Positions 1 to 64,000 of a stretch of 64,000 nt of DNA are shown here, piece after piece (within the stretch, counting starts at the first letter, position 1; each line of letters opens with the position of its first letter). The notes under the pieces were generated by a model. That model had not been told where the DNA came from, did not search any database, and saw nothing but the letters and a program-made list of their open reading frames with translations. The translations under genes and the position numbers were made by a program. Source of the DNA: Candidatus Brachybacterium merdavium (GTDB lineage Bacteria > Actinomycetota > Actinomycetes > Actinomycetales > Dermabacteraceae); assembly GCA_019118275.1 (NCBI GenBank), contig DWZH01000069.1, positions 1 through 64,000 on the forward strand, read 5' to 3'.

Positions 1-1587
1 GTGGTCGCGCACGGCGACCGTGTCCGGCGATGACAGGCTGTTCCAGGCGTTGACGTCCTCGACGTCACCACCGAGGGTGCGGATGCGGGCGAGCCGGGGC
101 GTGGCCGCCTCCGAGCCGTCGAACCGGGGCCGCAGCCGGATCCGCTCCGAGCGGTGGCGATTCACCACCGCCAGGCAGATCGCCCCGTCCTCCGCCCGGG
201 TGGCGACCACGTCGACGAAGGGCACCGTCATCGGTGCCGTCGGCTGCATGCCGTCGCGGTCCCGGCTGTCGCCGAGGCGGACGTCCATCGATCGTGCCGG
301 GCCGTCGACCACGGTCGGGAGCACCGTCCGGCCGGTGTGGTGCCGGTACAGGTGCCACACGTGGTACAGGGTCGAGCCGACGGCGCCGCCCGGGCGGGCG
401 ACCACGATCCCGTTGGCGTTCAGGAGGTTGACCGGGTTGGCCATGGTGACGGCGGAGGCATTGCCTGCGCTGCGATGGATGGCATGGAGCACTCCCGCGG
501 AGAACACGGCATCGCCGAGCGTTCGCGGGCTGTATCTGCTGACCCGGGTGCGGAGCGGGAGTTCGTCCGTCGCTCTGGTCTCCCGCTCGGCGATCCCGCC
601 GTCGGCTCCCGCCCGGGGCTCGGGCCAGGAGGCCGGCTCCAGGTGGCGCATGTTCCACTCGTCGATCACCAGCTGGGGGACGTGATCCAGGCCCACATCG
701 GAGGAGATCTGTGCGACCAGTTGGGAGTAGCGGGAGATCTCGCGTTCGAAGTACAGCGACTGGGCGACCACGTTCTCGTAGTCGTCACCGGTCATCAGGT
801 GGTTGCTGGCCCCGTAATGGTGCAGGGACAGGTGGTCGAGGAAGCGGCCGGCCGTCGCCAGCACGGGCGTGGTCCACCGCTCCTGGTCCCAGGGGATGCC
901 CACCCCGATCAGCTGGATACTCGGGTCGACCGCCCGCATGAAGCGCGCGTGCTCGGCGGCGTCCTCGGCATATCGCTGTGCGCTGCGGTGGCCCATCTGC
1001 CATGGCCCGTACACCTCGTTGCCCACGCCCCAGTACCGGACCCGCCACGGCTCCTCTCGGCCATTGCTGCGGCGCCGGCGGGTCATGGCCGTGTCCCTGA
1101 GCCCGTTGGTGTAGTCCACCCAGCGCACGGCCTCGTCGACGTCACGCGCGGAATGGGCGAGGTAGGCCTCCGCGTCGACGGCCTGGCACCAGGCCAGGAA
1201 CTCGTCGGTGCCGAAACGGTTGGTCTCGATCTCGCCCCAGGCCAGCTCGCGCCGTTCGGGACGCTGGTCGCGGGGGCCGATGCCGTCCTCCCAGTGGTAG
1301 GCGGAGGTGAAGTTCCCGCCTGGCCAGCGGATCGGCCCCGGACGCAGCTCCTTGACCAGGTCGAGCACATCGGCGCGCATGCCGTTCAGCAGTCCGGGCT
1401 CCTGGATCGAGAGCTCGGAGCCCTCGTCGAACACCCCTCCCTCGATGTTCCCGAAGAAGGCGGATTCGAGGAAGTGGCCGTAGATGTCATCGCTGACGGT
1501 GCCCAGCGCTCTGTGGGTGTCGATGTCGACGGCGGCTTCCCGCAGAATGGTGTGCTCAGCATCGGTGTCGGCATTCAGGTCAGTCAT
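1..1587 (-). CDS. GH51 alpha-L-arabinofuranosidase (C-terminus beyond window)
   Basis: Predicted intracellular retaining alpha-L-arabinofuranosidase that releases arabinose from imported oligosaccharides. The frame is open for 529 codons to the window edge, close to the usual GH51 length of about 500, so little is missing. Near residue 86 it reads IRWPGGNFTSAYHWEDGIGP, typical of the family. The acid/base is Glu191 in WGVGNEVYGPWQ and the nucleophile Glu310 in VIDEWN. There is no signal peptide. The start at 1587 follows GGAGG with good spacing; an in-frame ATG at 1611 overlaps the permease stop but has a poorer site. It is the last visible gene of the binding protein-permease-permease operon. 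Oddity: around residue 143 the usual NxGxG segment before the EA..W motif reads AHSARD. Assignment is from motifs. Confidence 0.9.
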   Translation of the reverse strand, partial: MTDLNADTDAEHTILREAAVDIDTHRALGTVSDDIYGHFLESAFFGNIEGGVFDEGSELSIQEPGLLNGMRADVLDLVKELRPGPIRWPGGNFTSAYHWEDGIGPRDQRPERRELAWGEIETNRFGTDEFLAWCQAVDAEAYLAHSARDVDEAVRWVDYTNGLRDTAMTRRRRSNGREEPWRVRYWGVGNEVYGPWQMGHRSAQRYAEDAAEHARFMRAVDPSIQLIGVGIPWDQERWTTPVLATAGRFLDHLSLHHYGASNHLMTGDDYENVVAQSLYFEREISRYSQLVAQISSDVGLDHVPQLVIDEWNMRHLEPASWPEPRAGADGGIAERETRATDELPLRTRVSRYSPRTLGDAVFSAGVLHAIHRSAGNASAVTMANPVNLLNANGIVVARPGGAVGSTLYHVWHLYRHHTGRTVLPTVVDGPARSMDVRLGDSRDRDGMQPTAPMTVPFVDVVATRAEDGAICLAVVNRHRSERIRLRPRFDGSEAATPRLARIRTLGGDVEDVNAWNSLSSPDTVAVRDH

Positions 1588-1607
1588 CAGGTGGTCCTCC
1601 GTGGGGG

Positions 1608-2558
1608 TCATTGCTTCACCGCTCCGGCGATGGAGTCGACGAACTTGTTCTGCAGCGCGACGAAGACGATCATGACGGGCACCAGTGAGATCATGGCGGC
1701 CGCGGCCATGCCGGGCCAGTCCGTGCCGTACTCGCCCACGAACGCGGTCATCCCGACCGCGAGGGTTCGCAGGCTCGGCTCGCTGAGCGTGAACACCAGC
1801 GGCAGCAGGTAGTTGTTCCAGGCGAACAGGAACGTCAAGATCACCACGGTCGCGGTGATCGGCCAGGCAAGTGGCAGCATCACCTGGAAGAAGATGCGGA
1901 AGTGGCCGGCCCCGTCGAGCCGGGCACACTCTTCGAGCTCCTGGGGAAGGCCTCGGAAGTATCCGGCGTACAGGAGGGTCGAGGCGATCTGGCCTCCCGC
2001 CCCGAGACCCAGGATCACGCCCAGGTGAGTGTTGAGAAGGCCCATCTGGTCTGTCAGCTGCACGACCGGGATGATGGTGTACCCCTCGGGGAGGAAGAAG
2101 GTCACCAGGAAGATGATGATCAGAAGCTTCTTCCCAGCGAAGGAGTAGCGGCCGAGGACATAGCCGGCCAGTGCGCTGCGCACCACGATCAGGACCACGG
2201 TGCCTGCCGTGATGGCGATCGTGTTCAAGAAGTACCGGTCGAAGCCTGCGACGGTCCAAGCGCGGGCGTAGTTATCCCAGATTGGCTGATCGGGGAAGAG
2301 CCCGAGCCCGGAGCCGAAGATCTCTCCAGGGGTCTTCAACGATGCGGAGAGCAACCAGATGAAGGGATAGATCCACAGGATCGCCGCCAGGAGCAGTCCG
2401 AGGAAGACCAGTAGGTTTCCGGGGCGGGCGAGCAGAGTGCGTCCGCGGCGCACTCGCGGCCGTCGCACGGTCGGCGAAGGGTTCTGCGCTACATGGAGGG
2501 CACGGGGGTGGCTCGGGCCGGAGTCATCGATCTGTGCGGAGGTGAAGGAGTTGCTCAT
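1608..2558 (-). CDS. Carbohydrate ABC transporter permease, MalG type (CUT1)
   Basis: Inner-membrane permease of 316 residues for sugar uptake, pairing with the permease encoded just upstream. Six membrane segments can be seen, the first near residue 50 (LLVFLGLLLAAILWIYPFIW). The cytoplasmic EAA loop reads EELEECARLDGAGHFRIFFQ, the site where the ATPase docks. A hydrophilic, Arg-rich tail of about 45 residues precedes the first helix. It overlaps the upstream permease by an ATGA junction at 2555-2558, so translation is probably coupled. No ATPase gene is present in the operon, so a shared MsiK-type ATPase elsewhere is inferred. Substrate is not shown by sequence; the neighbouring GH51 suggests arabino-oligosaccharides. 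Confidence 0.92.
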   Translation of the reverse strand: MSNSFTSAQIDDSGPSHPRALHVAQNPSPTVRRPRVRRGRTLLARPGNLLVFLGLLLAAILWIYPFIWLLSASLKTPGEIFGSGLGLFPDQPIWDNYARAWTVAGFDRYFLNTIAITAGTVVLIVVRSALAGYVLGRYSFAGKKLLIIIFLVTFFLPEGYTIIPVVQLTDQMGLLNTHLGVILGLGAGGQIASTLLYAGYFRGLPQELEECARLDGAGHFRIFFQVMLPLAWPITATVVILTFLFAWNNYLLPLVFTLSEPSLRTLAVGMTAFVGEYGTDWPGMAAAAMISLVPVMIVFVALQNKFVDSIAGAVKQ

Positions 2559-3550
2559 TTCATCGCTCCTGTCGCTCGTCGAGCCCAGCGGACGCCCACG
2601 GCTTGGCCCACGGCCAGCCCCATGGTCAGCAATCCGAACAGCACGGCGGCCGCCGAGGCGTAACCGAGTTGGGGCACGGTCGCTCCGAAGGCGGTGCGAT
2701 AGATGAAGATCTCGATGACTTCGGAGGAGAACGAGGGTCCACCTCCCGTGAGGGTGTACATCAGGTCGAAGACGTTCAGCGCACCGACGGTGTCGATCAA
2801 CGTGATGATCACGAGGAATGGGATGAGCAGCGGCAGGGTGATGTGGCGGAACTCGCGCCCCGGGCCGGCGCCGTCGATCATCGCCGCCTCACGCACATCG
2901 TCCGGAATGGTCTGCAGCGCCGCCAGCCAGTAGATCATCGTGATCCCGAGCCATTTCCAGACCCACACGGCAATACCTGCATACAGGGACGTGCCGGTGT
3001 TCGCGACGAAGTTCGCGGGAGAGTCGAGCAGCCCTGCGGTCACGAGCGCGATGCTGACCGGTCCACTGCTGTCCAGCAGCAGGGTGAACACCACACCGAT
3101 GATTGCGCCGGTGGTGACGACAGGCAGGAAGAACAGGGTGCGGAGGAACCCCTTGAACGGCGTCTTGCGGCGGTTGAGCAGGATCGCGAGGAACAGGGCG
3201 ATACCGACTCGCAGAGGCACTGCGCAGATCAGAAAGATCAAGGAGTTCCCGAAGGAGTTCCAGAAGAGACCGTCCGCCATGAGCCGTTCGAAGTTGTCCA
3301 GCCCGATGAATGTGCCGGTGGCGGCGAATCCCGGCCAGTCGAGAAGGGCGTACCACCAGGACGCCACCAATGGATAGACCGTGTATGCCCCGTAGCCGAC
3401 GATGGTGGGCAGCAGGAAGAGGTATATCCACCAGTCGCGCCGCAATCGTGCAAGGAGGCCCGGGGCAGCACGTGGTGTCACGTCCGGTGAAACAGCTTCA
3501 CTCTTTGCACCGGTTGCGGAACGGAGGAGTCCGGGATCAGCGTGCGTCAT
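2555..3550 (-). CDS. Carbohydrate ABC transporter permease, MalF type (CUT1)
   Basis: Inner-membrane partner of the MalG-type permease. The start chosen is ATG at 3550 (MTHADPGLLRS), overlapping the end of the binding-protein gene by 14 bases, giving 331 residues; the frame remains open further upstream but that stretch lies inside the binding-protein gene. The ribosome site before 3550 is weak (AGAG), consistent with coupled translation. First membrane helix at about residue 42 (IYLFLLPTIVGYGAYTVYPL). The EAA loop reads VREAAMIDGAGPGREFRHITLP. Second permease of the binding protein-MalF-MalG-GH51 operon. Confidence 0.9.
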   Translation of the reverse strand: MTHADPGLLRSATGAKSEAVSPDVTPRAAPGLLARLRRDWWIYLFLLPTIVGYGAYTVYPLVASWWYALLDWPGFAATGTFIGLDNFERLMADGLFWNSFGNSLIFLICAVPLRVGIALFLAILLNRRKTPFKGFLRTLFFLPVVTTGAIIGVVFTLLLDSSGPVSIALVTAGLLDSPANFVANTGTSLYAGIAVWVWKWLGITMIYWLAALQTIPDDVREAAMIDGAGPGREFRHITLPLLIPFLVIITLIDTVGALNVFDLMYTLTGGGPSFSSEVIEIFIYRTAFGATVPQLGYASAAAVLFGLLTMGLAVGQAVGVRWARRATGAMK

Positions 3551-5060
3551 AGTCGCTCTGCTCGTAGTCCCGAGTCGGGTCCCAGTTCTCGAACACCCAG
3601 GCTCCCAGATCGATCTCGGCATCCTTCTGGACAGACTCGATGGCACGGTCCCGCTCCTGGCTGACCGCGTCGCGGAAGTGGGTCAGCCCTCCCTTCACGT
3701 CGACGTCCTCGCCGGCGAGCATCGACTGGAGAAGGTCACCCGCATGGGGACGGATATCCCGCATCTCGGCCGCTACGCGCCACACCCCCGGCTGTCCGGC
3801 CTCGGGCGAGGGGGCTATGAGCACGTCATCTTCGAAGAACGAGATGCATTCGGCATAGGCGGGATGCACATCGGCCTCCTCGACCACCTCCAGCATCGCC
3901 GGCGGCTGATCCATCGCGCGAGCCAGCGCGGCCTGGAACTCACGCGTGCTCATACGGTGCAGAAGCTGGGATGCCGCCTCGGGCTCACGAGCGTCCGCGG
4001 ACACCCAGAAAACCCCTCCGGGCGGGCCTGAATAGATCGTATTGCGCTCGTTCTCCGGCCCGGGGAGGTGCCAGCACGAGATACCTCGCTCGACGGCCTC
4101 GGGTTCGTCGACCATGAGACCACCGATGAACCAGGCCCCCCAGGGGTAGATCGCGGCTTCGCCTGCCGCCCAGCGGGCGCGTGCGTCGCGCGGCCCCATC
4201 GATGGTGAGGCGGAATGCAGCAGTCCATCGTCGAGAAGAGACTTCAGGAACTCGAAGGTATCGAGGAAGGGTTGGGTGTCTTGGATGTACTCGCCACTGG
4301 TCCAGTCGATGGTGCCGGGAGCTCCGGCGGTCTGGGCCAGGCGAGTCACCAGCTGGTTCAGGTAGGCCGGGTCTTGGCCCGGAACGAAGATGCCCTCGGT
4401 GTCGGCGCCGTCCATCACTCGGCGTGTGATGTCGCGGAGCTCGTCCCAGGTCGCGGGCTCCTCCGCCGGATCGATGCCGGCCGCTTCCATGAGGGCCGTG
4501 TTGTACCACGGAACGTTCTCATGCCATCGCCCGGAGAACATGGGCACCGAGTACAGCTCGCCATCGAACCGGTGGATGCCGTCCAGGAGCTGATCCGCGA
4601 TCTCGGTGGATTCGAAGTCCGCGAACTCGCCGATCGGTTGGAACCACCCATTGCTCAACAGGGCGGCGGGTGAACTGTCCAGGCCTGCGAGGGAGTGGAC
4701 ATCGGGCAGCTGGGAGCTGCGGCGAGCGATCTGCAGGGCCTGACCCAGATCCTGGGCATCGAGCTGCTGTCGCTCGATCGTGATCTCTGAGTTCTCGCTC
4801 ATGAAGGGATCGAACAACTCATCCTCGAACGTCCCCGTCAGCGGACGGAACTGGTCCCACCACTGGAGGGTGCCGTCGCCCACGGGGGCCTCGCTCGCCT
4901 CACGGGCGGATTGTCCGCCGCCGGTGCACGCTGCGAGAGCTAGCGCCACAGCGCCGGCCCCCGAGGCGCCGAGCACTTGTCTGCGGCCGATGGTGCGTTG
5001 GGAGCCAGAGAGCGCATGGGGAGCGGAAGGGTGTGCGGTCGTGGTGCGCTGTGAAGCCAT
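3537..5060 (-). CDS. Extracellular solute-binding lipoprotein (family 1) for sugar ABC transporter
   Basis: Lipoprotein that captures the sugar outside the membrane and hands it to the two downstream permeases. The start at 5060 (MASQRT) has GAAGGA about eight bases upstream; a second ATG at 5069 is possible. The N-terminus has a twin-arginine-like RRQVLG followed by a lipobox ending at Cys45 (LALAAC). The mature part, about 460 residues, has the usual bilobal binding-protein look (QWWDQFRP, SGRWHENVPWYNTALM, YPWGAWFIGG). First gene of the minus-strand operon and divergent from the sulfatase; two LacI-type operators lie in the 244-base gap between them. Ligand unknown. Confidence 0.92.
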   Translation of the reverse strand: MASQRTTTAHPSAPHALSGSQRTIGRRQVLGASGAGAVALALAACTGGGQSAREASEAPVGDGTLQWWDQFRPLTGTFEDELFDPFMSENSEITIERQQLDAQDLGQALQIARRSSQLPDVHSLAGLDSSPAALLSNGWFQPIGEFADFESTEIADQLLDGIHRFDGELYSVPMFSGRWHENVPWYNTALMEAAGIDPAEEPATWDELRDITRRVMDGADTEGIFVPGQDPAYLNQLVTRLAQTAGAPGTIDWTSGEYIQDTQPFLDTFEFLKSLLDDGLLHSASPSMGPRDARARWAAGEAAIYPWGAWFIGGLMVDEPEAVERGISCWHLPGPENERNTIYSGPPGGVFWVSADAREPEAASQLLHRMSTREFQAALARAMDQPPAMLEVVEEADVHPAYAECISFFEDDVLIAPSPEAGQPGVWRVAAEMRDIRPHAGDLLQSMLAGEDVDVKGGLTHFRDAVSQERDRAIESVQKDAEIDLGAWVFENWDPTRDYEQSDYDAR

Positions 5061-5128
5061 GGTGTGCATCCTTCGTCGTCGTCGACTCAAGGTGGCGTCC
5101 GTCCGTGTACGACCGTGCGGACTCATGT

Positions 5129-5144
5129 ATGTTTGCGCTAACTT
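5129..5144. promoter_or_regulatory. LacI-type operator, copy 1
   Basis: ATGTTTGCGCTAACTT matches the perfect palindrome at 7994-8009 at 13 of 16 positions, centred on GCGC. It lies 69 bases upstream of the binding-protein start, where it would govern the minus-strand transport operon. Likely bound by the LacI regulator at 6869-7942. Confidence 0.7.
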
Positions 5145-5275
5145 ATGGGTGCTGGCAACAGTCCGTCAAGGACTCGACACGCATTCGTTACCAGATCCTG
5201 CGAGGTGACGCTGATGAAATACGGCGCCTCGCTCGCCGATCGACACCTGCGCTCCAGCCGCAGCGGCAGGGCGTA

Positions 5276-5291
5276 TTGTTTGCGCACACGA
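5276..5291. promoter_or_regulatory. LacI-type operator, copy 2
   Basis: TTGTTTGCGCACACGA matches 12 of 16 positions of the 7994-8009 palindrome with the same GCGC centre. It ends 13 bases before the sulfatase ATG, next to its ribosome-binding site, a position suited to repression. Confidence 0.65.
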
Positions 5292-5304
5292 GAAGGAAGG
5301 CTTC

Positions 5305-6828
5305 ATGACTGAGCACATGAACATGCTGTTTCTGATGACGGATCAGCATCGCGTGGACACCCTGGGCTGCTACGGCAACCCTCGTGCACGTACACCGAAT
5401 CTCGATGCCCTCGCCGCCGGCGGGACACGGCTGGACGCGAACTTCACCCCTTCGGCCATCTGCACCCCGGCGCGTGCGTCCCTGGCGACGGGAGTACTGC
5501 CATTCCGCCACGGGCTGCTGGCCAACTATGAGCGCAACGTCGGATACCCCGAGGAGCTCTCCGACGAGTTCACCCCGTTCTCCCAGCAGCTGAGAGAGGC
5601 CGGATACAACGTGGGCCTGCAGGGGAAGTGGCACGTCGGCAAGATGCGCGGGCCCGAGGAGTTCGGTTTCGACGGGCCGCACTACCCCGGCTGGCACAAC
5701 CCCATCACTCTCCCCGAATACAGGGCCTGGCTGGCGGAGCGCGGCCTTCCCGAGCCCGTCATCTCCGAGGAGGTGCGCGGCACGTTCCCGAATGGCGAGC
5801 CGGGCAATCTCCTGGCCGGGACCCTTGAGCAACCCGCCGAAGCCACCTTCGAGCACTTCCTGACAGATCGCACCATCGAGCAGCTCGAGCGCTATGCCAC
5901 GGACTTCCACGGCACGGGGCGACCGTTCTTCATGGCCACCCACTTCTTCGGCCCGCACCTGCCCTACCTCCTGCCTCGCGAGTACCTCGAGATGCACGAC
6001 CCCGAGGCGATCGAGCTGCCCGCCTCCGCCGCCGAGACCTTCGAGAACAAGCCCACGGTCCAGCAGCGATACAGCGAGCACTGGACTCACGACACCCTGG
6101 ACCCGCACACGCGTCGCTGGCTCATCGCGGCCTACTGGGGGTATGTGAAGCTGATCGATGAGCAGGTGGGCAGGCTCCTCGACACTCTGAAGAGACTGGG
6201 CCTGTGGGACCTCACAGCGGTCTCGTTCACCGCGGATCACGGCGAGTTCACCGGAGCGCACCGATTGCACGACAAGGGCCCGGCAATGTACGACGACATC
6301 TACCGCATCCCCGGCATCTGGCGGGTGCCCGGTGCCCCGCAGGACAACGTCTGCGAGGACTTCACCAGCCTGGTCGACTTCACCGCCACGATCCTTGATC
6401 TTGCAAGCGTGCAGGCGGATCCCGAGGCAGATGGTCGCAGCCTCTTGCCGCTGATCCACGCCGAGGAGCCGGTCGAGTGGCGCCAGGACATCACCGCGGA
6501 GTTCCACGGGCATCACTTCCCCTACCCCCAGCGCATGCTGCGGACCCGCACGCACAAGCTGATCATCAACCCCGAGAGCATCAACGAGCTCTATGACCTG
6601 GCCAATGATCCGCACGAACTGCACAATCGCTACTCGGACCCCGACTACCGCGAGATCCGCGACGGGCTGCTGCACCGGCTGTACGAGCAGCTCCGCAAGC
6701 GCGGCGACAATTTCCATCACTGGATGACCTCGATGTATCCGGTCGGCGGCAAGGGCTACGACACCTCATTGAGCGACTTCGAAGGGGAGAGTCATCAGGA
6801 GGAAGCGGTGGTCGGGCCCGAGAAGTAG
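5305..6828 (+). CDS. Sulfatase (alkaline-phosphatase superfamily, S1-type)
   Basis: Predicted sulfatase of 507 residues that removes sulfate esters from a glycan or small ester. The maturation motif is Cys53-Thr-Pro-Ala-Arg57 (AICTPARASLATG), the Cys type that needs a formylglycine-generating enzyme. Metal ligands are visible in LMTDQHR near residue 11 and in FTADHGEFTGAHRLHDKGP further on. No signal peptide is seen, so it acts in the cytoplasm on imported substrate. The ATG follows GAAGGAAGG. It is divergent from the ABC/GH51 operon and precedes the LacI gene by 40 bases. With GH51 next door a sulfated arabinose-containing oligosaccharide is a reasonable substrate, but choline-sulfatase-like or other specificity cannot be excluded. 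Confidence 0.9.
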   Translation: MTEHMNMLFLMTDQHRVDTLGCYGNPRARTPNLDALAAGGTRLDANFTPSAICTPARASLATGVLPFRHGLLANYERNVGYPEELSDEFTPFSQQLREAGYNVGLQGKWHVGKMRGPEEFGFDGPHYPGWHNPITLPEYRAWLAERGLPEPVISEEVRGTFPNGEPGNLLAGTLEQPAEATFEHFLTDRTIEQLERYATDFHGTGRPFFMATHFFGPHLPYLLPREYLEMHDPEAIELPASAAETFENKPTVQQRYSEHWTHDTLDPHTRRWLIAAYWGYVKLIDEQVGRLLDTLKRLGLWDLTAVSFTADHGEFTGAHRLHDKGPAMYDDIYRIPGIWRVPGAPQDNVCEDFTSLVDFTATILDLASVQADPEADGRSLLPLIHAEEPVEWRQDITAEFHGHHFPYPQRMLRTRTHKLIINPESINELYDLANDPHELHNRYSDPDYREIRDGLLHRLYEQLRKRGDNFHHWMTSMYPVGGKGYDTSLSDFEGESHQEEAVVGPEK

Positions 6829-6868
6829 GCTGGGACCGCGATTCGGCGCGACGGGAAAGGGGGACCGA

Positions 6869-7942
6869 TTGGCACGAAGGCCAGGCACCGGTGCGTCCAA
6901 GGGGGCGTCGATGTCCGACGTCGCCCGCCTGGCAGGAGTATCCGGTCAGACCGTCTCCCGCGTCGTGAACGACCACCCCGGGGTCGCCACCGAGACCCGT
7001 GAGCGAGTCGAATCGGCGATGCACCGTTTGGGGTATCGGGCCAACGCCGCCGCCCGCGCGCTGGCCACCGGGCGCTTCCGCACCATCGGCGTGGTCACGT
7101 TCAACCTCACCGCGGTCGGCAACATCCGGATCCTGGACGCGGTCATCTCGGAAGCCCAGTCACACGGGTACTCGGTCAACGTCGCGGTCGTGGACACCCC
7201 GACCGAGCATGACATTCGTGCCGCGGTGCGGGCGATGACCGATCGGGCCGTCGACGGCATCGTGGTGATCGAAGCTCGTGTGCTGGACACGCCGAACCTC
7301 CAACTGCCACAGGAGGTGCCGGCCGTCATCGCCGACAGCAGCGCCTCCCATGATCACCCCACCTTCGGGATGGACGAGGCTGCCGGAGCCCGGGCCGCAG
7401 TCGGCCATCTGCTCGAGCTGGGTCACCGCACCGTTCACCACCTTGCTGGCCCTACCGGCTCCAATCCAGCCGAACGCCGTCGCGCCGCGTGGCATCGGAT
7501 GCTGAAGCGAGAGGGACGCCCCGTGCCAGCCGTGGTCCACGGAGACTGGTCACCCCACTCCGGCTACCGCGGCGGGCTCGAGCTGCTCGAAGATCAGGAC
7601 GTCACAGCGATCTTCGCGGCGAACGACCAGATGGCCACCGGGGTGCTCCGTGCCGCCGTCGACCGGGGGCTGCGTGTCCCCGAGGATCTCAGCGTTGTCG
7701 GGTACGACGACCAGGACTTCGCGCCCTACCAGACCCCGCCCCTGACGTCGGTGAACCAGGACTTGGCAGAGGTGGGCCGCCGGAGCCTCAAGCACCTGCT
7801 CAAGCTCATCGAGGGCGAGCGCGGTCACGAAGCGAACCCTCCGGCCCGCGGCCACAGCAGCAGGTCCGCTGGGCGTCCTGTTCGGAACCTGGTGAAGCCA
7901 ACCCTCGTGGTGCGCGGATCCACCGCCGCCCCGAGTCGCTGA
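6869..7942 (+). CDS. LacI-family transcriptional regulator
   Basis: DNA-binding sugar-responsive repressor of 357 residues. The HTH and hinge run from about residue 15 to 65 (MSDVARLAGVSGQTVSRVVN, then ARALATGRFRTIGVV), followed by the periplasmic-binding-protein-like effector domain. A TTG start at 6869 is preferred because AAAGGGGGA lies just upstream; ATG at 6911 inside the HTH region is the alternative. It sits between the sulfatase and the secreted glycosidase. Three copies of an ATGTTTGCGCAAACAT-like palindrome at 5129, 5276 and 7994 are its likely operators. The last 35 residues are Arg/Ser-rich and poorly conserved in look. Confidence 0.93.
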   Translation: MARRPGTGASKGASMSDVARLAGVSGQTVSRVVNDHPGVATETRERVESAMHRLGYRANAAARALATGRFRTIGVVTFNLTAVGNIRILDAVISEAQSHGYSVNVAVVDTPTEHDIRAAVRAMTDRAVDGIVVIEARVLDTPNLQLPQEVPAVIADSSASHDHPTFGMDEAAGARAAVGHLLELGHRTVHHLAGPTGSNPAERRRAAWHRMLKREGRPVPAVVHGDWSPHSGYRGGLELLEDQDVTAIFAANDQMATGVLRAAVDRGLRVPEDLSVVGYDDQDFAPYQTPPLTSVNQDLAEVGRRSLKHLLKLIEGERGHEANPPARGHSSRSAGRPVRNLVKPTLVVRGSTAAPSR

Positions 7943-7993
7943 ATACACCCCGCCGCCGCATCAGCACCACCTCGAGGGGTTGACACCCAAAGC

Positions 7994-8009
7994 ATGTTTG
8001 CGCAAACAT
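7994..8009. promoter_or_regulatory. LacI-type operator, perfect palindrome
   Basis: ATGTTTGCGCAAACAT is a perfect 16-base palindrome with the central CG typical of LacI-family sites. It lies 58 bases before the secreted glycosidase start and just after the LacI gene. The two weaker copies at 5129 and 5276 share its core. Confidence 0.8.
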
Positions 8010-8066
8010 CTGGGAGGACACCACCGGTGCGGACCGGGTTTCGATCAACGACGGAGTGTGAATCTC

Positions 8067-9272
8067 ATGGTGGCCCGCCGAACGTTCCTCACGATGACCG
8101 CAGCGTTGCCGGTCGCAGGCGCTGTCGGTGCCGTAGCGTCCGATGCGCCAGAAGCCCCGCTTGACGACGACCCAGATCTTCCCGGCTATCTGCGGCACGG
8201 AGGGCGGAGGAGCCACGGCGCGCTCGGCGCGAACTTCAACCAGAACCTCGACTCCGTGGTGCTCGCGGAGCTCGACTTCGCACGGGCCTTCTGGGTGCGA
8301 GGTTTCCTTCCTATGACAGCCGTCACCGAGATCGACCCCGGCGAGCATTTCGCCGTGCAGACGATCTTGTCGCTCGCACGGCGCGGACACGGGACGGTGT
8401 TCAGCCTCAAGTTCCCCTATGCGAACCGGTCGTTCCCTGAGCCCGGAAGCGCTGAAATGGAGGCCGAGCTCTCCCGTGTGGACGCAGTGCTATCGCACGT
8501 CATCAACGAGGTCGACATCCTCACAATCGGCAATGAGCCCTTCATCGAGAGTCTCGCCGAGGAACGTGACGAGCGCTTGAACGATTTCTACGAGACCGTC
8601 GCCCAGCGCGTCATCGACTTTCGCCGTGAGCACGGTTCCAGCGAACAGAGGACCTCGCTGTACATGGGAGCTCTCAACCGCCTCGACCTCGCCGACCGCC
8701 ACACGCCCGCGGCCGAACGCTGGATGACATTCATCCGGGAGACTCCCGAGCTCGAGGGGGTCGACATTCATCCTCACGTCGAGCACCCTGACGCGGTACA
8801 ACCGTTCCTCGACTACATTCTGCCGAGAATGCGCGCTGACCAGACGTTCCTCGTCACCGAGTTCTCCCTGGTCTGGCACTGGAAGGCACACCTCCGCAAC
8901 GCCATCGATCCCGATTTCGCACTGAAGTACGAGCTGGATCCTGCCCTCGAGGTATGGGAGGTGATTCGTTCCGCCATCGACGACCCCTTCCCCTCGAGCA
9001 AGTGGGAAGACTTTCTCGCCAGCTGCCCATGGTTCGTCGAGCACTCCGACTTCCTGATCGACGAGCTCGCACGCTACCGGGAGACCGGGCAACTCGCGGT
9101 GGCGACCTATGGGTTCAGGCAGGACGATCTGATGTCTCAGGACTTCGATGCGGATAAGGACCCCTGGATCCTCAACAGCGTCTTCGCTCCGTACACCGTG
9201 CGATCCGAGGAGACACATCGAGCGGCAGCCGGGTACTGGCTGGAATCATTCCGCCGCCTTGCCCTGCGCTGA
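8067..9272 (+). CDS. Secreted TIM-barrel glycosidase-like protein, family not recognised
   Basis: Exported protein of 401 residues from ATG 8067; GGAG lies ten bases upstream. The N-terminus (VARRTFLTMTAALPVAGAVG) is a Tat-type signal peptide with a likely cut near residue 25. The fold resembles clan GH-A: GANFNQN near residue 54, Asn156-Glu157-Pro in ILTIGNEPF as a candidate acid/base, VDIHPHVEHP near 232 and Glu265 in LVTEFSLVWHWKAH as candidate nucleophile. I cannot place it in a named GH family. Placed just behind a perfect LacI operator and next to a sulfatase, importer and GH51, it probably cuts the polysaccharide outside the cell to give importable pieces. Confidence 0.75.
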   Translation: MVARRTFLTMTAALPVAGAVGAVASDAPEAPLDDDPDLPGYLRHGGRRSHGALGANFNQNLDSVVLAELDFARAFWVRGFLPMTAVTEIDPGEHFAVQTILSLARRGHGTVFSLKFPYANRSFPEPGSAEMEAELSRVDAVLSHVINEVDILTIGNEPFIESLAEERDERLNDFYETVAQRVIDFRREHGSSEQRTSLYMGALNRLDLADRHTPAAERWMTFIRETPELEGVDIHPHVEHPDAVQPFLDYILPRMRADQTFLVTEFSLVWHWKAHLRNAIDPDFALKYELDPALEVWEVIRSAIDDPFPSSKWEDFLASCPWFVEHSDFLIDELARYRETGQLAVATYGFRQDDLMSQDFDADKDPWILNSVFAPYTVRSEETHRAAAGYWLESFRRLALR

Positions 9273-9387
9273 CTGAGCTCGCTTCTTTTCGCCGGCTCAT
9301 CACTGGTCGATCGCCAGTCGCAGACTGAGAGATCCTTCAGTGTGCCACGGCCCCAAGGGCCATTCCTCGGCCCGGCAAGCCGGTGCC

Positions 9388-10001
9388 TCAGGGGCCGTCC
9401 CCGGGCAGGGACCTGCGGGACAACCGGACGGGGTCTGCGATCGACACGATGTCGACGAGCACGCCACCTGCGACGGTGCAGCACATCAGGCCCAGCGGCC
9501 GCCCGCTGGGGCCCCGCACGAGGCTCCCGACACGTCGTGCAGGACGAAGGCGACGCGCTCCTGGGGGCGCAGGGTCTCCAGCACGATGAGCATCGCCGGT
9601 ACTAGCGCGTCGGCCTCGAGCGCGGCGTGCTCCGGCCCGCCGGCCTCCTGCGTGACCACGAGTTCGTCGATCCAGGAGTCGAGCGCGGACTCCGCACGCG
9701 AGGATCGGCTGCGCAGCATGTCGATGCAGATGCGCCCGACCACTCGCGTGAGCCAGCCGCCGAGGTTGTCGATCCGCTCGTTGCGGTGACGGTCCAACCG
9801 CAGCCACGCCTCCTGCACGGCGTCCTCGGCCTCCGCGGTCGAGCCCAGGATGCGCGTGGCCACCGCCCGCAGGTGGCCACGACGGGCCTCGAACGCTGCG
9901 GACAAGTCGTGGTGGCCGGCCCCGGTGGTGTCGTCGTTCGTCCCGGAGGTGCCGTGGTCCCTCGAGGGGCCGCCGTCGTTCGTCGCGGAGGTGCCGTCCA
10001 T
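9388..10001 (-). pseudogene. ECF sigma factor (SigJ/ECF41-like), deleted and frameshifted
   Basis: Remnant of an extracytoplasmic-function sigma factor. Starting at ATG 10001 (AAGGT upstream) an intact region 2 is readable (HLRAVATRILGSTAEAEDAV, LGGWLTRVVGRICIDMLRSR) up to the first motif of region 4 (RPQERVAFVLHDV). The frame then runs out at 9486. In another frame, ending at 9388, the last residues read GRPLGLMCCTVAGGVLVDIV and SIADPVRLSR, which resembles the end of the SnoaL-like tail of ECF41 sigma factors. Most of region 4 and the tail domain are missing, an internal deletion of roughly 130 codons judged against the family. ECF41 genes commonly stand beside DoxX genes, and a DoxX gene starts 81 bases away on the other strand. 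Confidence 0.72.
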
Positions 10002-10081
10002 CGTCGTTACCTTCCTGTGCCGCGACCCGTCATCACCATGACGCGCCCGGACGGGCGAGGTCACATGGAAAGGACACGATC

Positions 10082-10471
10082 GTGAATACAGCATTGTGGA
10101 TCATCGCCGGCGTGCTGGCCATCACCTATGTGGGATGTGGTGCCGCCCAGATCCTGGTGCCGAAGGACAGGTATCGCGGCCTGCGTGGAAGCAGTCAGCA
10201 CTGGGCCGACGATTTCCAGCCAGGACACCTCACAGCCATCGGCACCCTCAAGATCATCGGCGCGATCGGGCTCGTGCTGCCCCCGCTGGCCGGTCTCTCT
10301 CCGGTCCTCTCGCCGCTGGCGGCGTGCGGGCTCATGCTGGTGATGGCCGGCGCGGCCACCACCAGGTTCCGGCGCTGCGAGTGGGCCTACATGGCGGTGG
10401 ACGTCGTCTTCCTCGCGGCCTTCGCCTTCCTGGCCTGGGGTCGCTTCGCGCTCGCGCCGTTCGCAGGCTGA
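10082..10471 (+). CDS. DoxX-family membrane protein
   Basis: Small integral membrane protein of 129 residues with four predicted helices (residues about 4-20, 52-70, 75-93 and 102-120). DoxX-like proteins are linked to redox and oxidative-stress functions, but the exact reaction here is unknown. The start is ATG or GTG at 10082 region with GGAAAGGA just upstream. It is divergent from the broken ECF41-like sigma gene, which is the normal partner and probable regulator of such genes; with that regulator dead its control may now be constitutive or lost. Confidence 0.85.
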   Translation: MNTALWIIAGVLAITYVGCGAAQILVPKDRYRGLRGSSQHWADDFQPGHLTAIGTLKIIGAIGLVLPPLAGLSPVLSPLAACGLMLVMAGAATTRFRRCEWAYMAVDVVFLAAFAFLAWGRFALAPFAG

Positions 10472-10778
10472 TCTCTCCCGGGGCCCTGGGCCCGTGCGAA
10501 GGCGGGGCCGGCCCGTCAGGATTCGGTGCCGGCGCTCCATCAGCTGAGCGGATCCTGCTGCCCGCATCTCGCGATGCCCTCTCGCAGAACGGAGCCGGGA
10601 CCCGGCGCTCGCCCGGCCGGAGCGATAGGATCCCGAACGGAGCGCGACGCCGGGCCCCCGCCGCTGGGCCCCGGTGCCGGCCGTGCGATCGACGTATGGT
10701 CCGGTCCCGCGTGTACGACGTCGTGCGCCGCTGCCGACCGGCCGGGTCTCCCGGCACGGGAAGGAGGAGGTCAGACCG

Positions 10779-11504
10779 ATGGAGCTGTTCCAGCATTTCT
10801 TCACGTCGTCGACCTCGGTGGAGTTCACCGCGCTGCTGGCGACCCTGGTGCTGTGCTCGCTCATCGGCCTCGAACGTCAGGTGCGCCAGAAAGCGGCCGG
10901 GCTCCGCACCAACGTCCTGGTCGGGATGGGCTCGTGCACCTTCACGCTGGTCTCGGGGTTCGGGTTCGCCACACTGCTGGGCAGCGAAGTCGTCCTGGAC
11001 CCGTCTCGGATCGCCGCCCAGGTGGTCTCCGGCATCGGCTTCCTGGGCGCCGGGGTGATCTTCAAGGGCAACGATGTGGTCCGGGGCCTGACCACGGCCG
11101 CCACGGTCTGGGTGTCGGCCGCCGTCGGGATGGCCGCTGGCGCGGGCATGCTCGCTCTCGCGGTGACGCTGACCCTGTTCCACCTGCTCACGTTGTTCGT
11201 CCTCAGCCCGCTGGTGCGACGGATCCCGACCCCCGACCGGTATCGCTTCGTCGAGGTCGCCTACGAGGACGGCGCCGGAGTGCTGCGCGCTGTGCTCGGC
11301 GCGGCCACATCCATGGGTTTCTCCTCCTCGATCGAGCGCACGCGCCGCATCGACGAGGACGGCCGGGCACTGGTGATCGTCTCCACCCGCTTCCATGGAC
11401 GCCCGCCGCTCAGCGAGCTCGTGCCGCGCCTGATGGATGTCCCGGGAGTCCGGTGGGTCTCGGTGCGCAGCGACGAGGACAGCGACGAGGACCACGGGGC
11501 CTGA
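10779..11504 (+). CDS. MgtC/SapB-family membrane protein (copy 1)
   Basis: Membrane protein of 241 residues. Start ATG 10779 follows AAGGAGGAGG. Helices cover about residues 12-170, with the family signatures CSLIGLERQVRQKAAGLRT, GSCTFTLVSGFG and GIGFLGAGVIFKGN. A soluble C-terminal domain (about 165-235) looks ACT-like. MgtC/SapB proteins are tied to magnesium limitation and ATP-synthase or membrane-potential effects in other bacteria; function here is inferred only. A close paralogue lies at 46781-47509 on the other strand. The 307 bases upstream are GC-rich and show no magnesium riboswitch or other clear element. Confidence 0.9.
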   Translation: MELFQHFFTSSTSVEFTALLATLVLCSLIGLERQVRQKAAGLRTNVLVGMGSCTFTLVSGFGFATLLGSEVVLDPSRIAAQVVSGIGFLGAGVIFKGNDVVRGLTTAATVWVSAAVGMAAGAGMLALAVTLTLFHLLTLFVLSPLVRRIPTPDRYRFVEVAYEDGAGVLRAVLGAATSMGFSSSIERTRRIDEDGRALVIVSTRFHGRPPLSELVPRLMDVPGVRWVSVRSDEDSDEDHGA

Positions 11505-11704
11505 CGGCCGCTGCCGAGCCCTGCGCTCGCGCCGACACGGGCTATGGGCCGCGAGGTCGCTGCTGACCGCATCGCTCCGGACGGCTGACCGCTGGCTCCG
11601 CACCCCTCCGCGGACCCGGCACCCCACCAAGTACCTAAGGGGCGCCTTTGCACGTACCGTCCCCTCATGAGGACCATCCACCGTCACACGAGGGAGAACC
11701 CGCT

Positions 11705-12220
11705 ATGACCACGATCGACTTCGAGGGCCACACCCCCCAGGTGCCCGAGACCGCCTGGGCGGCGCCGAACGCCACCCTGATCGGCAAGGTGACGCTGAGC
11801 GAGCGCTCCAGCGTGTTCTACACCAGCGTGCTGCGCGGAGACATGGAGGCCATCACCATCGGCGAGCGCTCCAACCTCCAGGACGGCTGCGTCGCCCATA
11901 CCGACCCCGGTTTCCCCGTGACCGTCGGGGCCGGCGTCTCCGTCGGGCACAGAGCCGTGCTGCACGGCTGCACCATCGAGGACGACGCCCTGATCGGGAT
12001 GGGCGCCGTGGTGCTCAACGGCGCCCGAGTGGGCGCCGGCAGCCTGATCGCGGCCGGCGCCGTGGTCACCGAGGGCATGCAGATCCCGCCCGGCTCGCTG
12101 GTCGCCGGCGTCCCCGCCAAGGTCCGCCGCGAGCTGGCCGAGGAGGACATCGAGGGACTGCGCGAGAATGCCCGCACCTACGTCGAGCTGGCGGCGAAGC
12201 ATCGCGAGGCGACCGCCTGA
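11705..12220 (+). CDS. Gamma-carbonic-anhydrase-like hexapeptide-repeat protein
   Basis: Left-handed beta-helix protein of 171 residues, of the YrdA/PaaY group. The start at 11705 follows GAGGGAGAA. Hexapeptide repeats run from about residue 20 to 145 and the three zinc-binding His of the gamma-CA fold are plausible in CVAHTDPGFPVTVGAGVSVG followed by HRAVLHGC. A helical tail ends the protein. The family includes active zinc carbonic anhydrases and thioesterase-like or inactive members, so activity cannot be assigned. It stands alone; a GC-rich hairpin follows its stop directly. Confidence 0.88.
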   Translation: MTTIDFEGHTPQVPETAWAAPNATLIGKVTLSERSSVFYTSVLRGDMEAITIGERSNLQDGCVAHTDPGFPVTVGAGVSVGHRAVLHGCTIEDDALIGMGAVVLNGARVGAGSLIAAGAVVTEGMQIPPGSLVAGVPAKVRRELAEEDIEGLRENARTYVELAAKHREATA

Positions 12221-12238
12221 CCCGTCGGCCCCGACGGG
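12221..12238 (+). terminator. Possible hairpin terminator after the hexapeptide gene
   Basis: CCCGTCG, a four-base loop and CGACGGG start at the first base after the stop codon. There is no T tract, and the surrounding bases repeat the CCCGTCGG theme, so this is only a candidate. Confidence 0.3.
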
Positions 12239-12348
12239 GCAATCGACACCCTCGGCCCCGTCGGGCCCATCGACGCCCTCGGCCCGGGTGATGCCCTGGC
12301 AGCAGGGCGGGCCATCACGCCGGGCCGGGCCGTACGTATCCTGCGCGG

Positions 12349-13554
12349 ATGATCCGCCATCATCCACAGTCCCCGGTCGGCCCGGCGATGGCCGCGATGC
12401 TGATGCTGCTGACCGTGTTCGGGCCGCTGTCGATGGATCTGTACCTGCCCGTGCTGCCGGAGCTGGCCCGCGACCTCGAGGCACCCGCCTCGGCCGCGCA
12501 GCTGACCGTCACCGCCTGCCTGATCGGGCTCGCCAGCGGCCAGCTCGTCGCCGGGCCCCTGTCGGATCGCTTCGGCAGGCGCCGGCCGCTGATCGTCGGC
12601 ATCCTCGCCTACATCGCCGCCTCCGTGCTGTGCGCGTTCAGTCCCGGTATGACCACGCTGGTCCTCGCCCGCTTCGCGCAGGGATTGGCCGGCGCCACCG
12701 GCATCGTGATCGCTCAGGCCTCCGGCCGTGACGTCTACGAGGGCGGCGCCCTGATCGCCTTCTACGCCCGCCTGACCGGGCTGGGCGGCTTCGCCGCGAT
12801 CGTCGGCCCCCTGCTGGGCGGCCAGCTGGCGCGGATCATGGACTGGCGCGGGGTGTTCCTGGTGCTCGCCGGGATCGGTGTGCTGCTGCTGATGGCGACC
12901 CTGGTGATCTTCACCGAGACCCATGCTCCGCACCGCCGGACCGGGGTGGGGGCGGGCACGACCCTGCACAATTTCGTCCACCTACTCGGTGACCGCCCCT
13001 TCCTGTGCCTGGTGCTGGTGATGGGGCTGGTCCATGCCGCACTGTTCTCCTACGTGGCCGGGGCGACGTTCATCCTGCAAGAGACCTACGGCCTGTCCCC
13101 GCAGGGGTACTCCTACGCCTTCGGGGTCAACTCTTTGGGCGTGATCGTGTTCAGCCAGCTCGGCGGCCGGGCCGCCCGGCGCTGGGGAGAGCGCCCGGTG
13201 ATCGGGTTCGGCATCACCGTCCTGGCCGTGAGCGGTCTGGGACTGCTGGCTGCGGGCCTGCTGGAACTGCCCGTGGCAGCAGTGCTGATCTTCCTGTTCG
13301 CCCTGGTCGCAGCGGTCTCCGCGACGGCGCCGCCCCTGACTGCGCTGGCACTCGGCGCGCACCCGGAGATGGCCGGGACCGCTTCCTCCCTGCTGGGCAT
13401 GGCCCGCTATGGCTTCGGGGGGGTCGCGGCCCCGCTGGTCGGGCTCGGAGGAGCCGGTGCGGTGATCCCCCTCGGCGTGCTCACGGTGACCGTCGCCGCC
13501 CTCGCCGCCCTGGCCGCGGCCGCCGGGCACTCACGCGCCCAGCCCAGCACCTGA
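12349..13554 (+). CDS. Bcr/CflA-family MFS drug-resistance transporter
   Basis: Twelve-helix efflux protein of 401 residues, exporting small toxic compounds by proton antiport. Signatures include FGPLSMDLYLPVLPEL in helix 1 (about residue 24), the loop 2-3 motif GPLSDRFGRRRPLIVG (about 67) and a loop region around residue 190 (HAPHRR). The length matches the family. No regulator adjoins it on the same strand. Substrate is unknown; Bcr-type members handle bicyclomycin, chloramphenicol and similar compounds. Confidence 0.92.
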   Translation: MIRHHPQSPVGPAMAAMLMLLTVFGPLSMDLYLPVLPELARDLEAPASAAQLTVTACLIGLASGQLVAGPLSDRFGRRRPLIVGILAYIAASVLCAFSPGMTTLVLARFAQGLAGATGIVIAQASGRDVYEGGALIAFYARLTGLGGFAAIVGPLLGGQLARIMDWRGVFLVLAGIGVLLLMATLVIFTETHAPHRRTGVGAGTTLHNFVHLLGDRPFLCLVLVMGLVHAALFSYVAGATFILQETYGLSPQGYSYAFGVNSLGVIVFSQLGGRAARRWGERPVIGFGITVLAVSGLGLLAAGLLELPVAAVLIFLFALVAAVSATAPPLTALALGAHPEMAGTASSLLGMARYGFGGVAAPLVGLGGAGAVIPLGVLTVTVAALAALAAAAGHSRAQPST

Positions 13555-13732
13555 CGCCAGAGCCCACCACGGCCGCGCACGCCCCATCTGCCACCGCGGC
13601 CGGGCACGGGGCTGAGTACACGATCGTCGATCCCCGTGCCGCCGATCTCGACGTGGGATCAGTCCGTACTCGACCCCCACTCGTCAGGTACGCCTCGATG
13701 GCGACGGATGGTGTCATCGCAGCTCATCGGCA

Positions 13733-13776
13733 TTGATGAATTTATCGTCGCGTGCTGGCGTTGATAGATTTATCAG
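13733..13776. promoter_or_regulatory. Paired AT-rich operator-like repeats before adenosine deaminase
   Basis: TTGATGAATTTATC (13733-13746) and TTGATAGATTTATC (13761-13774) match at 12 of 14 bases and start 28 bases apart. The second is part of the inverted repeat TGATA-GATT-TATCA. They stand out in a GC-rich genome and end about 57 bases before the adenosine deaminase ATG, as expected for a tandem operator. The regulator is not known. Confidence 0.5.
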
Positions 13777-13832
13777 CAGCAGGCAGTGCTGACGGGCTCA
13801 TCCGGCATGGTGAGCGGACGTATCCTGCCTCG

Positions 13833-14891
13833 ATGACCGTCTCCGCCGACCTGATCCGCGAGCTGCCGAAGGTGGCGCTGCACGACCACCTCGACGGCGG
13901 GCTGCGGCCCGCGACCGTGCTCGACCTGTGTCGTGAGCACGGCATCATCCCACCCGCCGGGTCGGCCGGCGCGGTCGCCGACTGGTTCCACGCCGCCGCC
14001 GACTCCGGTTCCCTGCCCGCGTATCTGTCGACTTTCGAGCGCACCGTAGCGATCATGCAAACCGCGCCCGACCTGCGGCGCATCGCCCGCGAGTTCGTCG
14101 AGGACATGGTCGCCGACGGCGTCGTCTACGCCGAGACCCGCTGGGCGCCCCATCAGCACACCGAGGGCGGGCTGTCCCTGGAGGAGGCGGTCCAGGCCGT
14201 CCAGGACGGGCTCGACGAGGGCGTGGCCGCGGCCCGGGCGACCGGCCGGCACATCGTGGTCGGCCAGCTGCTGGCCTACCTGCGCCATCTCGACCCCAGC
14301 GATGACCTGGTGGAGATCGCACGCACCCGCCGCGAGACCGGCGTGGTCGGCATCGACCTGGCCGGCCCCGAAGCAGGTTTCCCCGCCTCGCGGTTCCGCG
14401 CCCAGTTCGAGCTGGCCCGCCGCGCCGGGGTGCGTGTGACCATCCATGCCGGCGAAGCCGACGGCCCCTCCTCGATCGCAGACGCGCTGGACTGCGGGGC
14501 CGAACGCATCGGCCACGGCGTGCGCCTGGTCGAGGACATCGACGGCAAGACCTTCGGGCCGGTGGCCGAGCGGGTGCACCGCGAGCGGATCTGTCTGGAG
14601 GTGTGCCCCAGCTCGAACCTGCAGACCGGCACCGCGGCCGACATCCCGACTCACCCCGTCGGCCGCCTGCACGACCTCGGCTTCGCCCTCGCCGTCAGCT
14701 CGGACAACCGGCTGATGAGCCGCACCCGCACCTCCCGCGAGCTGGTCCTCACGGCCGAGGCCCACGGCTGGGGACTGCAAGCGCTCGAGACGATCGCGTT
14801 GACCGGTCTCGAGGCCGGCTTCGCCCCACAGGAGACACGGCGGGTGCTGCGCGAGGAGGTCGTGCTGCCCGCATTCAGGGCGGCTCGATAG
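13833..14891 (+). CDS. add: Adenosine deaminase
   Basis: Zinc hydrolase of 352 residues that converts adenosine (or deoxyadenosine) to inosine in purine salvage. Start ATG 13833 (MTVSADLIREL). Metal and catalytic motifs are in place: HDHLDGG near residue 17, the His-Ala-Gly-Glu stretch (VTIHAGEADG) near residue 205, ERIGHGVRL near 228 and SSDNRLMS with the Asp ligand near 290. The length fits the family. It is monocistronic, preceded by the AT-rich paired repeats. A 6-aminodeoxyfutalosine or other adenosine-like substrate is possible, but the motifs suit adenosine. Confidence 0.93.
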   Translation: MTVSADLIRELPKVALHDHLDGGLRPATVLDLCREHGIIPPAGSAGAVADWFHAAADSGSLPAYLSTFERTVAIMQTAPDLRRIAREFVEDMVADGVVYAETRWAPHQHTEGGLSLEEAVQAVQDGLDEGVAAARATGRHIVVGQLLAYLRHLDPSDDLVEIARTRRETGVVGIDLAGPEAGFPASRFRAQFELARRAGVRVTIHAGEADGPSSIADALDCGAERIGHGVRLVEDIDGKTFGPVAERVHRERICLEVCPSSNLQTGTAADIPTHPVGRLHDLGFALAVSSDNRLMSRTRTSRELVLTAEAHGWGLQALETIALTGLEAGFAPQETRRVLREEVVLPAFRAAR

Positions 14892-14958
14892 CCCTCTCGC
14901 GTCGCCGCCTCCCAGTGGACCCGCGCGTCGGGGCTCTCATCGAACCGAAGGGTTCCCG

Positions 14959-15597
14959 TCAGACCGAGCGCTCTCCACACCCGCCGAGGCCGCGTCGTTC
15001 GAACTCCTGGGCCAGCACTGCCAGCGCATCGTCGCTGTCCAACGCACCGACCATGACGCGCTGGGCCAGGCCGTCCCCCAATGCCAGCAGGGCCAGGGCC
15101 TCGCGTTCGGTGCGGGAGCCCGCCCCGTCGGCCCCGACCTCGGACCCGTCGGCCCCGCCGCCCCTCTCCGCCCGGGCGGCGTGCAGCAGAGCGGTCGCCT
15201 CCGTGCAGGCGGTGTCGACGGCACCGGTGATGATCTCCCGCAGCGCCGGCTCCGAGACAGATTTCGCGAGGTAGGCGTACCAGACCGCCACCCCGATGCG
15301 CCGCGGCGGCGTGCTGGGAATGGGCGAGGTCACCAGGTGCCACAGCGTCAGGCACGGCCCCGCGCCGTCAGGGACCTCGGCGTACTGGTCCTCGGCGGCG
15401 CCGACGATCTGGGCGCAGCCCTCCCGGATCAGCTCCTCCTTCGAGGTGAAATAGTGCTGGATGCGGCCGATGGAGACCCCCGCCGCTTCGGCCACGGCCC
15501 GGAAGCTGACGCTGTCCAGGCCTTTCTCATGGATGACCGCCCACAGTGCATAGACGATCTCGGTGCGGCGCGCGGCATGGTCGACGATCCGGGGCAT
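14959..15597 (-). CDS. TetR-family regulator (BetI-like effector domain)
   Basis: Regulator of 212 residues. HTH at residues 10-55 (TEIVYALWAVIHEKG, AVAEAAGVSIGRIQHYFTSK), followed by an all-helical ligand domain of the TetR_C_6/BetI kind. Start ATG 15597; the frame stays open upstream but enters the divergent hydrolase region. The inverted repeat CAGTACG...CGTACTG at 15611-15653 in the 44-base gap is a candidate operator, so it probably controls itself and the divergent alpha/beta-hydrolase. A short stretch near residue 152 (RGGGADGSEVGADGAGS) is low in complexity. Confidence 0.88.
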   Translation of the reverse strand: MPRIVDHAARRTEIVYALWAVIHEKGLDSVSFRAVAEAAGVSIGRIQHYFTSKEELIREGCAQIVGAAEDQYAEVPDGAGPCLTLWHLVTSPIPSTPPRRIGVAVWYAYLAKSVSEPALREIITGAVDTACTEATALLHAARAERGGGADGSEVGADGAGSRTEREALALLALGDGLAQRVMVGALDSDDALAVLAQEFERRGLGGCGERSV

Positions 15598-15610
15598 GCC
15601 CAGGACTTTA

Positions 15611-15653
15611 CAGTACGAACAACTTGCCTCAGCATTACGATATGAACGTACTG
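15611..15653. promoter_or_regulatory. Inverted repeat in the TetR/hydrolase divergent region
   Basis: CAGTACG (15611-15617) and CGTACTG (15647-15653) are exact inverted copies separated by 29 bases, between the TetR start and the first codons of the divergent hydrolase. The right arm falls inside the hydrolase gene if it starts at 15642. Candidate TetR operator. Confidence 0.4.
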
Positions 15654-16760
15654 GACAAGGGATCGGGGCCCGGCACCCCGCCAGAGCCCGATGCCGCATC
15701 GGGACCTGGCACCCCATCAGAGCCCGACGCCCCTGCGGATGCCCCGGATGCGTCGCGCCGGGAGCGCCGCCGGGCTCGTACGCGGCGGCGGCTTGGGCGC
15801 GGCGGGATCGCGGTGGTGATCGTGCTGGCGCTGATCGGTGCCTGGAGCAGCTGGGGCTGGCTGACCGCCACCCCCGAAGCCGGCCATTTCCGCAGCACGG
15901 AGGGCCGCGACGCCTACCTGCACGCCTACGAGGAGTCCTTCGAGGCGCTCCCGGAGCCGTCCTCGACCCACGATCTGCGCACCAGTTACGGGATCGCGCG
16001 AGTGTACGAGTGGTCGAGCCCGCAGACGGCAGAGGCCGAACCGGTGGTGCTGGTGCCCGGCCGTGCCTCCGGGGCGCCGATGTGGGCCGAGAACCTGCCG
16101 GCACTGGCCGCCGAGCATCCCGTGTTCGCCTTCGACATCATCGGCGACGCCGGGATGTCCGTGCAGTCGGTGCGGTTCTCCGACTTCGACGGGCAGGCCG
16201 AATACATCGATGACCTGATGGCCCAGATCGCCCCGGACGGTGCCCACCTCGTCGGCCATTCCTTCGGGGGCCGGCTCTCGGCCTCCTTCGCCCTCGCCCA
16301 CCCCGAGGACGTGCTGTCGCTGACCTTGCTGGAGCCGGCCCTGACCTTCGCGAGCCCGCCACTGGGCATGCTGGCCTGGACCGGGGTCACCTTCATCCCG
16401 GGGCTGCCGGAGCCGGTCAAGCACCGGGCCCTGAGCGAGATCGGCGGGGAGCCCTACGACCCCGAGGACCCGATGGCGCAGATGATCGAGGCCGGCACCG
16501 AGCACTACAAAGCCGCGCTCCCCCAGCCCGATGTGCTCACAAAGCAGCAGATCACCGCTCTGGAGGTCCCCACGTATGTCGCGATCGGTGAGCACAGCTC
16601 CCTGGCCGGGGGTCAGCGCGCCGTCGAAGGGGCCTCGGCCCTGCCCGACGCCACGGTCGAGGTGTGGCCTGACACCACGCATTCGCTGCCGATGCAGGCC
16701 GGCGAACCGCTGAACCGCACCGTGCTCGAGCACCTCGACACCCACTCCGGCGGGCAGTAG
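15642..16760 (+). CDS. Membrane-anchored alpha/beta-hydrolase
   Basis: Protein of 372 residues. It begins with a repeat-rich cytoplasmic tail (GPGTPPEPDAASGPGTPSEP), an Arg-rich stretch (RRERRRARTRRR) and one membrane helix (IAVVIVLALIGAWSSWGWL, about residues 53-71), then an extracellular alpha/beta-hydrolase. The nucleophile elbow is GHSFGGR (about residue 205) and the catalytic His is probably in DTTHSLPM near the end. VVLVPGRASGAPMWAEN is the oxyanion-hole strand. Start ATG 15642 lacks a clear ribosome site and could be leaderless. Divergent from the TetR gene and probably regulated by it. Substrate (ester, lactone or peptide) is unknown. Confidence 0.85.
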   Translation: MNVLDKGSGPGTPPEPDAASGPGTPSEPDAPADAPDASRRERRRARTRRRLGRGGIAVVIVLALIGAWSSWGWLTATPEAGHFRSTEGRDAYLHAYEESFEALPEPSSTHDLRTSYGIARVYEWSSPQTAEAEPVVLVPGRASGAPMWAENLPALAAEHPVFAFDIIGDAGMSVQSVRFSDFDGQAEYIDDLMAQIAPDGAHLVGHSFGGRLSASFALAHPEDVLSLTLLEPALTFASPPLGMLAWTGVTFIPGLPEPVKHRALSEIGGEPYDPEDPMAQMIEAGTEHYKAALPQPDVLTKQQITALEVPTYVAIGEHSSLAGGQRAVEGASALPDATVEVWPDTTHSLPMQAGEPLNRTVLEHLDTHSGGQ

Positions 16761-16772
16761 GCCGACCGGAGA

Positions 16773-16934
16773 CACCAGTGCCCGGCGGCGCCGGTACCGG
16801 AATCAGCGCCCGACGGCGGCCCGGGATCAGCGCCCGACGGCGGCGCCGGTGCCGGAATCAGCGCCCGACGGCGACCCGGAATCAGCGCCCGGCGACGGCC
16901 CCGGTACCGGAACCAGCGCCCGGCGGCGGCCCCG
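16773..16934. repeat. Degenerate 24/31-bp tandem repeat between convergent genes
   Basis: About six units beginning with AATCAGCGCCCGACGGCG (variants GATCAGCG, AACCAGCG), alternating near 24 and 31 bases because some units carry an extra CCGGTRCCGG. It fills almost the whole gap between the hydrolase and acyltransferase stops. No gene is seen in it. Confidence 0.75.
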
Positions 16935-16956
16935 CCATCCCGGCTGTCGGCGAGAT

Positions 16957-18999
16957 TCAGCCGAGCTGCTCACCGAGCTCCTCCCACAGCGGCGGGGCCA
17001 TCTGCTCGCTGAACCGGGCGGTGAGGTGGTGCCCGTCGCGGTAGACCAGCGTGTTGCCGATGATCGTGGGACAGGTCTGGTCATTGCACAGGTACGAGGT
17101 CATGTCCACGTACTGCGCACCCCCGCTGTCCGCAGCGGCCTGCTCGGCCTCGATCAGCTCCGGGGACAGGGCGTCCGCCGCGGTCTCCGAGCACTCGCCG
17201 GCATCGTCCAGCTCCTCGGACAGGCACACCGACGGCGACTCGCCCTGATCGGGGACGTCGGCGAGCACCGCCACCTCGGGTCCATCGATGCTGGCGATGG
17301 TCGACTCCATCCCCTGCCGCCACCGCGCGGGGAAGTCGTCATTGCCTCCCTCCAGCTCGAGCTCGCCCCCGGCGTAGTTGGCCATGACCACCAGCTCGGG
17401 CTGCTCCTCGTCGATGCGCTCCAGCACGCCCTGGCGCCACTGATCGCATTCGGCGTACTCCACACCGTCCAGAAGCAGCGGCAGATCCGCGGAGTAGCAC
17501 GAGCTCTTGGTGTTGGTGTCCAGCCGGATCTTCCCTTCCTCGGCGAGCTTCGCCAGCGCCGGATACCAGGAGGCGGCGTGGGAGTCGCCGAACAAAAACA
17601 CCAGGGGCGCCTCCGGGTTGTCGCCGATCTGACAGCCGCTGGAGTCGGTGCTCCCCTGGTCGCGGTGGCAGTCGTTGGAGTAGATGACGGGGTTGTCGGA
17701 CTCCGCGTCCTCGAGCGAGGGCGTGAGGTTGGCCGGCACGAAGTCGGTGCCGGCCGGGTCCGCGGTCAGCTCCTCCTGCGATGCCGTCTGCTCGCTGGCG
17801 GTCTCGGCCTGGGAGGTGGCCAGGTGGGTGCCGCCGGCGGTCGCGATCAGAGCCATCGAGGCGGTGAGTGCGACCGCCCCGGTCAGCAGCGGCCGACGGT
17901 TCCTCAGCCCGGGCCAGGCGATCACCGGGCGCTCGACGAAGCGGTACAGCAGCCACGCCAGCGGGATCGCCACCGCCCCCAGCAGCAGCCGCACCGCTTG
18001 GGAGAGCGTGACATCGTCCCCGGCGGCGACCTGCGGGATCACCTGCAGCGGCCAGTGCACCAGGTACAGCGAATAGGAGATCGCGCCGATCACCTGGAAG
18101 GGGGCCAGGCTCAGCAGGCGGTTGGCGTGCAGGCCCCCGGGCGCACCCCCGCCGACGATCATCAGCGCCGTGGCGATCACCGGGAGCGCGGCGGTGTAGC
18201 TGGGGAACGGGGTGGACTCGTCGTACAGCACGCCGACCGCGATCAGGGCCGCCAGGCCCACCCAGGCCAGCAGGCCGACACCCGGTCGCTGCAGCCAGCG
18301 CGCCCCCGTGCGCATCAGGAACGCGACCAGCGCCCCCGCGCCGAGCTCCCAGGCCCGGGTCGGCAGGGAGAAGAACGTCCAGGGCTGCGAGATCTCCATC
18401 CAGACCACGCAGGCGATGAAGGAGGCCAGGGTGAGCACCGCGACCGCGTACAGCAGGCGGCGCTCACTGCGCCGGACCAGCCAGAAGCCGAGCGTGAGCA
18501 GCGCGGGCCAGAACAGGTAGAACTGCTCCTCGATGCCCAGGGACCAGTAGTGCTGGAACACCGAGGGGCTGGTCTCGGCCAGGTACTCCGTGCCCTCCAC
18601 CGCGAACAGGAGGTTGGGCACGTACAGCGCGGTCGCCACCGCCCCCTCGAACACCTGGGTCATCAGCAGCGGCGGCATCCACAGCCATGCCGCCACCACG
18701 GTGAGGCCGGCGACCAGCAGGGAGGCCGGCAGGATCCGCCGTGCACGCTTGGCGTAGAAGCTGGCGAAGGGGATCCGGCCGTGGGTCTGGAGGGATTCCA
18801 GCAGGTGGGTGGTGATCAGGAAGCCGGAGATCACGAAGAAGACATCGACGCCGACGAACCCGCCCGAGAGGGTCTGCACCCCGGCGTGGTAGAGCACCAC
18901 GAGCATTACGGCGATCGCCCGCAACCCCTGGACATCCGGGCGGAAGCTGGACTTCTTCCCGGCGCGGGGAGCCTGCTGGGCTTCGGCGACAGCGGTCAC
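16957..18999 (-). CDS. Acyltransferase-3 family protein with C-terminal SGNH domain (OafA-like)
   Basis: Membrane O-acyltransferase of 680 residues. Residues about 20-390 form the acyltransferase-3 domain (RPDVQGLRAIAVMLVVLYHA, GGFVGVDVFFVISGFLI, RRILPASL, QHYWSLGIEEQFYLFWP). After a linker, an extracellular SGNH domain follows (about 440-680) with GDSHAASW as the serine block and HHLTARF near the end as the catalytic His region. Such proteins O-acetylate surface polysaccharide or peptidoglycan. The GTG start at 18999 has AGAGGGAG upstream. TACAAT at 19034-19039 (minus strand) is a possible -10. A GT4 glycosyltransferase lies two genes upstream, in line with envelope glycan work. Confidence 0.92.
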   Translation of the reverse strand: MTAVAEAQQAPRAGKKSSFRPDVQGLRAIAVMLVVLYHAGVQTLSGGFVGVDVFFVISGFLITTHLLESLQTHGRIPFASFYAKRARRILPASLLVAGLTVVAAWLWMPPLLMTQVFEGAVATALYVPNLLFAVEGTEYLAETSPSVFQHYWSLGIEEQFYLFWPALLTLGFWLVRRSERRLLYAVAVLTLASFIACVVWMEISQPWTFFSLPTRAWELGAGALVAFLMRTGARWLQRPGVGLLAWVGLAALIAVGVLYDESTPFPSYTAALPVIATALMIVGGGAPGGLHANRLLSLAPFQVIGAISYSLYLVHWPLQVIPQVAAGDDVTLSQAVRLLLGAVAIPLAWLLYRFVERPVIAWPGLRNRRPLLTGAVALTASMALIATAGGTHLATSQAETASEQTASQEELTADPAGTDFVPANLTPSLEDAESDNPVIYSNDCHRDQGSTDSSGCQIGDNPEAPLVFLFGDSHAASWYPALAKLAEEGKIRLDTNTKSSCYSADLPLLLDGVEYAECDQWRQGVLERIDEEQPELVVMANYAGGELELEGGNDDFPARWRQGMESTIASIDGPEVAVLADVPDQGESPSVCLSEELDDAGECSETAADALSPELIEAEQAAADSGGAQYVDMTSYLCNDQTCPTIIGNTLVYRDGHHLTARFSEQMAPPLWEELGEQLG

Positions 19000-19058
19000 G
19001 CTTCTCCCTCTGATCGTGACGACAGATCACGGAATTGTAACGGGTGCGCCGCGCTGGT

Positions 19059-19099
19059 CGGGAATCGTCGGCCACCGCGCTGCGGGAATCGTCGGCCAC
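19059..19099. repeat. 17-bp direct repeat upstream of the acyltransferase
   Basis: CGGGAATCGTCGGCCAC occurs at 19059-19075 and 19083-19099, 24 bases apart, within the promoter region of the acyltransferase and just downstream of the HelD stop. It could be a regulator site or a chance duplication. Confidence 0.5.
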
Positions 19100-19150
19100 A
19101 TGGACCACGGCCGTGGGTCGCAGCGATCACCCGCACCTGCGCAGCGCCCC

Positions 19151-21475
19151 TCATCCCAGCCGGCGCCGCTCCCAGGCGGGTCCGAGATCACGCTCGATGC
19201 TCCCCCGCTGCGCGACTGCGAGGGTGCCGGTGGCGCGGGTGAGAGCCACGTAGAGCGTCGCGACCCCGTGCTCGGCCTCGATCCGGTCAGGGTCGTGGAC
19301 CAGCACGTGGTCGAACTCGAGGCCCTTCGCGGCCATCGGTGGCAGCACCACCAGGTCCTCGCGCAGATCGTCGTCGGAGGCGGAGGTACCGCTCGCCGTG
19401 AGCGCGGCCAGCACCGATTCGGGGCGCGGGCTGATGATCGCGCGCTGGCCGGCCCGGTCGGATCGCGCCCAATCCGTGATCTGCTCGCTCTCGTCGAGGT
19501 CCCCGTCGGCCAGCACCGGCTGCGTCCCCGAGCGGCGGACGGCGTCGATCGCGCGCGCATCCGGGCGCAGCTGACGCAGCAGCGGCTCGACCGCCTCGAC
19601 CAGCTCCCGCGGAGAGCGGTAGCAGATCGTCAGCTCCTCCTGGCGGGGCGCGGTGCGCAGCGCCGTGAGCCGATCGACCCAGGTGGTGGTGGACAGCGGC
19701 GCGGAGGTCTGGGCGATGTCCCCGACCACGGTCATCGAGCGGGTCGGGCAGCGGCGGGCCAGCATGCGCCACTGCATCGGCGTGAGCTCCTGGGCCTCGT
19801 CGACGATCACATGGCCGTAGACCCAGCTGCGGTCGGCGAGCGCGCGAGTAGCGAGATCGCGGGTGTCGACCTCCGCGTTCTGCGCGGCCAGGTCCTGCGC
19901 GGAGACCCGTCCCGTCAGACCCGGGGTCGAGGCGATCACACGCTGGGCGTGAGCGAGCTGACGCTCATGCACGCGCTCGGCCGCCGCGCGCTGGTCGGAG
20001 TCGTCCTGGCCCAGCAGCTCGGCCGCCTCGTCCAGCAGGGCCACATGCGCATCGGTCCACCCGCCCTCGGCGCTGCGTGCGAGCAGCTCACGGTCCGCTG
20101 CGTCCAGGTGCGGGGCGTCCTTCTCGAGGCCGCCGTCCAGCAGACCGGTCACGGCTTGCTCCGCGGTCAGGTGCGGCCACAGGGCATCGAGCTCGCGGCC
20201 GACGTCCGGATCGGCTGCGAGCTCAGCGCGCAGCTGGCGCCGGGTGAGGTCTTCTTCGGCACCCGGGTCCTGCCCCTCCTGCGTCGGCATCAGGGAGTCG
20301 GAGTTGCGTTCGAGCGCGGCATCGACCCGGCGCACCTCGTCCTCGAAACCTTCCTCGACGTCTCGCAGCATCTGCGCATCCAGGCCCATCACGAGGTCTG
20401 TGAGCTCATCCAGCATCTGCTCGACGAAGATCTCGCGGGCCAGGTTGTGGTGACGGTCCAGCTTCTGGGCCCGGTCCGTGCAGAGCGCGATGGTCTCGCG
20501 GTCGATCATCACCTCGTCGCCGTCCCAGGTCACCACGTGGCCCTGCGGGCCGCTCGCGCCCTGCAGACCGGTGAGATGGGCGGAGAGCGCCTCGGCCATG
20601 CGCTCATCGCCCAGCAGACGCGCGACCTCGGGCGAGGCCGCGCCCGGCGGGTCCTGCCCGGGCAGCAGAGTCTCGATGGTGCTGGTGACGACGTTGGTCT
20701 CCCCCAGCGCCGGCAGCACATCCCCGATGTAGTCCAGGAACCTGGCGTTGGGGCCGATGATCAGCACTCCGCGGCGCAACACCTCGGGGTAGCGGTACAG
20801 CAGGTAGGCGGCTCGGTGCAGAGCCACCACCGTCTTGCCGGTGCCGGGCGCCCCTTGCACCACGAGCACCCCGCTCTTGGGGGCGCGCACAATCGCGTCC
20901 TGCTCGGCCTGCAGGGTCGCGACCGCCTCGTGCATGCGGCCGTCGCGGGAGGTGGTCAGCGCCCGCAGCAGGGCACCCTCGCCGACCACGTCGGAGGCGA
21001 GGCCGTCGGCATCCGGACCATCGCTGCCTGCGGAACCGCCGTCGCCCGGGTCGAAGACGTCGTCGTCGACCCGGACCACGCGCCGCTCCTCGAGCGTGAT
21101 GTGCCGGCGGCGGGTGAGACCCCGCGGCTCGTGCGCGGTCGCGGCGTAGAAGGGCTCGGCGGCCGGGGCGCGCCAGTCGATGATCAGCCGCTCGTCACCA
21201 TCACGCAGACCGGCCGGCCCGATGTGCAGACGCCGCCCGTCGGCGCGGTCGAGGCGCCCGAAGCACAGCTTCGGCTCGGCATGCATCAGGGCGCTGCGGC
21301 GGGCGCTCAGCCGGCGCACCTCGGCATCTCGTTCGGTCAGCGCGGTCGCGTCGTCGGCGCCCCGGGCGAGCGTTGCTTCCTCCTGTCCCTGCAGACGGTC
21401 CAGCTCGGCCTCGAGGACCGAGTAGGCGTGGTCGATGTGGTGCTGCTCTGCCGCGATCTGGTCGCTGACGGGCAA
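19151..21475 (-). CDS. helD: HelD-like RNA-polymerase-recycling ATPase (UvrD/Rep superfamily)
   Basis: SF1 helicase-like ATPase of 774 residues; HelD proteins pull stalled or rifamycin-bound RNA polymerase off DNA. Residues 6-65 form the N-terminal coiled coil that enters the secondary channel. Walker A is GAPGTGKT at 208-215 with the family stretch VVALHRAAYLLYRYP. Later motifs are VIDEAQELTPMQW (Walker B), GDIAQTSAP and CYRSPREL, and VALTRATGTL near the end. The TTG start at 21475 is chosen because GGAACGGAG precedes it; the frame stays open far upstream but that part is antisense-like. A strong promoter match lies at 21544-21572. Confidence 0.9.
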   Translation of the reverse strand: MPVSDQIAAEQHHIDHAYSVLEAELDRLQGQEEATLARGADDATALTERDAEVRRLSARRSALMHAEPKLCFGRLDRADGRRLHIGPAGLRDGDERLIIDWRAPAAEPFYAATAHEPRGLTRRRHITLEERRVVRVDDDVFDPGDGGSAGSDGPDADGLASDVVGEGALLRALTTSRDGRMHEAVATLQAEQDAIVRAPKSGVLVVQGAPGTGKTVVALHRAAYLLYRYPEVLRRGVLIIGPNARFLDYIGDVLPALGETNVVTSTIETLLPGQDPPGAASPEVARLLGDERMAEALSAHLTGLQGASGPQGHVVTWDGDEVMIDRETIALCTDRAQKLDRHHNLAREIFVEQMLDELTDLVMGLDAQMLRDVEEGFEDEVRRVDAALERNSDSLMPTQEGQDPGAEEDLTRRQLRAELAADPDVGRELDALWPHLTAEQAVTGLLDGGLEKDAPHLDAADRELLARSAEGGWTDAHVALLDEAAELLGQDDSDQRAAAERVHERQLAHAQRVIASTPGLTGRVSAQDLAAQNAEVDTRDLATRALADRSWVYGHVIVDEAQELTPMQWRMLARRCPTRSMTVVGDIAQTSAPLSTTTWVDRLTALRTAPRQEELTICYRSPRELVEAVEPLLRQLRPDARAIDAVRRSGTQPVLADGDLDESEQITDWARSDRAGQRAIISPRPESVLAALTASGTSASDDDLREDLVVLPPMAAKGLEFDHVLVHDPDRIEAEHGVATLYVALTRATGTLAVAQRGSIERDLGPAWERRRLG

Positions 21476-21543
21476 AGGCCGGCTCCGTTCCTGCGCGCGA
21501 AAGCACGCCGACGTCGGTCGGGGGTTCGGTTGGGGGAAGGCGG

Positions 21544-21572
21544 ATCCTACGCCGGGGTCGAGCCTCGCGCAA
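21544..21572 (-). promoter_or_regulatory. Sigma-70-type promoter of helD
   Basis: Read on the minus strand, TTGCGC (21572-21567), a 17-base spacer and TAGGAT (21549-21544). Good matches to both boxes at ideal spacing, about 70 bases before the TTG start of helD. Confidence 0.65.
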
Positions 21573-21621
21573 GGGTCATGTGCTCTGGCCTGGGTCCTCT
21601 GCGATGGCCCAGGACTATCCA

Positions 21622-21678
21622 CTGGCGTCATGCGCGCACGTTTTGCGATATGTCCATTACGTGCGCACATGGCGCCAG
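21622..21678. repeat. Long hairpin between the glycosyltransferase and helD
   Basis: Two 20-base arms (21622-21641 and 21659-21678) pair with two mismatches around a 17-base loop. It begins 49 bases past the glycosyltransferase stop and 50 bases upstream of the helD -35 box. There is no T tract on either strand. It may be a terminator, a regulator site or part of helD control. Confidence 0.7.
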
Positions 21679-21726
21679 AGGATTCGAGTTCGGGATCCGT
21701 GCACGGAAACGCTGGAGCCCTCCCCG

Positions 21727-23013
21727 TCAGCGCCCGGTGACCTCTTCCAGGATCTCCAGATAGCGGCGCGCGAGCAGCTCGTCGTCGGCGTTGTCGGCCA
21801 CCCACCGGCGGCCCGAGCCGTTGATCGCGGTCTGCGTGCGGTCCGCAGCCAGGCGCCGCCACAGCTGGACCAGGGCGTCCTCGTCCTCCGGGCGCAGCAC
21901 GTCGCCCGCGCCGGCCTCGCGGACCACGTCGGCCGCCTCCCCCTCGAGCAGGGCGGTGATGTGGCGGCCGGTGGCGAGGATCTCGTAGAGCTTGGAGGGG
22001 ACGGTCCAGGCGAACGGCGCCCAGTTCCGCAGGGAGACGATCACCGTGTCCGCCCAGGCGTACTGCGCGCCCACCTCGCGGTGCGGGATGCGGGGCAGCA
22101 CTTCTACCGGGGCGCTGAGCTCCTCGGTGAGCGCGGCGAGCGCGGTGGCCTGCACGCCGTGGCCGAGCAGCCGCACCCGCAGGGCCGTGCCCTCCTGGTG
22201 CAGTCGGGCCGCGGCGCGCACCACGATCTCCAGGCCCTGGGACCGGCCCATATTGCCCAGGTACAGGCAGCGCAGCTCGGACCGCTCGCCGGGTACGCGC
22301 TCGTGCTGGGCACGCACCGCGTTCAGATCGGTGCCGTTGCGCACCACCTCCACGCGGTCGATGCCGCGCTCGACGAGGACGTCGGCGAAACGGTCTGTGG
22401 TGGTCACCACCGCCTGGGCGCCGCGCTGCCAGCCAGTGACGTTCTGATGGACCTGCCCCTTGGCGAGCACCACGGCCCATCTGCTGGCTCGGCGCAGCAG
22501 GCCCGGGTGCGGGGCGTGGGCGACCTCGGCGGGGATCGCCCCGGCCGGGCCGACATGGGTGACCAGGTCCGGCCAGGCATCGCGCATCTCCACCACCAGG
22601 GGGATCTGCCAGCGTGCGGCCAGGACTCGTCCCACCATCAGGGTGGGGATGGCGGGGGCGGTGGCGATCACGACGTCGGGCCGGTGCTCGGGGCGGGCGA
22701 AGCGCGCCAGCAACCGGCGCAGCGCGTCCCCGGCGGCGATCAGATGGTCGGCGGTGCGGGAGAAGATGTCGGTCCGGTGGGGAAGGTAGGCGGTGCGCAG
22801 CACCGTCTCCCCGTGGGCGCCACGCTCGATGTCGCCGACGTGGTGGGTGCGGCGCTGGGCGGGAGTGGGGCGTCCGCCCGGGTAGTGCGGCACCGGGGCG
22901 GCGACGGTGACCTGGTTCCCGGAGGCGATGAATCGCTGCACCAGCGCCGACCAGCGGCGCTGCGGGGCCCCGAACTCGGGCGCGTAGTAGTGGGTCAGCA
23001 GCAGGATCCTCAT
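21727..23013 (-). CDS. Glycosyltransferase family 4
   Basis: Cytoplasmic retaining glycosyltransferase of 428 residues that would add a sugar from a nucleotide donor to a lipid-linked or envelope glycan. The start ATG 23013 follows GAGGAGG. The acceptor half begins MRILLLTHYYAPEFGAPQRR, a WbuB-like opening; the donor half has CLYLGNMGRSQGLEIVVRAA (about 238) and the EX7E-like stretch in VPSKLYEILATGRHITALLE (about 350). Transcribed with the PRC-barrel gene just upstream (40-base gap). The 41 bases past 23013 repeat the sequence of the upstream gene's end, a small local duplication. Confidence 0.9.
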   Translation of the reverse strand: MRILLLTHYYAPEFGAPQRRWSALVQRFIASGNQVTVAAPVPHYPGGRPTPAQRRTHHVGDIERGAHGETVLRTAYLPHRTDIFSRTADHLIAAGDALRRLLARFARPEHRPDVVIATAPAIPTLMVGRVLAARWQIPLVVEMRDAWPDLVTHVGPAGAIPAEVAHAPHPGLLRRASRWAVVLAKGQVHQNVTGWQRGAQAVVTTTDRFADVLVERGIDRVEVVRNGTDLNAVRAQHERVPGERSELRCLYLGNMGRSQGLEIVVRAAARLHQEGTALRVRLLGHGVQATALAALTEELSAPVEVLPRIPHREVGAQYAWADTVIVSLRNWAPFAWTVPSKLYEILATGRHITALLEGEAADVVREAGAGDVLRPEDEDALVQLWRRLAADRTQTAINGSGRRWVADNADDELLARRYLEILEEVTGR

Positions 23014-23053
23014 CCGGCGGCCGCCTCCTCGCGGTGGGCCAGCTGCAGGACTC

Positions 23054-23623
23054 TCATCCGGTGGCCGCCTCCTCGATGCCCAGTTCGCGGGCGGCGAGGC
23101 GGAGCTGCTCGGGCGTGGCGTGGTCGGTGTCGGGGGCACTGATCCCGGCGCGCACGGTCATCGAGTCCACCCTCAGATGCACGGCGGTGTCCTGCCTCTG
23201 GGGCGCATCGCCCGGCGTGGTCAGAGCATCAGCGGCCCGAGCTTCGGTGGTCGGAGCAGCAGCGGCGCGTGGTCCGCGGTCGACCCGGCCCCCCTCGGGG
23301 GAGCCCCCATCAACCCGGCCCCCCTTGGCGGGGCCCCCGTCAGCCCGGCCCCCGTCGGCTGGAGCCCAATCCGCTGGGCCCCCGTCGGCCTGCGCCCCGT
23401 CGGCCCCATCCGTCGCGATGCAGGGCCCGTCGACCCCCTCGGTGTCCAGATCCGCGATCGCGGCAGCGGGGATCAGCACGGTACGGGGCGACAGCTGCCC
23501 GGGCTTCACGGTGATCGCGGCGAACTCGCCGGAACGGTCGTGGAGGTAGATGTCGCGCACGCGACCGACCAGCTGCCCATCGCTGCCGCGCACCACTGCT
23601 CCTGGCAGCACCCTGGTCCTCAT
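23054..23623 (-). CDS. PRC-barrel domain protein with low-complexity insert
   Basis: Protein of 189 residues with a PRC-barrel-like N-terminus (residues 1-55: RTRVLPGAVVRGSDGQLVGR, VRDIYLHDRSGEFAAITV). The middle (about 70-115) is a short repeat of ADGGPA/GGRVDGG units encoded by a degenerate tandem repeat at about 23270-23400. The C-terminus has a small segment (ATPEQLRLAARELGIEE) that looks like a helix pair. Start ATG 23623 follows GGGAGGAGAAG. Function is unknown; PRC barrels often bind partners in RNA processing or photosynthetic complexes. No catalytic residues seen. Confidence 0.75.
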   Translation of the reverse strand: MRTRVLPGAVVRGSDGQLVGRVRDIYLHDRSGEFAAITVKPGQLSPRTVLIPAAAIADLDTEGVDGPCIATDGADGAQADGGPADWAPADGGRADGGPAKGGRVDGGSPEGGRVDRGPRAAAAPTTEARAADALTTPGDAPQRQDTAVHLRVDSMTVRAGISAPDTDHATPEQLRLAARELGIEEAATG

Positions 23624-23676
23624 GCTTCTCCTCCCGGGCGGCATGGCATCACACTATGCCCCCGGCTCTGATGGCG

Positions 23677-24876
23677 TCAGCCGACGATGTAATGGCGGAC
23701 GAAGGCGTGCACGTCGGCGACCGGCTCGGCCTTCTCCACCCGCTGCAGGGCACGCACCGACCGCTCCCGCACCGCCAGGGACAGCAGCAGCGAGAAGGTG
23801 GATCGGGCCACGAAGGTGGGGTCGGCGCCGTCGGCGAGCTGCCCGCGTGTGTCGAAGGCCTGCAGCACCTCCTCCAGCACGTGCTCGTGCACCAGCCGCA
23901 GCCGCGCGATGCGGTACCGGCCGGGATGCTTGGGGTTGACGACCTCGGCGGAGAGCGTGGCCAGCAGGCCCATCAGGTGGTTCTTCGGGTTCCAGGGGCC
24001 GCCCAGGGCCGCATCCAGCGAGGCTTCCGAGATGCCGATCTGCTCGATCGAGTCCAGCAGCCCCTGCGCGTGATCCTCCATCCGGTCGATCACCGCGCTC
24101 AGCAGCGCATCCTTCGACGCGAAGTGGTGCAGCATCCCCGGATGCGAGATCCCCACCTCGCGGGAGATGTCGCGCAGGCTCGAGCCGTGGTAACCGCGCT
24201 CGGCGAACAGTCGCGCGGCCCCGTCCAGGATCGCCTCGCTCCGCGTCTGCGCCGCCGGGGCGGGCGTGCGGAGAGGCTCGGGCGGGCTGGCCGGGATGGC
24301 GGGCTCATCGGCCGATGGTCGCCTCGCCGGTAGGCCCGGGCCTTCCGGCCTTCCCGGGCGCACCGGGGCGGCCGGGTCGGACCGGCCGGGCGCGGGGGCG
24401 GCCGGATCCGTCGGGGCTGGATCCCCGCCGGCCGGATCGGTCTGGCTGCCATCCGGGGCCTGCTCGACGGTGCCGACCTCGTGCGTCCGGACCGGGCCGG
24501 CGGGCATATCGATCGAGTCCAGTGTCCGCAGCACACGCGCGAGCGGGTCATTCGGCGCCGAAGCCGTCTGGTTCTCGAAGGACTCCTCGCCCGCCCGATC
24601 GGAGAGCGTCACCGCGGGAGAGACCGGCCCGGGACTCTTGGTGCTCATGCCCGGGGCCTGCGCGGACGGACTGATGCCATGCGCAGACGATCCGGCATCC
24701 GACGCACGGGGGTCGGCATCCGCCGCTCGGGGCCTGGGGTCCGCCGCGCGGGATCCGGCATCCGACGTGGAAGAGCCCGCTCCCCCGTCGGACTCGCCGT
24801 CGGCCGAAGACGCCGTGTCGTCGGATCGAGATGCAGCGTCCGCGGCCCGAGGACCGGACTTCCCGTCGGTACTCAC
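23677..24876 (-). CDS. TetR-family regulator with a 200-residue disordered N-terminus
   Basis: Protein of 399 residues. Residues 210-260 carry the TetR HTH (TRSEAILDGAARLFAERGYH, LRDISREVGISHPGMLHHFA), followed by a helical ligand domain to the end. The first 205 residues are rich in Ala, Ser, Asp and Pro with repeats such as ASDAGSRAADPRPRAADADP, unlike any normal TetR. The GTG start at 24876 is supported by GGAGG inside the end of asd, two bases after its stop, so the extension appears to be translated. An ATG at residue 76 is an alternative. It is third in the lysC-asd operon, which is unusual for this family. Ligand unknown. Confidence 0.82.
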   Translation of the reverse strand: MSTDGKSGPRAADAASRSDDTASSADGESDGGAGSSTSDAGSRAADPRPRAADADPRASDAGSSAHGISPSAQAPGMSTKSPGPVSPAVTLSDRAGEESFENQTASAPNDPLARVLRTLDSIDMPAGPVRTHEVGTVEQAPDGSQTDPAGGDPAPTDPAAPAPGRSDPAAPVRPGRPEGPGLPARRPSADEPAIPASPPEPLRTPAPAAQTRSEAILDGAARLFAERGYHGSSLRDISREVGISHPGMLHHFASKDALLSAVIDRMEDHAQGLLDSIEQIGISEASLDAALGGPWNPKNHLMGLLATLSAEVVNPKHPGRYRIARLRLVHEHVLEEVLQAFDTRGQLADGADPTFVARSTFSLLLSLAVRERSVRALQRVEKAEPVADVHAFVRHYIVG

Positions 24877-24878
24877 CG

Positions 24879-27430
<2,552 letters not shown>

Positions 27431-27696
27431 CGGACGGGCTCCTTCATAGTTGCTGTCACAGACACAGTGGCCCAGTCTACGAGGGATCGGTACGGCAGGT
27501 CACAGCGCTCCGGCGGGGGTCGCGGCGCGGTCAGGCAAGGTGAGAGCGGGGTTTCGCCACCCACGCGGCGCACCGGGCCGATCGGGGTGACCGTGACCAG
27601 CTTCACGGCCCCTGCCTCGCAAGCCCGTCACCGGCCGGGGCACCCGCGAGCATCGGGGGCTGAGGCCTCCCACGAGCAGCGGGGCCCTCCCACGGG

Positions 27697-27759
27697 CATC
27701 GAGCTCTGCGATGTCGTTGGCACCGGGGCTCTATATCCACAACATCGCAGAGCTCGATG
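27697..27759. repeat. Palindromic repeat family, copy A
   Basis: CATCGAGCTCTGCGATGT pairs with its near-exact inverse before 27759; the core from GAGCTC to GAGCTC is 55 bases (27701-27755). The outer arm matches the other six copies in the window, while the loop differs. Single copy, 300 bases upstream of the DUF559-type gene. Confidence 0.85.
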
Positions 27760-27830
27760 ATGGAAACGAGCCCTGGCGCCCCGCCAGCACCGCCACCGCT
27801 CCTCCGCCACCGCTCGAGGCACCGCAGAAT

Positions 27831-27968
27831 GGGCGTCGGTCTGCCACCGGTCGAGGGTCGTCGGTCTGCCACCGCTCGAGGGTCGTCGGTCTGCCCCCGA
27901 TGGAGGGTCGTCGGACTGCCCCCGCAGGAGGGTCGTCCGACTGCCGCCGCTGGAGGGTGTCGGTCTGG
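27831..27968. repeat. 25-bp tandem repeat, about 5.5 units
   Basis: Units of the form GGGTCGTCGGTCTGCCACCG plus five bases, drifting by a few substitutions per unit. No spacers. Lies 86 bases before the DUF559-type gene start. Confidence 0.8.
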
Positions 27969-28053
27969 GGAGGAAAGGGGTCCCGCGAGGCTCTGGCCTG
28001 GAGACTGTGGATGAGAACGGCACAGCTCGCTCGCGGGTGGACAAAGTGGGCCC

Positions 28054-28998
28054 ATGTCCCGTCGGCTCGAGCCCTTGCCCCCAGCCCTGGCGTTCGCGGT
28101 CTTCACGGCCGCGGAAGCCAGAGCTGCGGGCGTGAGCGCGCAACGGCTGCGTGGATCGGACATCACCCGGCTGGGATGGGGCGTCTACAGCCGAGAGGAC
28201 TATCAGCTGACGGAGCGCGCGATCGTGCAGGCGTACGGCCGCAGCGATCCCGCCGTGGTCGCTCACGGATTCACTGCGGCGCGCGCTTGGCGCCTACCGC
28301 TTCCGTTCACCGACGTCCACTGGGAGAACGAGGGAGTCCGCTCCCCCGTACACCTGAACAGCACCGCCTCGCGACGACGCAGCGGCAGCCTGGTCCGCTG
28401 GAGCAGCTTCGCCCTGTCACCGGAGGAGACAGCCAGCTCGCACGGGATGCTGCTGACCGCGCGCGTCCGCACCTGGATGGATCTGGCACCGCGCCTCAGC
28501 CATGACGACCTCGTCCGCATCGGGGACCATCTGGTGCGGCATCCGCGGCCCAGGTACGAGCACCGCCACGCTCCCTACGCCACCCCTGCCCAGCTGGAGC
28601 AGCTCCTCCGCGAGCACCGCGGGCGCGGGGCACGCAAACTCCGCGAGGTGTTGAGGGACGTCCGGGTCGGAGCCGACTCCCCAGCCGAGACGACGCTGCG
28701 CCTCGCGATCCTTCGGGCCGGGCTGCCAGTCCCTCACCTGAACGTCTTCCTCCGCGCCGGCGGCGCCAGCCTCGGCCAAGCCGACCTCTCCTGGCCCGAA
28801 TGGAAGGTGTGCGTCGAGCACGAAGGTCCCAGCCACCTCGATCGTGACCAGCAGGACCAGGACATCCAGCGCGGCGAACGGCGGCGTCACCACGGGTGGA
28901 TCGAAGTGCAGACCACCGCCAAGGATCTGCGCGGCGGCTGCGCTCGAGGACTGCGGCGCATCACCGAAGCGCTTCGGCGGCAGGGGTGGAGGGGCTGA
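28054..28998 (+). CDS. DUF559/AbiEi-like protein with endonuclease-fold C-terminus
   Basis: Protein of 314 residues of a type common in actinobacteria. The N-terminal third resembles the DNA-binding region of AbiEi-type antitoxins (AAEARAAGVSAQRLRGSDI, TRLGWGVYSREDY). The last 110 residues look like a Vsr/DUF559 nuclease fold: SPAETTLRLAILRAGLPVP, ADLSWPEWKVCVEHEG with the Asp and Glu of the PD-(D/E)XK type, then QDIQRGERRRHHGWIEV. Role is not established; such proteins are often called antitoxin-like or endonuclease-like. No toxin gene adjoins it. It is flanked by members of the palindromic repeat family on both sides. Confidence 0.75.
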   Translation: MSRRLEPLPPALAFAVFTAAEARAAGVSAQRLRGSDITRLGWGVYSREDYQLTERAIVQAYGRSDPAVVAHGFTAARAWRLPLPFTDVHWENEGVRSPVHLNSTASRRRSGSLVRWSSFALSPEETASSHGMLLTARVRTWMDLAPRLSHDDLVRIGDHLVRHPRPRYEHRHAPYATPAQLEQLLREHRGRGARKLREVLRDVRVGADSPAETTLRLAILRAGLPVPHLNVFLRAGGASLGQADLSWPEWKVCVEHEGPSHLDRDQQDQDIQRGERRRHHGWIEVQTTAKDLRGGCARGLRRITEALRRQGWRG

Positions 28999-29123
28999 GC
29001 GAGGTCGGTTCGGGCTCTCCGCTCGTCGAACGTCCATGTCGGTCTCTGGCCCGAGGTGGGTTCGCCCGATCTGCGCCGCGCCCGGGACCGACCGGGGTCC
29101 GCACGGGGAACCGCACGGCACGC

Positions 29124-29177
29124 GACATCTGCGAAGTGGTGGGGTCGCAAGCCCATAGCAACACGTTCGCAGAACTC
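29124..29177. repeat. Palindromic repeat family, copy B
   Basis: 54-base copy running from GACATCTGCGAAGTGG to TTCGCAGAACTC, with imperfect outer arms and an inner GGGGTCGCAAGCCC hairpin. Paired with copy C 69 bases further on. Confidence 0.85.
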
Positions 29178-29190
29178 GGTGGGACGCGCC

Positions 29191-29253
29191 GTCCCGGCCG
29201 GGGCGAGCTCTGTCCCGGCCGGGGCGAGCTCTGTCCCGGCCGGGGCGAGCTCT
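29191..29253. repeat. 21-bp triple tandem repeat joined to copy C
   Basis: Three identical units GTCCCGGCCGGGGCGAGCTC plus T at 29191, 29212 and 29233. The last bases form the start of palindrome copy C, so the repeat appears to have arisen by duplication of that copy's left edge. Copy E at 34991 has one such unit only. Confidence 0.85.
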
Positions 29254-29300
29254 GCAAAGTGGTGGGTTCGCGAGCCCATAGCAACCACTTCGCAGAGCTC
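29247..29300. repeat. Palindromic repeat family, copy C
   Basis: 54 bases from GAGCTCTGCAAAGTGG to CCACTTCGCAGAGCTC with an inner GGGTTCGCGAGCCC hairpin. Identical over its length to copy E at 34991-35044 as far as I can read it. Confidence 0.9.
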
Positions 29301-29661
29301 GGCGGGTCGGGGGCCGGGGGCCGTGGGCCGCGGGCCGGGGGCCGGGGGCCGCGGGGCCGCTTCCCACTCGTCACCTCCGCCTGGTCTCTCCTTGGGGACC
29401 CGACGCCTCCGGCTTCTTCCCGCGCATCTCACACGCTTCTGGCGTGACCGGGAGCAACGTGCATCCTAGAATCCTCTATGAAATCCCTAAGGTCATCTAT
29501 GGCCCTCGCGTGGTGACGCGCGAGCTGACCTTGCCCGATCCCCCAAGATTCCGTCGGACCCCGTCGAACCTCGCCGGGCCCCATCTGATCCCGCCGCACT
29601 GGCAAACACTGACGCACCTGCCGCCCCTGACGTACTCACCTCACGAACTCTGGAGCCTCTG

Positions 29662-31191
29662 ATGACCGATCTCAGCCCCGTCACCCGCCGCACGCTGCTG
29701 CTCGGAACCGGCACAGTCGCCGCCCTCACGCTGGCCGCCTGCGGTGGTGGCAGCGGATCGGGCGCCTCGGATGCCGGCGGCGGGGGCGGTGACGAGGAGA
29801 TCATCATCGGCTCCACCAATGAGCCCACCGGCCTGCAGCGCAATGTCGGCGGCTCCTCCGGCATCTCCGAGACGATGTCGCGCAACGTCTACGAGGGCCT
29901 GACCGCGATCGATGACTCCGGCGAGGTCATCGACCTGCTCGCAGAGTCGGTCGAGGTCTCCGAAGACGGTCTGACCCATACTTTCACCCTGCGCGAGGGA
30001 GTGACCTTCCACGACGGCAGCCCGCTGACTGCGCAGGATGCGGCATGGTCGATCGCGGAGACCATCTCGGAGGAGTCGCTCTCGGCCCGCGCATCGGATC
30101 TGCGCGTGATCAACGACATCGAGGCCGCTGACGATCGGACCCTGGTGCTCACCCTGGACCACCGCAGCGCCTCGCTGAGGTTCTTCCTGGCCTCGGTGAC
30201 GATCGTGCGCGATGGCGACACCGAGAACACCTCCGAGAACGGCACCGGCCCCTATCGCATGCAGGAGTGGGTCCAGGGGGACCATCTGACCTTGGTCCGC
30301 AACGACGACTACTGGGGCGAGCCAGCCCTGAACACGGGCGTGACCTTCCGGTTCTTCGCCGATGAGACCGCGATGAACAACGCCCTTCGCGCCGGTGAGC
30401 TGGACCTGGTGATCCAGCAGGAGAGCCCGGATCAGCTGGGCCAGTTCGAGGATGATCCCACCTACACGATCACCGAGGGCAACTCGATCCGGAAGTGGGT
30501 GTGGACCTTCAACAACCAGATGGAGCCGTTCACCGACGTGCGTGTGCGGCAGGGACTGTACAAGGCGATCAGCCGTGACGCGATCCTGACCGCCGTGTGG
30601 GGAGATCGCGGCGAGGTCATCGGGTCGATGCCACCGGTGCCCGAACCCTGGTACGACGACTCCTTCGCCCAGATCCACGCCTATGACCCCGACGCTGCCA
30701 CAGCGCTGTTGGAGGAGGCGGGCGCGACCGATCTGTCGTTCGCTCTGACCTATGTCGCCGGTTCCACCGAGGAGCTCATCGTCCAGCAGATCGCCTCGGA
30801 CCTGTCGGCCGTGGGCGTGACCGTCGAGCTCGACGCGATCGATGATTCCACCTGGTACGAGCGCGTGTACTCGGAGAAGAACTACGAGACCACCCTGATG
30901 AACCACAACAATCCGCGCGACGTGCTCTGGTACGCCAACCCCGACTTCTACTGGCAGTACGACAGCCCCGAGGTCCAGGAGCTGGCGGTCGCCGCTGAAG
31001 AGGCCGAGAACGAGGACGCACAGACAGACCTCATCCACGAGCTGGCCGAGATCCTCGCCGAGGAGGCGCCCTCGGCGTGGCTGTTCATGTCGCCGCAGAT
31101 CCGGATCGCTCGCGAGGGCGTCACCGGGTTCTCTCCGGACAAGAACGCCGAGCCCTTTTACGTCGCAAGCATCGTGCGCGAGTCGGCGTGA
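29662..31191 (+). CDS. ABC transporter substrate-binding lipoprotein, family 5 (peptide/nickel class)
   Basis: Binding lipoprotein of 509 residues. The N-terminus has a Tat-like RRTLLLG and a lipobox ending at Cys27 (LTLAAC), then a Gly/Ser linker. Family signatures include SRNVYEGLTAID near residue 73, HTFTLREGVTFHDGSPLTAQ near 107 and ENGTGPYRMQEWVQGDHLTL near 193. It begins a complete five-gene operon of the Dpp/Opp/Nik class. Short, dense operon spacing (GTGA overlap with the first permease) indicates co-translation. The ligand may be a peptide, nickel complex or other small molecule; no neighbouring enzyme points to one. Confidence 0.93.
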   Translation: MTDLSPVTRRTLLLGTGTVAALTLAACGGGSGSGASDAGGGGGDEEIIIGSTNEPTGLQRNVGGSSGISETMSRNVYEGLTAIDDSGEVIDLLAESVEVSEDGLTHTFTLREGVTFHDGSPLTAQDAAWSIAETISEESLSARASDLRVINDIEAADDRTLVLTLDHRSASLRFFLASVTIVRDGDTENTSENGTGPYRMQEWVQGDHLTLVRNDDYWGEPALNTGVTFRFFADETAMNNALRAGELDLVIQQESPDQLGQFEDDPTYTITEGNSIRKWVWTFNNQMEPFTDVRVRQGLYKAISRDAILTAVWGDRGEVIGSMPPVPEPWYDDSFAQIHAYDPDAATALLEEAGATDLSFALTYVAGSTEELIVQQIASDLSAVGVTVELDAIDDSTWYERVYSEKNYETTLMNHNNPRDVLWYANPDFYWQYDSPEVQELAVAAEEAENEDAQTDLIHELAEILAEEAPSAWLFMSPQIRIAREGVTGFSPDKNAEPFYVASIVRESA

Positions 31192-32270
31192 GCGCGGGAG
31201 CAGGGCCGAGCGGGCAGGGCCTGCCCGGCAACACCACCGCTCCCGAGACGGGGGACGCCGAGGCGAAGGACGCCGCCCCAGACGACCGTCGCCGGCCCAT
31301 GGGGACACTTGAGTTCTTCGCCAGCCGGATCGGTCTGCTGCTGCTCGCCATCCTTCTGACCTCGATGATCGTGTTCCTGCTGCTGCGGGTGCTGCCCGGC
31401 GATCCGGCCGGTGCACTGCTGGGAGCGGGCACGACCGATGAGCAGCTCGAGCAGCTGCGCAGTCAGCTGGGCGCCGACGACCCGTTGCCGGTGCAGTACA
31501 TCGCGTGGCTCGGTGAGTTCCTGTCCGGTTCGACCACCTCATTCGTCTCGCAGGAGACCTTTGGTGACCTGGTCGCCCGCCGCGCCACCATCACGGTGCC
31601 GCTCTCGCTGGCCGCCTTTGCACTGTCGATCCTGGTCTCCTTCCCGCTGGGCACGCTGGCGGCGGTGCGTCGTGACTCCCCCGTCGGGCTGGCTGTCTCG
31701 GCGCTGTCCCAGGTCGGGGTGGCGGTACCGATCTTCTGGGTCGGTGTGATCCTGATCTGGCTGTTCGCTCTCGAAGCAGGCACGTTGCCCTCCGGCGGGT
31801 TCCCACGGCAGGGCTGGGCCGATCCGGTCGCCGCCGGGCGCGCCCTGGTACTGCCCGCCATCACGATCGCAGTCGCCATGAGCTCGGTGCTGATCCGCTA
31901 CGTGCGTTCGGCGGTGCTGGACGTGCTGGATTCCGATCACATGCGCACCGCCCGCTCGCTGGGCTACTCCGGCCCGCATGCGATGTTGCGGCACGGTCTG
32001 CGGCATGCTGCGGTGCCGGTGGTCGCCATCCTGGGCATCGAGCTGGCCACGTCCCTGCTGGGTGCCGTGGTGGTCGAGAACGTGTTCGCGCTGCCTGGGC
32101 TGGGCACACTGCTGCTGGACTCGGTGACCGCGCGCGACCTGCCCATCGTGCAGAACCTGGTGGTGCTGCTGACCGCAGTAATGCTGCTGACCAACGCCGG
32201 GGTCGACATCCTCCAGCGCGCCATCGACCCGCGCCTGCGCACCGGCCGACGGGAAGGACGACGGGCATGA
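31188..32270 (+). CDS. ABC transporter permease, DppB type
   Basis: Permease of 360 residues from a GTG that overlaps the binding-protein stop (GTGA); a later ATG at 31299 (MGTLEFFASR) would remove a disordered 37-residue leader and cannot be ruled out. Six helices; typical features are LLRVLPGDPAGALLGAGTT near residue 62, RRATITVPLSLAAFALS and the EAA-like loop MRTARSLGYSGPHAMLRHGL near 253. Partner of the DppC-type permease that follows with an ATGA overlap. Confidence 0.9.
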   Translation: MSAGAGPSGQGLPGNTTAPETGDAEAKDAAPDDRRRPMGTLEFFASRIGLLLLAILLTSMIVFLLLRVLPGDPAGALLGAGTTDEQLEQLRSQLGADDPLPVQYIAWLGEFLSGSTTSFVSQETFGDLVARRATITVPLSLAAFALSILVSFPLGTLAAVRRDSPVGLAVSALSQVGVAVPIFWVGVILIWLFALEAGTLPSGGFPRQGWADPVAAGRALVLPAITIAVAMSSVLIRYVRSAVLDVLDSDHMRTARSLGYSGPHAMLRHGLRHAAVPVVAILGIELATSLLGAVVVENVFALPGLGTLLLDSVTARDLPIVQNLVVLLTAVMLLTNAGVDILQRAIDPRLRTGRREGRRA

Positions 32271-33130
32271 GCACGATCTCCGAGCGCGCCTCGTCGACAA
32301 CGACGGAGACTCGCCGCCCCCTCTCCCCCTCGCTGATAGTGGGAACCGCGCTGGTCGGTGCCACCGTGCTGCTGGCGGCAGTCTCCCTCGTGTGGACCCC
32401 TCATGCCCTGACCGACGTCGGCTCCGGAGGAAGGTTGGCCCGCCCCTCTGGCGAATTCTGGCTGGGAACCGACCGACTCGGCCGCGATGTGTTCACCCAG
32501 TTCATGGCCGCTGCCAGGTCCGCCCTGATCGTCGCGACCTGCTCGGTCGCCATCGCCACCCTGCTCGGCACCGTGATCGGGGTGGCCGCGGCCGCCTCCA
32601 TCCGAGTGGTCGACGAGCTCCTGTCGGCCCTGGTCGACGTGTTGATCGCCTTCCCCACCCTGCTCCTGGCGATGCTGGTGGTCACGGTGCGGGGAGCATC
32701 CCTCAGCTCGGCAATCCTGGCGATCGGCATCGCGGGCTCCGCCGTGATCGCCCGCGTGACTCGCGTGAACACCGCCCGGGTGCTCCGTGAGGAGTATGTG
32801 ACCGCCGGTATCGTCGCCGGCAGCGGCTGGAGCGGCCTGATCCGCCGTCACGTCGTACCCAACGTCGCCCCCACCCTGCTGGTGCAGATGACACTGCTGG
32901 GCGGCGCCTCGATCCTGGCCGAGGCGTCCCTGTCCTATCTCGGATTGGGGCCGGCACCGCCCGCTCCGAGCTGGGGACGGATGCTACTGGAGGCACAGTC
33001 CACTGTGAGCTCCCAACCGTGGGCCGCGATCGCCCCGGGCCTGGCCATCGCCGCCACCGTGCTCGGACTGAACCTGCTCGGTGACGGGCTGCGCGAGACC
33101 TTCGACCCGCAACTGAGGAGGGCCCGATGA
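32267..33130 (+). CDS. ABC transporter permease, DppC type
   Basis: Permease of 287 residues. A first helix at about residue 25 (LIVGTALVGATVLLAAVSLV), then HALTDVGSGGRLARPSGEFW and LGTDRLGRDVFTQFMAAARS, the family hallmark. The EAA loop reads REEYVTAGIVAGSGWSGLIR near 167, followed by the ASLSYLGLGPAPPAPSWGRM signature. Overlaps both neighbours by four bases. Confidence 0.93.
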   Translation: MSTISERASSTTTETRRPLSPSLIVGTALVGATVLLAAVSLVWTPHALTDVGSGGRLARPSGEFWLGTDRLGRDVFTQFMAAARSALIVATCSVAIATLLGTVIGVAAAASIRVVDELLSALVDVLIAFPTLLLAMLVVTVRGASLSSAILAIGIAGSAVIARVTRVNTARVLREEYVTAGIVAGSGWSGLIRRHVVPNVAPTLLVQMTLLGGASILAEASLSYLGLGPAPPAPSWGRMLLEAQSTVSSQPWAAIAPGLAIAATVLGLNLLGDGLRETFDPQLRRAR

Positions 33131-33945
33131 CCCTCGAGATCACCTCTCTGGGCGTGCGCACCTCCTCCGGCCGCGAGCTGCTGCGAGACATCAGCTGGTC
33201 CGTGCCCACGGGCGGACGTCTGGGCATCATCGGCGAATCCGGCTCGGGCAAATCCCTGACCGCCCAGGCGATCCTCGGACTGCTGCCCCGCGGCATGGAC
33301 GTCACAGGTTCCGTGCAGCTCGACGGCGAGGAAATGCTGGGCCGGTCCGAGAAGTCGCTGCGCCAGCTCCGCGGCCGGCGCATCGCCATGGTCTTCCAGG
33401 AACCGTTGACGGCGCTGGACCCGCTGATGCCCGTCGGGCGGCAGATCCAGGGACCACTGCACCTGCACACCGAGCTGCGTGGCGCCGCGGCCCGCAAACG
33501 GATGTCTCAGCTGCTGGAGCAGGTGGCTCTGCGTGACCACGAGCGGATCCTGCGCTCGTACCCGTGGGAGCTGTCCGGCGGGCAGAGGCAGCGCGTGGCA
33601 CTCGCGATGGCGCTCGCCTGCGAGCCGGACGTGCTGATCGCCGACGAGCCCACCACCGCCCTCGACGTCACCCTGCAGGACGAGATCCTCACCCTACTGG
33701 CTGATCTGATCGAGCGATCCGGGGTGACACTGGTCTTCGTCTCCCACGACCTGCCGGTAGTCGCCCGGGTGGCCGACGATCTGGTGGTCATGCGCGACGG
33801 CGAGGTGGTCGAGACCGGCTCGGCACGCGAAGTGCTCACCATCCCCACCAGTGACTACGCGCGCAGACTGGTCGAGTCAGCGCGGTCGGTCACCGCTCTG
33901 CCGACGCTCGGGGATCCGACGGCCGACGAGGAGGAGACCCCGTGA
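33127..33945 (+). CDS. ABC transporter ATP-binding protein, DppD type
   Basis: Cytoplasmic ATPase of 272 residues. Walker A GESGSGKS (about residue 38), Q-loop MVFQEPLTALDPLMP, signature LSGGQRQRVALAMAL (about 150), Walker B DVLIADEPTTALD and the switch His in FVSHDL. Like its partner it is trimmed compared with DppD proteins, which often carry an iron-sulfur tail; that Cys-rich tail is absent here. Powers the two permeases encoded upstream. Confidence 0.94.
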   Translation: MTLEITSLGVRTSSGRELLRDISWSVPTGGRLGIIGESGSGKSLTAQAILGLLPRGMDVTGSVQLDGEEMLGRSEKSLRQLRGRRIAMVFQEPLTALDPLMPVGRQIQGPLHLHTELRGAAARKRMSQLLEQVALRDHERILRSYPWELSGGQRQRVALAMALACEPDVLIADEPTTALDVTLQDEILTLLADLIERSGVTLVFVSHDLPVVARVADDLVVMRDGEVVETGSAREVLTIPTSDYARRLVESARSVTALPTLGDPTADEEETP

Positions 33946-34745
33946 CCGAGACACCCGCCTTTGGCCCCGTCCACGCCGTCGCCCCTGTACCCGTGCTCGC
34001 CATGCGCGATGTCCACAAAAGCTTCGGCCGCGGTATCCGCACCACTCCCGTGCTCCACGGCATCGACCTGGAGATCACCGCCGGGAGCAGCCTCGGCATC
34101 GTCGGCGAATCCGGAGCCGGTAAAACCACGATCCTGTCCCTGCTGATGGCCCTGTCCTCTCCCACTTCTGGCACGATCGAGTTCAACGGGGCCCCGCTGC
34201 GCCGCGGACGCGTCGGACGGATGTCCGAGTTCCGCCGCGCCGTGCAGCTGGTGTTCCAGGACCCCCGCTCCTCCCTCAACCCGCGCATGAGCGTCGGACG
34301 GATCATCCGTGAACCTCTCGAGTCCCTCGACATCCCCGGTGACCACCGGGCGCGCGTGGCCGACCTGCTCGAGTCGGTCGGTCTGGAACCAGGCATGGAG
34401 TCGCGATTCCCGGGTGAGTTCTCCGGCGGACAACGCCAGCGCATCGCGATCGCCCGCGCACTGGCCCCACGTCCCGAGGTGCTTGTGGCCGACGAGCCGG
34501 TCAGTGCACTGGACGTGTCGGTGCGCGCCCAGATCGTCGAACTGCTCGCCCGGCTGAAGGAACAGTTCGGGATGACGCTGGTGATGGTCAGCCATGACAT
34601 CGCGATCGTCGGGCAGCTGTGCGAGGAGATGGTGATCCTACGCGATGGCCGTATCGAGGAGACCGGGCCGACACCCAGGGTGCTCACCGCCCCACGCGCT
34701 GCCTACACCCGTCGCCTGCTGGAGGCAGTCCCTCGCCTGCCATGA
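33942..34745 (+). CDS. ABC transporter ATP-binding protein, DppF type
   Basis: Second ATPase of the operon, 267 residues, GTG start overlapping the previous stop. Walker A GESGAGKT (about residue 50), VQLVFQDPRSSLNPRMSVGR, signature FSGGQRQRIAIARAL (about 163), Walker B EVLVADEPVSALD and VMVSHDI. It lacks the usual C-terminal zinc-type Cys motif of DppF. It closes the operon; palindrome copies D and E follow 165 bases downstream. Confidence 0.94.
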   Translation: MTETPAFGPVHAVAPVPVLAMRDVHKSFGRGIRTTPVLHGIDLEITAGSSLGIVGESGAGKTTILSLLMALSSPTSGTIEFNGAPLRRGRVGRMSEFRRAVQLVFQDPRSSLNPRMSVGRIIREPLESLDIPGDHRARVADLLESVGLEPGMESRFPGEFSGGQRQRIAIARALAPRPEVLVADEPVSALDVSVRAQIVELLARLKEQFGMTLVMVSHDIAIVGQLCEEMVILRDGRIEETGPTPRVLTAPRAAYTRRLLEAVPRLP

Positions 34746-34800
34746 GGCGCCACGCGCTCCCGATGCGCTCCGAGCTCCCTCACGGTCGAGCACCTCGTGG

Positions 34801-34909
34801 GCGAGCCTCTCGCTATCGAGCCCCTCACCATCGAGCCCGTGGCTATCGAGCCTCCTCACCATCAAGCCCCTCACCATCAAGCCGCTCACCATCGAGCCTC
34901 CTCACAATC
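34801..34909. repeat. 15-bp tandem repeat
   Basis: Seven to eight units of ATCGAGCCCCTCACC with variants (ATCAAGCC, GTGGCT), ending directly at palindrome copy D. The 15-base period recurs in coding minisatellites of the window. Confidence 0.8.
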
Positions 34910-34963
34910 GACATCTGCGAAGTGGTGGGTTCGCGGGCCCATAGCAACAAGTTCGCAGAGCTC
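34910..34963. repeat. Palindromic repeat family, copy D
   Basis: 54 bases from GACATCTGCGAAGTGG to TTCGCAGAGCTC with inner GGGTTCGCGGGCCC. Closest to copy B. Followed 27 bases later by copy E in the same order and spacing style as B-C. Confidence 0.88.
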
Positions 34964-34990
34964 GGTGGGACGCACCGGCCCGGCCGGGGC

Positions 34991-35044
34991 GAGCTCTGCA
35001 AAGTGGTGGGTTCGCGAGCCCATAGCAACCACTTCGCAGAGCTC
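34991..35044. repeat. Palindromic repeat family, copy E
   Basis: 54 bases, the same as copy C. Its outer arms pair over 19 bases with one A-C mismatch and a G-T near the tip, and the inner GGGTTCGCGAGCCC folds on itself, giving a nested stem. Confidence 0.9.
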
Positions 35045-35209
35045 GGTGGGCCGGGAGCCGGGGGCCGGGAGCCGGGGGCCGGGGGTCGGGGCCGCGAGGC
35101 CGCTTCCTGGAGCTCGTCGCGCCGGGTGGATTGGGAGGCCGCTGGCTTGCCTGGCCGGTCGGTGCCGACGCAGAGCACGGACCCAGCGCGCCGGGTGGGC
35201 GGGCTTGGA

Positions 35210-36838
35210 TCAGGCGGACTCGACGAGTTCTTTCAGCAATGCGCGGGCACCGTCGGCGCGTAGGACCTCGAGGGCGTGGAGGTAGGGGGTGGTGAAGGCC
35301 TCGTGCTCGACCAGGTCGCCGAACAGCTCATCGTCGCGGAGGAAGGCGAGCAGGTCCTGGTCGTGCCGGGCGGCTGCGGCCATGACGCGATCGTGGAGAC
35401 GGTCGACCACCGGCCACTCCTCGCCGTTCTCCCCCGTGCCCTCGGCGTACCGGGCCCAGGAGGCCACGATCGCGGCGGATGCGGTGACGTCGCGTCCGGC
35501 GGCGAGGTTCTCCTTGATCACCGGCACCAGCCAGGTGGGGATGCGGTCGGAGGACTCGGCAGCCAATCGCGCCAGGGTGTCCTTCACGCTCTGGTTGGCG
35601 AAGCGCGCCATCAGCTCGTCCTTGTAGGCGGTCAGGTCCATGCCCGGCACCTCGGGGACGGTGGGCGTGCCCTCCCGGTCCATGTACAGCGTCCGTGTGA
35701 ACGGCGCCAGGTGCTCATCGACCGCGGCCTCGTCGGCGTAGGTGTGCCCCAGCAGCAGGCCGAAGTAGGCGAGGGACTGGTGGGAGCAGTTCAGCAGGCG
35801 CAGCTTCATCAGCTCGTACGGTTCGACGTCTTCGACCATCTGCACCCCGACCTGCTCGTAGGCGGGCCGGCCGGCCGGGAAGCGGTCCTCGAGCACCCAC
35901 TGCACGAAGTCCTCACTGACCACCGGCCAGGCGTCGTCGATGCCGTAGTCGGAGGCGATCATCTCGATGTCCTCCGGCGAGGTGACCGGGGTGATGCGGT
36001 CGACCATGCAGTTGGGGAAGGCCACGTTCTGCTCGATCCACTCGGCCATCGGGGCGTCCTCGTGCAGGCCGTTCTCGTCACGGCGGCGCGTATAGGCAAG
36101 GATCATCCGCTGCGCGAGGTCGCCGTTGCCGCGCACGTTGTCGCAGGACATCACGGTGAACGGCGGGGTGCCAGCCGCGCGGCGTCGGCGCAGCGCCTCG
36201 ACCACGTAGCCGAACATGGTGCGCGGATGCCCGGTCGCACCGCCGGCGCTCGCCCCGCCCCCGCTGTCCGTGCCCCCGGCGCTCGCGTCCGCCGCGCCCT
36301 GGCCCTCGCCATTCCCGCCCGCTGCGGCGCGAGCAGCTGCGGGCTGCTCGAAGCTGGTGGTGAGATCGGCGGCGACCGCCTCGGTCTCGTACTGGAACTC
36401 ACCGGTGGAGGGGTTGTAGTTGTAGCCGCCCTCGGTGACGGTCAGCGAGACGATCCGCACCGCCGGATCGGTCATCTGGGCGAGCACTGCCTCGGGGTCG
36501 TCGGGGGCGAAGAGGTAGCGGGCGATGGAGCCGATCACGCGGGGGTCGCGGGCCCCGTCAGGTGCTTTGGTGACCAGCGTGTACAGGCCGTCCTGACTGC
36601 TCAGGGCATCACGCATGCGGCTGTCGCCCGGCAGCAGACCCACGCCGCAGATCGCCCAGTCCTGGTCGCGGCCGTCGTGCATCAGGCGATCCAGGTACAT
36701 CGCCTGGTGGGCACGGTGGAAACCGCCGACGCCGAAGTGGACGATGCCGATCGAGCGCTCCGTCAGCGGGTAGCCGGGCACCGCGACCTGGCCGCCGGCG
36801 GCGATATCGGGCAGAGTGGCGGAAGTCAGCGCAGTCAT
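35210..36838 (-). CDS. Mannitol-dehydrogenase-family oxidoreductase
   Basis: NAD-dependent polyol or uronate oxidoreductase of 542 residues (mannitol 2-dehydrogenase, fructuronate reductase or a relative). The N-terminal Rossmann part has IVHFGVGGFHRAHQAMYLD at about residue 32. The catalytic K-x5-N-x2-H motif is in MKLRLLNCSHQSLAYFG near residue 345. An insertion of about 35 residues (174-208; NGEGQGAADASAGGTDSGGG) is low in complexity and not expected in the family. A pair of SorC-type operator halves lies at 36893-36922, and the SorC gene lies upstream past an IS element. Precise substrate is not decided by sequence. Confidence 0.9.
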   Translation of the reverse strand: MTALTSATLPDIAAGGQVAVPGYPLTERSIGIVHFGVGGFHRAHQAMYLDRLMHDGRDQDWAICGVGLLPGDSRMRDALSSQDGLYTLVTKAPDGARDPRVIGSIARYLFAPDDPEAVLAQMTDPAVRIVSLTVTEGGYNYNPSTGEFQYETEAVAADLTTSFEQPAAARAAAGGNGEGQGAADASAGGTDSGGGASAGGATGHPRTMFGYVVEALRRRRAAGTPPFTVMSCDNVRGNGDLAQRMILAYTRRRDENGLHEDAPMAEWIEQNVAFPNCMVDRITPVTSPEDIEMIASDYGIDDAWPVVSEDFVQWVLEDRFPAGRPAYEQVGVQMVEDVEPYELMKLRLLNCSHQSLAYFGLLLGHTYADEAAVDEHLAPFTRTLYMDREGTPTVPEVPGMDLTAYKDELMARFANQSVKDTLARLAAESSDRIPTWLVPVIKENLAAGRDVTASAAIVASWARYAEGTGENGEEWPVVDRLHDRVMAAAARHDQDLLAFLRDDELFGDLVEHEAFTTPYLHALEVLRADGARALLKELVESA

Positions 36839-36892
36839 GACTCATCCTTCGTCGGCGAGTGAGGGTGAAACCGACGATACACAACCTTGCGA

Positions 36893-36922
36893 CAGATGAG
36901 CACCCGTCGATGCTCGTCTGAG
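36893..36922. promoter_or_regulatory. SorC-type operator before the mannitol-dehydrogenase gene
   Basis: CAGATGAGCA (36893-36902) and TGCTCGTCTG (36911-36920) are inverted copies with one mismatch, eight bases apart. The second extends to TGCTCGTCTGAG, the core found before the SorC gene at 39371 and the importer at 48045. It lies 55-84 bases before the start codon. Confidence 0.6.
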
Positions 36923-37050
36923 GGGATTATTTTTCGGCGCCGAACCGCCAGCTCGATCAGCCGCGCCATCTCGATCCGATCGCCGTCGCGATCAGCCGAA
37001 CGCCTCCCCGAGCCGACCGGCAACCTCGAGCCGGCCGTGAGCTCGGCTAG

Positions 37051-38019
37051 GGCGTGTCTCCTATTTGCGTAGCCAGGCGACGACGGCGCAGAGGACGACG
37101 CCGGCTCGGTAGGCGATGGCGTGCTTGTCATAGCGGGTGGCGATCCCGCGCCATTGCTTGGCCAGTCCGAACTGTCGTTCGACGACATTGCGGCCGGCAT
37201 AGGCGACCTGGTCGAGCGCAGGCGGGCGTCCGCCGCGAGTGCCCTTCTTCTTGCGTGAGGCGATCTCGTCGGATTTCTGGGGAATCACCGTTTTGATGCC
37301 CCTGGCGGCGAGCATCCGGCGGGTCTTGCCCGAGGAGTAGGCCTTATCCGCAACGACGGCGTCGGGCCGGATCCGGGGGCGGCCAGGCCCCAGACGGGGA
37401 ACGCGGATGTCGTCGAGGACCTCGAGGAGCATCGCGCCGTCGTGACGCTGTCCGCCGGTGAGCACGATCGCCAACGGCATTCCGTTGCCGTCGACGGCGG
37501 CGTGGATCTTGCTGCCCAGCCCGCCGCGCGAGCGCCCGATAGCGTGCCCATCAGGCTCTTCAGGAGACAGATTGTTGTGGTTCGCCGTCGCCCCCTGTGG
37601 GCTGGTCAGGACGCGTCGTGTTGGTGCCGTGCTGATGAGCTCGGTTGATCGTCGAGTCCACCGAGACCATCCACTCGATATCGCCCGCGGCATCGGCCTG
37701 CGCCATCAGCGCGGCATGGATCCGGTCCCAAACACCGAGGCGGGCGTAGAGGTAATGGCGCTTCCACACCGTCTGCCAGGGACCGAACTGCTCACGGGGA
37801 AGATCCCGCCACGGGATCCCGGTCCTGGCGCGGTAGATGATCCCCTCGACGATCTTGCGGTTGTCGTGGAAGGGACGCCCTTTGCGACCCGTGTTCGAGG
37901 GCAGCATCGGCTCGATTCGCTCCCACTGCTTGTCAGTGAGGACCTGGTGCCGAGGAGTCGTCGCGGTAGTCATCCCTCGACGTTCTCGCACGAAACAGCT
38001 CACACATAGGAGACACGCC
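37051..38019. mobile_element. IS5-family insertion sequence (IS427-like), about 970 bp
   Basis: Ends carry inverted repeats GGCGTGTCTCCTAT (37051-37064 and its inverse ending at 38019), flanked by CTAG on both sides (37047-37050 and 38020-38023), which would be a four-base target duplication; a TA duplication with ends one base longer fits equally. It sits between the mannitol-dehydrogenase-type gene and the SorC gene, both on the minus strand. The transposase reads on the minus strand and its TAG stop lies inside the left inverted repeat. Confidence 0.9.
37061..37973 (-). CDS. IS5-family DDE transposase, two frames
   Basis: The first frame (37973 to 37560) encodes the N-terminal DUF4096-like part (VLTDKQWERIEPMLPSNTGR, RTGIPWRDLPREQFGPWQTV) and the first Asp in VSVDSTINRAHQ. 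The second (37693 to 37061) encodes the rest, with AIGRSRGGLGSKIHAAVDGN, the second Asp in DAVVADKAYSS and the final Glu in NVVERQFGLAKQWRGIATRY. The shift in the 134-base overlap is of the kind used for programmed frameshifting in the IS427 group; CAGGGGGCG is a possible slip site. Both halves keep their catalytic residues, so the element may be active. Confidence 0.88.
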
Positions 38020-38076
38020 CTAGCCGTCCGCCACCTCGATTCGGCCCTCATCTCGATCAGCCACGCGCCATCTCGG

Positions 38077-39318
38077 TCAGTCGAGCAGCGCGGAGACCTG
38101 GGCGGCGAGCTCGGGCGCGAGGACGATGTCGTCGACGAGTCCGGAACGCGCGGCGGCGATGACCGCCTCGGGTTCGCCGACGGCCGGGGCTGCCGCGATG
38201 ACGCGCGCCCGGCGCAGCTGATCGGGCCGCACCCCGATCACGCGATCCTCCAGCGGGGAGTGCCAGATGGCGCCGGGCTCATCCAGCAGGATCCCGCAGA
38301 CCTCCGCGACCACGCCGGCCTCCCGGGCGCGGCGCTGCTCGTCGGCCCCGATCCGTGCCCACAGCGTCGAGGCGCCCGGCGACCAGGCACCCAGGGAGAC
38401 CACGGCGACATCGAGGGTGTCGGCCGCATCCAGCGCGGTACGCACCTCCTCCATCGAACGCAGGGAGGCGGCGACCGGGGCGGAGTCGACGATCAGGGGC
38501 GTGGGCAGCGCCCAGACCTGGCCGCCGGCATGCGCACCGAGGGTGTGGACGAGAGCGGAGGACTGTGCGGTGGAGTGGCCGGGCGCGCTGAGCGGACCGA
38601 CGAGCTGGACGACGTCGGCCTGGGGCAGCTCCTCGAGGGCGTCGGGCAGGTGCATGAGGGTGCGGGACCAGGCCACGCCGAGCCGGCCGCCCTCGCGCAG
38701 GCGCTGCGGCAGGAGCGTGGCGACCTGGCGGGCGATCGCCACGCGCATCGATTCCCCGGGGCGGGCGGTGGCGACGGTGACCGAGGCGATGCCCAGTCGC
38801 TGCGCGAGCAGGGTGTGGTCGTGACCGGCGGCGGTGGGGTCGACGATCTGGATGCGCACGATGCCCTCCTCGCGCGCTTCGTCCAGCAGCCGAGCTACCT
38901 GGAAGCGGGACAGGCCATGACGGCGGGCCAGTTCCACCTTCGAGTGGCCGTCGAGGAAGTGCTCGGCCGCGAGGGCGACCTTGAGGGAGACTTCGGGGTC
39001 CGTGTCCCCATGAGCGCGCCCGCCGGACCCCTCATCCGCCGGCGGTCGCCCGTCGGACGGACGGGCGCCGGACGAACGCGTGTCGGACGGACCGGCACCG
39101 GACGGACGGGCATCGGACGGACGGGCATCGGATGGACGCGCATCGGACACACGCGTAACGGATCGACGTCCATCGGACGGGCGAGGATCGGACCCACCTG
39201 CATCGGGTCGGGCCGCATCGGACGGGCGCACATCAGCCATTCCGACGGCGGACGAGCGGCCCTCGAACGCTTCGGCGGCGGATCGCCCCGGATCCGACGC
39301 CTGGTGGCCCTGTCCCAT
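38077..39318 (-). CDS. SorC/DeoR-like sugar-binding transcriptional regulator (copy 1)
   Basis: Regulator of 413 residues. A disordered N-terminus (about 1-95) consists largely of ARPSD-like five-residue units encoded by a 15-base minisatellite. The HTH follows (HFLDGHSKVELARRHGLSRF, QVARLLDEAREEGIVRI), then the SorC effector domain, related to phosphosugar isomerases (LGVAWSRTLMHLPDAL, VVSLGAWSPGASTLW). The start ATG 39318 is preferred over a GTG at 39351 because AAAAAGGGGA lies six bases upstream. A TGCTCATCTGTGAGTA site at 39371-39386 suggests self-regulation, and a matching site precedes the mannitol-dehydrogenase-type gene, its likely target. Confidence 0.9.
   Translation of the reverse strand: MGQGHQASDPGRSAAEAFEGRSSAVGMADVRPSDAARPDAGGSDPRPSDGRRSVTRVSDARPSDARPSDARPSGAGPSDTRSSGARPSDGRPPADEGSGGRAHGDTDPEVSLKVALAAEHFLDGHSKVELARRHGLSRFQVARLLDEAREEGIVRIQIVDPTAAGHDHTLLAQRLGIASVTVATARPGESMRVAIARQVATLLPQRLREGGRLGVAWSRTLMHLPDALEELPQADVVQLVGPLSAPGHSTAQSSALVHTLGAHAGGQVWALPTPLIVDSAPVAASLRSMEEVRTALDAADTLDVAVVSLGAWSPGASTLWARIGADEQRRAREAGVVAEVCGILLDEPGAIWHSPLEDRVIGVRPDQLRRARVIAAAPAVGEPEAVIAAARSGLVDDIVLAPELAAQVSALLD
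39053..39232. repeat. 15-bp coding minisatellite in the SorC gene
   Basis: About twelve degenerate units of GGACGGACGGGCATC, read on the minus strand as ARPSD-type pentapeptides. The period of 15 keeps the frame, so copy number can change without breaking the gene. Confidence 0.85.
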
Positions 39319-39360
39319 GTGATCCCCTTTTTCTGACGACTCCGACGGCACACATCTGCG

Positions 39361-39513
39361 CTACACCGGTTGCTCATCTGTGAGTATATGGGCCAGCTCA
39401 TGCACGATTGAGAAGCTGCGGCTCGCATGTGAGGTGACGGCGTCGATCACCCGCACGACGCCCTGAAGCAGAGCGCGGAACTCTGTCGACTCATAGCGAC
39501 GGCTGAGGCTCAT
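39361..39513 (-). CDS. Small ORF with an HEXXH motif (ImmA/IrrE-like remnant)
   Basis: Fifty-residue frame from ATG 39513 to TAG 39361. It contains RSFSIVHELAHIL, which resembles the zinc HEXXH helix of DUF955/ImmA metallopeptidases, but the protein ends seven residues later, so the rest of that domain is missing. Its ATG overlaps the TGA of the frame upstream (ATGA). Probably a fragment of a decayed gene rather than an active peptidase. The SorC-type site at 39371-39386 lies inside its 3' end. Confidence 0.4.
   Translation of the reverse strand: MSLSRRYESTEFRALLQGVVRVIDAVTSHASRSFSIVHELAHILTDEQPV
39371..39386. promoter_or_regulatory. SorC-type operator before SorC copy 1
   Basis: TGCTCATCTGTGAGTA shares TGCTCRTCTGWG with the site at 36911 and is partly palindromic. 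It lies 53 bases upstream of the SorC start codon, where it would allow self-regulation. Confidence 0.5.
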
Positions 39514-40146
39514 GACGCCGCTCGACCATGCCCCTCGGCGATCTCCATCTGACGTCCATCCCCGCTCGCCACCGCATCCGCACGTATCAGCAGCGGGGGA
39601 ACAGTCAGGTCGCCGCCCAACCCCTCGGGAGCCCAGAATCGCTCCCGGAGGACCACGCGCCCTTGCGCCGAGACGGGCATCCTCACACGTCGGACGATGT
39701 CCTGCCAGGGTGGCGTTCTGTACAGCACCGTCTCCTCGGCCCGCAGTCCAGCATCGAAGCCCTGCCGGACGAAATGCTCGCGATGGCCGTTCGAGACCGG
39801 CACGCGCTTCATGGACGGGCCTCCTGCCGTCGACCCACAGGGTGAGCCCGCGACCTTCGATCCAGGCCTTGTCCCCGCTGTCGATGCACTGACCCCTCTG
39901 CGACGAAGCTCCTATCCCTCATGGCGTGTCACATGAGGAAGCGCCCGGATCCAGCGCGCAGGGGCATCGTCGCCGATCCTTTCCACACGCTTCGTAGACG
40001 GAGTGCCGGGCGCGCGTCTTCACGTCGACGAGAAAGCGTTGACCTCCGTCCGGATCCGCGCCCGGACTGTTGTGCCCCTCCACCGCCTCCAGCTCGAAGC
40101 CCATGCCCTGCAGCTGGTCGGCGATGATGCTCTCCAACGCCGACAT
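39510..40146 (-). pseudogene. Decayed AbiEi-like/nuclease-like gene
   Basis: Two out-of-frame pieces appear to belong to one lost gene. From ATG 40146: SALESIIADQLQGMGFELEA and GQRFLVDVKTRARHSVYEAC, like the N-terminal nuclease-type domain of some type IV antitoxin-like proteins. From about 39812 to 39510: VRMPVSAQGRVVLRERFWAP and VPPLLIRADAVASGDGRQME, like the end of those proteins. The middle is missing and the last residues look frameshifted (GMVERR is readable one base off). The second piece has a GGAGG and ATG of its own at 39812, so a short peptide may still be made. Assignment is tentative. Confidence 0.45.
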
Positions 40147-40310
40147 GTTCACGTGTTCCATCTGTTCACAGTGCGTGAACGCGCCGCTTTCGTGAACAGC
40201 CGGCTCCGTCAGAGCGCGCATTCAGCGCGACGCCGGTGCGCGACGCCGGTGCGCGGGGCGGCAGCGCACCGGGCGACGGCAGGACCGCGCTCGGACCCAT
40301 GCCCGGGGGC

Positions 40311-42785
40311 TCAGTCCCCAGGCACCTCGGTCTCGATCTCGGTGAGCCAGGCGCGGGCGGTGGCATCGGCGGGCATGCGCCAGTCACCGCGCGGGGACAG
40401 CGAACCGCCCGCCAGCACCTTCGGGGCGTTGGGCAGGGCGGAGCGCTTGAACTGGTTGGCGAAGAACCGTCGGCAGAACACGGTCAGCCACTTCTTGATC
40501 TCCGCACGGGAGTAGGCGCTCTTGTCGGCGTCGGCGTAGCCGGCCGGCCAGCCCCCGGCGTCGATGTCACCCCAGGCCTGGTGGGTCAGGTAGGCGATCT
40601 TGGCCGGTCCGTACCCGCGGCGCAGCAGGTGGTAGAGGGTGAAGTCGTGAAGCGCGTACGGGCCGATCGAGCTCTCGGTGGACTGGGCCTGCTCGCCCTC
40701 GCGGGCCGGGATCAGCTCGGGGCTGATCTCGGTGTCCAGGACGGCCTGCAGCACCTGGGAGGCCTCGGAGCCGAAGAGGTCCTCGGCGATCACCCAGCGG
40801 ATCAGGTGCTGGATCAGCGTCTTGGGGACGCCGGCGTTGACGCCGTAGTGGGACATGTGGTCGCCGACGCCGTAGGTCGCCCAGCCCAGCGCCAGCTCGG
40901 ACAGGTCCCCGGTCCCGACCACGATGCCGCCGTGGTGGTTGGCGAGGCGGAACAGGTAGTCGGTGCGCATGCCGGCCTGGACGTTCTCGAAGGTGACGTC
41001 GTAGACCTCCTCGCCACGGCCGAAGGGATGGCCCATGTCGGTGAGCATCTGGGTGGCGGCGGGCCGGATGTCGATGGTCTCGAAGTTGGCGCCGATGGCC
41101 CTGGACAGCAGCTCGGCGTTGGAGCGGGTGTGCTCAGTGGTCGCAAACCCCGGCATCGTGTAGGTGAGGATCTCGGAACGGTCGCGGCCCAGCAGGTCCA
41201 TCGCCCGGGCGCACACCAGCAGCGCGTGGGTGGAGTCCAGTCCGCCGGAGACGCCGAGCACGGGGCAGGTGCCGCCGGGTTGGCCGCCCCCGATCGCCGA
41301 CAGCCGGCGCACCAGGCCCGCGACCTGGATCGAGAACGCCTCGTAGCAGTCCTGGGCCAGGCGGGCGGGGTCCTCGGGCACGAAGGGGAAGCGGTCGAGC
41401 TTGCGGCGCAGCGGCCCGGTCCCGGGGCGTTGGGGCTCGGCGCCGGGACGGTCTGCACCAGGACGCTGGGGCTCAGTGCCGGGACCGTCGGCACCGGGAC
41501 GCCGGGGTTCGGCGCCGGAACGGTCGGGGGCGGGACCGCCGGTGTCGGGGCGATCAACACCGGGACCGTCGGCGACCCCGAACAGCCGCACCTCCGGGCC
41601 ATGGGTGAAGTCCTCGAGCCGCTCGGCGTGAGCGCGGCGGTTGTCGTCGAAGGTGTTCATGCGCCGGCGCTCGGCCACGATCCGGTCCAGGTCGATGTCG
41701 GCGATGGTGGCGCGCGGGCCCTGTGGGAAGCGCTCGCTCTCCCCCAGCAGGTCACCGCATTCGTAGATGAGGGTCTGCCCGTCCCAGGCCAGGTCGGTGG
41801 TCGATTCGCCCTCGCCGGCGGCGGCATAGAGGTAGGCCACCTGGCCGCGCGCGGAGGCGGAGGCGACCATCAGGGTGCGCTCATCGGCCCGGCCGACGGT
41901 GATCGGCGAGCCGGACAGGTTGGCGACGACGGTGGCGCCGGCGAGCGCCGCTTCGGCCGACGGCGGGATCGGCACCCACATGTCCTCGCAGATCTCCACG
42001 AACAGGTTCAGGCCGGGCACGTCCGGCACCGGGACGATCTGTCGCGAGGAGATCCACGCATCACGGTCACCGACGCGCACGTGCTCGTGGACGCAGTCGT
42101 CGGCCGCGGCGAACCAGCGGTGCTCCTGGAACTCGCGGTACGTGGCGAGGTTCTGCTTGGCGGTGATGGCGACGATCTCGCCGCGGTGGATGGTGATCGC
42201 ACAGTTGTACAGGCGGTTGCGGTGAGTGGCGCGCAGCGGGGCGCCGAGCACGATGATCGGCAGCAGCTCACGGCTGGCCTCGACCACCGTGGCGATCGCC
42301 TGCTCGGTATCCTCCAGCAGCGGCTCCTGCATCACCAGGTCCTCCAGCGAGTACCCGGTCAGCGACAGCTCGGGGAAGACCGCCAGCCCGACCTGCTGGT
42401 CGTGGAGCTCTCGCAGCACCTCGAGGTGGCGCTGAGCATTGGTGGCGGGATCGGCGAGCGCGACCGGGAGGGTGATGGCCGCCGCGCGCAGGAAGCCGTG
42501 GTCGTAGATCGAGGCATGGGGGTCGGCCGGGTCGTCGTGGGAGACGGTGGGCAGGGCGGGGTCCGTTCGGCTCAGCCCCTGTGGGGTGGTGGGGACGCTG
42601 CCCGCGGGCACCGGCGCCGACGCCGCGGAATCCGCAGGGTGCGCGGGTGCGGAGGCCGGCGGCTCGTTCTGCCCCGGCGGCAGCGAGCCGTCCTGGCCGG
42701 AGGGGCGCACACCACCGTGGCCGGCGGACTGCGAACCGTCCGGGCCGGAAGGCTGCGGGGCTGCGGGCTGCGACGCGGAGCTCAT
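40311..42785 (-). CDS. nadE: Glutamine-dependent NAD+ synthetase
   Basis: Two-domain enzyme of 824 residues making NAD+ from deamido-NAD+, ATP and glutamine. The N-terminal nitrilase-fold glutaminase has Glu in [17 protein letters not shown], Lys in [18 protein letters not shown] and Cys in [14 protein letters not shown]. The synthetase half has the P-loop [14 protein letters not shown] near residue 513 and a [16 protein letters not shown] signature. The protein is about 130 residues longer than usual: a Pro/Ser/Gly-rich leader of some 85 residues and an insertion of about 45 residues near 405-455 made of [12 protein letters not shown]-like repeats between the two domains. Stands alone. Confidence 0.95.
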
Positions 42786-43052
42786 GCCTTGAGAGTAATG
42801 GAGCCCGCAGCGCTCACGGGCGCCCCCGACCGGACGGCAGACGCGCCACCCAGGATGTGCTCGTCACCGGGTCCGTGCGGGCCCCCGACCGGACGGCAGC
42901 AACCCCGTGCGAGCGAGGCATCCGGCACACCGGCCGCGAGGCCGCTGGCTCCGCGGCCGACGTATGGGGCAATGGACGGCACCTGCGGCCGTCGGCCGTA
43001 CTAACGTTGGGCCAATGACCGACCCAAGGAATGCTTCGCTCGAGGGGGCCCG

Positions 43053-43916
43053 ATGAAACCCCGTCGGCCCCTGGTGGGGTGGCTGCTGATCGCGCCCAGC
43101 CTGATCGGCGTGACCGCCTTCCTGATCCTGCCGGTGATCCTGGCCTTCGTGGTCTCCCTGTTCCGCTGGGACCTGCTGGGCACGCGCGAGTTCACCGGCC
43201 TGGACAACTACACCACCCTGATCACTGGTGGCGCGCTCACGAACTCACTGCTGGTCACAGCGATCTTCACGCTGATCTCGGTGCCGGTGTCGCTGGCGCT
43301 CGGACTGGGACTCGCCACCCAGCTGGTGCGCGCGGTGCCCGGCTCGGCCCTCGTGCGCGTGGTGGTGGTGATCCCCTGGGTGAGCGCACCTCTGGCGCTG
43401 GGTGTGGTGTGGAAGTGGATCTTCCAGCCCTCGGCAGGCGCGTTGAACCAGGTGCTGGGCGTGAGGATCGAGTGGTTGACCGACCCGTCGCTGGCCCTGC
43501 CGGCGGTGGCCTTCGTCGCGATCTGGCAGAACATCGGCTACACCTCCCTGTTCTTCCAGGCCGGCCTGAGCAAGATCCCCACGTCGATCTACGAGGCGGC
43601 CACGCTGGACGGCGCGAACGCGGCCCAGTCGCTGTGGCACATGACAGTCCCGCTGCTGCGCCCGACCACCTTCTTCCTGGCGGTCACCCAGGTGGTCGCC
43701 AGCTTCCAGGTGTTCGACATGGTCTACGCCCTGACCGGCGGCGGCCCGCAGCACCGCACCGAGGTCATCGCGACCCTGGTCTACAACGAGGGCTTCGGCG
43801 CCTCCCGTCTGGGCCGGGCGAGCGCGGTCGCGGTGATCCTGTTCCTGATCCTGGTGGTGATCACGCTGATCCAGCAGCGCTACTTCTCCCGCCGCATCAC
43901 CTACGACATGAGCTGA
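43053..43916 (+). CDS. Carbohydrate ABC transporter permease, MalF type
   Basis: Inner-membrane permease of 287 residues. First helix at about residue 9 (GWLLIAPSLIGVTAFLILPV); EAA loop IYEAATLDGANAAQSLWHMT near 182. First gene of a permease-permease-binding protein operon, an order less common than binding protein first. No ATPase gene in the cluster, so a shared MsiK-type ATPase is inferred. The 267 bases upstream hold only a GC-rich stretch and a TAACGTT site near 43002 of unknown meaning. Confidence 0.92.
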   Translation: MKPRRPLVGWLLIAPSLIGVTAFLILPVILAFVVSLFRWDLLGTREFTGLDNYTTLITGGALTNSLLVTAIFTLISVPVSLALGLGLATQLVRAVPGSALVRVVVVIPWVSAPLALGVVWKWIFQPSAGALNQVLGVRIEWLTDPSLALPAVAFVAIWQNIGYTSLFFQAGLSKIPTSIYEAATLDGANAAQSLWHMTVPLLRPTTFFLAVTQVVASFQVFDMVYALTGGGPQHRTEVIATLVYNEGFGASRLGRASAVAVILFLILVVITLIQQRYFSRRITYDMS

Positions 43917-43928
43917 GAGGAGGAGACC

Positions 43929-44936
43929 ATGACACCCACCGACGCCCACCCCGCGACCAGCGGTGGCTCCCGCACCGGGGCCGACAACGGCTCTCGCCCC
44001 GGGGTCGGCTCTTCAACCGGCACCGGTACCGGTCGGAGACCCGTGACCTCCCGGTCTGGTCGGGGGTCCGCCCCGTCCCGGCCGGCAGGCCGACGCTCGT
44101 CCTCGCTGCACTCGCGCCGTCTGCTCGGCTACGCGGGCACCTACCTGGTCCTCGCCCTCGCCGCGCTGATCACGCTCGCCCCGTTCCTGGTCTCGGTGCT
44201 GACGGCCTTCACCTCCACCCGGCAGTTCGCGCAGCAGGGCCCGCTGTCCCTCCCGGACCCGCCGACGCTGGACAACTTCCTGCACCTGTTCACTTCGCCC
44301 GACGGCTTCGTCACCCCGGTCGCGGTCACGGTGCAGATGGTGGCGCTGATCCTGGCCGGGCAGATGGTCTTCTCCGTGCTGGCCGCCTACGCCTTCTCCC
44401 ACCTGCGCTTCCCCGGCCGCGACATGCTGTTCTGGGTGTACGTGGCCACACTGATGGTGCCGCAGGTGGTCGTGGTGGTGCCGCTGTATCTGATGATGAG
44501 CGAGGTGGGTCTGCGCAACACCTTCTGGGCGCTGGTGCTGCCGTTCGTGCTGGGCTCGCCGTACGCGATCTTCCTGCTGCGCGAGAACTTCCGCAGCGTG
44601 CCCGCCGAGCTGATGGACGCGATGCGCATCGACGGCGCCGGCACCCTGCGTCTGCTGTGGCACCTGGTGGTGCCGCTGAACCGCCCCATCATCGTCACTC
44701 TGGTGCTGATCACGGTGGTCACCCACTGGAACAACTTCATGTGGCCGATGGTCATCACCTCCGGGCCCGAGTGGCGGGTGATCACCGTGGCCACCTCCGC
44801 CCTGCAGTCGCAGTACAACAACAACTGGACCCTGGTGATGGCCGGGACCACCCTGGCGATGTTGCCCCTGGTGCTCCTGATGATCGCCTTCCAGAAGCAG
44901 ATCATCCGCTCCGTCGGCGAGACCACCCTGCGCTGA
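43929..44936 (+). CDS. Carbohydrate ABC transporter permease, MalG type
   Basis: Permease of 335 residues; GAGAGGAGGAGACC gives a strong ribosome site 12 bases after the previous stop. The first 55 residues are a hydrophilic Gly/Ser/Arg-rich tail before helix 1 (YAGTYLVLALAALITLAPFL). EAA loop PAELMDAMRIDGAGTLRLLW near 230. Works with the MalF-type permease upstream. Two palindromic repeats separate it from the binding-protein gene. Confidence 0.92.
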   Translation: MTPTDAHPATSGGSRTGADNGSRPGVGSSTGTGTGRRPVTSRSGRGSAPSRPAGRRSSSLHSRRLLGYAGTYLVLALAALITLAPFLVSVLTAFTSTRQFAQQGPLSLPDPPTLDNFLHLFTSPDGFVTPVAVTVQMVALILAGQMVFSVLAAYAFSHLRFPGRDMLFWVYVATLMVPQVVVVVPLYLMMSEVGLRNTFWALVLPFVLGSPYAIFLLRENFRSVPAELMDAMRIDGAGTLRLLWHLVVPLNRPIIVTLVLITVVTHWNNFMWPMVITSGPEWRVITVATSALQSQYNNNWTLVMAGTTLAMLPLVLLMIAFQKQIIRSVGETTLR

Positions 44937-44978
44937 CCCGTGGCCCAGGGGCCGAGCGCGGGCCCCAATCCCGCAGGC

Positions 44979-45032
44979 GAGCTCTGCAATGCTGTTGTTA
45001 TCGACCCGCTTACCCGCAACTTCGCAGAGCTC
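44979..45032. repeat. Palindromic repeat family, copy F
   Basis: 54 bases from GAGCTCTGCAATGCTG to CAACTTCGCAGAGCTC, 40 bases after the permease stop. Outer arm as in the other copies; the loop (TTATCGACCCGCTTACC) is different from B-E. Confidence 0.85.
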
Positions 45033-45071
45033 GGTGCTGGTCATGCGCGAGCGATGGGCACCGGGGGCATC

Positions 45072-45125
45072 GACCTCTGCGAAGTCGGGGTTTCAAGCGG
45101 GCATAACCACCACATTGCAGAGCTC
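45072..45125. repeat. Palindromic repeat family, copy G
   Basis: 54 bases from GACCTCTGCGAAGTCG to CCACATTGCAGAGCTC, 39 bases after copy F. Loop sequence TTTCAAGCGGGCATAACC again differs while arms and length are kept. Confidence 0.85.
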
Positions 45126-45340
45126 GCCAGCGACACGCCCCGGACCTCGGCATGGGGCTCCCCCGCGCTTCCCCGCTCCCACTCCCCACACCCCGCCTCC
45201 CGCTCGCCCGCAGTTCACGATCCGACATCGCTCCTGCCCCTTCCCGGCCCCGGCGGGCAGAATGGGGTTGCAACCAACCCAGCCTCCGCATCTGTGCCTG
45301 GGCACTCTCGCGGACGCGGCCTGCCTCAAGGAGATCGTCC

Positions 45341-46687
45341 ATGCTGAACCGTCGTTCCATCCTCACCTCCATGACCGCCGCGGGCGTCGTCGGCGCGGTC
45401 GCGGCCTGCTCGCCGTCGAGCGACGACGGTGGTTCCGGTGGGGCCGGGGGCTCGGACGGAGGCGGCGAGGGCACGCTGACCTTCCGCCTGTGGGACGAGA
45501 ACGCAGTCCCGGCCTACGAGGAGTCTTTCCAGGCCTTCACCGAGCAACACGGCTGGGAGGTCGAGATCGACCTGGTCCCCTGGGGCGACTACTGGACGCG
45601 CCTGCCCCTGGATGTGGCCAGCGGTGACGCGGCCGACGTGTACTGGATGAACTCCGCCAACTACATCCTGTACAAGGACTCCGAGGACCTGCTGGACATC
45701 AACGAGGTCATCCCCGACGGCGCCTCCCAGTGGGAGCAGTCCGTGGTCGATCTGTACACGCGCGACGGCGGCCTGTGGGGCGTCCCCCAGGTCTGGGACT
45801 CGATCGCCCTGTTCTACAACAAGACCCTCACCGATGAGGCCGGGGTGGATCCCACCGCCCTGTCCTTCGATGCGTCGGCCGACAGCGATGCCCTGCGCGA
45901 GGCGGCGGCCGCGCTCACGGTCGACGGCGAGGGCCGCGGCCCCGACGAGGAGGGTTTCGACCCTGACTCCCGTGAGCAGTTCGGGTTCAACTCGCAGGCC
46001 GACCGGCAGGCGATCCTGGGCCCGTTCCTGGCCTCCAACGGGGCGCAGTGGCAGCAGGACGACGCCTACACCTTCGCCTCCGACGAGGGCATCGAGGTGA
46101 TCCAGTACCTCTCGGATCTGATCAACGTCGATCATGTCGCCCCGAGCGCGGCGGACACCAACGAGAACGGCGACTTCACCCGGGACCTGTTCACGCAGGG
46201 CAAGCTGGGCCTGTTCCAGTCCGGTCCCTACAACCTGGCCGCGATCGCCGAGGGCGTCGACGACTCCTTCGAGTGGGCCATCGCTCCGCCGGTGGAGGGC
46301 CCCGAGGGCGCGAAGTCCCTGGTCCACGGTGTGGTCGCGGTCGGGAACGCCAAGGCCGACGAGGATCGTCAGGAGGGCATCGCCGCATTGCTGACCTGGC
46401 TGGGCAGCGCGGAGGGACAGCTGCCGCTGGCCGAGCAGGGCATCGCCTTCCCCGGCCACGTCGACGCCCAGGACGCGTTCCTGTCCTACTGGGAGGAGCA
46501 GGGCGTGGACGTCTCCCCCTTCGTCGACGCCGCGCAGAACCCGGCCGAGGCCGACACCGGCTCGCGCGCCAACGCCGGCCTGACCGCGGCGATGCCGATC
46601 TTCCAGGAGATTTTCATCGGCCGCCTCACCGCCGAAGAAGGACTGCCCCAGGCCCAGGAGGAGGGCAACGACGCGATGGAGGAGTGA
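45341..46687 (+). CDS. Extracellular solute-binding lipoprotein (family 1), sugar
   Basis: Lipoprotein of 448 residues from ATG 45341 with AAGGAG eight bases upstream. N-terminus NRRSILTSMTAAGVVGAVAAC with lipobox Cys23, then a Ser/Gly/Asp linker. Signatures of the sugar-binding family: TFRLWDENAVPAYEESFQAF, GDAADVYWMNSANYILYKDS, LWGVPQVWDSIALFYNKTLT and LFTQGKLGLFQSGPYNLAAI. It serves the two permeases 404 bases upstream; its separate leader would let it be made in excess over them. Ligand unknown. Confidence 0.92.
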   Translation: MLNRRSILTSMTAAGVVGAVAACSPSSDDGGSGGAGGSDGGGEGTLTFRLWDENAVPAYEESFQAFTEQHGWEVEIDLVPWGDYWTRLPLDVASGDAADVYWMNSANYILYKDSEDLLDINEVIPDGASQWEQSVVDLYTRDGGLWGVPQVWDSIALFYNKTLTDEAGVDPTALSFDASADSDALREAAAALTVDGEGRGPDEEGFDPDSREQFGFNSQADRQAILGPFLASNGAQWQQDDAYTFASDEGIEVIQYLSDLINVDHVAPSAADTNENGDFTRDLFTQGKLGLFQSGPYNLAAIAEGVDDSFEWAIAPPVEGPEGAKSLVHGVVAVGNAKADEDRQEGIAALLTWLGSAEGQLPLAEQGIAFPGHVDAQDAFLSYWEEQGVDVSPFVDAAQNPAEADTGSRANAGLTAAMPIFQEIFIGRLTAEEGLPQAQEEGNDAMEE

Positions 46688-46700
46688 GCACCGCCGTGGC

Positions 46701-46737
46701 TGTGACCAGGCGGTGGGATGTCTGCTGCCTGGTCACA
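46701..46737. terminator. Bidirectional terminator hairpin
   Basis: TGTGACCAGGC (46701-46711) and GCCTGGTCACA (46727-46737) pair perfectly around a 15-base loop, midway between the convergent binding-protein and MgtC/SapB genes. No T tract, as often in this phylum. Confidence 0.6.
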
Positions 46738-46780
46738 TGCCCCGCTCGGCGGGTGACAGGGCCTCCGGAGCGATGCGGCC

Positions 46781-47509
46781 TCAGAAGTAGTCATCCTCCT
46801 CGTCGTCCTCCATCTCCTGCTTGAGAGCGACCCGCCTGACGCCGTCGAGCTCCATCACCGGTGGGATCAGCTCACGCAGAGGCGGCTTGCCCTCGAAGCG
46901 GATGTCCATGACCACGCGCTTCTCGCCGTCGTCCGTGATGCGACGGCTGTTCTGGATCGAGCTGGTGAAGCCCATGGAGGTGGCTGCGGCGAGCACGTCG
47001 CGCAGCACTCCGGCTCCATCGGTGTAGATGATCCGCAGCATCCGCTTGCGATCCGGATCGGGCAGGCGGCGCACGAGCGGCGCGATCACGAACAACGTGA
47101 GCAGGTGCAGCCCGGTCAACCCGATCCCCAGCGACAGCATCCCGGCACCGCAGGCCATGCCGACTGCAGCGGCGACCCACACCGTTGCAGCCGTGGTGAG
47201 GCCGCGCACCACATTGTGGCCCTTGAAGATCACTCCGGCACCGAGGAAGCCGATGCCCGAGACGATCTGAGCGGCGATGCGCGAAGGATCGAGGTTGACC
47301 TCGTCGGCGAGGACCGTGGAGAAGCCATAGGCGGAGACGAGCGTGAAGGCACAGGATCCCAGGCCCACGAGGACATGGGTCCTGTACCCCGCGGACTTCT
47401 GGCGGATCTGACGCTCGATGCCGAGCAGGGAGCACAGGATGAACGTGGCGAGCAGGAGCTCGATCTCGACGAGGCTCGAGTCCTGGATCAGGCCGACGAG
47501 CGGTTCCAC
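46781..47509 (-). CDS. MgtC/SapB-family membrane protein (copy 2)
   Basis: Membrane protein of 242 residues, clearly a paralogue of 10779-11504: the same CSLLGIERQIRQKSAGYRT, GIGFLGAGVIFKGHNVVRGL and TAATVWVAAAVGMACGAGML motifs, and the same C-terminal ACT-like domain with GAGVLRDVLAAATSMGF. Ends with an acidic tail (EMEDDEEDDYF). Likely membrane role in magnesium or phosphate stress by analogy with MgtC proteins. Convergent with the sugar binding-protein gene. Confidence 0.9.
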   Translation of the reverse strand: MEPLVGLIQDSSLVEIELLLATFILCSLLGIERQIRQKSAGYRTHVLVGLGSCAFTLVSAYGFSTVLADEVNLDPSRIAAQIVSGIGFLGAGVIFKGHNVVRGLTTAATVWVAAAVGMACGAGMLSLGIGLTGLHLLTLFVIAPLVRRLPDPDRKRMLRIIYTDGAGVLRDVLAAATSMGFTSSIQNSRRITDDGEKRVVMDIRFEGKPPLRELIPPVMELDGVRRVALKQEMEDDEEDDYF

Positions 47510-48037
47510 ACATACCTCCAGATCATGCGCGCCTGCCGGTGACGGGCGTCAGCAGCACGGCGGCGTTGGTCGCAGCAGTCCGCATCGATGCACGGGACCG
47601 TCGACGGGGACGGTCCCGTTTCGAGACCGGTGAACGGGGCGCCCACACGGGCACGGGCCTCGGGTGGGGGCTCGACACTGTGCCGGGGCCCGCGAACGGC
47701 GACGCGGACCGGCACGAGTCGACGCGGATCGGCACACGATGGCGCGGATCCGCGCACATCGGCGCGCTCCGGCACACGATGTGCACGTCCTGGCACGGTG
47801 GCGCGGATCGATGGCGGATCGCGGTGATACGGACCGCCTCGCCGTGGTGTCGGTGAACGACGTTGCCGGCCGACGCACACATCGGCCCTGGCGGTCGCGG
47901 GCCACCGATGCCCGCTCCCCGGTCTCGGGTGCGGTAGGAAACGATGGTCAGACGGTTGCATGCGCTCCGTCCAGTCCCCGTGGTCTGGTTCACATTTCGA
48001 GCGGGCGCCGGAGAGAGAGCTCGGTCGTCACCAATTC
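47510..48037. other. Intergenic region with degenerate repeats
   Basis: A 528-base stretch before the importer operator. Between about 47690 and 47830 it repeats CGGCACACGATG and GCGCGGATC units loosely. Frames across it on both strands are open by composition, without a credible protein; I see no gene. Confidence 0.5.
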
Positions 48038-48062
48038 GTGACCCGCTCGTCTGAGCGGTTAA
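48038..48062. promoter_or_regulatory. SorC-type operator before the glycerophosphodiester importer
   Basis: GTGACCCGCTCGTCTGAGCGG contains the perfect inverted repeat CCGCTC-GTCT-GAGCGG and continues into TTAA. It shares GTGACCCGCTC with 54655 and GCTCGTCTGAG with 36912. It lies 83 bases before the first permease start. Confidence 0.7.
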
Positions 48063-48096
48063 GGAGTTGGACGGCAACAGGACGATCGGCCCGGTC

Positions 48097-48104
48097 GTAG
48101 CTTG
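48097..48104 (+). promoter_or_regulatory. TAGCTT box (candidate -10) of the importer operon
   Basis: GTAGCTTG starts 59 bases after the start of the operator. The same octamer starts 59 bases after the operator start before the PLD gene (54714). No good -35 is present, as expected for an activator-dependent promoter. Confidence 0.45.
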
Positions 48105-48144
48105 GCGGCCATCGCTACGTGTTCACCCTGACATTGGAGTCTGG

Positions 48145-49155
48145 ATGACCTCTTCGTCTTTTTCTTCGCCTCCACAATCGTCACCGGCCCGGGGCGAGAT
48201 CGTTGATCCAGAGAGCGCGTCAGAGACAAAGGAGTCGTCGCACATCACGCGGCGCCCGATGACCCCGGCACGCCGGAAGCGCATCATTCGCGACGCATTG
48301 TTGTTCTTCGTGCTGATCGCGCCGAATCTGACCGCGATCCTGGTCTTCTCCTATTATCCCGCCGCGTACAACATCTTGCTCAGCTTCATGGACTGGGATC
48401 TGGTCGCCCCGTACCCGGAGTGGGTGGCGCTCGAGAACTACGTGGGCCTCTTCACCGATATCGAGTTCTGGCAGATCATGATGAACACGCTGATCTTCAC
48501 CGGCGTCACCGTGGTCGGCTCGCTGGTCGGTGGGATCACGCTGGGCACGTTGCTGGCCTCGCGGGTGCCGCTGACCGGGTTGGTACGCACGTTCTCCTTC
48601 ACTCCCCACATGATCCCGGGGGCTGCGGTCGGGATGCTCTGGCTGTTCATGTTCGACCCGAACTTCGGCCTGTCCCGTTGGCTGTTCAACCTGGTGGGGA
48701 TGGACTCACCGGACTGGACGACGACCTCGGACTGGTCGATCTGGGCGATCACGATCGCCTACCTGTGGCAGCGGCTGGGATTCGTCACCGTCATCTACTA
48801 CACCGCGATCCTCGACCTTCCCCAGCAGGTGCACGAGGCCGCCAGCCTCGATGGGGCCAACTCCTTCCAGCGCCTGTGGCACGTGTCATTGCCGCTGCTG
48901 AGCCCGATCACGTTCTTCCTGGCGATCACCGGGGTGCTCTCGGCGGCCCAGGCATTCGACCTGATCTCGATCATGACCGGCGGAGGGCCGGGGACCTCTT
49001 CGTCCACCCTCAGCTGGATGATCTACGACGAAGCGTTCCAGAACTTCGACATCGGGCGCGCGTCCGCAGCGGCGACGGTGCTGCTGATCCTGCTGCTGGC
49101 GCTGACTTTCCTGCAGCTGAAGTTCGGTGAGAAGAAGGTGAACTACGCATCATGA
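48145..49155 (+). CDS. ABC transporter permease, UgpA/MalF type
   Basis: Permease of 336 residues from ATG 48145 (GGAG upstream). A hydrophilic leader of about 50 residues precedes helix 1 (LLFFVLIAPNLTAILVFSYY). EAA loop QVHEAASLDGANSFQRLWHV near residue 230. First gene of a four-gene run: two permeases, a binding protein and a glycerophosphodiesterase, all overlapping or closely spaced. The enzyme at the end of the operon points to glycerophosphodiesters or glycerol-3-phosphate as cargo. No ATPase gene. Confidence 0.9.
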   Translation: MTSSSFSSPPQSSPARGEIVDPESASETKESSHITRRPMTPARRKRIIRDALLFFVLIAPNLTAILVFSYYPAAYNILLSFMDWDLVAPYPEWVALENYVGLFTDIEFWQIMMNTLIFTGVTVVGSLVGGITLGTLLASRVPLTGLVRTFSFTPHMIPGAAVGMLWLFMFDPNFGLSRWLFNLVGMDSPDWTTTSDWSIWAITIAYLWQRLGFVTVIYYTAILDLPQQVHEAASLDGANSFQRLWHVSLPLLSPITFFLAITGVLSAAQAFDLISIMTGGGPGTSSSTLSWMIYDEAFQNFDIGRASAAATVLLILLLALTFLQLKFGEKKVNYAS

Positions 49156-50150
49156 GCACTCGTGAGCATTCCGTGCAGCCCGGCCGGATCACCACGCCGG
49201 CAACCGTGGTGGGCCCTTCGACCACTGATGCGCCGACCCCGGAGCAGAGCGCAGCCGATGTCCCGGCCCGGCCGGCTCCTCGCCGCCCTCTCCGGCGCGG
49301 ACGCAAGCAGCGGACCCTGGGCGAGCTGCACCGGCCCAGAGGGCAGCAGATCGCATTGACCGTCCTCGTGCTCGCAGCGGGCCTGATCTTCCTGGTACCG
49401 ATCTACTGGCTGTTCAGCGGCGCAGTGAAACCCAATGAGGACATCTACTCCTGGCCGCTGGTGTGGTTCCCCACCGAGCTGCGGTGGGAGAACTTCGCGG
49501 ACGCGTGGAACGCGGCACCGTTCGACCGGTTCTTGATGAACTCGGTGATCGTGACGTCGATAGGTACCGCGCTAGAGCTGACCAACGCGGTCCTGTGCGC
49601 GTATGCGGTCGCCTTCGTGCCGTTCCGGTTCAAGCGAGCGATCTTCTTGTTCTTGATCGGCTCGATGATGCTGCCCGGCCATGTCACGCTGATCGTCAAC
49701 TACATCACTATCGGTAATCTCGGTTGGCTGAACACGCATATCGGGCTGTTCCTGCCCGGGATCGGTTCCGCATTCGCGATGTTCCTGCTGTATCAGCATA
49801 TGCGCACGATCGATCCCGCCATGCTGCAGGCCGCGGAGGTCGACGGGGCCGGGCATATGCGAAGGCTCTTCCAGATCGTGGTCCCCCTGTCGGGACCGAT
49901 GATCCTGACCGCGACGCTGATCGTGTTGATCGGGAAATGGAACGAATACGTGTGGCCGCTCATCTCCACCACCACGGCCAATATGCGCACCCTGCCGATC
50001 GGTCTGCTGTTCCTGCGCAGCCAGGAAGGCTACACCAACTGGGGCGCGTTGCTGGCCGGCACGGTGATCGCCGCCGCTCCCATGATGATCATCTTCTTCC
50101 TAGCCCAGAAGCGCATCATCGGCGGGCTCGCCGCCGGTGCCGTCCGCTGA
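49152..50150 (+). CDS. ABC transporter permease, UgpE/MalG type
   Basis: Permease of 332 residues, starting in an ATGA overlap with the previous gene. Leader of about 65 residues rich in Pro and Arg, then helix 1 (QIALTVLVLAAGLIFLVPIY). EAA loop DPAMLQAAEVDGAGHMRRLF near residue 220. Partner of the UgpA-type permease. Confidence 0.92.
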   Translation: MSTREHSVQPGRITTPATVVGPSTTDAPTPEQSAADVPARPAPRRPLRRGRKQRTLGELHRPRGQQIALTVLVLAAGLIFLVPIYWLFSGAVKPNEDIYSWPLVWFPTELRWENFADAWNAAPFDRFLMNSVIVTSIGTALELTNAVLCAYAVAFVPFRFKRAIFLFLIGSMMLPGHVTLIVNYITIGNLGWLNTHIGLFLPGIGSAFAMFLLYQHMRTIDPAMLQAAEVDGAGHMRRLFQIVVPLSGPMILTATLIVLIGKWNEYVWPLISTTTANMRTLPIGLLFLRSQEGYTNWGALLAGTVIAAAPMMIIFFLAQKRIIGGLAAGAVR

Positions 50151-50184
50151 CCTCCGTCCACCCCGTTCACAAGGAGACCAGACC

Positions 50185-51570
50185 ATGTCGCAGCTGTCCG
50201 TTCCCCCGTTCTCCCGTCGTTCGCTCCTCACCGGCCTCGGTGCCGGAGCCGCCGGCCTCGGTCTCGCCGCCTGCGGTGCCCCCGGCGGAGGCGACGACGA
50301 CGCCGACGAGCCCGTCCGGGACGGCTTCGGCCAGGCGGACGTCGATGTCCCCTCGGAATACTCGGACCGGACCCCGATCCTGTTCTGGGCCCCCTTCACC
50401 GGAAACAACTTCGAAGCCGTACAACACCAGTTCAAGCGCTTCAACGAATCCCAGGACGAGATCGTCGCCATCGCCGAATCACAGGGAAGTTACGAGGATC
50501 TGCACCAGAAGCTCACGGCAGCGCTGCAGTCACAGGCAGTGCCCGATATCGTCAGCTTTCCCGAGATGCAGTGGCTCCAGTACTACTTCTCCGGCGCCTT
50601 CGCCTCCCTCGACGACTACTTCGACGATGAGTGGAACCTCGACGTCTACCTGGAGCCGTTCAGCGAGGAGGGCAAGGCGGCCGGGAGCACCTACCTGGTG
50701 CCGTTCGCCCGGTCGACCCCGATCTTCTACTACAACAAGGAGCAGTACCGCCAGGCAGGACTTCCCGAGGAAGGCCCTTCGACCTGGGACGACCTCGCCG
50801 AGTTCGGTCCAGAGCTCGCCAAGATCGAGGTCGATGGGCGTCCCCTGGCAACCGTGGCGTTCGGCGGCGGCGACCACGCCTGGTACTCGCAGGGAGAGAT
50901 CTGGGGCTTCGGAGGCGCCTACTCGGACGGCTTCGATGTCACGGTCAACGACGATCCCGTCGTGGAGATGCTCGAGTTCCAGCGCAAGTTCATCCACGAC
51001 GACGGCTACGGCTTCCTGGGCCAATCGGCCGCCGAGTCCTTCACCACGCAGGTCGCTGCGGGCATCCGCGCATCGACTGCATCGCTGACCGGCCTGACCG
51101 CGGATTCATCCTTCGAAGTGGGGTGTGCCTTCATCCCGGGGCAGGTCCACGCGCCGACGGAGGTGCCCACGGGCGGTGCGGGTCTGGCGATCGTCCGTTC
51201 GGATTCCAAGGAGCGCCAGGACGCCTGCGCGGAGCTGTTCCGTTTCCTCGCCCAGCCCGAGATGGCCGCCGAGTGGCATCGCGACACCGGGTACATCCCG
51301 ATCGTCGAGGAGTCCCTGGAGACAGACATCGTCACGGATCTCGTGGACGAGAACCCGAACTACGGGGTCGCCCTCGCCCAGCTCGAGCACGCGAAGACCG
51401 CCGACCTCACCAACTGGCTGCGCGAGAACATCAACGAGATCAAGACCCGCTTCAGCACCGTCTATGGCGACAACGCCGAGGTCAAGCCGATGCTGGACGA
51501 GCTCGCGGAGACCATGCAGGCGAATCTGGATGACAGTCGCGACGACCTCGAGGAGGTCCTGGGCTCATGA
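50185..51570 (+). CDS. Solute-binding lipoprotein, UgpB-like
   Basis: Lipoprotein of 461 residues from ATG 50185 with AAGGAG upstream. RRSLLTG and the lipobox ending at Cys30 (GLGLAAC) give a Tat-like lipoprotein signal. In the mature part TPILFWAPFTGNNFEAVQHQ, YEDLHQKLTAALQSQAVPDI and TPIFYYNKEQYRQAGLPEEG fit the glycerol-3-phosphate/glycerophosphodiester branch of family 1, with VEESLETD near the C-terminus. The downstream phosphodiesterase gene overlaps it, which supports that ligand class; a sugar cannot be excluded. Confidence 0.9.
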   Translation: MSQLSVPPFSRRSLLTGLGAGAAGLGLAACGAPGGGDDDADEPVRDGFGQADVDVPSEYSDRTPILFWAPFTGNNFEAVQHQFKRFNESQDEIVAIAESQGSYEDLHQKLTAALQSQAVPDIVSFPEMQWLQYYFSGAFASLDDYFDDEWNLDVYLEPFSEEGKAAGSTYLVPFARSTPIFYYNKEQYRQAGLPEEGPSTWDDLAEFGPELAKIEVDGRPLATVAFGGGDHAWYSQGEIWGFGGAYSDGFDVTVNDDPVVEMLEFQRKFIHDDGYGFLGQSAAESFTTQVAAGIRASTASLTGLTADSSFEVGCAFIPGQVHAPTEVPTGGAGLAIVRSDSKERQDACAELFRFLAQPEMAAEWHRDTGYIPIVEESLETDIVTDLVDENPNYGVALAQLEHAKTADLTNWLRENINEIKTRFSTVYGDNAEVKPMLDELAETMQANLDDSRDDLEEVLGS

Positions 51571-52304
51571 ACGCGAAGATCGTCGGGCACCGCGGCGCAG
51601 CGCTGGTCGAACCGGAGAACACCCTCGCCTCGTTCCATCGCGCTGTCGCAGACGGTGCCGACATCCTCGAATGCGATGTCCATCTCAGCGCCGATGACCA
51701 GTTGGCGGTGATCCATGACAAGACCATCGACCGCACCGCCGCCGAGGACTCCCCCCGACGAACCGGTGCGATCGCCGATCTCACCCGTCGCGAGCTGGAT
51801 GAGGTGCGTCTGGTCGGCGGCAGCTCGATCCCCGCCCTCGACGGGGTGCTGGACATCGCGGCCGAGGCCGGAATCCCGATCTACGTGGAGGTGAAGGCCG
51901 TGGCCGCCGCAGGTAGGACCGCTCAGCTGCTGCTCGATCGGGGCCTCGCTCACGGGGCCGACGATCCGCACCAGGCGCCGGCGTGGATCATCTCTTTCTC
52001 GCAGGAGGCGCTGCGGATCGCTCGCGCAGCCGCGCCGCGTCTCCCCCTGGCCGCGGTCACGAAGGAGCCCGACGCGGCGTTCTGGGACTTCGTCCAGGAG
52101 ATCGGCGCGCAAGCGGTCAGCCTGCCGATCAGGACGCTCAGCGATCAGGACGTGGACAGGGCCTGCGAGCTGCGGCTCGACCTGAACGTCTGGACGCTGA
52201 ACGAGACAGAGCTGCTGCGCCGCGCCGCCGACGTCTCGGCCCACAGCATCACCACCGACGACCCCGCCTGGGCGCGCCGTGTGCTGGAGGGTTCTGGCAC
52301 CTGA
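51567..52304 (+). CDS. Glycerophosphodiester phosphodiesterase
   Basis: TIM-barrel metal enzyme of 245 residues that splits glycerophosphodiesters to sn-glycerol-3-phosphate and an alcohol. Motif GHRG with His8 and Arg9, Glu15 and Asn17 in VEPENTL, Glu35 and Asp37 in ECDVHLS, and His50 in AVIHDKTID are all in place; Glu/Lys of YVEVKA near 108 is the later metal site. No signal peptide, so it works on imported substrate. Its start overlaps the binding-protein stop (ATGA), tying uptake to hydrolysis. Confidence 0.95.
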   Translation: MNAKIVGHRGAALVEPENTLASFHRAVADGADILECDVHLSADDQLAVIHDKTIDRTAAEDSPRRTGAIADLTRRELDEVRLVGGSSIPALDGVLDIAAEAGIPIYVEVKAVAAAGRTAQLLLDRGLAHGADDPHQAPAWIISFSQEALRIARAAAPRLPLAAVTKEPDAAFWDFVQEIGAQAVSLPIRTLSDQDVDRACELRLDLNVWTLNETELLRRAADVSAHSITTDDPAWARRVLEGSGT

Positions 52305-52496
52305 CCCCTCCTGTCCCGACCCTGATCATGTACCAGCAGCCGGTCCCGGCGCCGCACAGAGGCGCGGACCCGCGGCCCGGAGCCCGCGCCCCGGTCGTCC
52401 TCGACCGGTCGGGCATCCGGTGCTGCGCCGCCAAGTTCGCAGCCGCCCACAGCGGTGAGGCGACGGTGTCGCGTGACGCGGCTAGAAGGACCTTGG

Positions 52497-53369
52497 ATGG
52501 CTGATCCGTTGCACATTCCCGGGCCGCCGACGCGGCTGTATTCGGCGTACCTGTTCGATCTGGACGGCACCGTGTATCTGGGTGACCGGCTGCTGCCGGG
52601 GGCCCGGGAGACCGTCCTCGGCCTCCGTGACGCCGGCATCCCGGTGCGCTTCCTGTCGAACAACCCCACCAAGAATCCGGCCGAGTACGCCCAGAAGCTG
52701 GGGCAGATGGGCCTTCCCACCCCGGTGGAGGAGATCACCAACACGGTGGTCTCCACCACCAGGTGGCTGCGCGCCAACGCACCGGGAGCGGTCGTCTACC
52801 CGATCGCCGAGATGCCCGTCATCGATGCGCTCCGGGCGGCCGGGATCGCGATCTCGGATGACCCGCGCCGGATCGATATCGTTCTGGCCAGCTACGATCG
52901 CACCTTCACCTACGCGAAGCTGCAGATCGCCTTCGATGCGCTGTGGCGTGCCGACCGAGGTGCACGATTGATGAGCACCAACCCGGACCGGTACTGCCCG
53001 TTCCCAGCGGGGCGGGGGGAGCCCGATACCGCCGGCATCGTCGCCGCGATCGAGGCCACCACCGGGGTGCGCTGCGAGCGCACCTTCGGCAAGCCCGAGG
53101 CGCCGATCGCCCAGATGGCCCTGGAAGGCGTCGGCGTGGAACCTGCCGAGTGCGCCATGGTCGGGGACCGGCTCAGCACCGACATCGCCGTGGCCCGCGC
53201 GGCGGGTCTGGCTTCGGTGCTCGTGCTCACCGGTGATTCGAGACCGGAGGAGGTCCAGCGCCTGCCGCCCCCGCAGCGCCCAACCCATGTTGTCCCCAGC
53301 ATCGCGGATCTGTATCCGGCCGGTGACGCTGCCCCCAAGGGACCGGATGTCTATGTGCCACGCAGATAG
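52497..53369 (+). CDS. HAD-IIA family phosphatase (NagD/glycerol-phosphate phosphatase-like)
   Basis: Phosphatase of 290 residues. Nucleophile Asp21 and Asp23 in YLFDLDGTVYLGD, motif II FLSNNPTK near residue 60, Lys in TFGKPEAPI near 203 and MVGDRLSTDIAVARAAG near 222. The C2-type cap lies between. AAGGA precedes ATG 52497. It follows the phosphodiesterase by 192 bases and precedes the SorC gene; such enzymes can remove phosphate from glycerol-3-phosphate or other sugar phosphates, which would complete the pathway to glycerol. Exact substrate is inferred from context. Confidence 0.9.
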   Translation: MADPLHIPGPPTRLYSAYLFDLDGTVYLGDRLLPGARETVLGLRDAGIPVRFLSNNPTKNPAEYAQKLGQMGLPTPVEEITNTVVSTTRWLRANAPGAVVYPIAEMPVIDALRAAGIAISDDPRRIDIVLASYDRTFTYAKLQIAFDALWRADRGARLMSTNPDRYCPFPAGRGEPDTAGIVAAIEATTGVRCERTFGKPEAPIAQMALEGVGVEPAECAMVGDRLSTDIAVARAAGLASVLVLTGDSRPEEVQRLPPPQRPTHVVPSIADLYPAGDAAPKGPDVYVPRR

Positions 53370-53534
53370 CGCTCCCAGCTGCTGGAGCAGGCGACCGAAG
53401 CCCTGCCACCAGCGGGATACTCCGATACTCTGCAGTCGGGGCGGGCCGAAGACGCAACGTCGACGATCTTTCCCGCACCTGATCCTCCCGGACCTCCGAC
53501 CGTGCCCGGTCGAACGATCTGATGAGAGGAAGGT

Positions 53535-54629
53535 ATGACGAACAGCGGCCATGCAGGCGGACGGAGCGTGGGCCCGCACCTATCTCCCGGCAGCGGTCGT
53601 GGTTCTCCGCCGCCGGCACGCACCCCTCGGGCCCCATCACTCGCTCGTCGCCGCGCCATCATGGAGGTCAGCAAAGCCCACTACATCGACGGCCGCTCCA
53701 AAGTGGAGATCGCGCGGGAGCTGGGACTGTCTCGTTTCCAGGTCGCTCGGATGCTGAACCGTGCGCGCGAGGTGGGGATCGTCTCCATCACGCTCAACAG
53801 CGGAGCACCCATGCCCGAACTGGGGAAGAAGGTCCGTGACCACCTGCAACTGCGAAACGCAGAAGTCGTGGAGGCCTACGGTGACCAGCACAATATGCGT
53901 GCGGCGGTCGGCAGGGAGACCGGCACCTACCTGGCTGGGCAGCTGACAGAGGATGATGTCCTGGGCCTGGGCTGGGGCCGCACCTTGAACGCCATGCTGG
54001 ACGGGATCACCTACCTGCCGCCGGCGGAGGTGGTCCAGCTCTCGGGCTGGTTCGGCGGCGGCTTCCGCGATGGCACCGCGGAGCTGGCCAGGCGCGCCAT
54101 CGCCCTGACAGGGGGAACTGCCAAAGCGATTCCCGCGCCGTTCTTCTCCGTCGACGCGCGCACCGTGGCCCTTCTGCGCCGCCGCCCCGACGTGGCGGAG
54201 GTGGTGGATGCCTTCGACCGGCTCACCACCGCCGTGGTCTCGCTCGGCGCCGTGGGCCCGCGGCCCATCACCATCACCTACACCGATGTGCCGGAGCGGT
54301 TCAACGAGCAGGTGATGCGATCGGGGGCGGTGGCTGAGGTGTGCGGAAACCTCTTCGCGGAGGACGGTGGCGCGATCGACTCCTCGGTCTCCCGGCACAC
54401 CCTGAGCGTCACCGCTGAACAGCTGCGCAAAGTGCCGCGCGTGGTGATGGCGGCCGCGCATACCGACAAGGCAGCTGCGGTGCGGGCGGTGTGCGCAGCG
54501 GGCGTGCCGACCGATGTCGTGCTCGACGTCGAGCTCGCTCATGCGTTGCTGCGCATGCCGGCCGTGACCGAGACGCAGCGCAGCACAGAGCGCGAGGACC
54601 GCACCCGACGCAGCCCCGAATGCGCGTGA
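53535..54629 (+). CDS. SorC/DeoR-like sugar-binding transcriptional regulator (copy 2)
   Basis: Regulator of 364 residues, start ATG 53535 with GAGAGGAAGG upstream. HTH at about residues 43-85 (SKAHYIDGRSKVEIARELGL, SRFQVARMLNRAREVGIVSI), followed by the SorC effector domain (LGLGWGRTLNAMLDGITYLP, VVSLGAVGPRPITITYTDVP). Its recognition region SRFQVAR is the same as in the SorC protein at 38077, which agrees with the similar operators at both loci. Operators at 48038 and 54655 flank it, so it likely controls the importer operon and the secreted PLD-like gene. Effector probably a phosphorylated three-carbon compound, by context. Confidence 0.92.
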   Translation: MTNSGHAGGRSVGPHLSPGSGRGSPPPARTPRAPSLARRRAIMEVSKAHYIDGRSKVEIARELGLSRFQVARMLNRAREVGIVSITLNSGAPMPELGKKVRDHLQLRNAEVVEAYGDQHNMRAAVGRETGTYLAGQLTEDDVLGLGWGRTLNAMLDGITYLPPAEVVQLSGWFGGGFRDGTAELARRAIALTGGTAKAIPAPFFSVDARTVALLRRRPDVAEVVDAFDRLTTAVVSLGAVGPRPITITYTDVPERFNEQVMRSGAVAEVCGNLFAEDGGAIDSSVSRHTLSVTAEQLRKVPRVVMAAAHTDKAAAVRAVCAAGVPTDVVLDVELAHALLRMPAVTETQRSTEREDRTRRSPECA

Positions 54630-54654
54630 CGGCCGAACGGGACGTTATCTCGTT

Positions 54655-54680
54655 GTGACCCGCTCATATGGGCGATCACG
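54655..54680. promoter_or_regulatory. SorC-type operator before the PLD-like gene
   Basis: GTGACCCGCTCATATGGGCG followed by ATCACG. It shares GTGACCCGCTC and the spacing to a TAGCTT box with the importer operator at 48038, and it is an imperfect palindrome around CATATG. Located just after the SorC stop. Confidence 0.7.
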
Positions 54681-54713
54681 AACATTGCCGAGACCACGAT
54701 CGCGGTATTGCCG

Positions 54714-54721
54714 GTAGCTTG
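54714..54721 (+). promoter_or_regulatory. TAGCTT box (candidate -10) of the PLD-like gene
   Basis: GTAGCTTG, 59 bases after the operator start, the same layout as at 48097. Places the operator about 60 bases before the expected transcript start, where an activator would bind. Confidence 0.45.
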
Positions 54722-54763
54722 AGCAGCGTTGCTGCAGAAGCTTCGACATCGAGCCGAACGTCG

Positions 54764-54797
54764 TCGGGATCCCGCTCCGGTCGGGATCCCGCTCCGG
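54764..54797. repeat. 17-bp tandem duplication
   Basis: TCGGGATCCCGCTCCGG twice in a row, followed by a partial third unit. Lies in the presumed leader of the PLD-like mRNA; the CGGGATCCCG part is itself palindromic. Confidence 0.85.
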
Positions 54798-55059
54798 TCG
54801 GGCCGGGCCGGGCTTCGAGCATCGCACGGCGGCAATGGCAGAGAAACCAACCCCACTGCAGTGACCGGACCGACACGATCGCCAGGACACGGCCGCTGGA
54901 TCGAGGATGCGGCTGGATCACCGCGCCGACGCGGTCGACTCTCCCCTCCGATGCCGCGAATCGTGACTTCGCTCCATGCATCCGCCGCCGCGATCTCGAG
55001 CCGTGCCAGGCAGCGGACCGTTCTGCACGGGCCGGCTGACGTCTACGAGGAGGAAGACG

Positions 55060-56289
55060 ATGAAAGAGCGCACAAGGAAGTGGCGCGCACAGCTCGCCGC
55101 CATGATGGTGGCCCTGGCGATGATCATTCCCGGCAGCGGGGCCGTCGCAGATGGCCGCTCCACCGACGCTTTGGATTCCGACCAGGGGCACGCCGACAGC
55201 GTATCGGCGCAAATGCAAGCTGGCACCGGCGCCATCTTCAATGATCCAAATGGCTCCGAAGCGGATCAGTACCGGATTCGTGACTACGTCCAGGGACTGG
55301 TCGAGCGTGCCCCGGAAGGGTCGACGATCTCGATGTCGATATACAACATCACGGATTTCGACCTGGATCTCGGGACGGAGATCCTGAGGGCATCCTTCAA
55401 TGGGGTGAACGTGCAGCTGGTGCTGGAGGGCTCGGTCGCAGGCGAGAGCCCAGTGGGCAGGATGCTCCTGGGGGCGCTCGGCGACGACCTCGAGGCGGAT
55501 TCATGGGCCGTCGCGTGCGATGACGGCTGTCACGGCAGCAACATCAACCACAACAAGTTCTTTCTCTTCTCCGAGGTGGACGGCGAGCGCGACGTGGTCG
55601 TGCAGTCCTCCGCGAACTTCACCGTGCTGAACGGGAGCCGGTACTGGAACAACGCGGTCAGCTTCGCGAACAACCGGGACCTCTACGACGGTTACATGGA
55701 CTACTTCGCTGACCTCGCCCGTAATCACACCGACCCGGACTATCACCGCGGTTTCGAGGCTGGTGACGTGGCCGCGACCCTCTTCCCGGTCGGCCCCTCC
55801 TACCCGGGCGACGGCCCGCAGGACCCGCTTCTGGACGAGCTGGATGCGGTCATCTGCACGGGGAACGAGGCGACGGGTGATGGACGGGGGAACACGATCG
55901 TGCGGGCTGCACAGAATTACTTCGGGCGACCGGAAGTGGCCGAGAAGCTGACCGAACTCGCCGATGAGGGGTGCGTTGTCAAGGTCGCGTACACCGAGTT
56001 CAACTTCGGTGTCGACGACATCCTTCTCCCGCACCCGGGCGTGGAGCTCCGCCTCCTCGAGGACGATCCCGAACAGAACATGATCCACTCGAAGTACCTG
56101 ATCGTGGAGGGTGGGTTCGACGGCGAGAGGGACCAGCACGTGACCATCACCGGTAGTCCGAACATCTCCTATAACGCCCTCAACTACAACGACGAGGCAA
56201 TGCTGCGCATCATCGACCCGGCCATCTATGGCCAGTACCTCTCCAACTTCCGGGACGTGTGGTTCGACGAGGGGGCCGTGACGCCCTGA
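55060..56289 (+). CDS. Secreted phospholipase-D-like protein
   Basis: Exported protein of 409 residues. Start ATG 55060 follows GAGGAGGAAG. A Sec-type signal peptide (residues 1-31, QLAAMMVALAMIIPGSGAVA). Two HxK motifs of the PLD superfamily: His164-Asn-Lys166 in NINHNKFFLF, with QSSANFT behind it, and His343-Ser-Lys345 in NMIHSKYLIV, with TGSPNIS behind it. The Asp of the classical HKD is not in the standard place, as in several secreted members. A Cys-containing loop (VACDDGCHG) lies before the first motif. Likely cleaves phosphodiesters such as phospholipids or teichoic-type polymers outside the cell. A SorC operator upstream links it to the importer. Confidence 0.85.
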   Translation: MKERTRKWRAQLAAMMVALAMIIPGSGAVADGRSTDALDSDQGHADSVSAQMQAGTGAIFNDPNGSEADQYRIRDYVQGLVERAPEGSTISMSIYNITDFDLDLGTEILRASFNGVNVQLVLEGSVAGESPVGRMLLGALGDDLEADSWAVACDDGCHGSNINHNKFFLFSEVDGERDVVVQSSANFTVLNGSRYWNNAVSFANNRDLYDGYMDYFADLARNHTDPDYHRGFEAGDVAATLFPVGPSYPGDGPQDPLLDELDAVICTGNEATGDGRGNTIVRAAQNYFGRPEVAEKLTELADEGCVVKVAYTEFNFGVDDILLPHPGVELRLLEDDPEQNMIHSKYLIVEGGFDGERDQHVTITGSPNISYNALNYNDEAMLRIIDPAIYGQYLSNFRDVWFDEGAVTP

Positions 56290-56332
56290 GACCCTCCGCA
56301 GCGGCCCAGCCACCCGGCCGGCTGGGCCGACC

Positions 56333-58054
56333 TCACGCCTCCCGCAGGTCGGCGACCGAGCCCGGGATGTCGTGCTGACGAGAGGGAGCCTCGTGGCGCT
56401 CGCGCCGGGCGCCAGCGTGGGCCGGGGCGGCGAAGGGTGAGTCGTCGGCCCCGAAGTCCGGCAGCTGGCCGCGTGCGATGTCGACCGCGCGGATCTGTGT
56501 CTCCCGCGCACCGGGCATGGAGTCGTCGACCCACAGCCGATCGCCGGCGGTGTCGAGGTCGAAGATCTCCAGCGAATGGTCGCCGTCCTGCTCCTGCAGG
56601 CGGCGGCGCATCTCGGCGCGCACCGCGGGATCCTCGGCCCGTTCGGTGCGGGTACCGATATCGGGGGCGACCAGGGCGAACTCGGTGTCGCGGCGCATGT
56701 ACCGGCCGGCCGGGCCGTAGAGCACATCCCGCAACCCGGTGCGCATCGCGGCCGCGGCCGCGAGCCCCAGCAGCGGGGCGATCACCAGCACGTTCAAGGT
56801 CATCCACACCCAGGCCAGGCCGTTGACGGCGTCCAGCAGCACCAGCGCGAGGCCGAGCACCACCGTCGCGCCTAGCACGATCAGCGCATTGAGCCACCCG
56901 GTCAGGTTCACCACCCGTTGCTCCCAGGGGTTCACGCGGGCCCGGTGCGCCCAGGACGGGTAGGTGCGCTGATCGGTCACCTGACTGCGCATGCCGTTGC
57001 TGAGCAGCCCCGCGAGCGCGGGGGTCATGGCGATGGCCAGCAGCGACAGGCCCAACAGGGGTAGGCCGGCGGCCAGGGCCTGCCAGCGCAGCGGCGAGGG
57101 GCCAGGGTTCAACTCCAGGTCCGAGATCCCGCTGAAGGTGACCACGATGTCGGTGATGCCGAAGACGATCCAGGCCAGGCCCATCAGCGCCGGCACCACC
57201 CAGGTCAGGCTGGAGCGCAGGATCAGGGCGAGGGCGGTCGTGGCGCCGCGCGGGGTCAGGGCGCCGGCGGCCTGCGGGGTGCCGGGCGTCGGGGGCAGGT
57301 GCCGGCGGTCCTGTGCGAGGACCTTGAGCGCTGCGGCATGGCGCTTGTCCAGGTCACGGTCGAGACGGGCGGTGGTCTCCAGGGCTGCGGCGGACTGGAT
57401 GCCCAGCACCCGTGGGGCGGTGACCCAGCCGCGGATCGACACCCAGGTGAGCTGGAGCGCCACCACGGCGAGGGCGAGCGCCGTCAGCGGGCCCGCGCCG
57501 ATCCCCGACCACGGCTGCGGGACGCCGAGCAGCACCGTGATCGGCAGCGCCGCGACGGTGAGCAGCGGCGGGATCATCAGCACGGCGGTGATGCGGGTGG
57601 CGACCTCGCGCTGGAAGCCCGCTTCCGACAGGTGGCGCCGGGGGTTCATCCCGGCGATCGCGGCGGTGGCCAGCGGCAGCAGCAGAAGGCTCAGCACCGT
57701 CGCCCCGACCGGGAGCAGCAGGAACGCCATCCACAGGCCCGAGGAGGTGAAGCCCAGCTGATACATGATGGTGCGGAGCAGCGTGGGCTCGGCGAGGCTC
57801 GCCAGCGCCCCCAGACCCCAGTAGGTGGGCGAGCCGCCCGCCACGTACAGCACCAACAGCACGTACCACAGCGCGATCAGGATCAGCGCCGGGGCCCAGG
57901 CGATCCGCAGCAGTCCCCGGGTGATCGTGCGGCGGGATTCGGCGATGATCTCTGCCGGCAGCACCAGTGAGGGGTCCTCGGGCGGGAGCTGCGGCGGTGG
58001 GGGCAGGTTCGTCAGCGGCGCCAGCGGCTGGTCTCGGGCAGGGGTCATCGACAT
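56333..58054 (-). CDS. Multi-spanning membrane protein of unknown function
   Basis: Protein of 573 residues with about ten membrane segments (for example at 50-72, 105-135, 155-180, 190-210, 285-310, 330-355, 385-410 and 415-440). The N-terminus is Pro-rich (NLPPPPQLPPEDP). Two cytoplasmic parts: a Lys/Arg-rich stretch near 230-265 (ARLDRDLDKRHAAALKVLAQ) and a hydrophilic tail of about 110 residues. I do not recognise the family. Its start is ten bases past the recR stop, so the two are probably cotranscribed; a link to recombination is not implied. Confidence 0.75.
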   Translation of the reverse strand: MSMTPARDQPLAPLTNLPPPPQLPPEDPSLVLPAEIIAESRRTITRGLLRIAWAPALILIALWYVLLVLYVAGGSPTYWGLGALASLAEPTLLRTIMYQLGFTSSGLWMAFLLLPVGATVLSLLLLPLATAAIAGMNPRRHLSEAGFQREVATRITAVLMIPPLLTVAALPITVLLGVPQPWSGIGAGPLTALALAVVALQLTWVSIRGWVTAPRVLGIQSAAALETTARLDRDLDKRHAAALKVLAQDRRHLPPTPGTPQAAGALTPRGATTALALILRSSLTWVVPALMGLAWIVFGITDIVVTFSGISDLELNPGPSPLRWQALAAGLPLLGLSLLAIAMTPALAGLLSNGMRSQVTDQRTYPSWAHRARVNPWEQRVVNLTGWLNALIVLGATVVLGLALVLLDAVNGLAWVWMTLNVLVIAPLLGLAAAAAMRTGLRDVLYGPAGRYMRRDTEFALVAPDIGTRTERAEDPAVRAEMRRRLQEQDGDHSLEIFDLDTAGDRLWVDDSMPGARETQIRAVDIARGQLPDFGADDSPFAAPAHAGARRERHEAPSRQHDIPGSVADLREA

Positions 58055-58064
58055 GGCGCCGGCC

Positions 58065-58658
58065 TCACATGGTGCGACGGCCCAGGAAAGCCCGTCCCAG
58101 TGTCATCTCGTCGGCGTAGTCGAGGTCCCCGCCGACGGGCAGGCCGGAGGCCAGGCGGGTCACGGTCAGCTCCAGCGGCCCCAGCAGCCGCGAGAGATAG
58201 GCGGCGGTGGCCTCGCCCTCGATGTTGGGGTCCAGGGCGAGGATCACCTCGTGGGTTTCCCCAGTGCCCAGGCGGCTCATCAGCTGGGTGATACGCAGGT
58301 CGTCGGGGCCGACCCCGCCGATGGGGTCGATGGCCCCGCCGAGCACGTGGTAGCGGCCCTTGAACTCGCGGATCCGTTCGATGGCGACGATGTCCTTGGA
58401 CTCCTCGACCACGCAGATCACCTCGTCGGAGCGGCGCGTGTCGGCGCAGACCCGGCAGCGCTCCTCGGCCGAGACGTTGCCGCAGATGTCGCAGAAGCGC
58501 ACCGTGTCCTTGACCTTGATCAGCACGTCGGCCAGTTGGCGCACGGAGGCATCGTCGGCGTCCAGCAGATGGAATGCGATCCGCTGCGCCGATTTGGGGC
58601 CGATGCCCGGCAGCTTGCCGAGCTCGTCGATGAGGTCCTGAACGATGCCTTCGTACAC
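58065..58658 (-). CDS. recR: Recombination mediator RecR
   Basis: RecFOR-pathway protein of 197 residues that helps load RecA at gaps. The order is helix-hairpin-helix ([20 protein letters not shown]), four-Cys zinc finger ([19 protein letters not shown]), Toprim domain with [16 protein letters not shown] and a Walker-B-like end ([16 protein letters not shown]). GTG start at 58658. In many genomes recR lies close to dnaX; here four kilobases with other genes stand between them. Confidence 0.97.
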
Positions 58659-58881
58659 GGTGCCAACTGTAGTTGTCGGCTCCGACGGTCGGCCGTGCAG
58701 CCGCCTCGGCTGTGAGCAAACCGCGCCTGCGGGCGGGCGGCGGCCCAGCGAGGAGCCCCGTCGATGCGATAGCCGGCGTCACGCCCTTTTCGTCCGTTCC
58801 CGTCGGGCGCGTGGACGGGCGCCATCGCCGTCGGCTCCGGCGCTAACCTGAGGGGCCAGCCCTGCTTCGACGAGGAGAATC

Positions 58882-60225
58882 ATGGTCCAGCTCCCCGACA
58901 CCCTGCTCAATGCCGTGCGCGAGCGCCTGCGCAGCGGCCTCGCCGAGATCGCCGACGGGGACGCCGCCATCACGGAGGAGATCACGGGCCGGGTCGTGTC
59001 CTACCTGCGCAACACCGCCGAGACCACGGTCAGCGTCGAGGACGACGGCACCACCTTCGTGATCACCGGCGACATCCCGGCCATGTGGCTGCGGGACTCG
59101 GCCGCCCAGCTGACCCCGCTGCTGCGGCTGGTGAGCGCCGAGGTCGGCCCAGAGCAGGACCGCGCCCAGCTGGTCTCGCTGCTGAGCGGCCTGCTGCGCC
59201 GTCACTGGCATTACCTCGCGATCGACCCTTACGCCAACGCCTTCAACCGCACCCCGGACTCCTCGCACTGGGACGAGGACGAGACCGAGCGCGACAACCC
59301 GTGGGCGTGGGAGCGCAAGTTCGAGCTGGACTCGCTGTCCTACGGCCCGGATCTGGCGTGGCGGCTGTGGTGGGCGACCGGCGACACCTCCTGGGCCGAC
59401 GAGCAGTTCGTGCCGGCCGCACGCGCGATCCTGGCCACGGTCGCCACCGAGCAGCATCACGAGGAGCGCTCCCCGTACGTCTTCCGCCGCTCCGGGGTGC
59501 CCGCGCAGGACACCCTGGACCGTGAGGGTCGTGGCTCGCTGACCACCCCGAATGGCCTGGTGTGGGCGGGTTTCCGGCCCTCCGATGATGCCTGCGAGCT
59601 GGGATACAACATCCCCGGCAACCATTTCCTGGCGCTGGCGCTGGATCGGCTGGGCGATCTGCTCGAGTACGTGGCCGGCGAGGGCCAGGACGCGGCCGAG
59701 GCGCGCCGGCTCTCGGCCGAGATCCTCGGCGCTCTGGACCGGCACGGCGTGATCGAGGGCCCGGATGGCGGGCAGATCTGGGCGTACGAGATCGACGGTC
59801 GCGGCAATCACGTGTTCCTCGACGACGCGAATGTGCCGAGCCTGCTGTCGCTGCCCTATCTCGACTGCGTCGATGATGATGGTGCCGTCTATCTGGCCAC
59901 CCGGGCCGCGGTGCTCTCGCGGCACAACCCCTACTACTTCGCAGGCCTGTTCCTGGAAGGGGTGGGCTCCCCGCACACGCCGAAGGATCATGTGTGGCCG
60001 ATCGCCAAGAGCGTCGAGGGCCTCACCAGCCGGGACCCGGCCGAGAAGCTGCGGATCCTCCGGCAGCTGATCCGCACAGACGGCGGCACCGGGATGATGC
60101 ACGAGGGCGTCCACATCGACGAGCCGACGATCTTCACCCGGGAATGGTTCTCCTGGTCGAACTCGATGTTCTGTGAGCTGGCCCTCGACCTGGCGGGCGT
60201 GAGCGGACACTCCCCGCGACACTGA
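58882..60225 (+). CDS. GH125 exo-alpha-1,6-mannosidase
   Basis: Cytoplasmic inverting glycosidase of 447 residues, full length for GH125. Signatures: VITGDIPAMWLRDSAAQLTP near residue 55, ELDSLSYGPDLAWRLWWATG, ELGYNIPGNHFLALALDRL near 237, VFLDDANVPSLLSLPYLD near 312 and FTREWFSWSNSMFCELAL near 415. Acts on alpha-1,6-linked mannose, as in N-glycan cores or actinobacterial lipomannan. No transporter adjoins it. A terminator-like hairpin follows at 60271. Confidence 0.94.
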   Translation: MVQLPDTLLNAVRERLRSGLAEIADGDAAITEEITGRVVSYLRNTAETTVSVEDDGTTFVITGDIPAMWLRDSAAQLTPLLRLVSAEVGPEQDRAQLVSLLSGLLRRHWHYLAIDPYANAFNRTPDSSHWDEDETERDNPWAWERKFELDSLSYGPDLAWRLWWATGDTSWADEQFVPAARAILATVATEQHHEERSPYVFRRSGVPAQDTLDREGRGSLTTPNGLVWAGFRPSDDACELGYNIPGNHFLALALDRLGDLLEYVAGEGQDAAEARRLSAEILGALDRHGVIEGPDGGQIWAYEIDGRGNHVFLDDANVPSLLSLPYLDCVDDDGAVYLATRAAVLSRHNPYYFAGLFLEGVGSPHTPKDHVWPIAKSVEGLTSRDPAEKLRILRQLIRTDGGTGMMHEGVHIDEPTIFTREWFSWSNSMFCELALDLAGVSGHSPRH

Positions 60226-60270
60226 CGAGAGCCGATAGGCAACGTCGGGGTTCCGGAGTACCGTCTCCCG

Positions 60271-60302
60271 AGGGCCGTTGCGACCAGGGACGGCCCTTTG
60301 TC
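60271..60302 (+). terminator. Terminator-like hairpin after the GH125 gene
   Basis: AGGGCCGT (60271-60278) pairs with ACGGCCCT (60290-60297) around an 11-base loop and is followed by TTGTCG. It lies 45 bases after the GH125 stop and 22 bases before the next gene, so it may also attenuate that gene. Confidence 0.5.
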
Positions 60303-60323
60303 GACTCTGAACAGGAACACACG

Positions 60324-60854
60324 ATGTCGTCGATGCCCCATCCGTACGGCGCCTCCGAGCCGGTGCGGGAGTGCGAGGTGGCGCAGGCACCGGAGGTGCC
60401 CACTGCGGTGGTCTCCAAGCGTGACTTCCCGATGTACGAGATGAACTCGCTGATGGACGGGACGTTCTCCCATCTGATCAGCGCACTCGAGGAGGTCGGG
60501 ATCCAGCCGATCGGCCCCGCGTTCGCCCTGCACCATCGTCAGCCGGTCTCCACGGCCGACGTGGAGGTGGGGTTCCCGGTGGACAAGCCCCTGACCGAGA
60601 CGCTGCTGCTGCCCAGTGAGCTGGAGGTGACCGGCTCGGTGCTGCCGGCTGGCCGGGTCGGCTGGATCAGCCATATCGGCGGCTATGGGGGCCTGGCCGA
60701 GGCCTGGGGTGCGTTCACCGCGGAGATCGGTGATTCCGAGGAGCAGATGACCCATCCGTTCTGGGAGTTCTACGTGACCCCGCCGGTGCCGGGTGTCAAT
60801 CCCGCCACGCTGCGCACGGACCTGTTCAGCATGCTGGAGCCGCGCGACGTCTGA
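60324..60854 (+). CDS. GyrI-like small-molecule-binding domain protein
   Basis: Soluble protein of 176 residues with the GyrI/SOUL-like effector-binding fold found in MarR/AraC-type regulators: AVVSKRDFPMYEMNSLMDGT, PIGPAFALHHRQPVSTADVE, VGFPVDKPL and VGWISHIGGYGGLAEAWGAF, with a final FWEFYVTPPVPG. No DNA-binding domain, so it is a stand-alone binder of small, often cationic or drug-like, molecules or an isochorismatase-like helper. Convergent with the GHL10 gene. Confidence 0.85.
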   Translation: MSSMPHPYGASEPVRECEVAQAPEVPTAVVSKRDFPMYEMNSLMDGTFSHLISALEEVGIQPIGPAFALHHRQPVSTADVEVGFPVDKPLTETLLLPSELEVTGSVLPAGRVGWISHIGGYGGLAEAWGAFTAEIGDSEEQMTHPFWEFYVTPPVPGVNPATLRTDLFSMLEPRDV

Positions 60855-60872
60855 GGACGCCGTCGGTCGGTC

Positions 60873-60897
60873 GGCCGGCCGGTGGCCCGCCGGCCGG
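60873..60897. terminator. GC-rich hairpin between convergent genes
   Basis: CCGGCCGG (60875-60882) and CCGGCCGG (60890-60897) pair around a seven-base loop in the 84-base gap between the GyrI-like and GHL10 stops. Likely a bidirectional terminator without T tract. Confidence 0.5.
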
Positions 60898-60938
60898 CGA
60901 TCGGACATCCGGCCGCCCGAGCGCCGTGCGGCCGACGG

Positions 60939-62513
60939 TCAGCCGCGCGCCTCCTGCGCATCTGACGGGTCGCTCTGGCGCCAGGTGCGGTCGTAGGCCG
61001 TGACGACATACCAGCCGGATCCGTCAGCCCCGTCGTGCACGAATTCCTGCAGGCCGGGACCGTCGTCACGCATGGTGGCCACCAGGTTCCGGCGGTCTGC
61101 GAGGTCCTTCTCCCGTGCTTGCTCCGACTCCAGCCGCCAGATCGCATAGCTGGTGGCGTCGGTGCCGCGCCCCGTCCAGCGCAGCAGCACCCCGGTGCCG
61201 GTGCGCTGCACCGAGATCAGGGTCGGCTCCTCGGGGGCCTGGCCGGGGATGGAGTCGATCACCGGCACCAGGGCCGGATGTTCGTAGTGACGCTCGACGA
61301 GGTCCTCGACGAAGCCGGTGGTGTCGTCGCGCAGGCTGACGGCGCTGAAGTACACGTTGCCGTCGACCTGCTCGAGCTGGGTGGTGAGGTCCAGGTGGTC
61401 GCCCAGTTCGGCGGGGTCGGGGAAGGTGCCGTCGGTCGCCTTGTAGGCGGCCTCGCCGATGTACAGGGCGACGCCGGTGCCCTCGACGGCACCGGCCCAC
61501 CACTTCGCGAGGGTCTCGTAATCGGCGGCCTCGTTGCCGAACTCCCAGTACACCTGCGGGTTGATGTAGTCGACCCAGCCCTCGCGCACCCAGGTCAGCG
61601 AATCGGCGGAGATCATGTCGTAGGACTCCGAGCCGCTGGTGTCCGAGCCGTCCGGGTCGCTCGAGGAGTTGCGCCAGATCCCGAAGGGGCTGATGCCGAA
61701 GCGCACCCAGGGCTTCTGCTCATGGATCCGCTCGTGCATCTCCTTGACCAGCAGGTTCACGTTCTCACGGCGCCAGTCCTCGATCGATTCGCTGCCATCG
61801 GAGTGCTCGGCGAAGGTCTCCTCGTCAGGGATCTCCTCGCCCTCGACGGGGTAGGGGTAGAAGTAGTCGTCGAAATGGGCGCCGTCGACGTCGTAGCGGA
61901 CGACCGCGTCGAGCATCGCGTCCTGGACGAAGGCGCGCACCTCGGGGATCCCGGGGTCGTAGTACAGCTGCCCGCCGTAGGCGAACACCCATTCGGGGTG
62001 GACGCGGGCCGGGTGGTCCTCGACCAGGGTGCTCGGATCGTCGGTCATCGCCACCCGGTACGGATTGAACCAGGCGTGGTATTCGAGGTTGCGGGCGTGC
62101 GCAGCCTCCACCTGAAAGGCGAGCGGGTCATAGCCCGGATCCAGGCCCTGCTGGCCCGTGAGGTACTGCGACCACGGCTCATGCGGCGAGGGCCAGATCG
62201 CATCCGCCGTCGGCCGCACCTGGGAGATCACCGCGTTCAGGCCGACCTCGCGGGCCAGATCCATCCAGGTCTCGAACTCCTCCTGCTGCGCCTCGGCGTC
62301 GAGGCCCGGCTCCGAGGGCCAGTCGATGTTCTCGACCAGGGAGATCCACATGGCGCGGAACTGGCGCGCCGAGGGATGGGGATCGTCCGGACCCTCATCT
62401 CCGCGGCCATCGGCCCAGGCCGGGACGGGCCCGAGGGAGACGGCGAAGGCGGCGGTGGTGACCGCGGCGCCGGAGGACAGGCGGAAGAAGGAACGACGAT
62501 CGACAGTACTCAC
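60939..62513 (-). CDS. Secreted GHL10-family (DUF187) glycoside hydrolase with Fn3 domain
   Basis: Exported protein of 524 residues. Start GTG 62513 with AGGAGG nine bases upstream. Tat-type signal: DRRSFFRLSSGAAVTTAAFA up to about residue 36. The GHL10 barrel begins FRAMWISLVENIDWPSEPG near 55 and includes VISQVRPTADAIWPS, EYHAWFNPYRVA, DGAHFDDYFYPYP with the paired Asp, and RFGISPFGIWRN. The last 95 residues form a fibronectin-III-like domain (TLISVQRTGTGVLLRWTG). GHL10 proteins act on peptidoglycan-like or other glycans; substrate here is unknown. Confidence 0.9.
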   Translation of the reverse strand: MSTVDRRSFFRLSSGAAVTTAAFAVSLGPVPAWADGRGDEGPDDPHPSARQFRAMWISLVENIDWPSEPGLDAEAQQEEFETWMDLAREVGLNAVISQVRPTADAIWPSPHEPWSQYLTGQQGLDPGYDPLAFQVEAAHARNLEYHAWFNPYRVAMTDDPSTLVEDHPARVHPEWVFAYGGQLYYDPGIPEVRAFVQDAMLDAVVRYDVDGAHFDDYFYPYPVEGEEIPDEETFAEHSDGSESIEDWRRENVNLLVKEMHERIHEQKPWVRFGISPFGIWRNSSSDPDGSDTSGSESYDMISADSLTWVREGWVDYINPQVYWEFGNEAADYETLAKWWAGAVEGTGVALYIGEAAYKATDGTFPDPAELGDHLDLTTQLEQVDGNVYFSAVSLRDDTTGFVEDLVERHYEHPALVPVIDSIPGQAPEEPTLISVQRTGTGVLLRWTGRGTDATSYAIWRLESEQAREKDLADRRNLVATMRDDGPGLQEFVHDGADGSGWYVVTAYDRTWRQSDPSDAQEARG

Positions 62514-62646
62514 GCGACGAGGCCTCCTGCTGGGTGATAGGGGCCCGCACACTACCGCCGGGAATATTCAGTGGCAAGCGTCACATACCGGGACTGGCGC
62601 CCCTCCCCCGACGATCAGCAGCTGCGGCCGTCGCAGCGCTCCCGCT

Positions 62647-64000
62647 CTAACGGTTCTGGGTCTCGTCGATGATCTCGAGGACCTTGCCGCCGAGTATCTT
62701 CTCGATGACCTCGCGCCCGTTGCGGGTGGCGACGACGGCGTCCTCATCGTCGCGCGAGGCGCCTCCGGTGGGGTCGGCGTCGGGCGCAGGCGCCTCCGGC
62801 TGCGACGGGGTGCCCGACCCGAAGCGCCTGCCGGCGTTGCGTGAGGCCATGGCGGCTTCGCGGGCGAGCGCGGCCCCGGTGCGGGGACCGGTGGGCACAG
62901 GCGGCGCAGACGGCGCCGAGGACGGGTCCGCCTCGTTCAGGGCCTCGGACCACGGCTTGTCACCGGGGGGCCGGGGCTCGGTGGAGGGGGCTGGGTCCTC
63001 GGAGCGCGGCGCGGCCTGGGACCAGGAGGCCTCGGACTGGGCGGCGAGATCGGACCAGGCAGGGGCATCCGGCGAGGACGCAGGCCCGGCCGCCGCGGTG
63101 GAGCCGGGCAGCGATGCCGTCTCGGGCGGGGGCGTGCCACCGGCCTGCGACGCGGGCGCGGGCGCGGGGGCGGTGGCCGGGCGGGAGTGGACCACGCGCC
63201 CTTCGGCCAGGGCCCGTTTCAGCGCGGCCTGTCCGTAGGTGCGCGGCTCCCCCTCGGGCAGGGAGTCGCGGCCTTCGTCCTCGACGACCGGGATGTCCCC
63301 GGGCGTCACAGCGGGTGCAGGCGCAGCGGACGTCTGGGCAGTGCCGGCCGAGGGAGCATCGGCAGGTCCGGGCGCGACCACCGCCGGCCTCGTCGATGGC
63401 GCCGGGCCTGCCGATGGCGGCGGGCCTGCCGACGGGGCCGGAGCGCTGGACAAGCCGTCACTGCGCGGCGGGGTCCGCTCGGGGCCCGGTGCGAGACCGT
63501 AGGAGTCCCGCGGGTCGGGCGGGTAGGCGTCCTCGGGCTCCGGCGGGTAGGGGTCCTCGTCGGGTTCGGGCGGGAAATCGTCCCCGGGGCGAGCACTGGG
63601 GGCGGCGCCGCCGTCGGGCCGCGACGACTGGGGGCCGGACCGGTCGGGGCCGACCGGATCGGGGCGAGCAGCGGGCGACGGCTGTGTGGCGCTGGGCACG
63701 GCGTCGCCCCAGGCTCCGGACAGACGCGCCGGCGCAGTGGCCTGGGCAGCACCCTCGCCTCGCGGGCCGACATCGCCTCGCGGACCGCCGGCGCCCGCAC
63801 CGGAGTCACGGGACCAGTCGTCGCCGCCTGGGCCGGGCTCTCTCTCGCGGGTGTCGCCTGGATCGCTCCGACCGGGACCGCCCGCTCCGCGGCCGCTCGC
63901 GCCAGGTCCGCCCGCGGCGGGGCCGCCCCCGCCCGGAGCTGTGCCGCCAGGACCGCTGCTGCCGGTCCCGCCCCCGCCGGGGCCGGGATCCTCCCCGGTG
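62647..64000 (-). CDS. dnaX: DNA polymerase III subunit gamma/tau, C-terminal part (start beyond window)
   Basis: The frame is open from the window edge to TAA/TAG-type stop at 62647. Only the long, disordered Pro/Gly/Ala/Asp-rich C-terminal region is visible (about 450 codons: GGDDFPPEPDEDPYPPEP and similar), with a short ordered end, NGREVIEKILGGKVLEIIDE. That end resembles the terminus of actinobacterial DnaX, where tau contacts other replisome parts, and recR lies nearby on the same strand. The ATPase part lies outside the window, so the assignment rests on the last 40 residues and context. Confidence 0.7.
   Translation of the reverse strand, partial: TGEDPGPGGGGTGSSGPGGTAPGGGGPAAGGPGASGRGAGGPGRSDPGDTREREPGPGGDDWSRDSGAGAGGPRGDVGPRGEGAAQATAPARLSGAWGDAVPSATQPSPAARPDPVGPDRSGPQSSRPDGGAAPSARPGDDFPPEPDEDPYPPEPEDAYPPDPRDSYGLAPGPERTPPRSDGLSSAPAPSAGPPPSAGPAPSTRPAVVAPGPADAPSAGTAQTSAAPAPAVTPGDIPVVEDEGRDSLPEGEPRTYGQAALKRALAEGRVVHSRPATAPAPAPASQAGGTPPPETASLPGSTAAAGPASSPDAPAWSDLAAQSEASWSQAAPRSEDPAPSTEPRPPGDKPWSEALNEADPSSAPSAPPVPTGPRTGAALAREAAMASRNAGRRFGSGTPSQPEAPAPDADPTGGASRDDEDAVVATRNGREVIEKILGGKVLEIIDETQNR

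What the first reader, a model, noticed from the sequence alone, without database searches (positions are those of the whole stretch)
27697..45125. Seven copies of a 54-55 bp nested palindrome, REP/BIME-like
Copies at 27701, 29124, 29247, 34910, 34991, 44979 and 45072 all run from GAGCTCTGC-like to GCAGAGCTC, keep a length of 54-55 bases and keep arm pairing, while loops differ (three loop types). Six lie in pairs just after a gene. None fits the genes nearby. I know no named family with this arm. No transposase of the RAYT type is seen in the window.
Basis: seen in the sequence. Interest (0 to 1): 0.7.

Follow-up and report, generated by a model that had tools for sequence, protein, structure and literature searches.

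The report
Widespread actinobacterial gene-end palindrome repeat
Seven near-copies of a 60-letter DNA palindrome in this stretch belong to a family that recurs at gene ends in several related bacterial groups, where the two arms change together so that the hairpin survives; it resembles known repeats and terminators but lacks the features that define them.

Summary
In detail: seven copies, far above chance. The unit is 60 bp, not 54-55. The genome has 22 strong places; same-genus genomes hold up to roughly 40, and the geometry recurs in other families of the order and two genomes of another family of the class. Copies favour gene 3' ends: 57 of 142 genus copies lie between convergent genes (25.8 expected), 13 between divergent ones (49.1 expected). 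Arms covary, also at orthologous sites. Sites are mostly shared between two species, yet near-identical copies with unrelated flanks occur. REP membership fails: no GT[AG]G foot, no Y1 transposase in 38 of 38 genus genomes. A U-tract terminator fails too (0 of 226 flanks). Best reading: a bidirectional hairpin marking or protecting transcript 3' ends, possibly kin of the mycobacterial TRIT motif, whose paper could not be read. Function is inferred. Equal G·U and A·C mismatches (86 against 84) argue somewhat against RNA-level selection.

The parts
27698..27758 (.). copy 1 (61 bp), single; 295 bp before ORF 28054-28998 and upstream of an aspartate kinase gene on the minus strand
29121..29180 (.). 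copy 2, first of a pair; most degenerate (14 of 24 Watson-Crick pairs)
29244..29303 (.). copy 3, second of the pair; 59 of 60 identical to copy 5
34907..34966 (.). copy 4, first of a pair between convergent genes (ABC ATPase and mannitol dehydrogenase)
34988..35047 (.). copy 5, second of the pair
44976..45035 (.). copy 6, 39 bp after an ABC permease gene
45069..45128 (.). copy 7, second of the pair, before a solute-binding-protein gene
29192..29254 (+). three tandem 21-bp units TCCCGGCCGGGGCGAGCTCTG; the last runs into the left arm of copy 3, so each carries the first letters of the element
   Evidence: read directly

Best explanation
The seven copies belong to a family of about 60-bp palindromes (arms about 22-24 bp, variable loop; nearly fixed letters CGA at each outer end, CG at arm positions 12-13, G at 19) found in several actinobacterial families. 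Shown by computation: geometry, 3'-end placement, covariation of arms, sites mostly shared between two sister species, near-identical copies at unrelated sites. Suggested, not settled: partial homogenisation within genomes. Inferred: the palindrome acts at the ends of transcription units in both directions, as a hairpin that stops 3'-to-5' decay after Rho-type or collision termination, or that itself helps polymerase stop without a U tract. Selection for the hairpin, perhaps helped by template switching between arms, keeps arms complementary; the agent that copies it between loci is unknown.
For: 57 of 142 genus copies lie between convergent genes (25.8 expected by available length, p 1e-9; 30.2 by number of gaps) and 13 between divergent ones (49.1; 38.6); 66 of 82 codirectional copies (all genomes) lie nearer the upstream gene's 3' end. 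In other families several copies sit within about 25 nt of both stop codons. In 39 diverse sequences 91.9% of cells pair, 231 cells changed on both sides against 75.6+-7.1 in shuffles, covariation 0.627 against 0.197 in shuffles and at most 0.112 in slid versions. At orthologous sites both sides of a pair differ together 30, 34, 15 and 26 times against 6.9, 9.7, 1.6 and 12.7 expected; Watson-Crick pairing is kept in 28, 29, 12 and 11 of them. In two collinear 200-kb stretches 10 of 11 copies of one species map to an interval with a copy in the other, and the eleventh is the second of a tandem pair whose first is shared.
Against: On the transcript strand of 82 codirectional copies G.U and A.C are equal (86 against 84), where selection on RNA pairing should favour G.U. 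The power of this test is unknown: control hairpins showed no significant excess at any of four settings (27/22, 41/36, 28/18, 31/23) and the tRNA control had 3 usable tRNAs. No U tract: 0 of 226 downstream flanks have 5 T in 8. A paper whose title I saw only in a reference list says mycobacterial polymerase requires a U tract. No transcript data were available. In G014/G016 only 11 of 26 double differences keep Watson-Crick pairing, and within the 15 own copies covariation is weak (19 cells against 14.0+-2.9). Fixed length and copying between loci are not needed for a plain RNA hairpin. 13 genus copies lie between divergent genes.
Confidence: 0.45

Rival explanations
1. A RAYT-free, REP-like mobile hairpin: a non-autonomous element copied as single-stranded DNA by an unidentified enzyme, tolerated mainly at gene 3' ends. 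Any role in transcription is secondary.
For: 50 paralogue pairs share at least 54 of 60 letters at separate loci, with identity at background just outside; 47 of the 50 come from two sister genomes and the 2 own-genome pairs have related flanks. The best paralogue is at least as similar as the orthologue in 8 of 16, 6 of 10, 7 of 9 and 10 of 17 cases. G.U equal to A.C fits a DNA-level hairpin. Tandem and paired copies occur.
Against: No Y1 transposase domain, no GT[AG]G foot, no target-site duplication above control (18 of 178 against 23 of 178 with random partners). Mean paralogue identity (44.8, 44.3, 45.1, 40.5 of 60) is below orthologue identity (56.4, 50.3, 48.0, 49.2) in all four comparisons, and the best paralogue is picked from many on either strand. 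No clear isolated new insertion in the 200-kb comparison: of 14 G016 copies only one weak hit (score 20.8) maps to a site without a copy, and two could not be mapped. No match in plasmids for two copies or in phages for one.
Confidence: 0.3
2. A palindromic binding site on double-stranded DNA for a conserved protein (nucleoid, roadblock or recombination factor).
For: Nearly fixed letters at fixed spacing across families and no strand preference in mismatches.
Against: Positions that vary between copies still match between the two arms of a copy, which a protein reading fixed letters does not require.
Confidence: 0.12
3. Mutational self-correction only: replication template switching keeps any long quasi-palindrome symmetric, without selection for the hairpin.
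For: Double Watson-Crick changes at one locus, 31 of 80 of them transversions; no G.U preference.
Against: Does not explain conserved letters across families, the 3'-end bias or near-identical copies at unrelated loci. The letters around the changed pairs occur in other copies of the same genome in 50 and 70 of 80 cases for the two partners; in neither for 3.
Confidence: 0.1

Closest known systems
TRIT motif (Gardner et al. 2011, RNIE; content recalled, name seen in a passage of PMC3526491)
   Same: Recalled: a conserved hairpin motif enriched at gene ends in a mycobacterium, without the usual U tail. Two genomes of another family in the class carry our element between convergent genes; one is mycobacterium-like if the recalled identity of its best PDB match is right.
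   Different: The TRIT alignment could not be read or searched, so identity is untested. Arms here differ from genus to genus.
REP / REPIN / BIME elements with RAYT (TnpA-REP)
   Same: Short intergenic palindromes, genome-specific arms, clusters and pairs, 3'-end location, long persistence (passages).
   Different: No GT[AG]G foot, no Y1 domain in any of 38 genus genomes, longer single stem (22-24 bp) with larger loop; similar layout across families.
U-tract-less hairpin terminators of actinobacteria (passages of PMC8355165)
   Same: Hairpin after the stop codon without a U trail.
   Different: Described there by structure; here letters and total length are nearly fixed and some copies are near-identical within a genome.
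Bor, Ype and Efa repeat families (passages of PMC1590033)
   Same: Stem-loop repeat families, with Ype and Efa preferentially near gene 3' ends.
   Different: Described in Bordetella, Yersinia and Enterococcus; not compared by sequence here.

Membership tests
REP (RAYT-associated) | GTAG or GTGG tetranucleotide 0-2 nt 5' of the hairpin foot | tested here: not met
   5 of 356 feet against 6 at control positions; definition from passages of PMC6006769
REP (RAYT-associated) | Y1/HUH transposase (RAYT) in the genome | tested here: not met
   PF01797: 0 of 1 own, 0 of 38 genus genomes; rings in 5 of 14 control genomes. Only this one domain model was searched, and not outside the genus
REP (RAYT-associated) | basal stem 7-20 nt, loop 2-5 nt or bulged second stem | tested here: not met
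   24 pairs and a roughly 12-nt centre fit the alignments; individual folds vary, some with short terminal loops
REP (RAYT-associated) | multiple extragenic, genome-specific copies, often clustered | tested here: met
   2 of 178 copies overlap a predicted gene; genome-specific arms; clusters
canonical intrinsic terminator | T/U run directly after the stem | tested here: not met
   0 of 226 flanks with at least 5 T of 8, 6 with at least 4
TRIT | match to the published TRIT covariance model | not testable with these tools
   paper and model not held
TRIT | location at gene termini in mycobacteria | tested here: inconclusive
   one place each in two genomes of one family, both convergent; only 220 and 180 kb of them scanned in depth, chosen to include the known place
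MITE / insertion-sequence remnant | target-site duplication; half-sites at the ends of longer elements | tested here: not met
   direct repeats 18 of 178 against 23 of 178 with random partners; half-sites with up to 2 mismatches in the own genome all lie in whole palindromes (own genome only)

The most novel reading that the evidence does not exclude
An old class of dispersed DNA hairpins in actinobacteria that is kept at gene ends and partly homogenised within genomes by a copying or correction system unrelated to RAYT, so that arm sequences turn over quickly while position, length and pairing stay fixed.
Probability: 0.3. Interest if true: 0.78.

Novelty: new variant of a known kind. Interest (0 to 1): 0.6.

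Why it matters
Recalled: high-GC actinobacteria have few U-tract terminators, and how many of their transcripts end is open. A hairpin family with nearly fixed letters and compensated arms at gene ends gives a concrete, testable set of candidate sites. Turnover of the arms at fixed positions, without a RAYT, asks what copies or corrects them.

Tried and rejected
Rejected: chance; restriction to the window; insertion-sequence ends (no solo half-sites at up to 2 mismatches in the own genome); phage or plasmid origin for the copies tried (two copies against plasmids, one against phages; two viral-contig pattern hits, have 41-42% GC and lack the inner motif; a second pattern found 0); known Rfam family (one sub-threshold match elsewhere in the stretch). 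The scan of named genomes found 11 stretches. I read one (L030), which by eye has matching outer arms only; the other ten were not read.

Dropped or weak rows: L018 (arms do not match). G374 L167 and G779 L182 lie in predicted genes, and G132 L166 and G061 L168 lack the outer CGA motif; I treat these as chance. G652 L180 was not classified. Of the 17 other-genus genomes with a match, stretches of 13 were fetched; G105, G213, G293 and G327 were not looked at. The letters printed for L187 are not the match, because that locus is cut. Two of the 178 copies overlap predicted genes and score low (24.8, 20.3).

Led nowhere: control hairpins and tRNAs for the G·U test; a clean empty site; no structure prediction was run, there being no candidate protein. 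Paper searches; their listings show no description of this element, in this open-licence library only. Papers: passages of PMC3526491, PMC6006769, PMC8049555, PMC1590033 and PMC8355165; word searches without hits in PMC3733652 and PMC3686654; the rest seen only as search listings with abstract starts. After rechecking I lowered the novel reading from 0.35 to 0.3, because orthologues are on average closer than paralogues.
Full report
Observation. The seven copies are in the sequence where stated. A scan built from half-site letters plus pairing finds exactly these seven in the window, with scores 51.0-68.3. The reversed window gives none above 15, and 100 random first-order windows gave 2 hits above 15 with a maximum of 24.6. 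In 978,739 bases (the window and loci from L189 on as then held) the scan gave 67 hits above 20 and 0 in the reversed control. The matrix comes from 83 family members, so this measures separation, not independent discovery. Single copies fold better than shuffles to different degrees, DNA z from -6.9 to -1.6.

The window's genome. A model of 15 own copies finds 22 strong places in the 3.66-Mb, 137-contig assembly and one weak one at E 0.15. Half-sites with up to 2 mismatches all lie inside whole palindromes. The pairs at 29121-29303 and 34907-35047 read as duplicates of one segment. Copies 3 and 5 differ at one base of 60 and share flanking letters (22 and 34 of 40).

Relatives. By a second model at E up to 1e-4, with a stricter filter that scored only 13 candidates per genome, 28 of 396 genomes of the order match: 11 of the genus and 17 of other genera; 17 further genus genomes are listed with none. 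I looked at 13 of the 17 and judged 3 of them chance (G374, G132, G061). G014 and G016 give 76 and 88 strand-wise matches at E up to 0.01, so roughly 38 and 44 places. A third model at E up to 1e-6 gives 63, 59 and 62 strand-wise matches in G025, G029 and G017, and 31 in G069 of another family. In a phylum sample 6 of 396 genomes match at E up to 1e-6: the own genome, G051 of the order, G480 and G724 of another family of the class, and G652 and G779. G779's match lies in a predicted gene and G652's was not classified; those of G480 and G724 lie between convergent genes. A G724 neighbour gene matches PDB chain 5kei over 535 of 537 residues; that this is a mycobacterial MbtA is recalled. Of 178 non-redundant copies from 23 genomes (21 from the own genome), 154 are 60 bp and 21 are 61 bp, the scan allowing only 58-62.

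Place. Of 178 copies, 72 lie between convergent, 82 between codirectional and 13 between divergent genes; 9 are at edges and 2 overlap a predicted gene (genes by a home-made codon-usage caller). For 142 usable genus copies: convergent 57 against 25.8 expected, divergent 13 against 49.1, codirectional 72 against 67.1. The background came from the window and 40 stretches chosen because they hold copies. Among codirectional copies, 66 of 82 lie nearer the upstream gene's end.

Pairing. In 64 sequences, 22 of 27 pairs show double changes and 245 cells changed on both sides against 101.8±9.1 in shuffles. In 39 more diverse sequences it is 231 against 75.6±7.1. Cells count sequences, not events. In the 15 own copies alone the signal is weak (19 against 14.0±2.9). 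At orthologous sites (16, 10, 9 and 17 pairs for G025/G029, G025/G017, G029/G017 and G014/G016) both sides differ together 15, 30, 34 and 26 times against 1.6, 6.9, 9.7 and 12.7 expected; 12, 28, 29 and 11 of these keep Watson-Crick pairing. The three-genome comparisons share loci and are not independent.

Turnover. Orthologous copies average 56.4, 50.3, 48.0 and 49.2 of 60 identical in the same order, while BLAST-aligned parts of the 500-bp flanks, genes included, are 93.0, 92.9, 91.2 and 88.4% identical. The best paralogue in the same genome is at least as close as the orthologue in 8 of 16, 6 of 10, 7 of 9 and 10 of 17 cases. Against homogenisation: mean paralogue identity is 44.8, 44.3, 45.1 and 40.5, below the orthologues every time. 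So homogenisation is partial at most.

Dispersal against stability. Fifty paralogue pairs at separate loci share at least 54 of 60 letters, and identity falls to background just outside the element; 27 are in G029, 20 in G025, 2 in the own genome (both with related flanks) and 1 in G051. In two collinear 200-kb stretches 10 of 11 G014 copies map to an interval with a copy in G016, some intervals being coarse; the other is the second of a tandem pair. Of 14 G016 copies 11 map to an interval with a copy, one weak hit (20.8) does not, and two could not be mapped. New sites therefore look rare and local copy number changes.

Mechanism. Transcript-strand mismatches are 86 G·U and 84 A·C in 1,968 pair cells of codirectional copies. 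That gives no sign of RNA-strand selection, but my controls could not calibrate the test. No flank has a U tract (0 of 226). A hairpin that marks 3' ends after factor-dependent or collision termination by blocking exonucleases, on either strand, fits place, symmetry and the missing U tract; this is inference. A mobile DNA hairpin fits the copying and the lack of G·U preference. Both could hold: passages on REP sequences report roles in termination and RNA stability besides mobility.

Known kinds. REP membership was tested and fails on three defining features (and stem and loop size). TRIT remains the most likely named relative and is untested. Hence a new variant of a known kind, with a real chance that it is an extension of TRIT.

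Noticed in passing
window 29192-29254: Three tandem 21-bp units that each carry the start of the element's left arm, suggesting local slippage at the element border.
   Followed up: partly
window 28054-28998: A 314-aa ORF between copies with no Pfam or NCBIfam match and atypical codon use.
   Followed up: partly
window 27830-27960 and 34800-34905: Degenerate short direct repeats (GTCGTCGGTCTGCC-type and ACCATCGAGCC-type) next to copies, seen by eye.
   Followed up: no
L113 2000-2277 and G016:C1:2211426-2211649: Tandem triples of the element with spacings of 105-113 bp and 82 bp.
   Followed up: partly
L199 16661-16720 and L200 11524-11584: The element between convergent genes in two genomes of another family of the class, in one after a salicylate-AMP-ligase-like gene; the two share an ACGCCAGGGT stretch in one arm.
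   Followed up: partly
L123 1579-1865: Two element copies in a G030 locus with further arm-like letters in their flanks, seen by eye.
   Followed up: no
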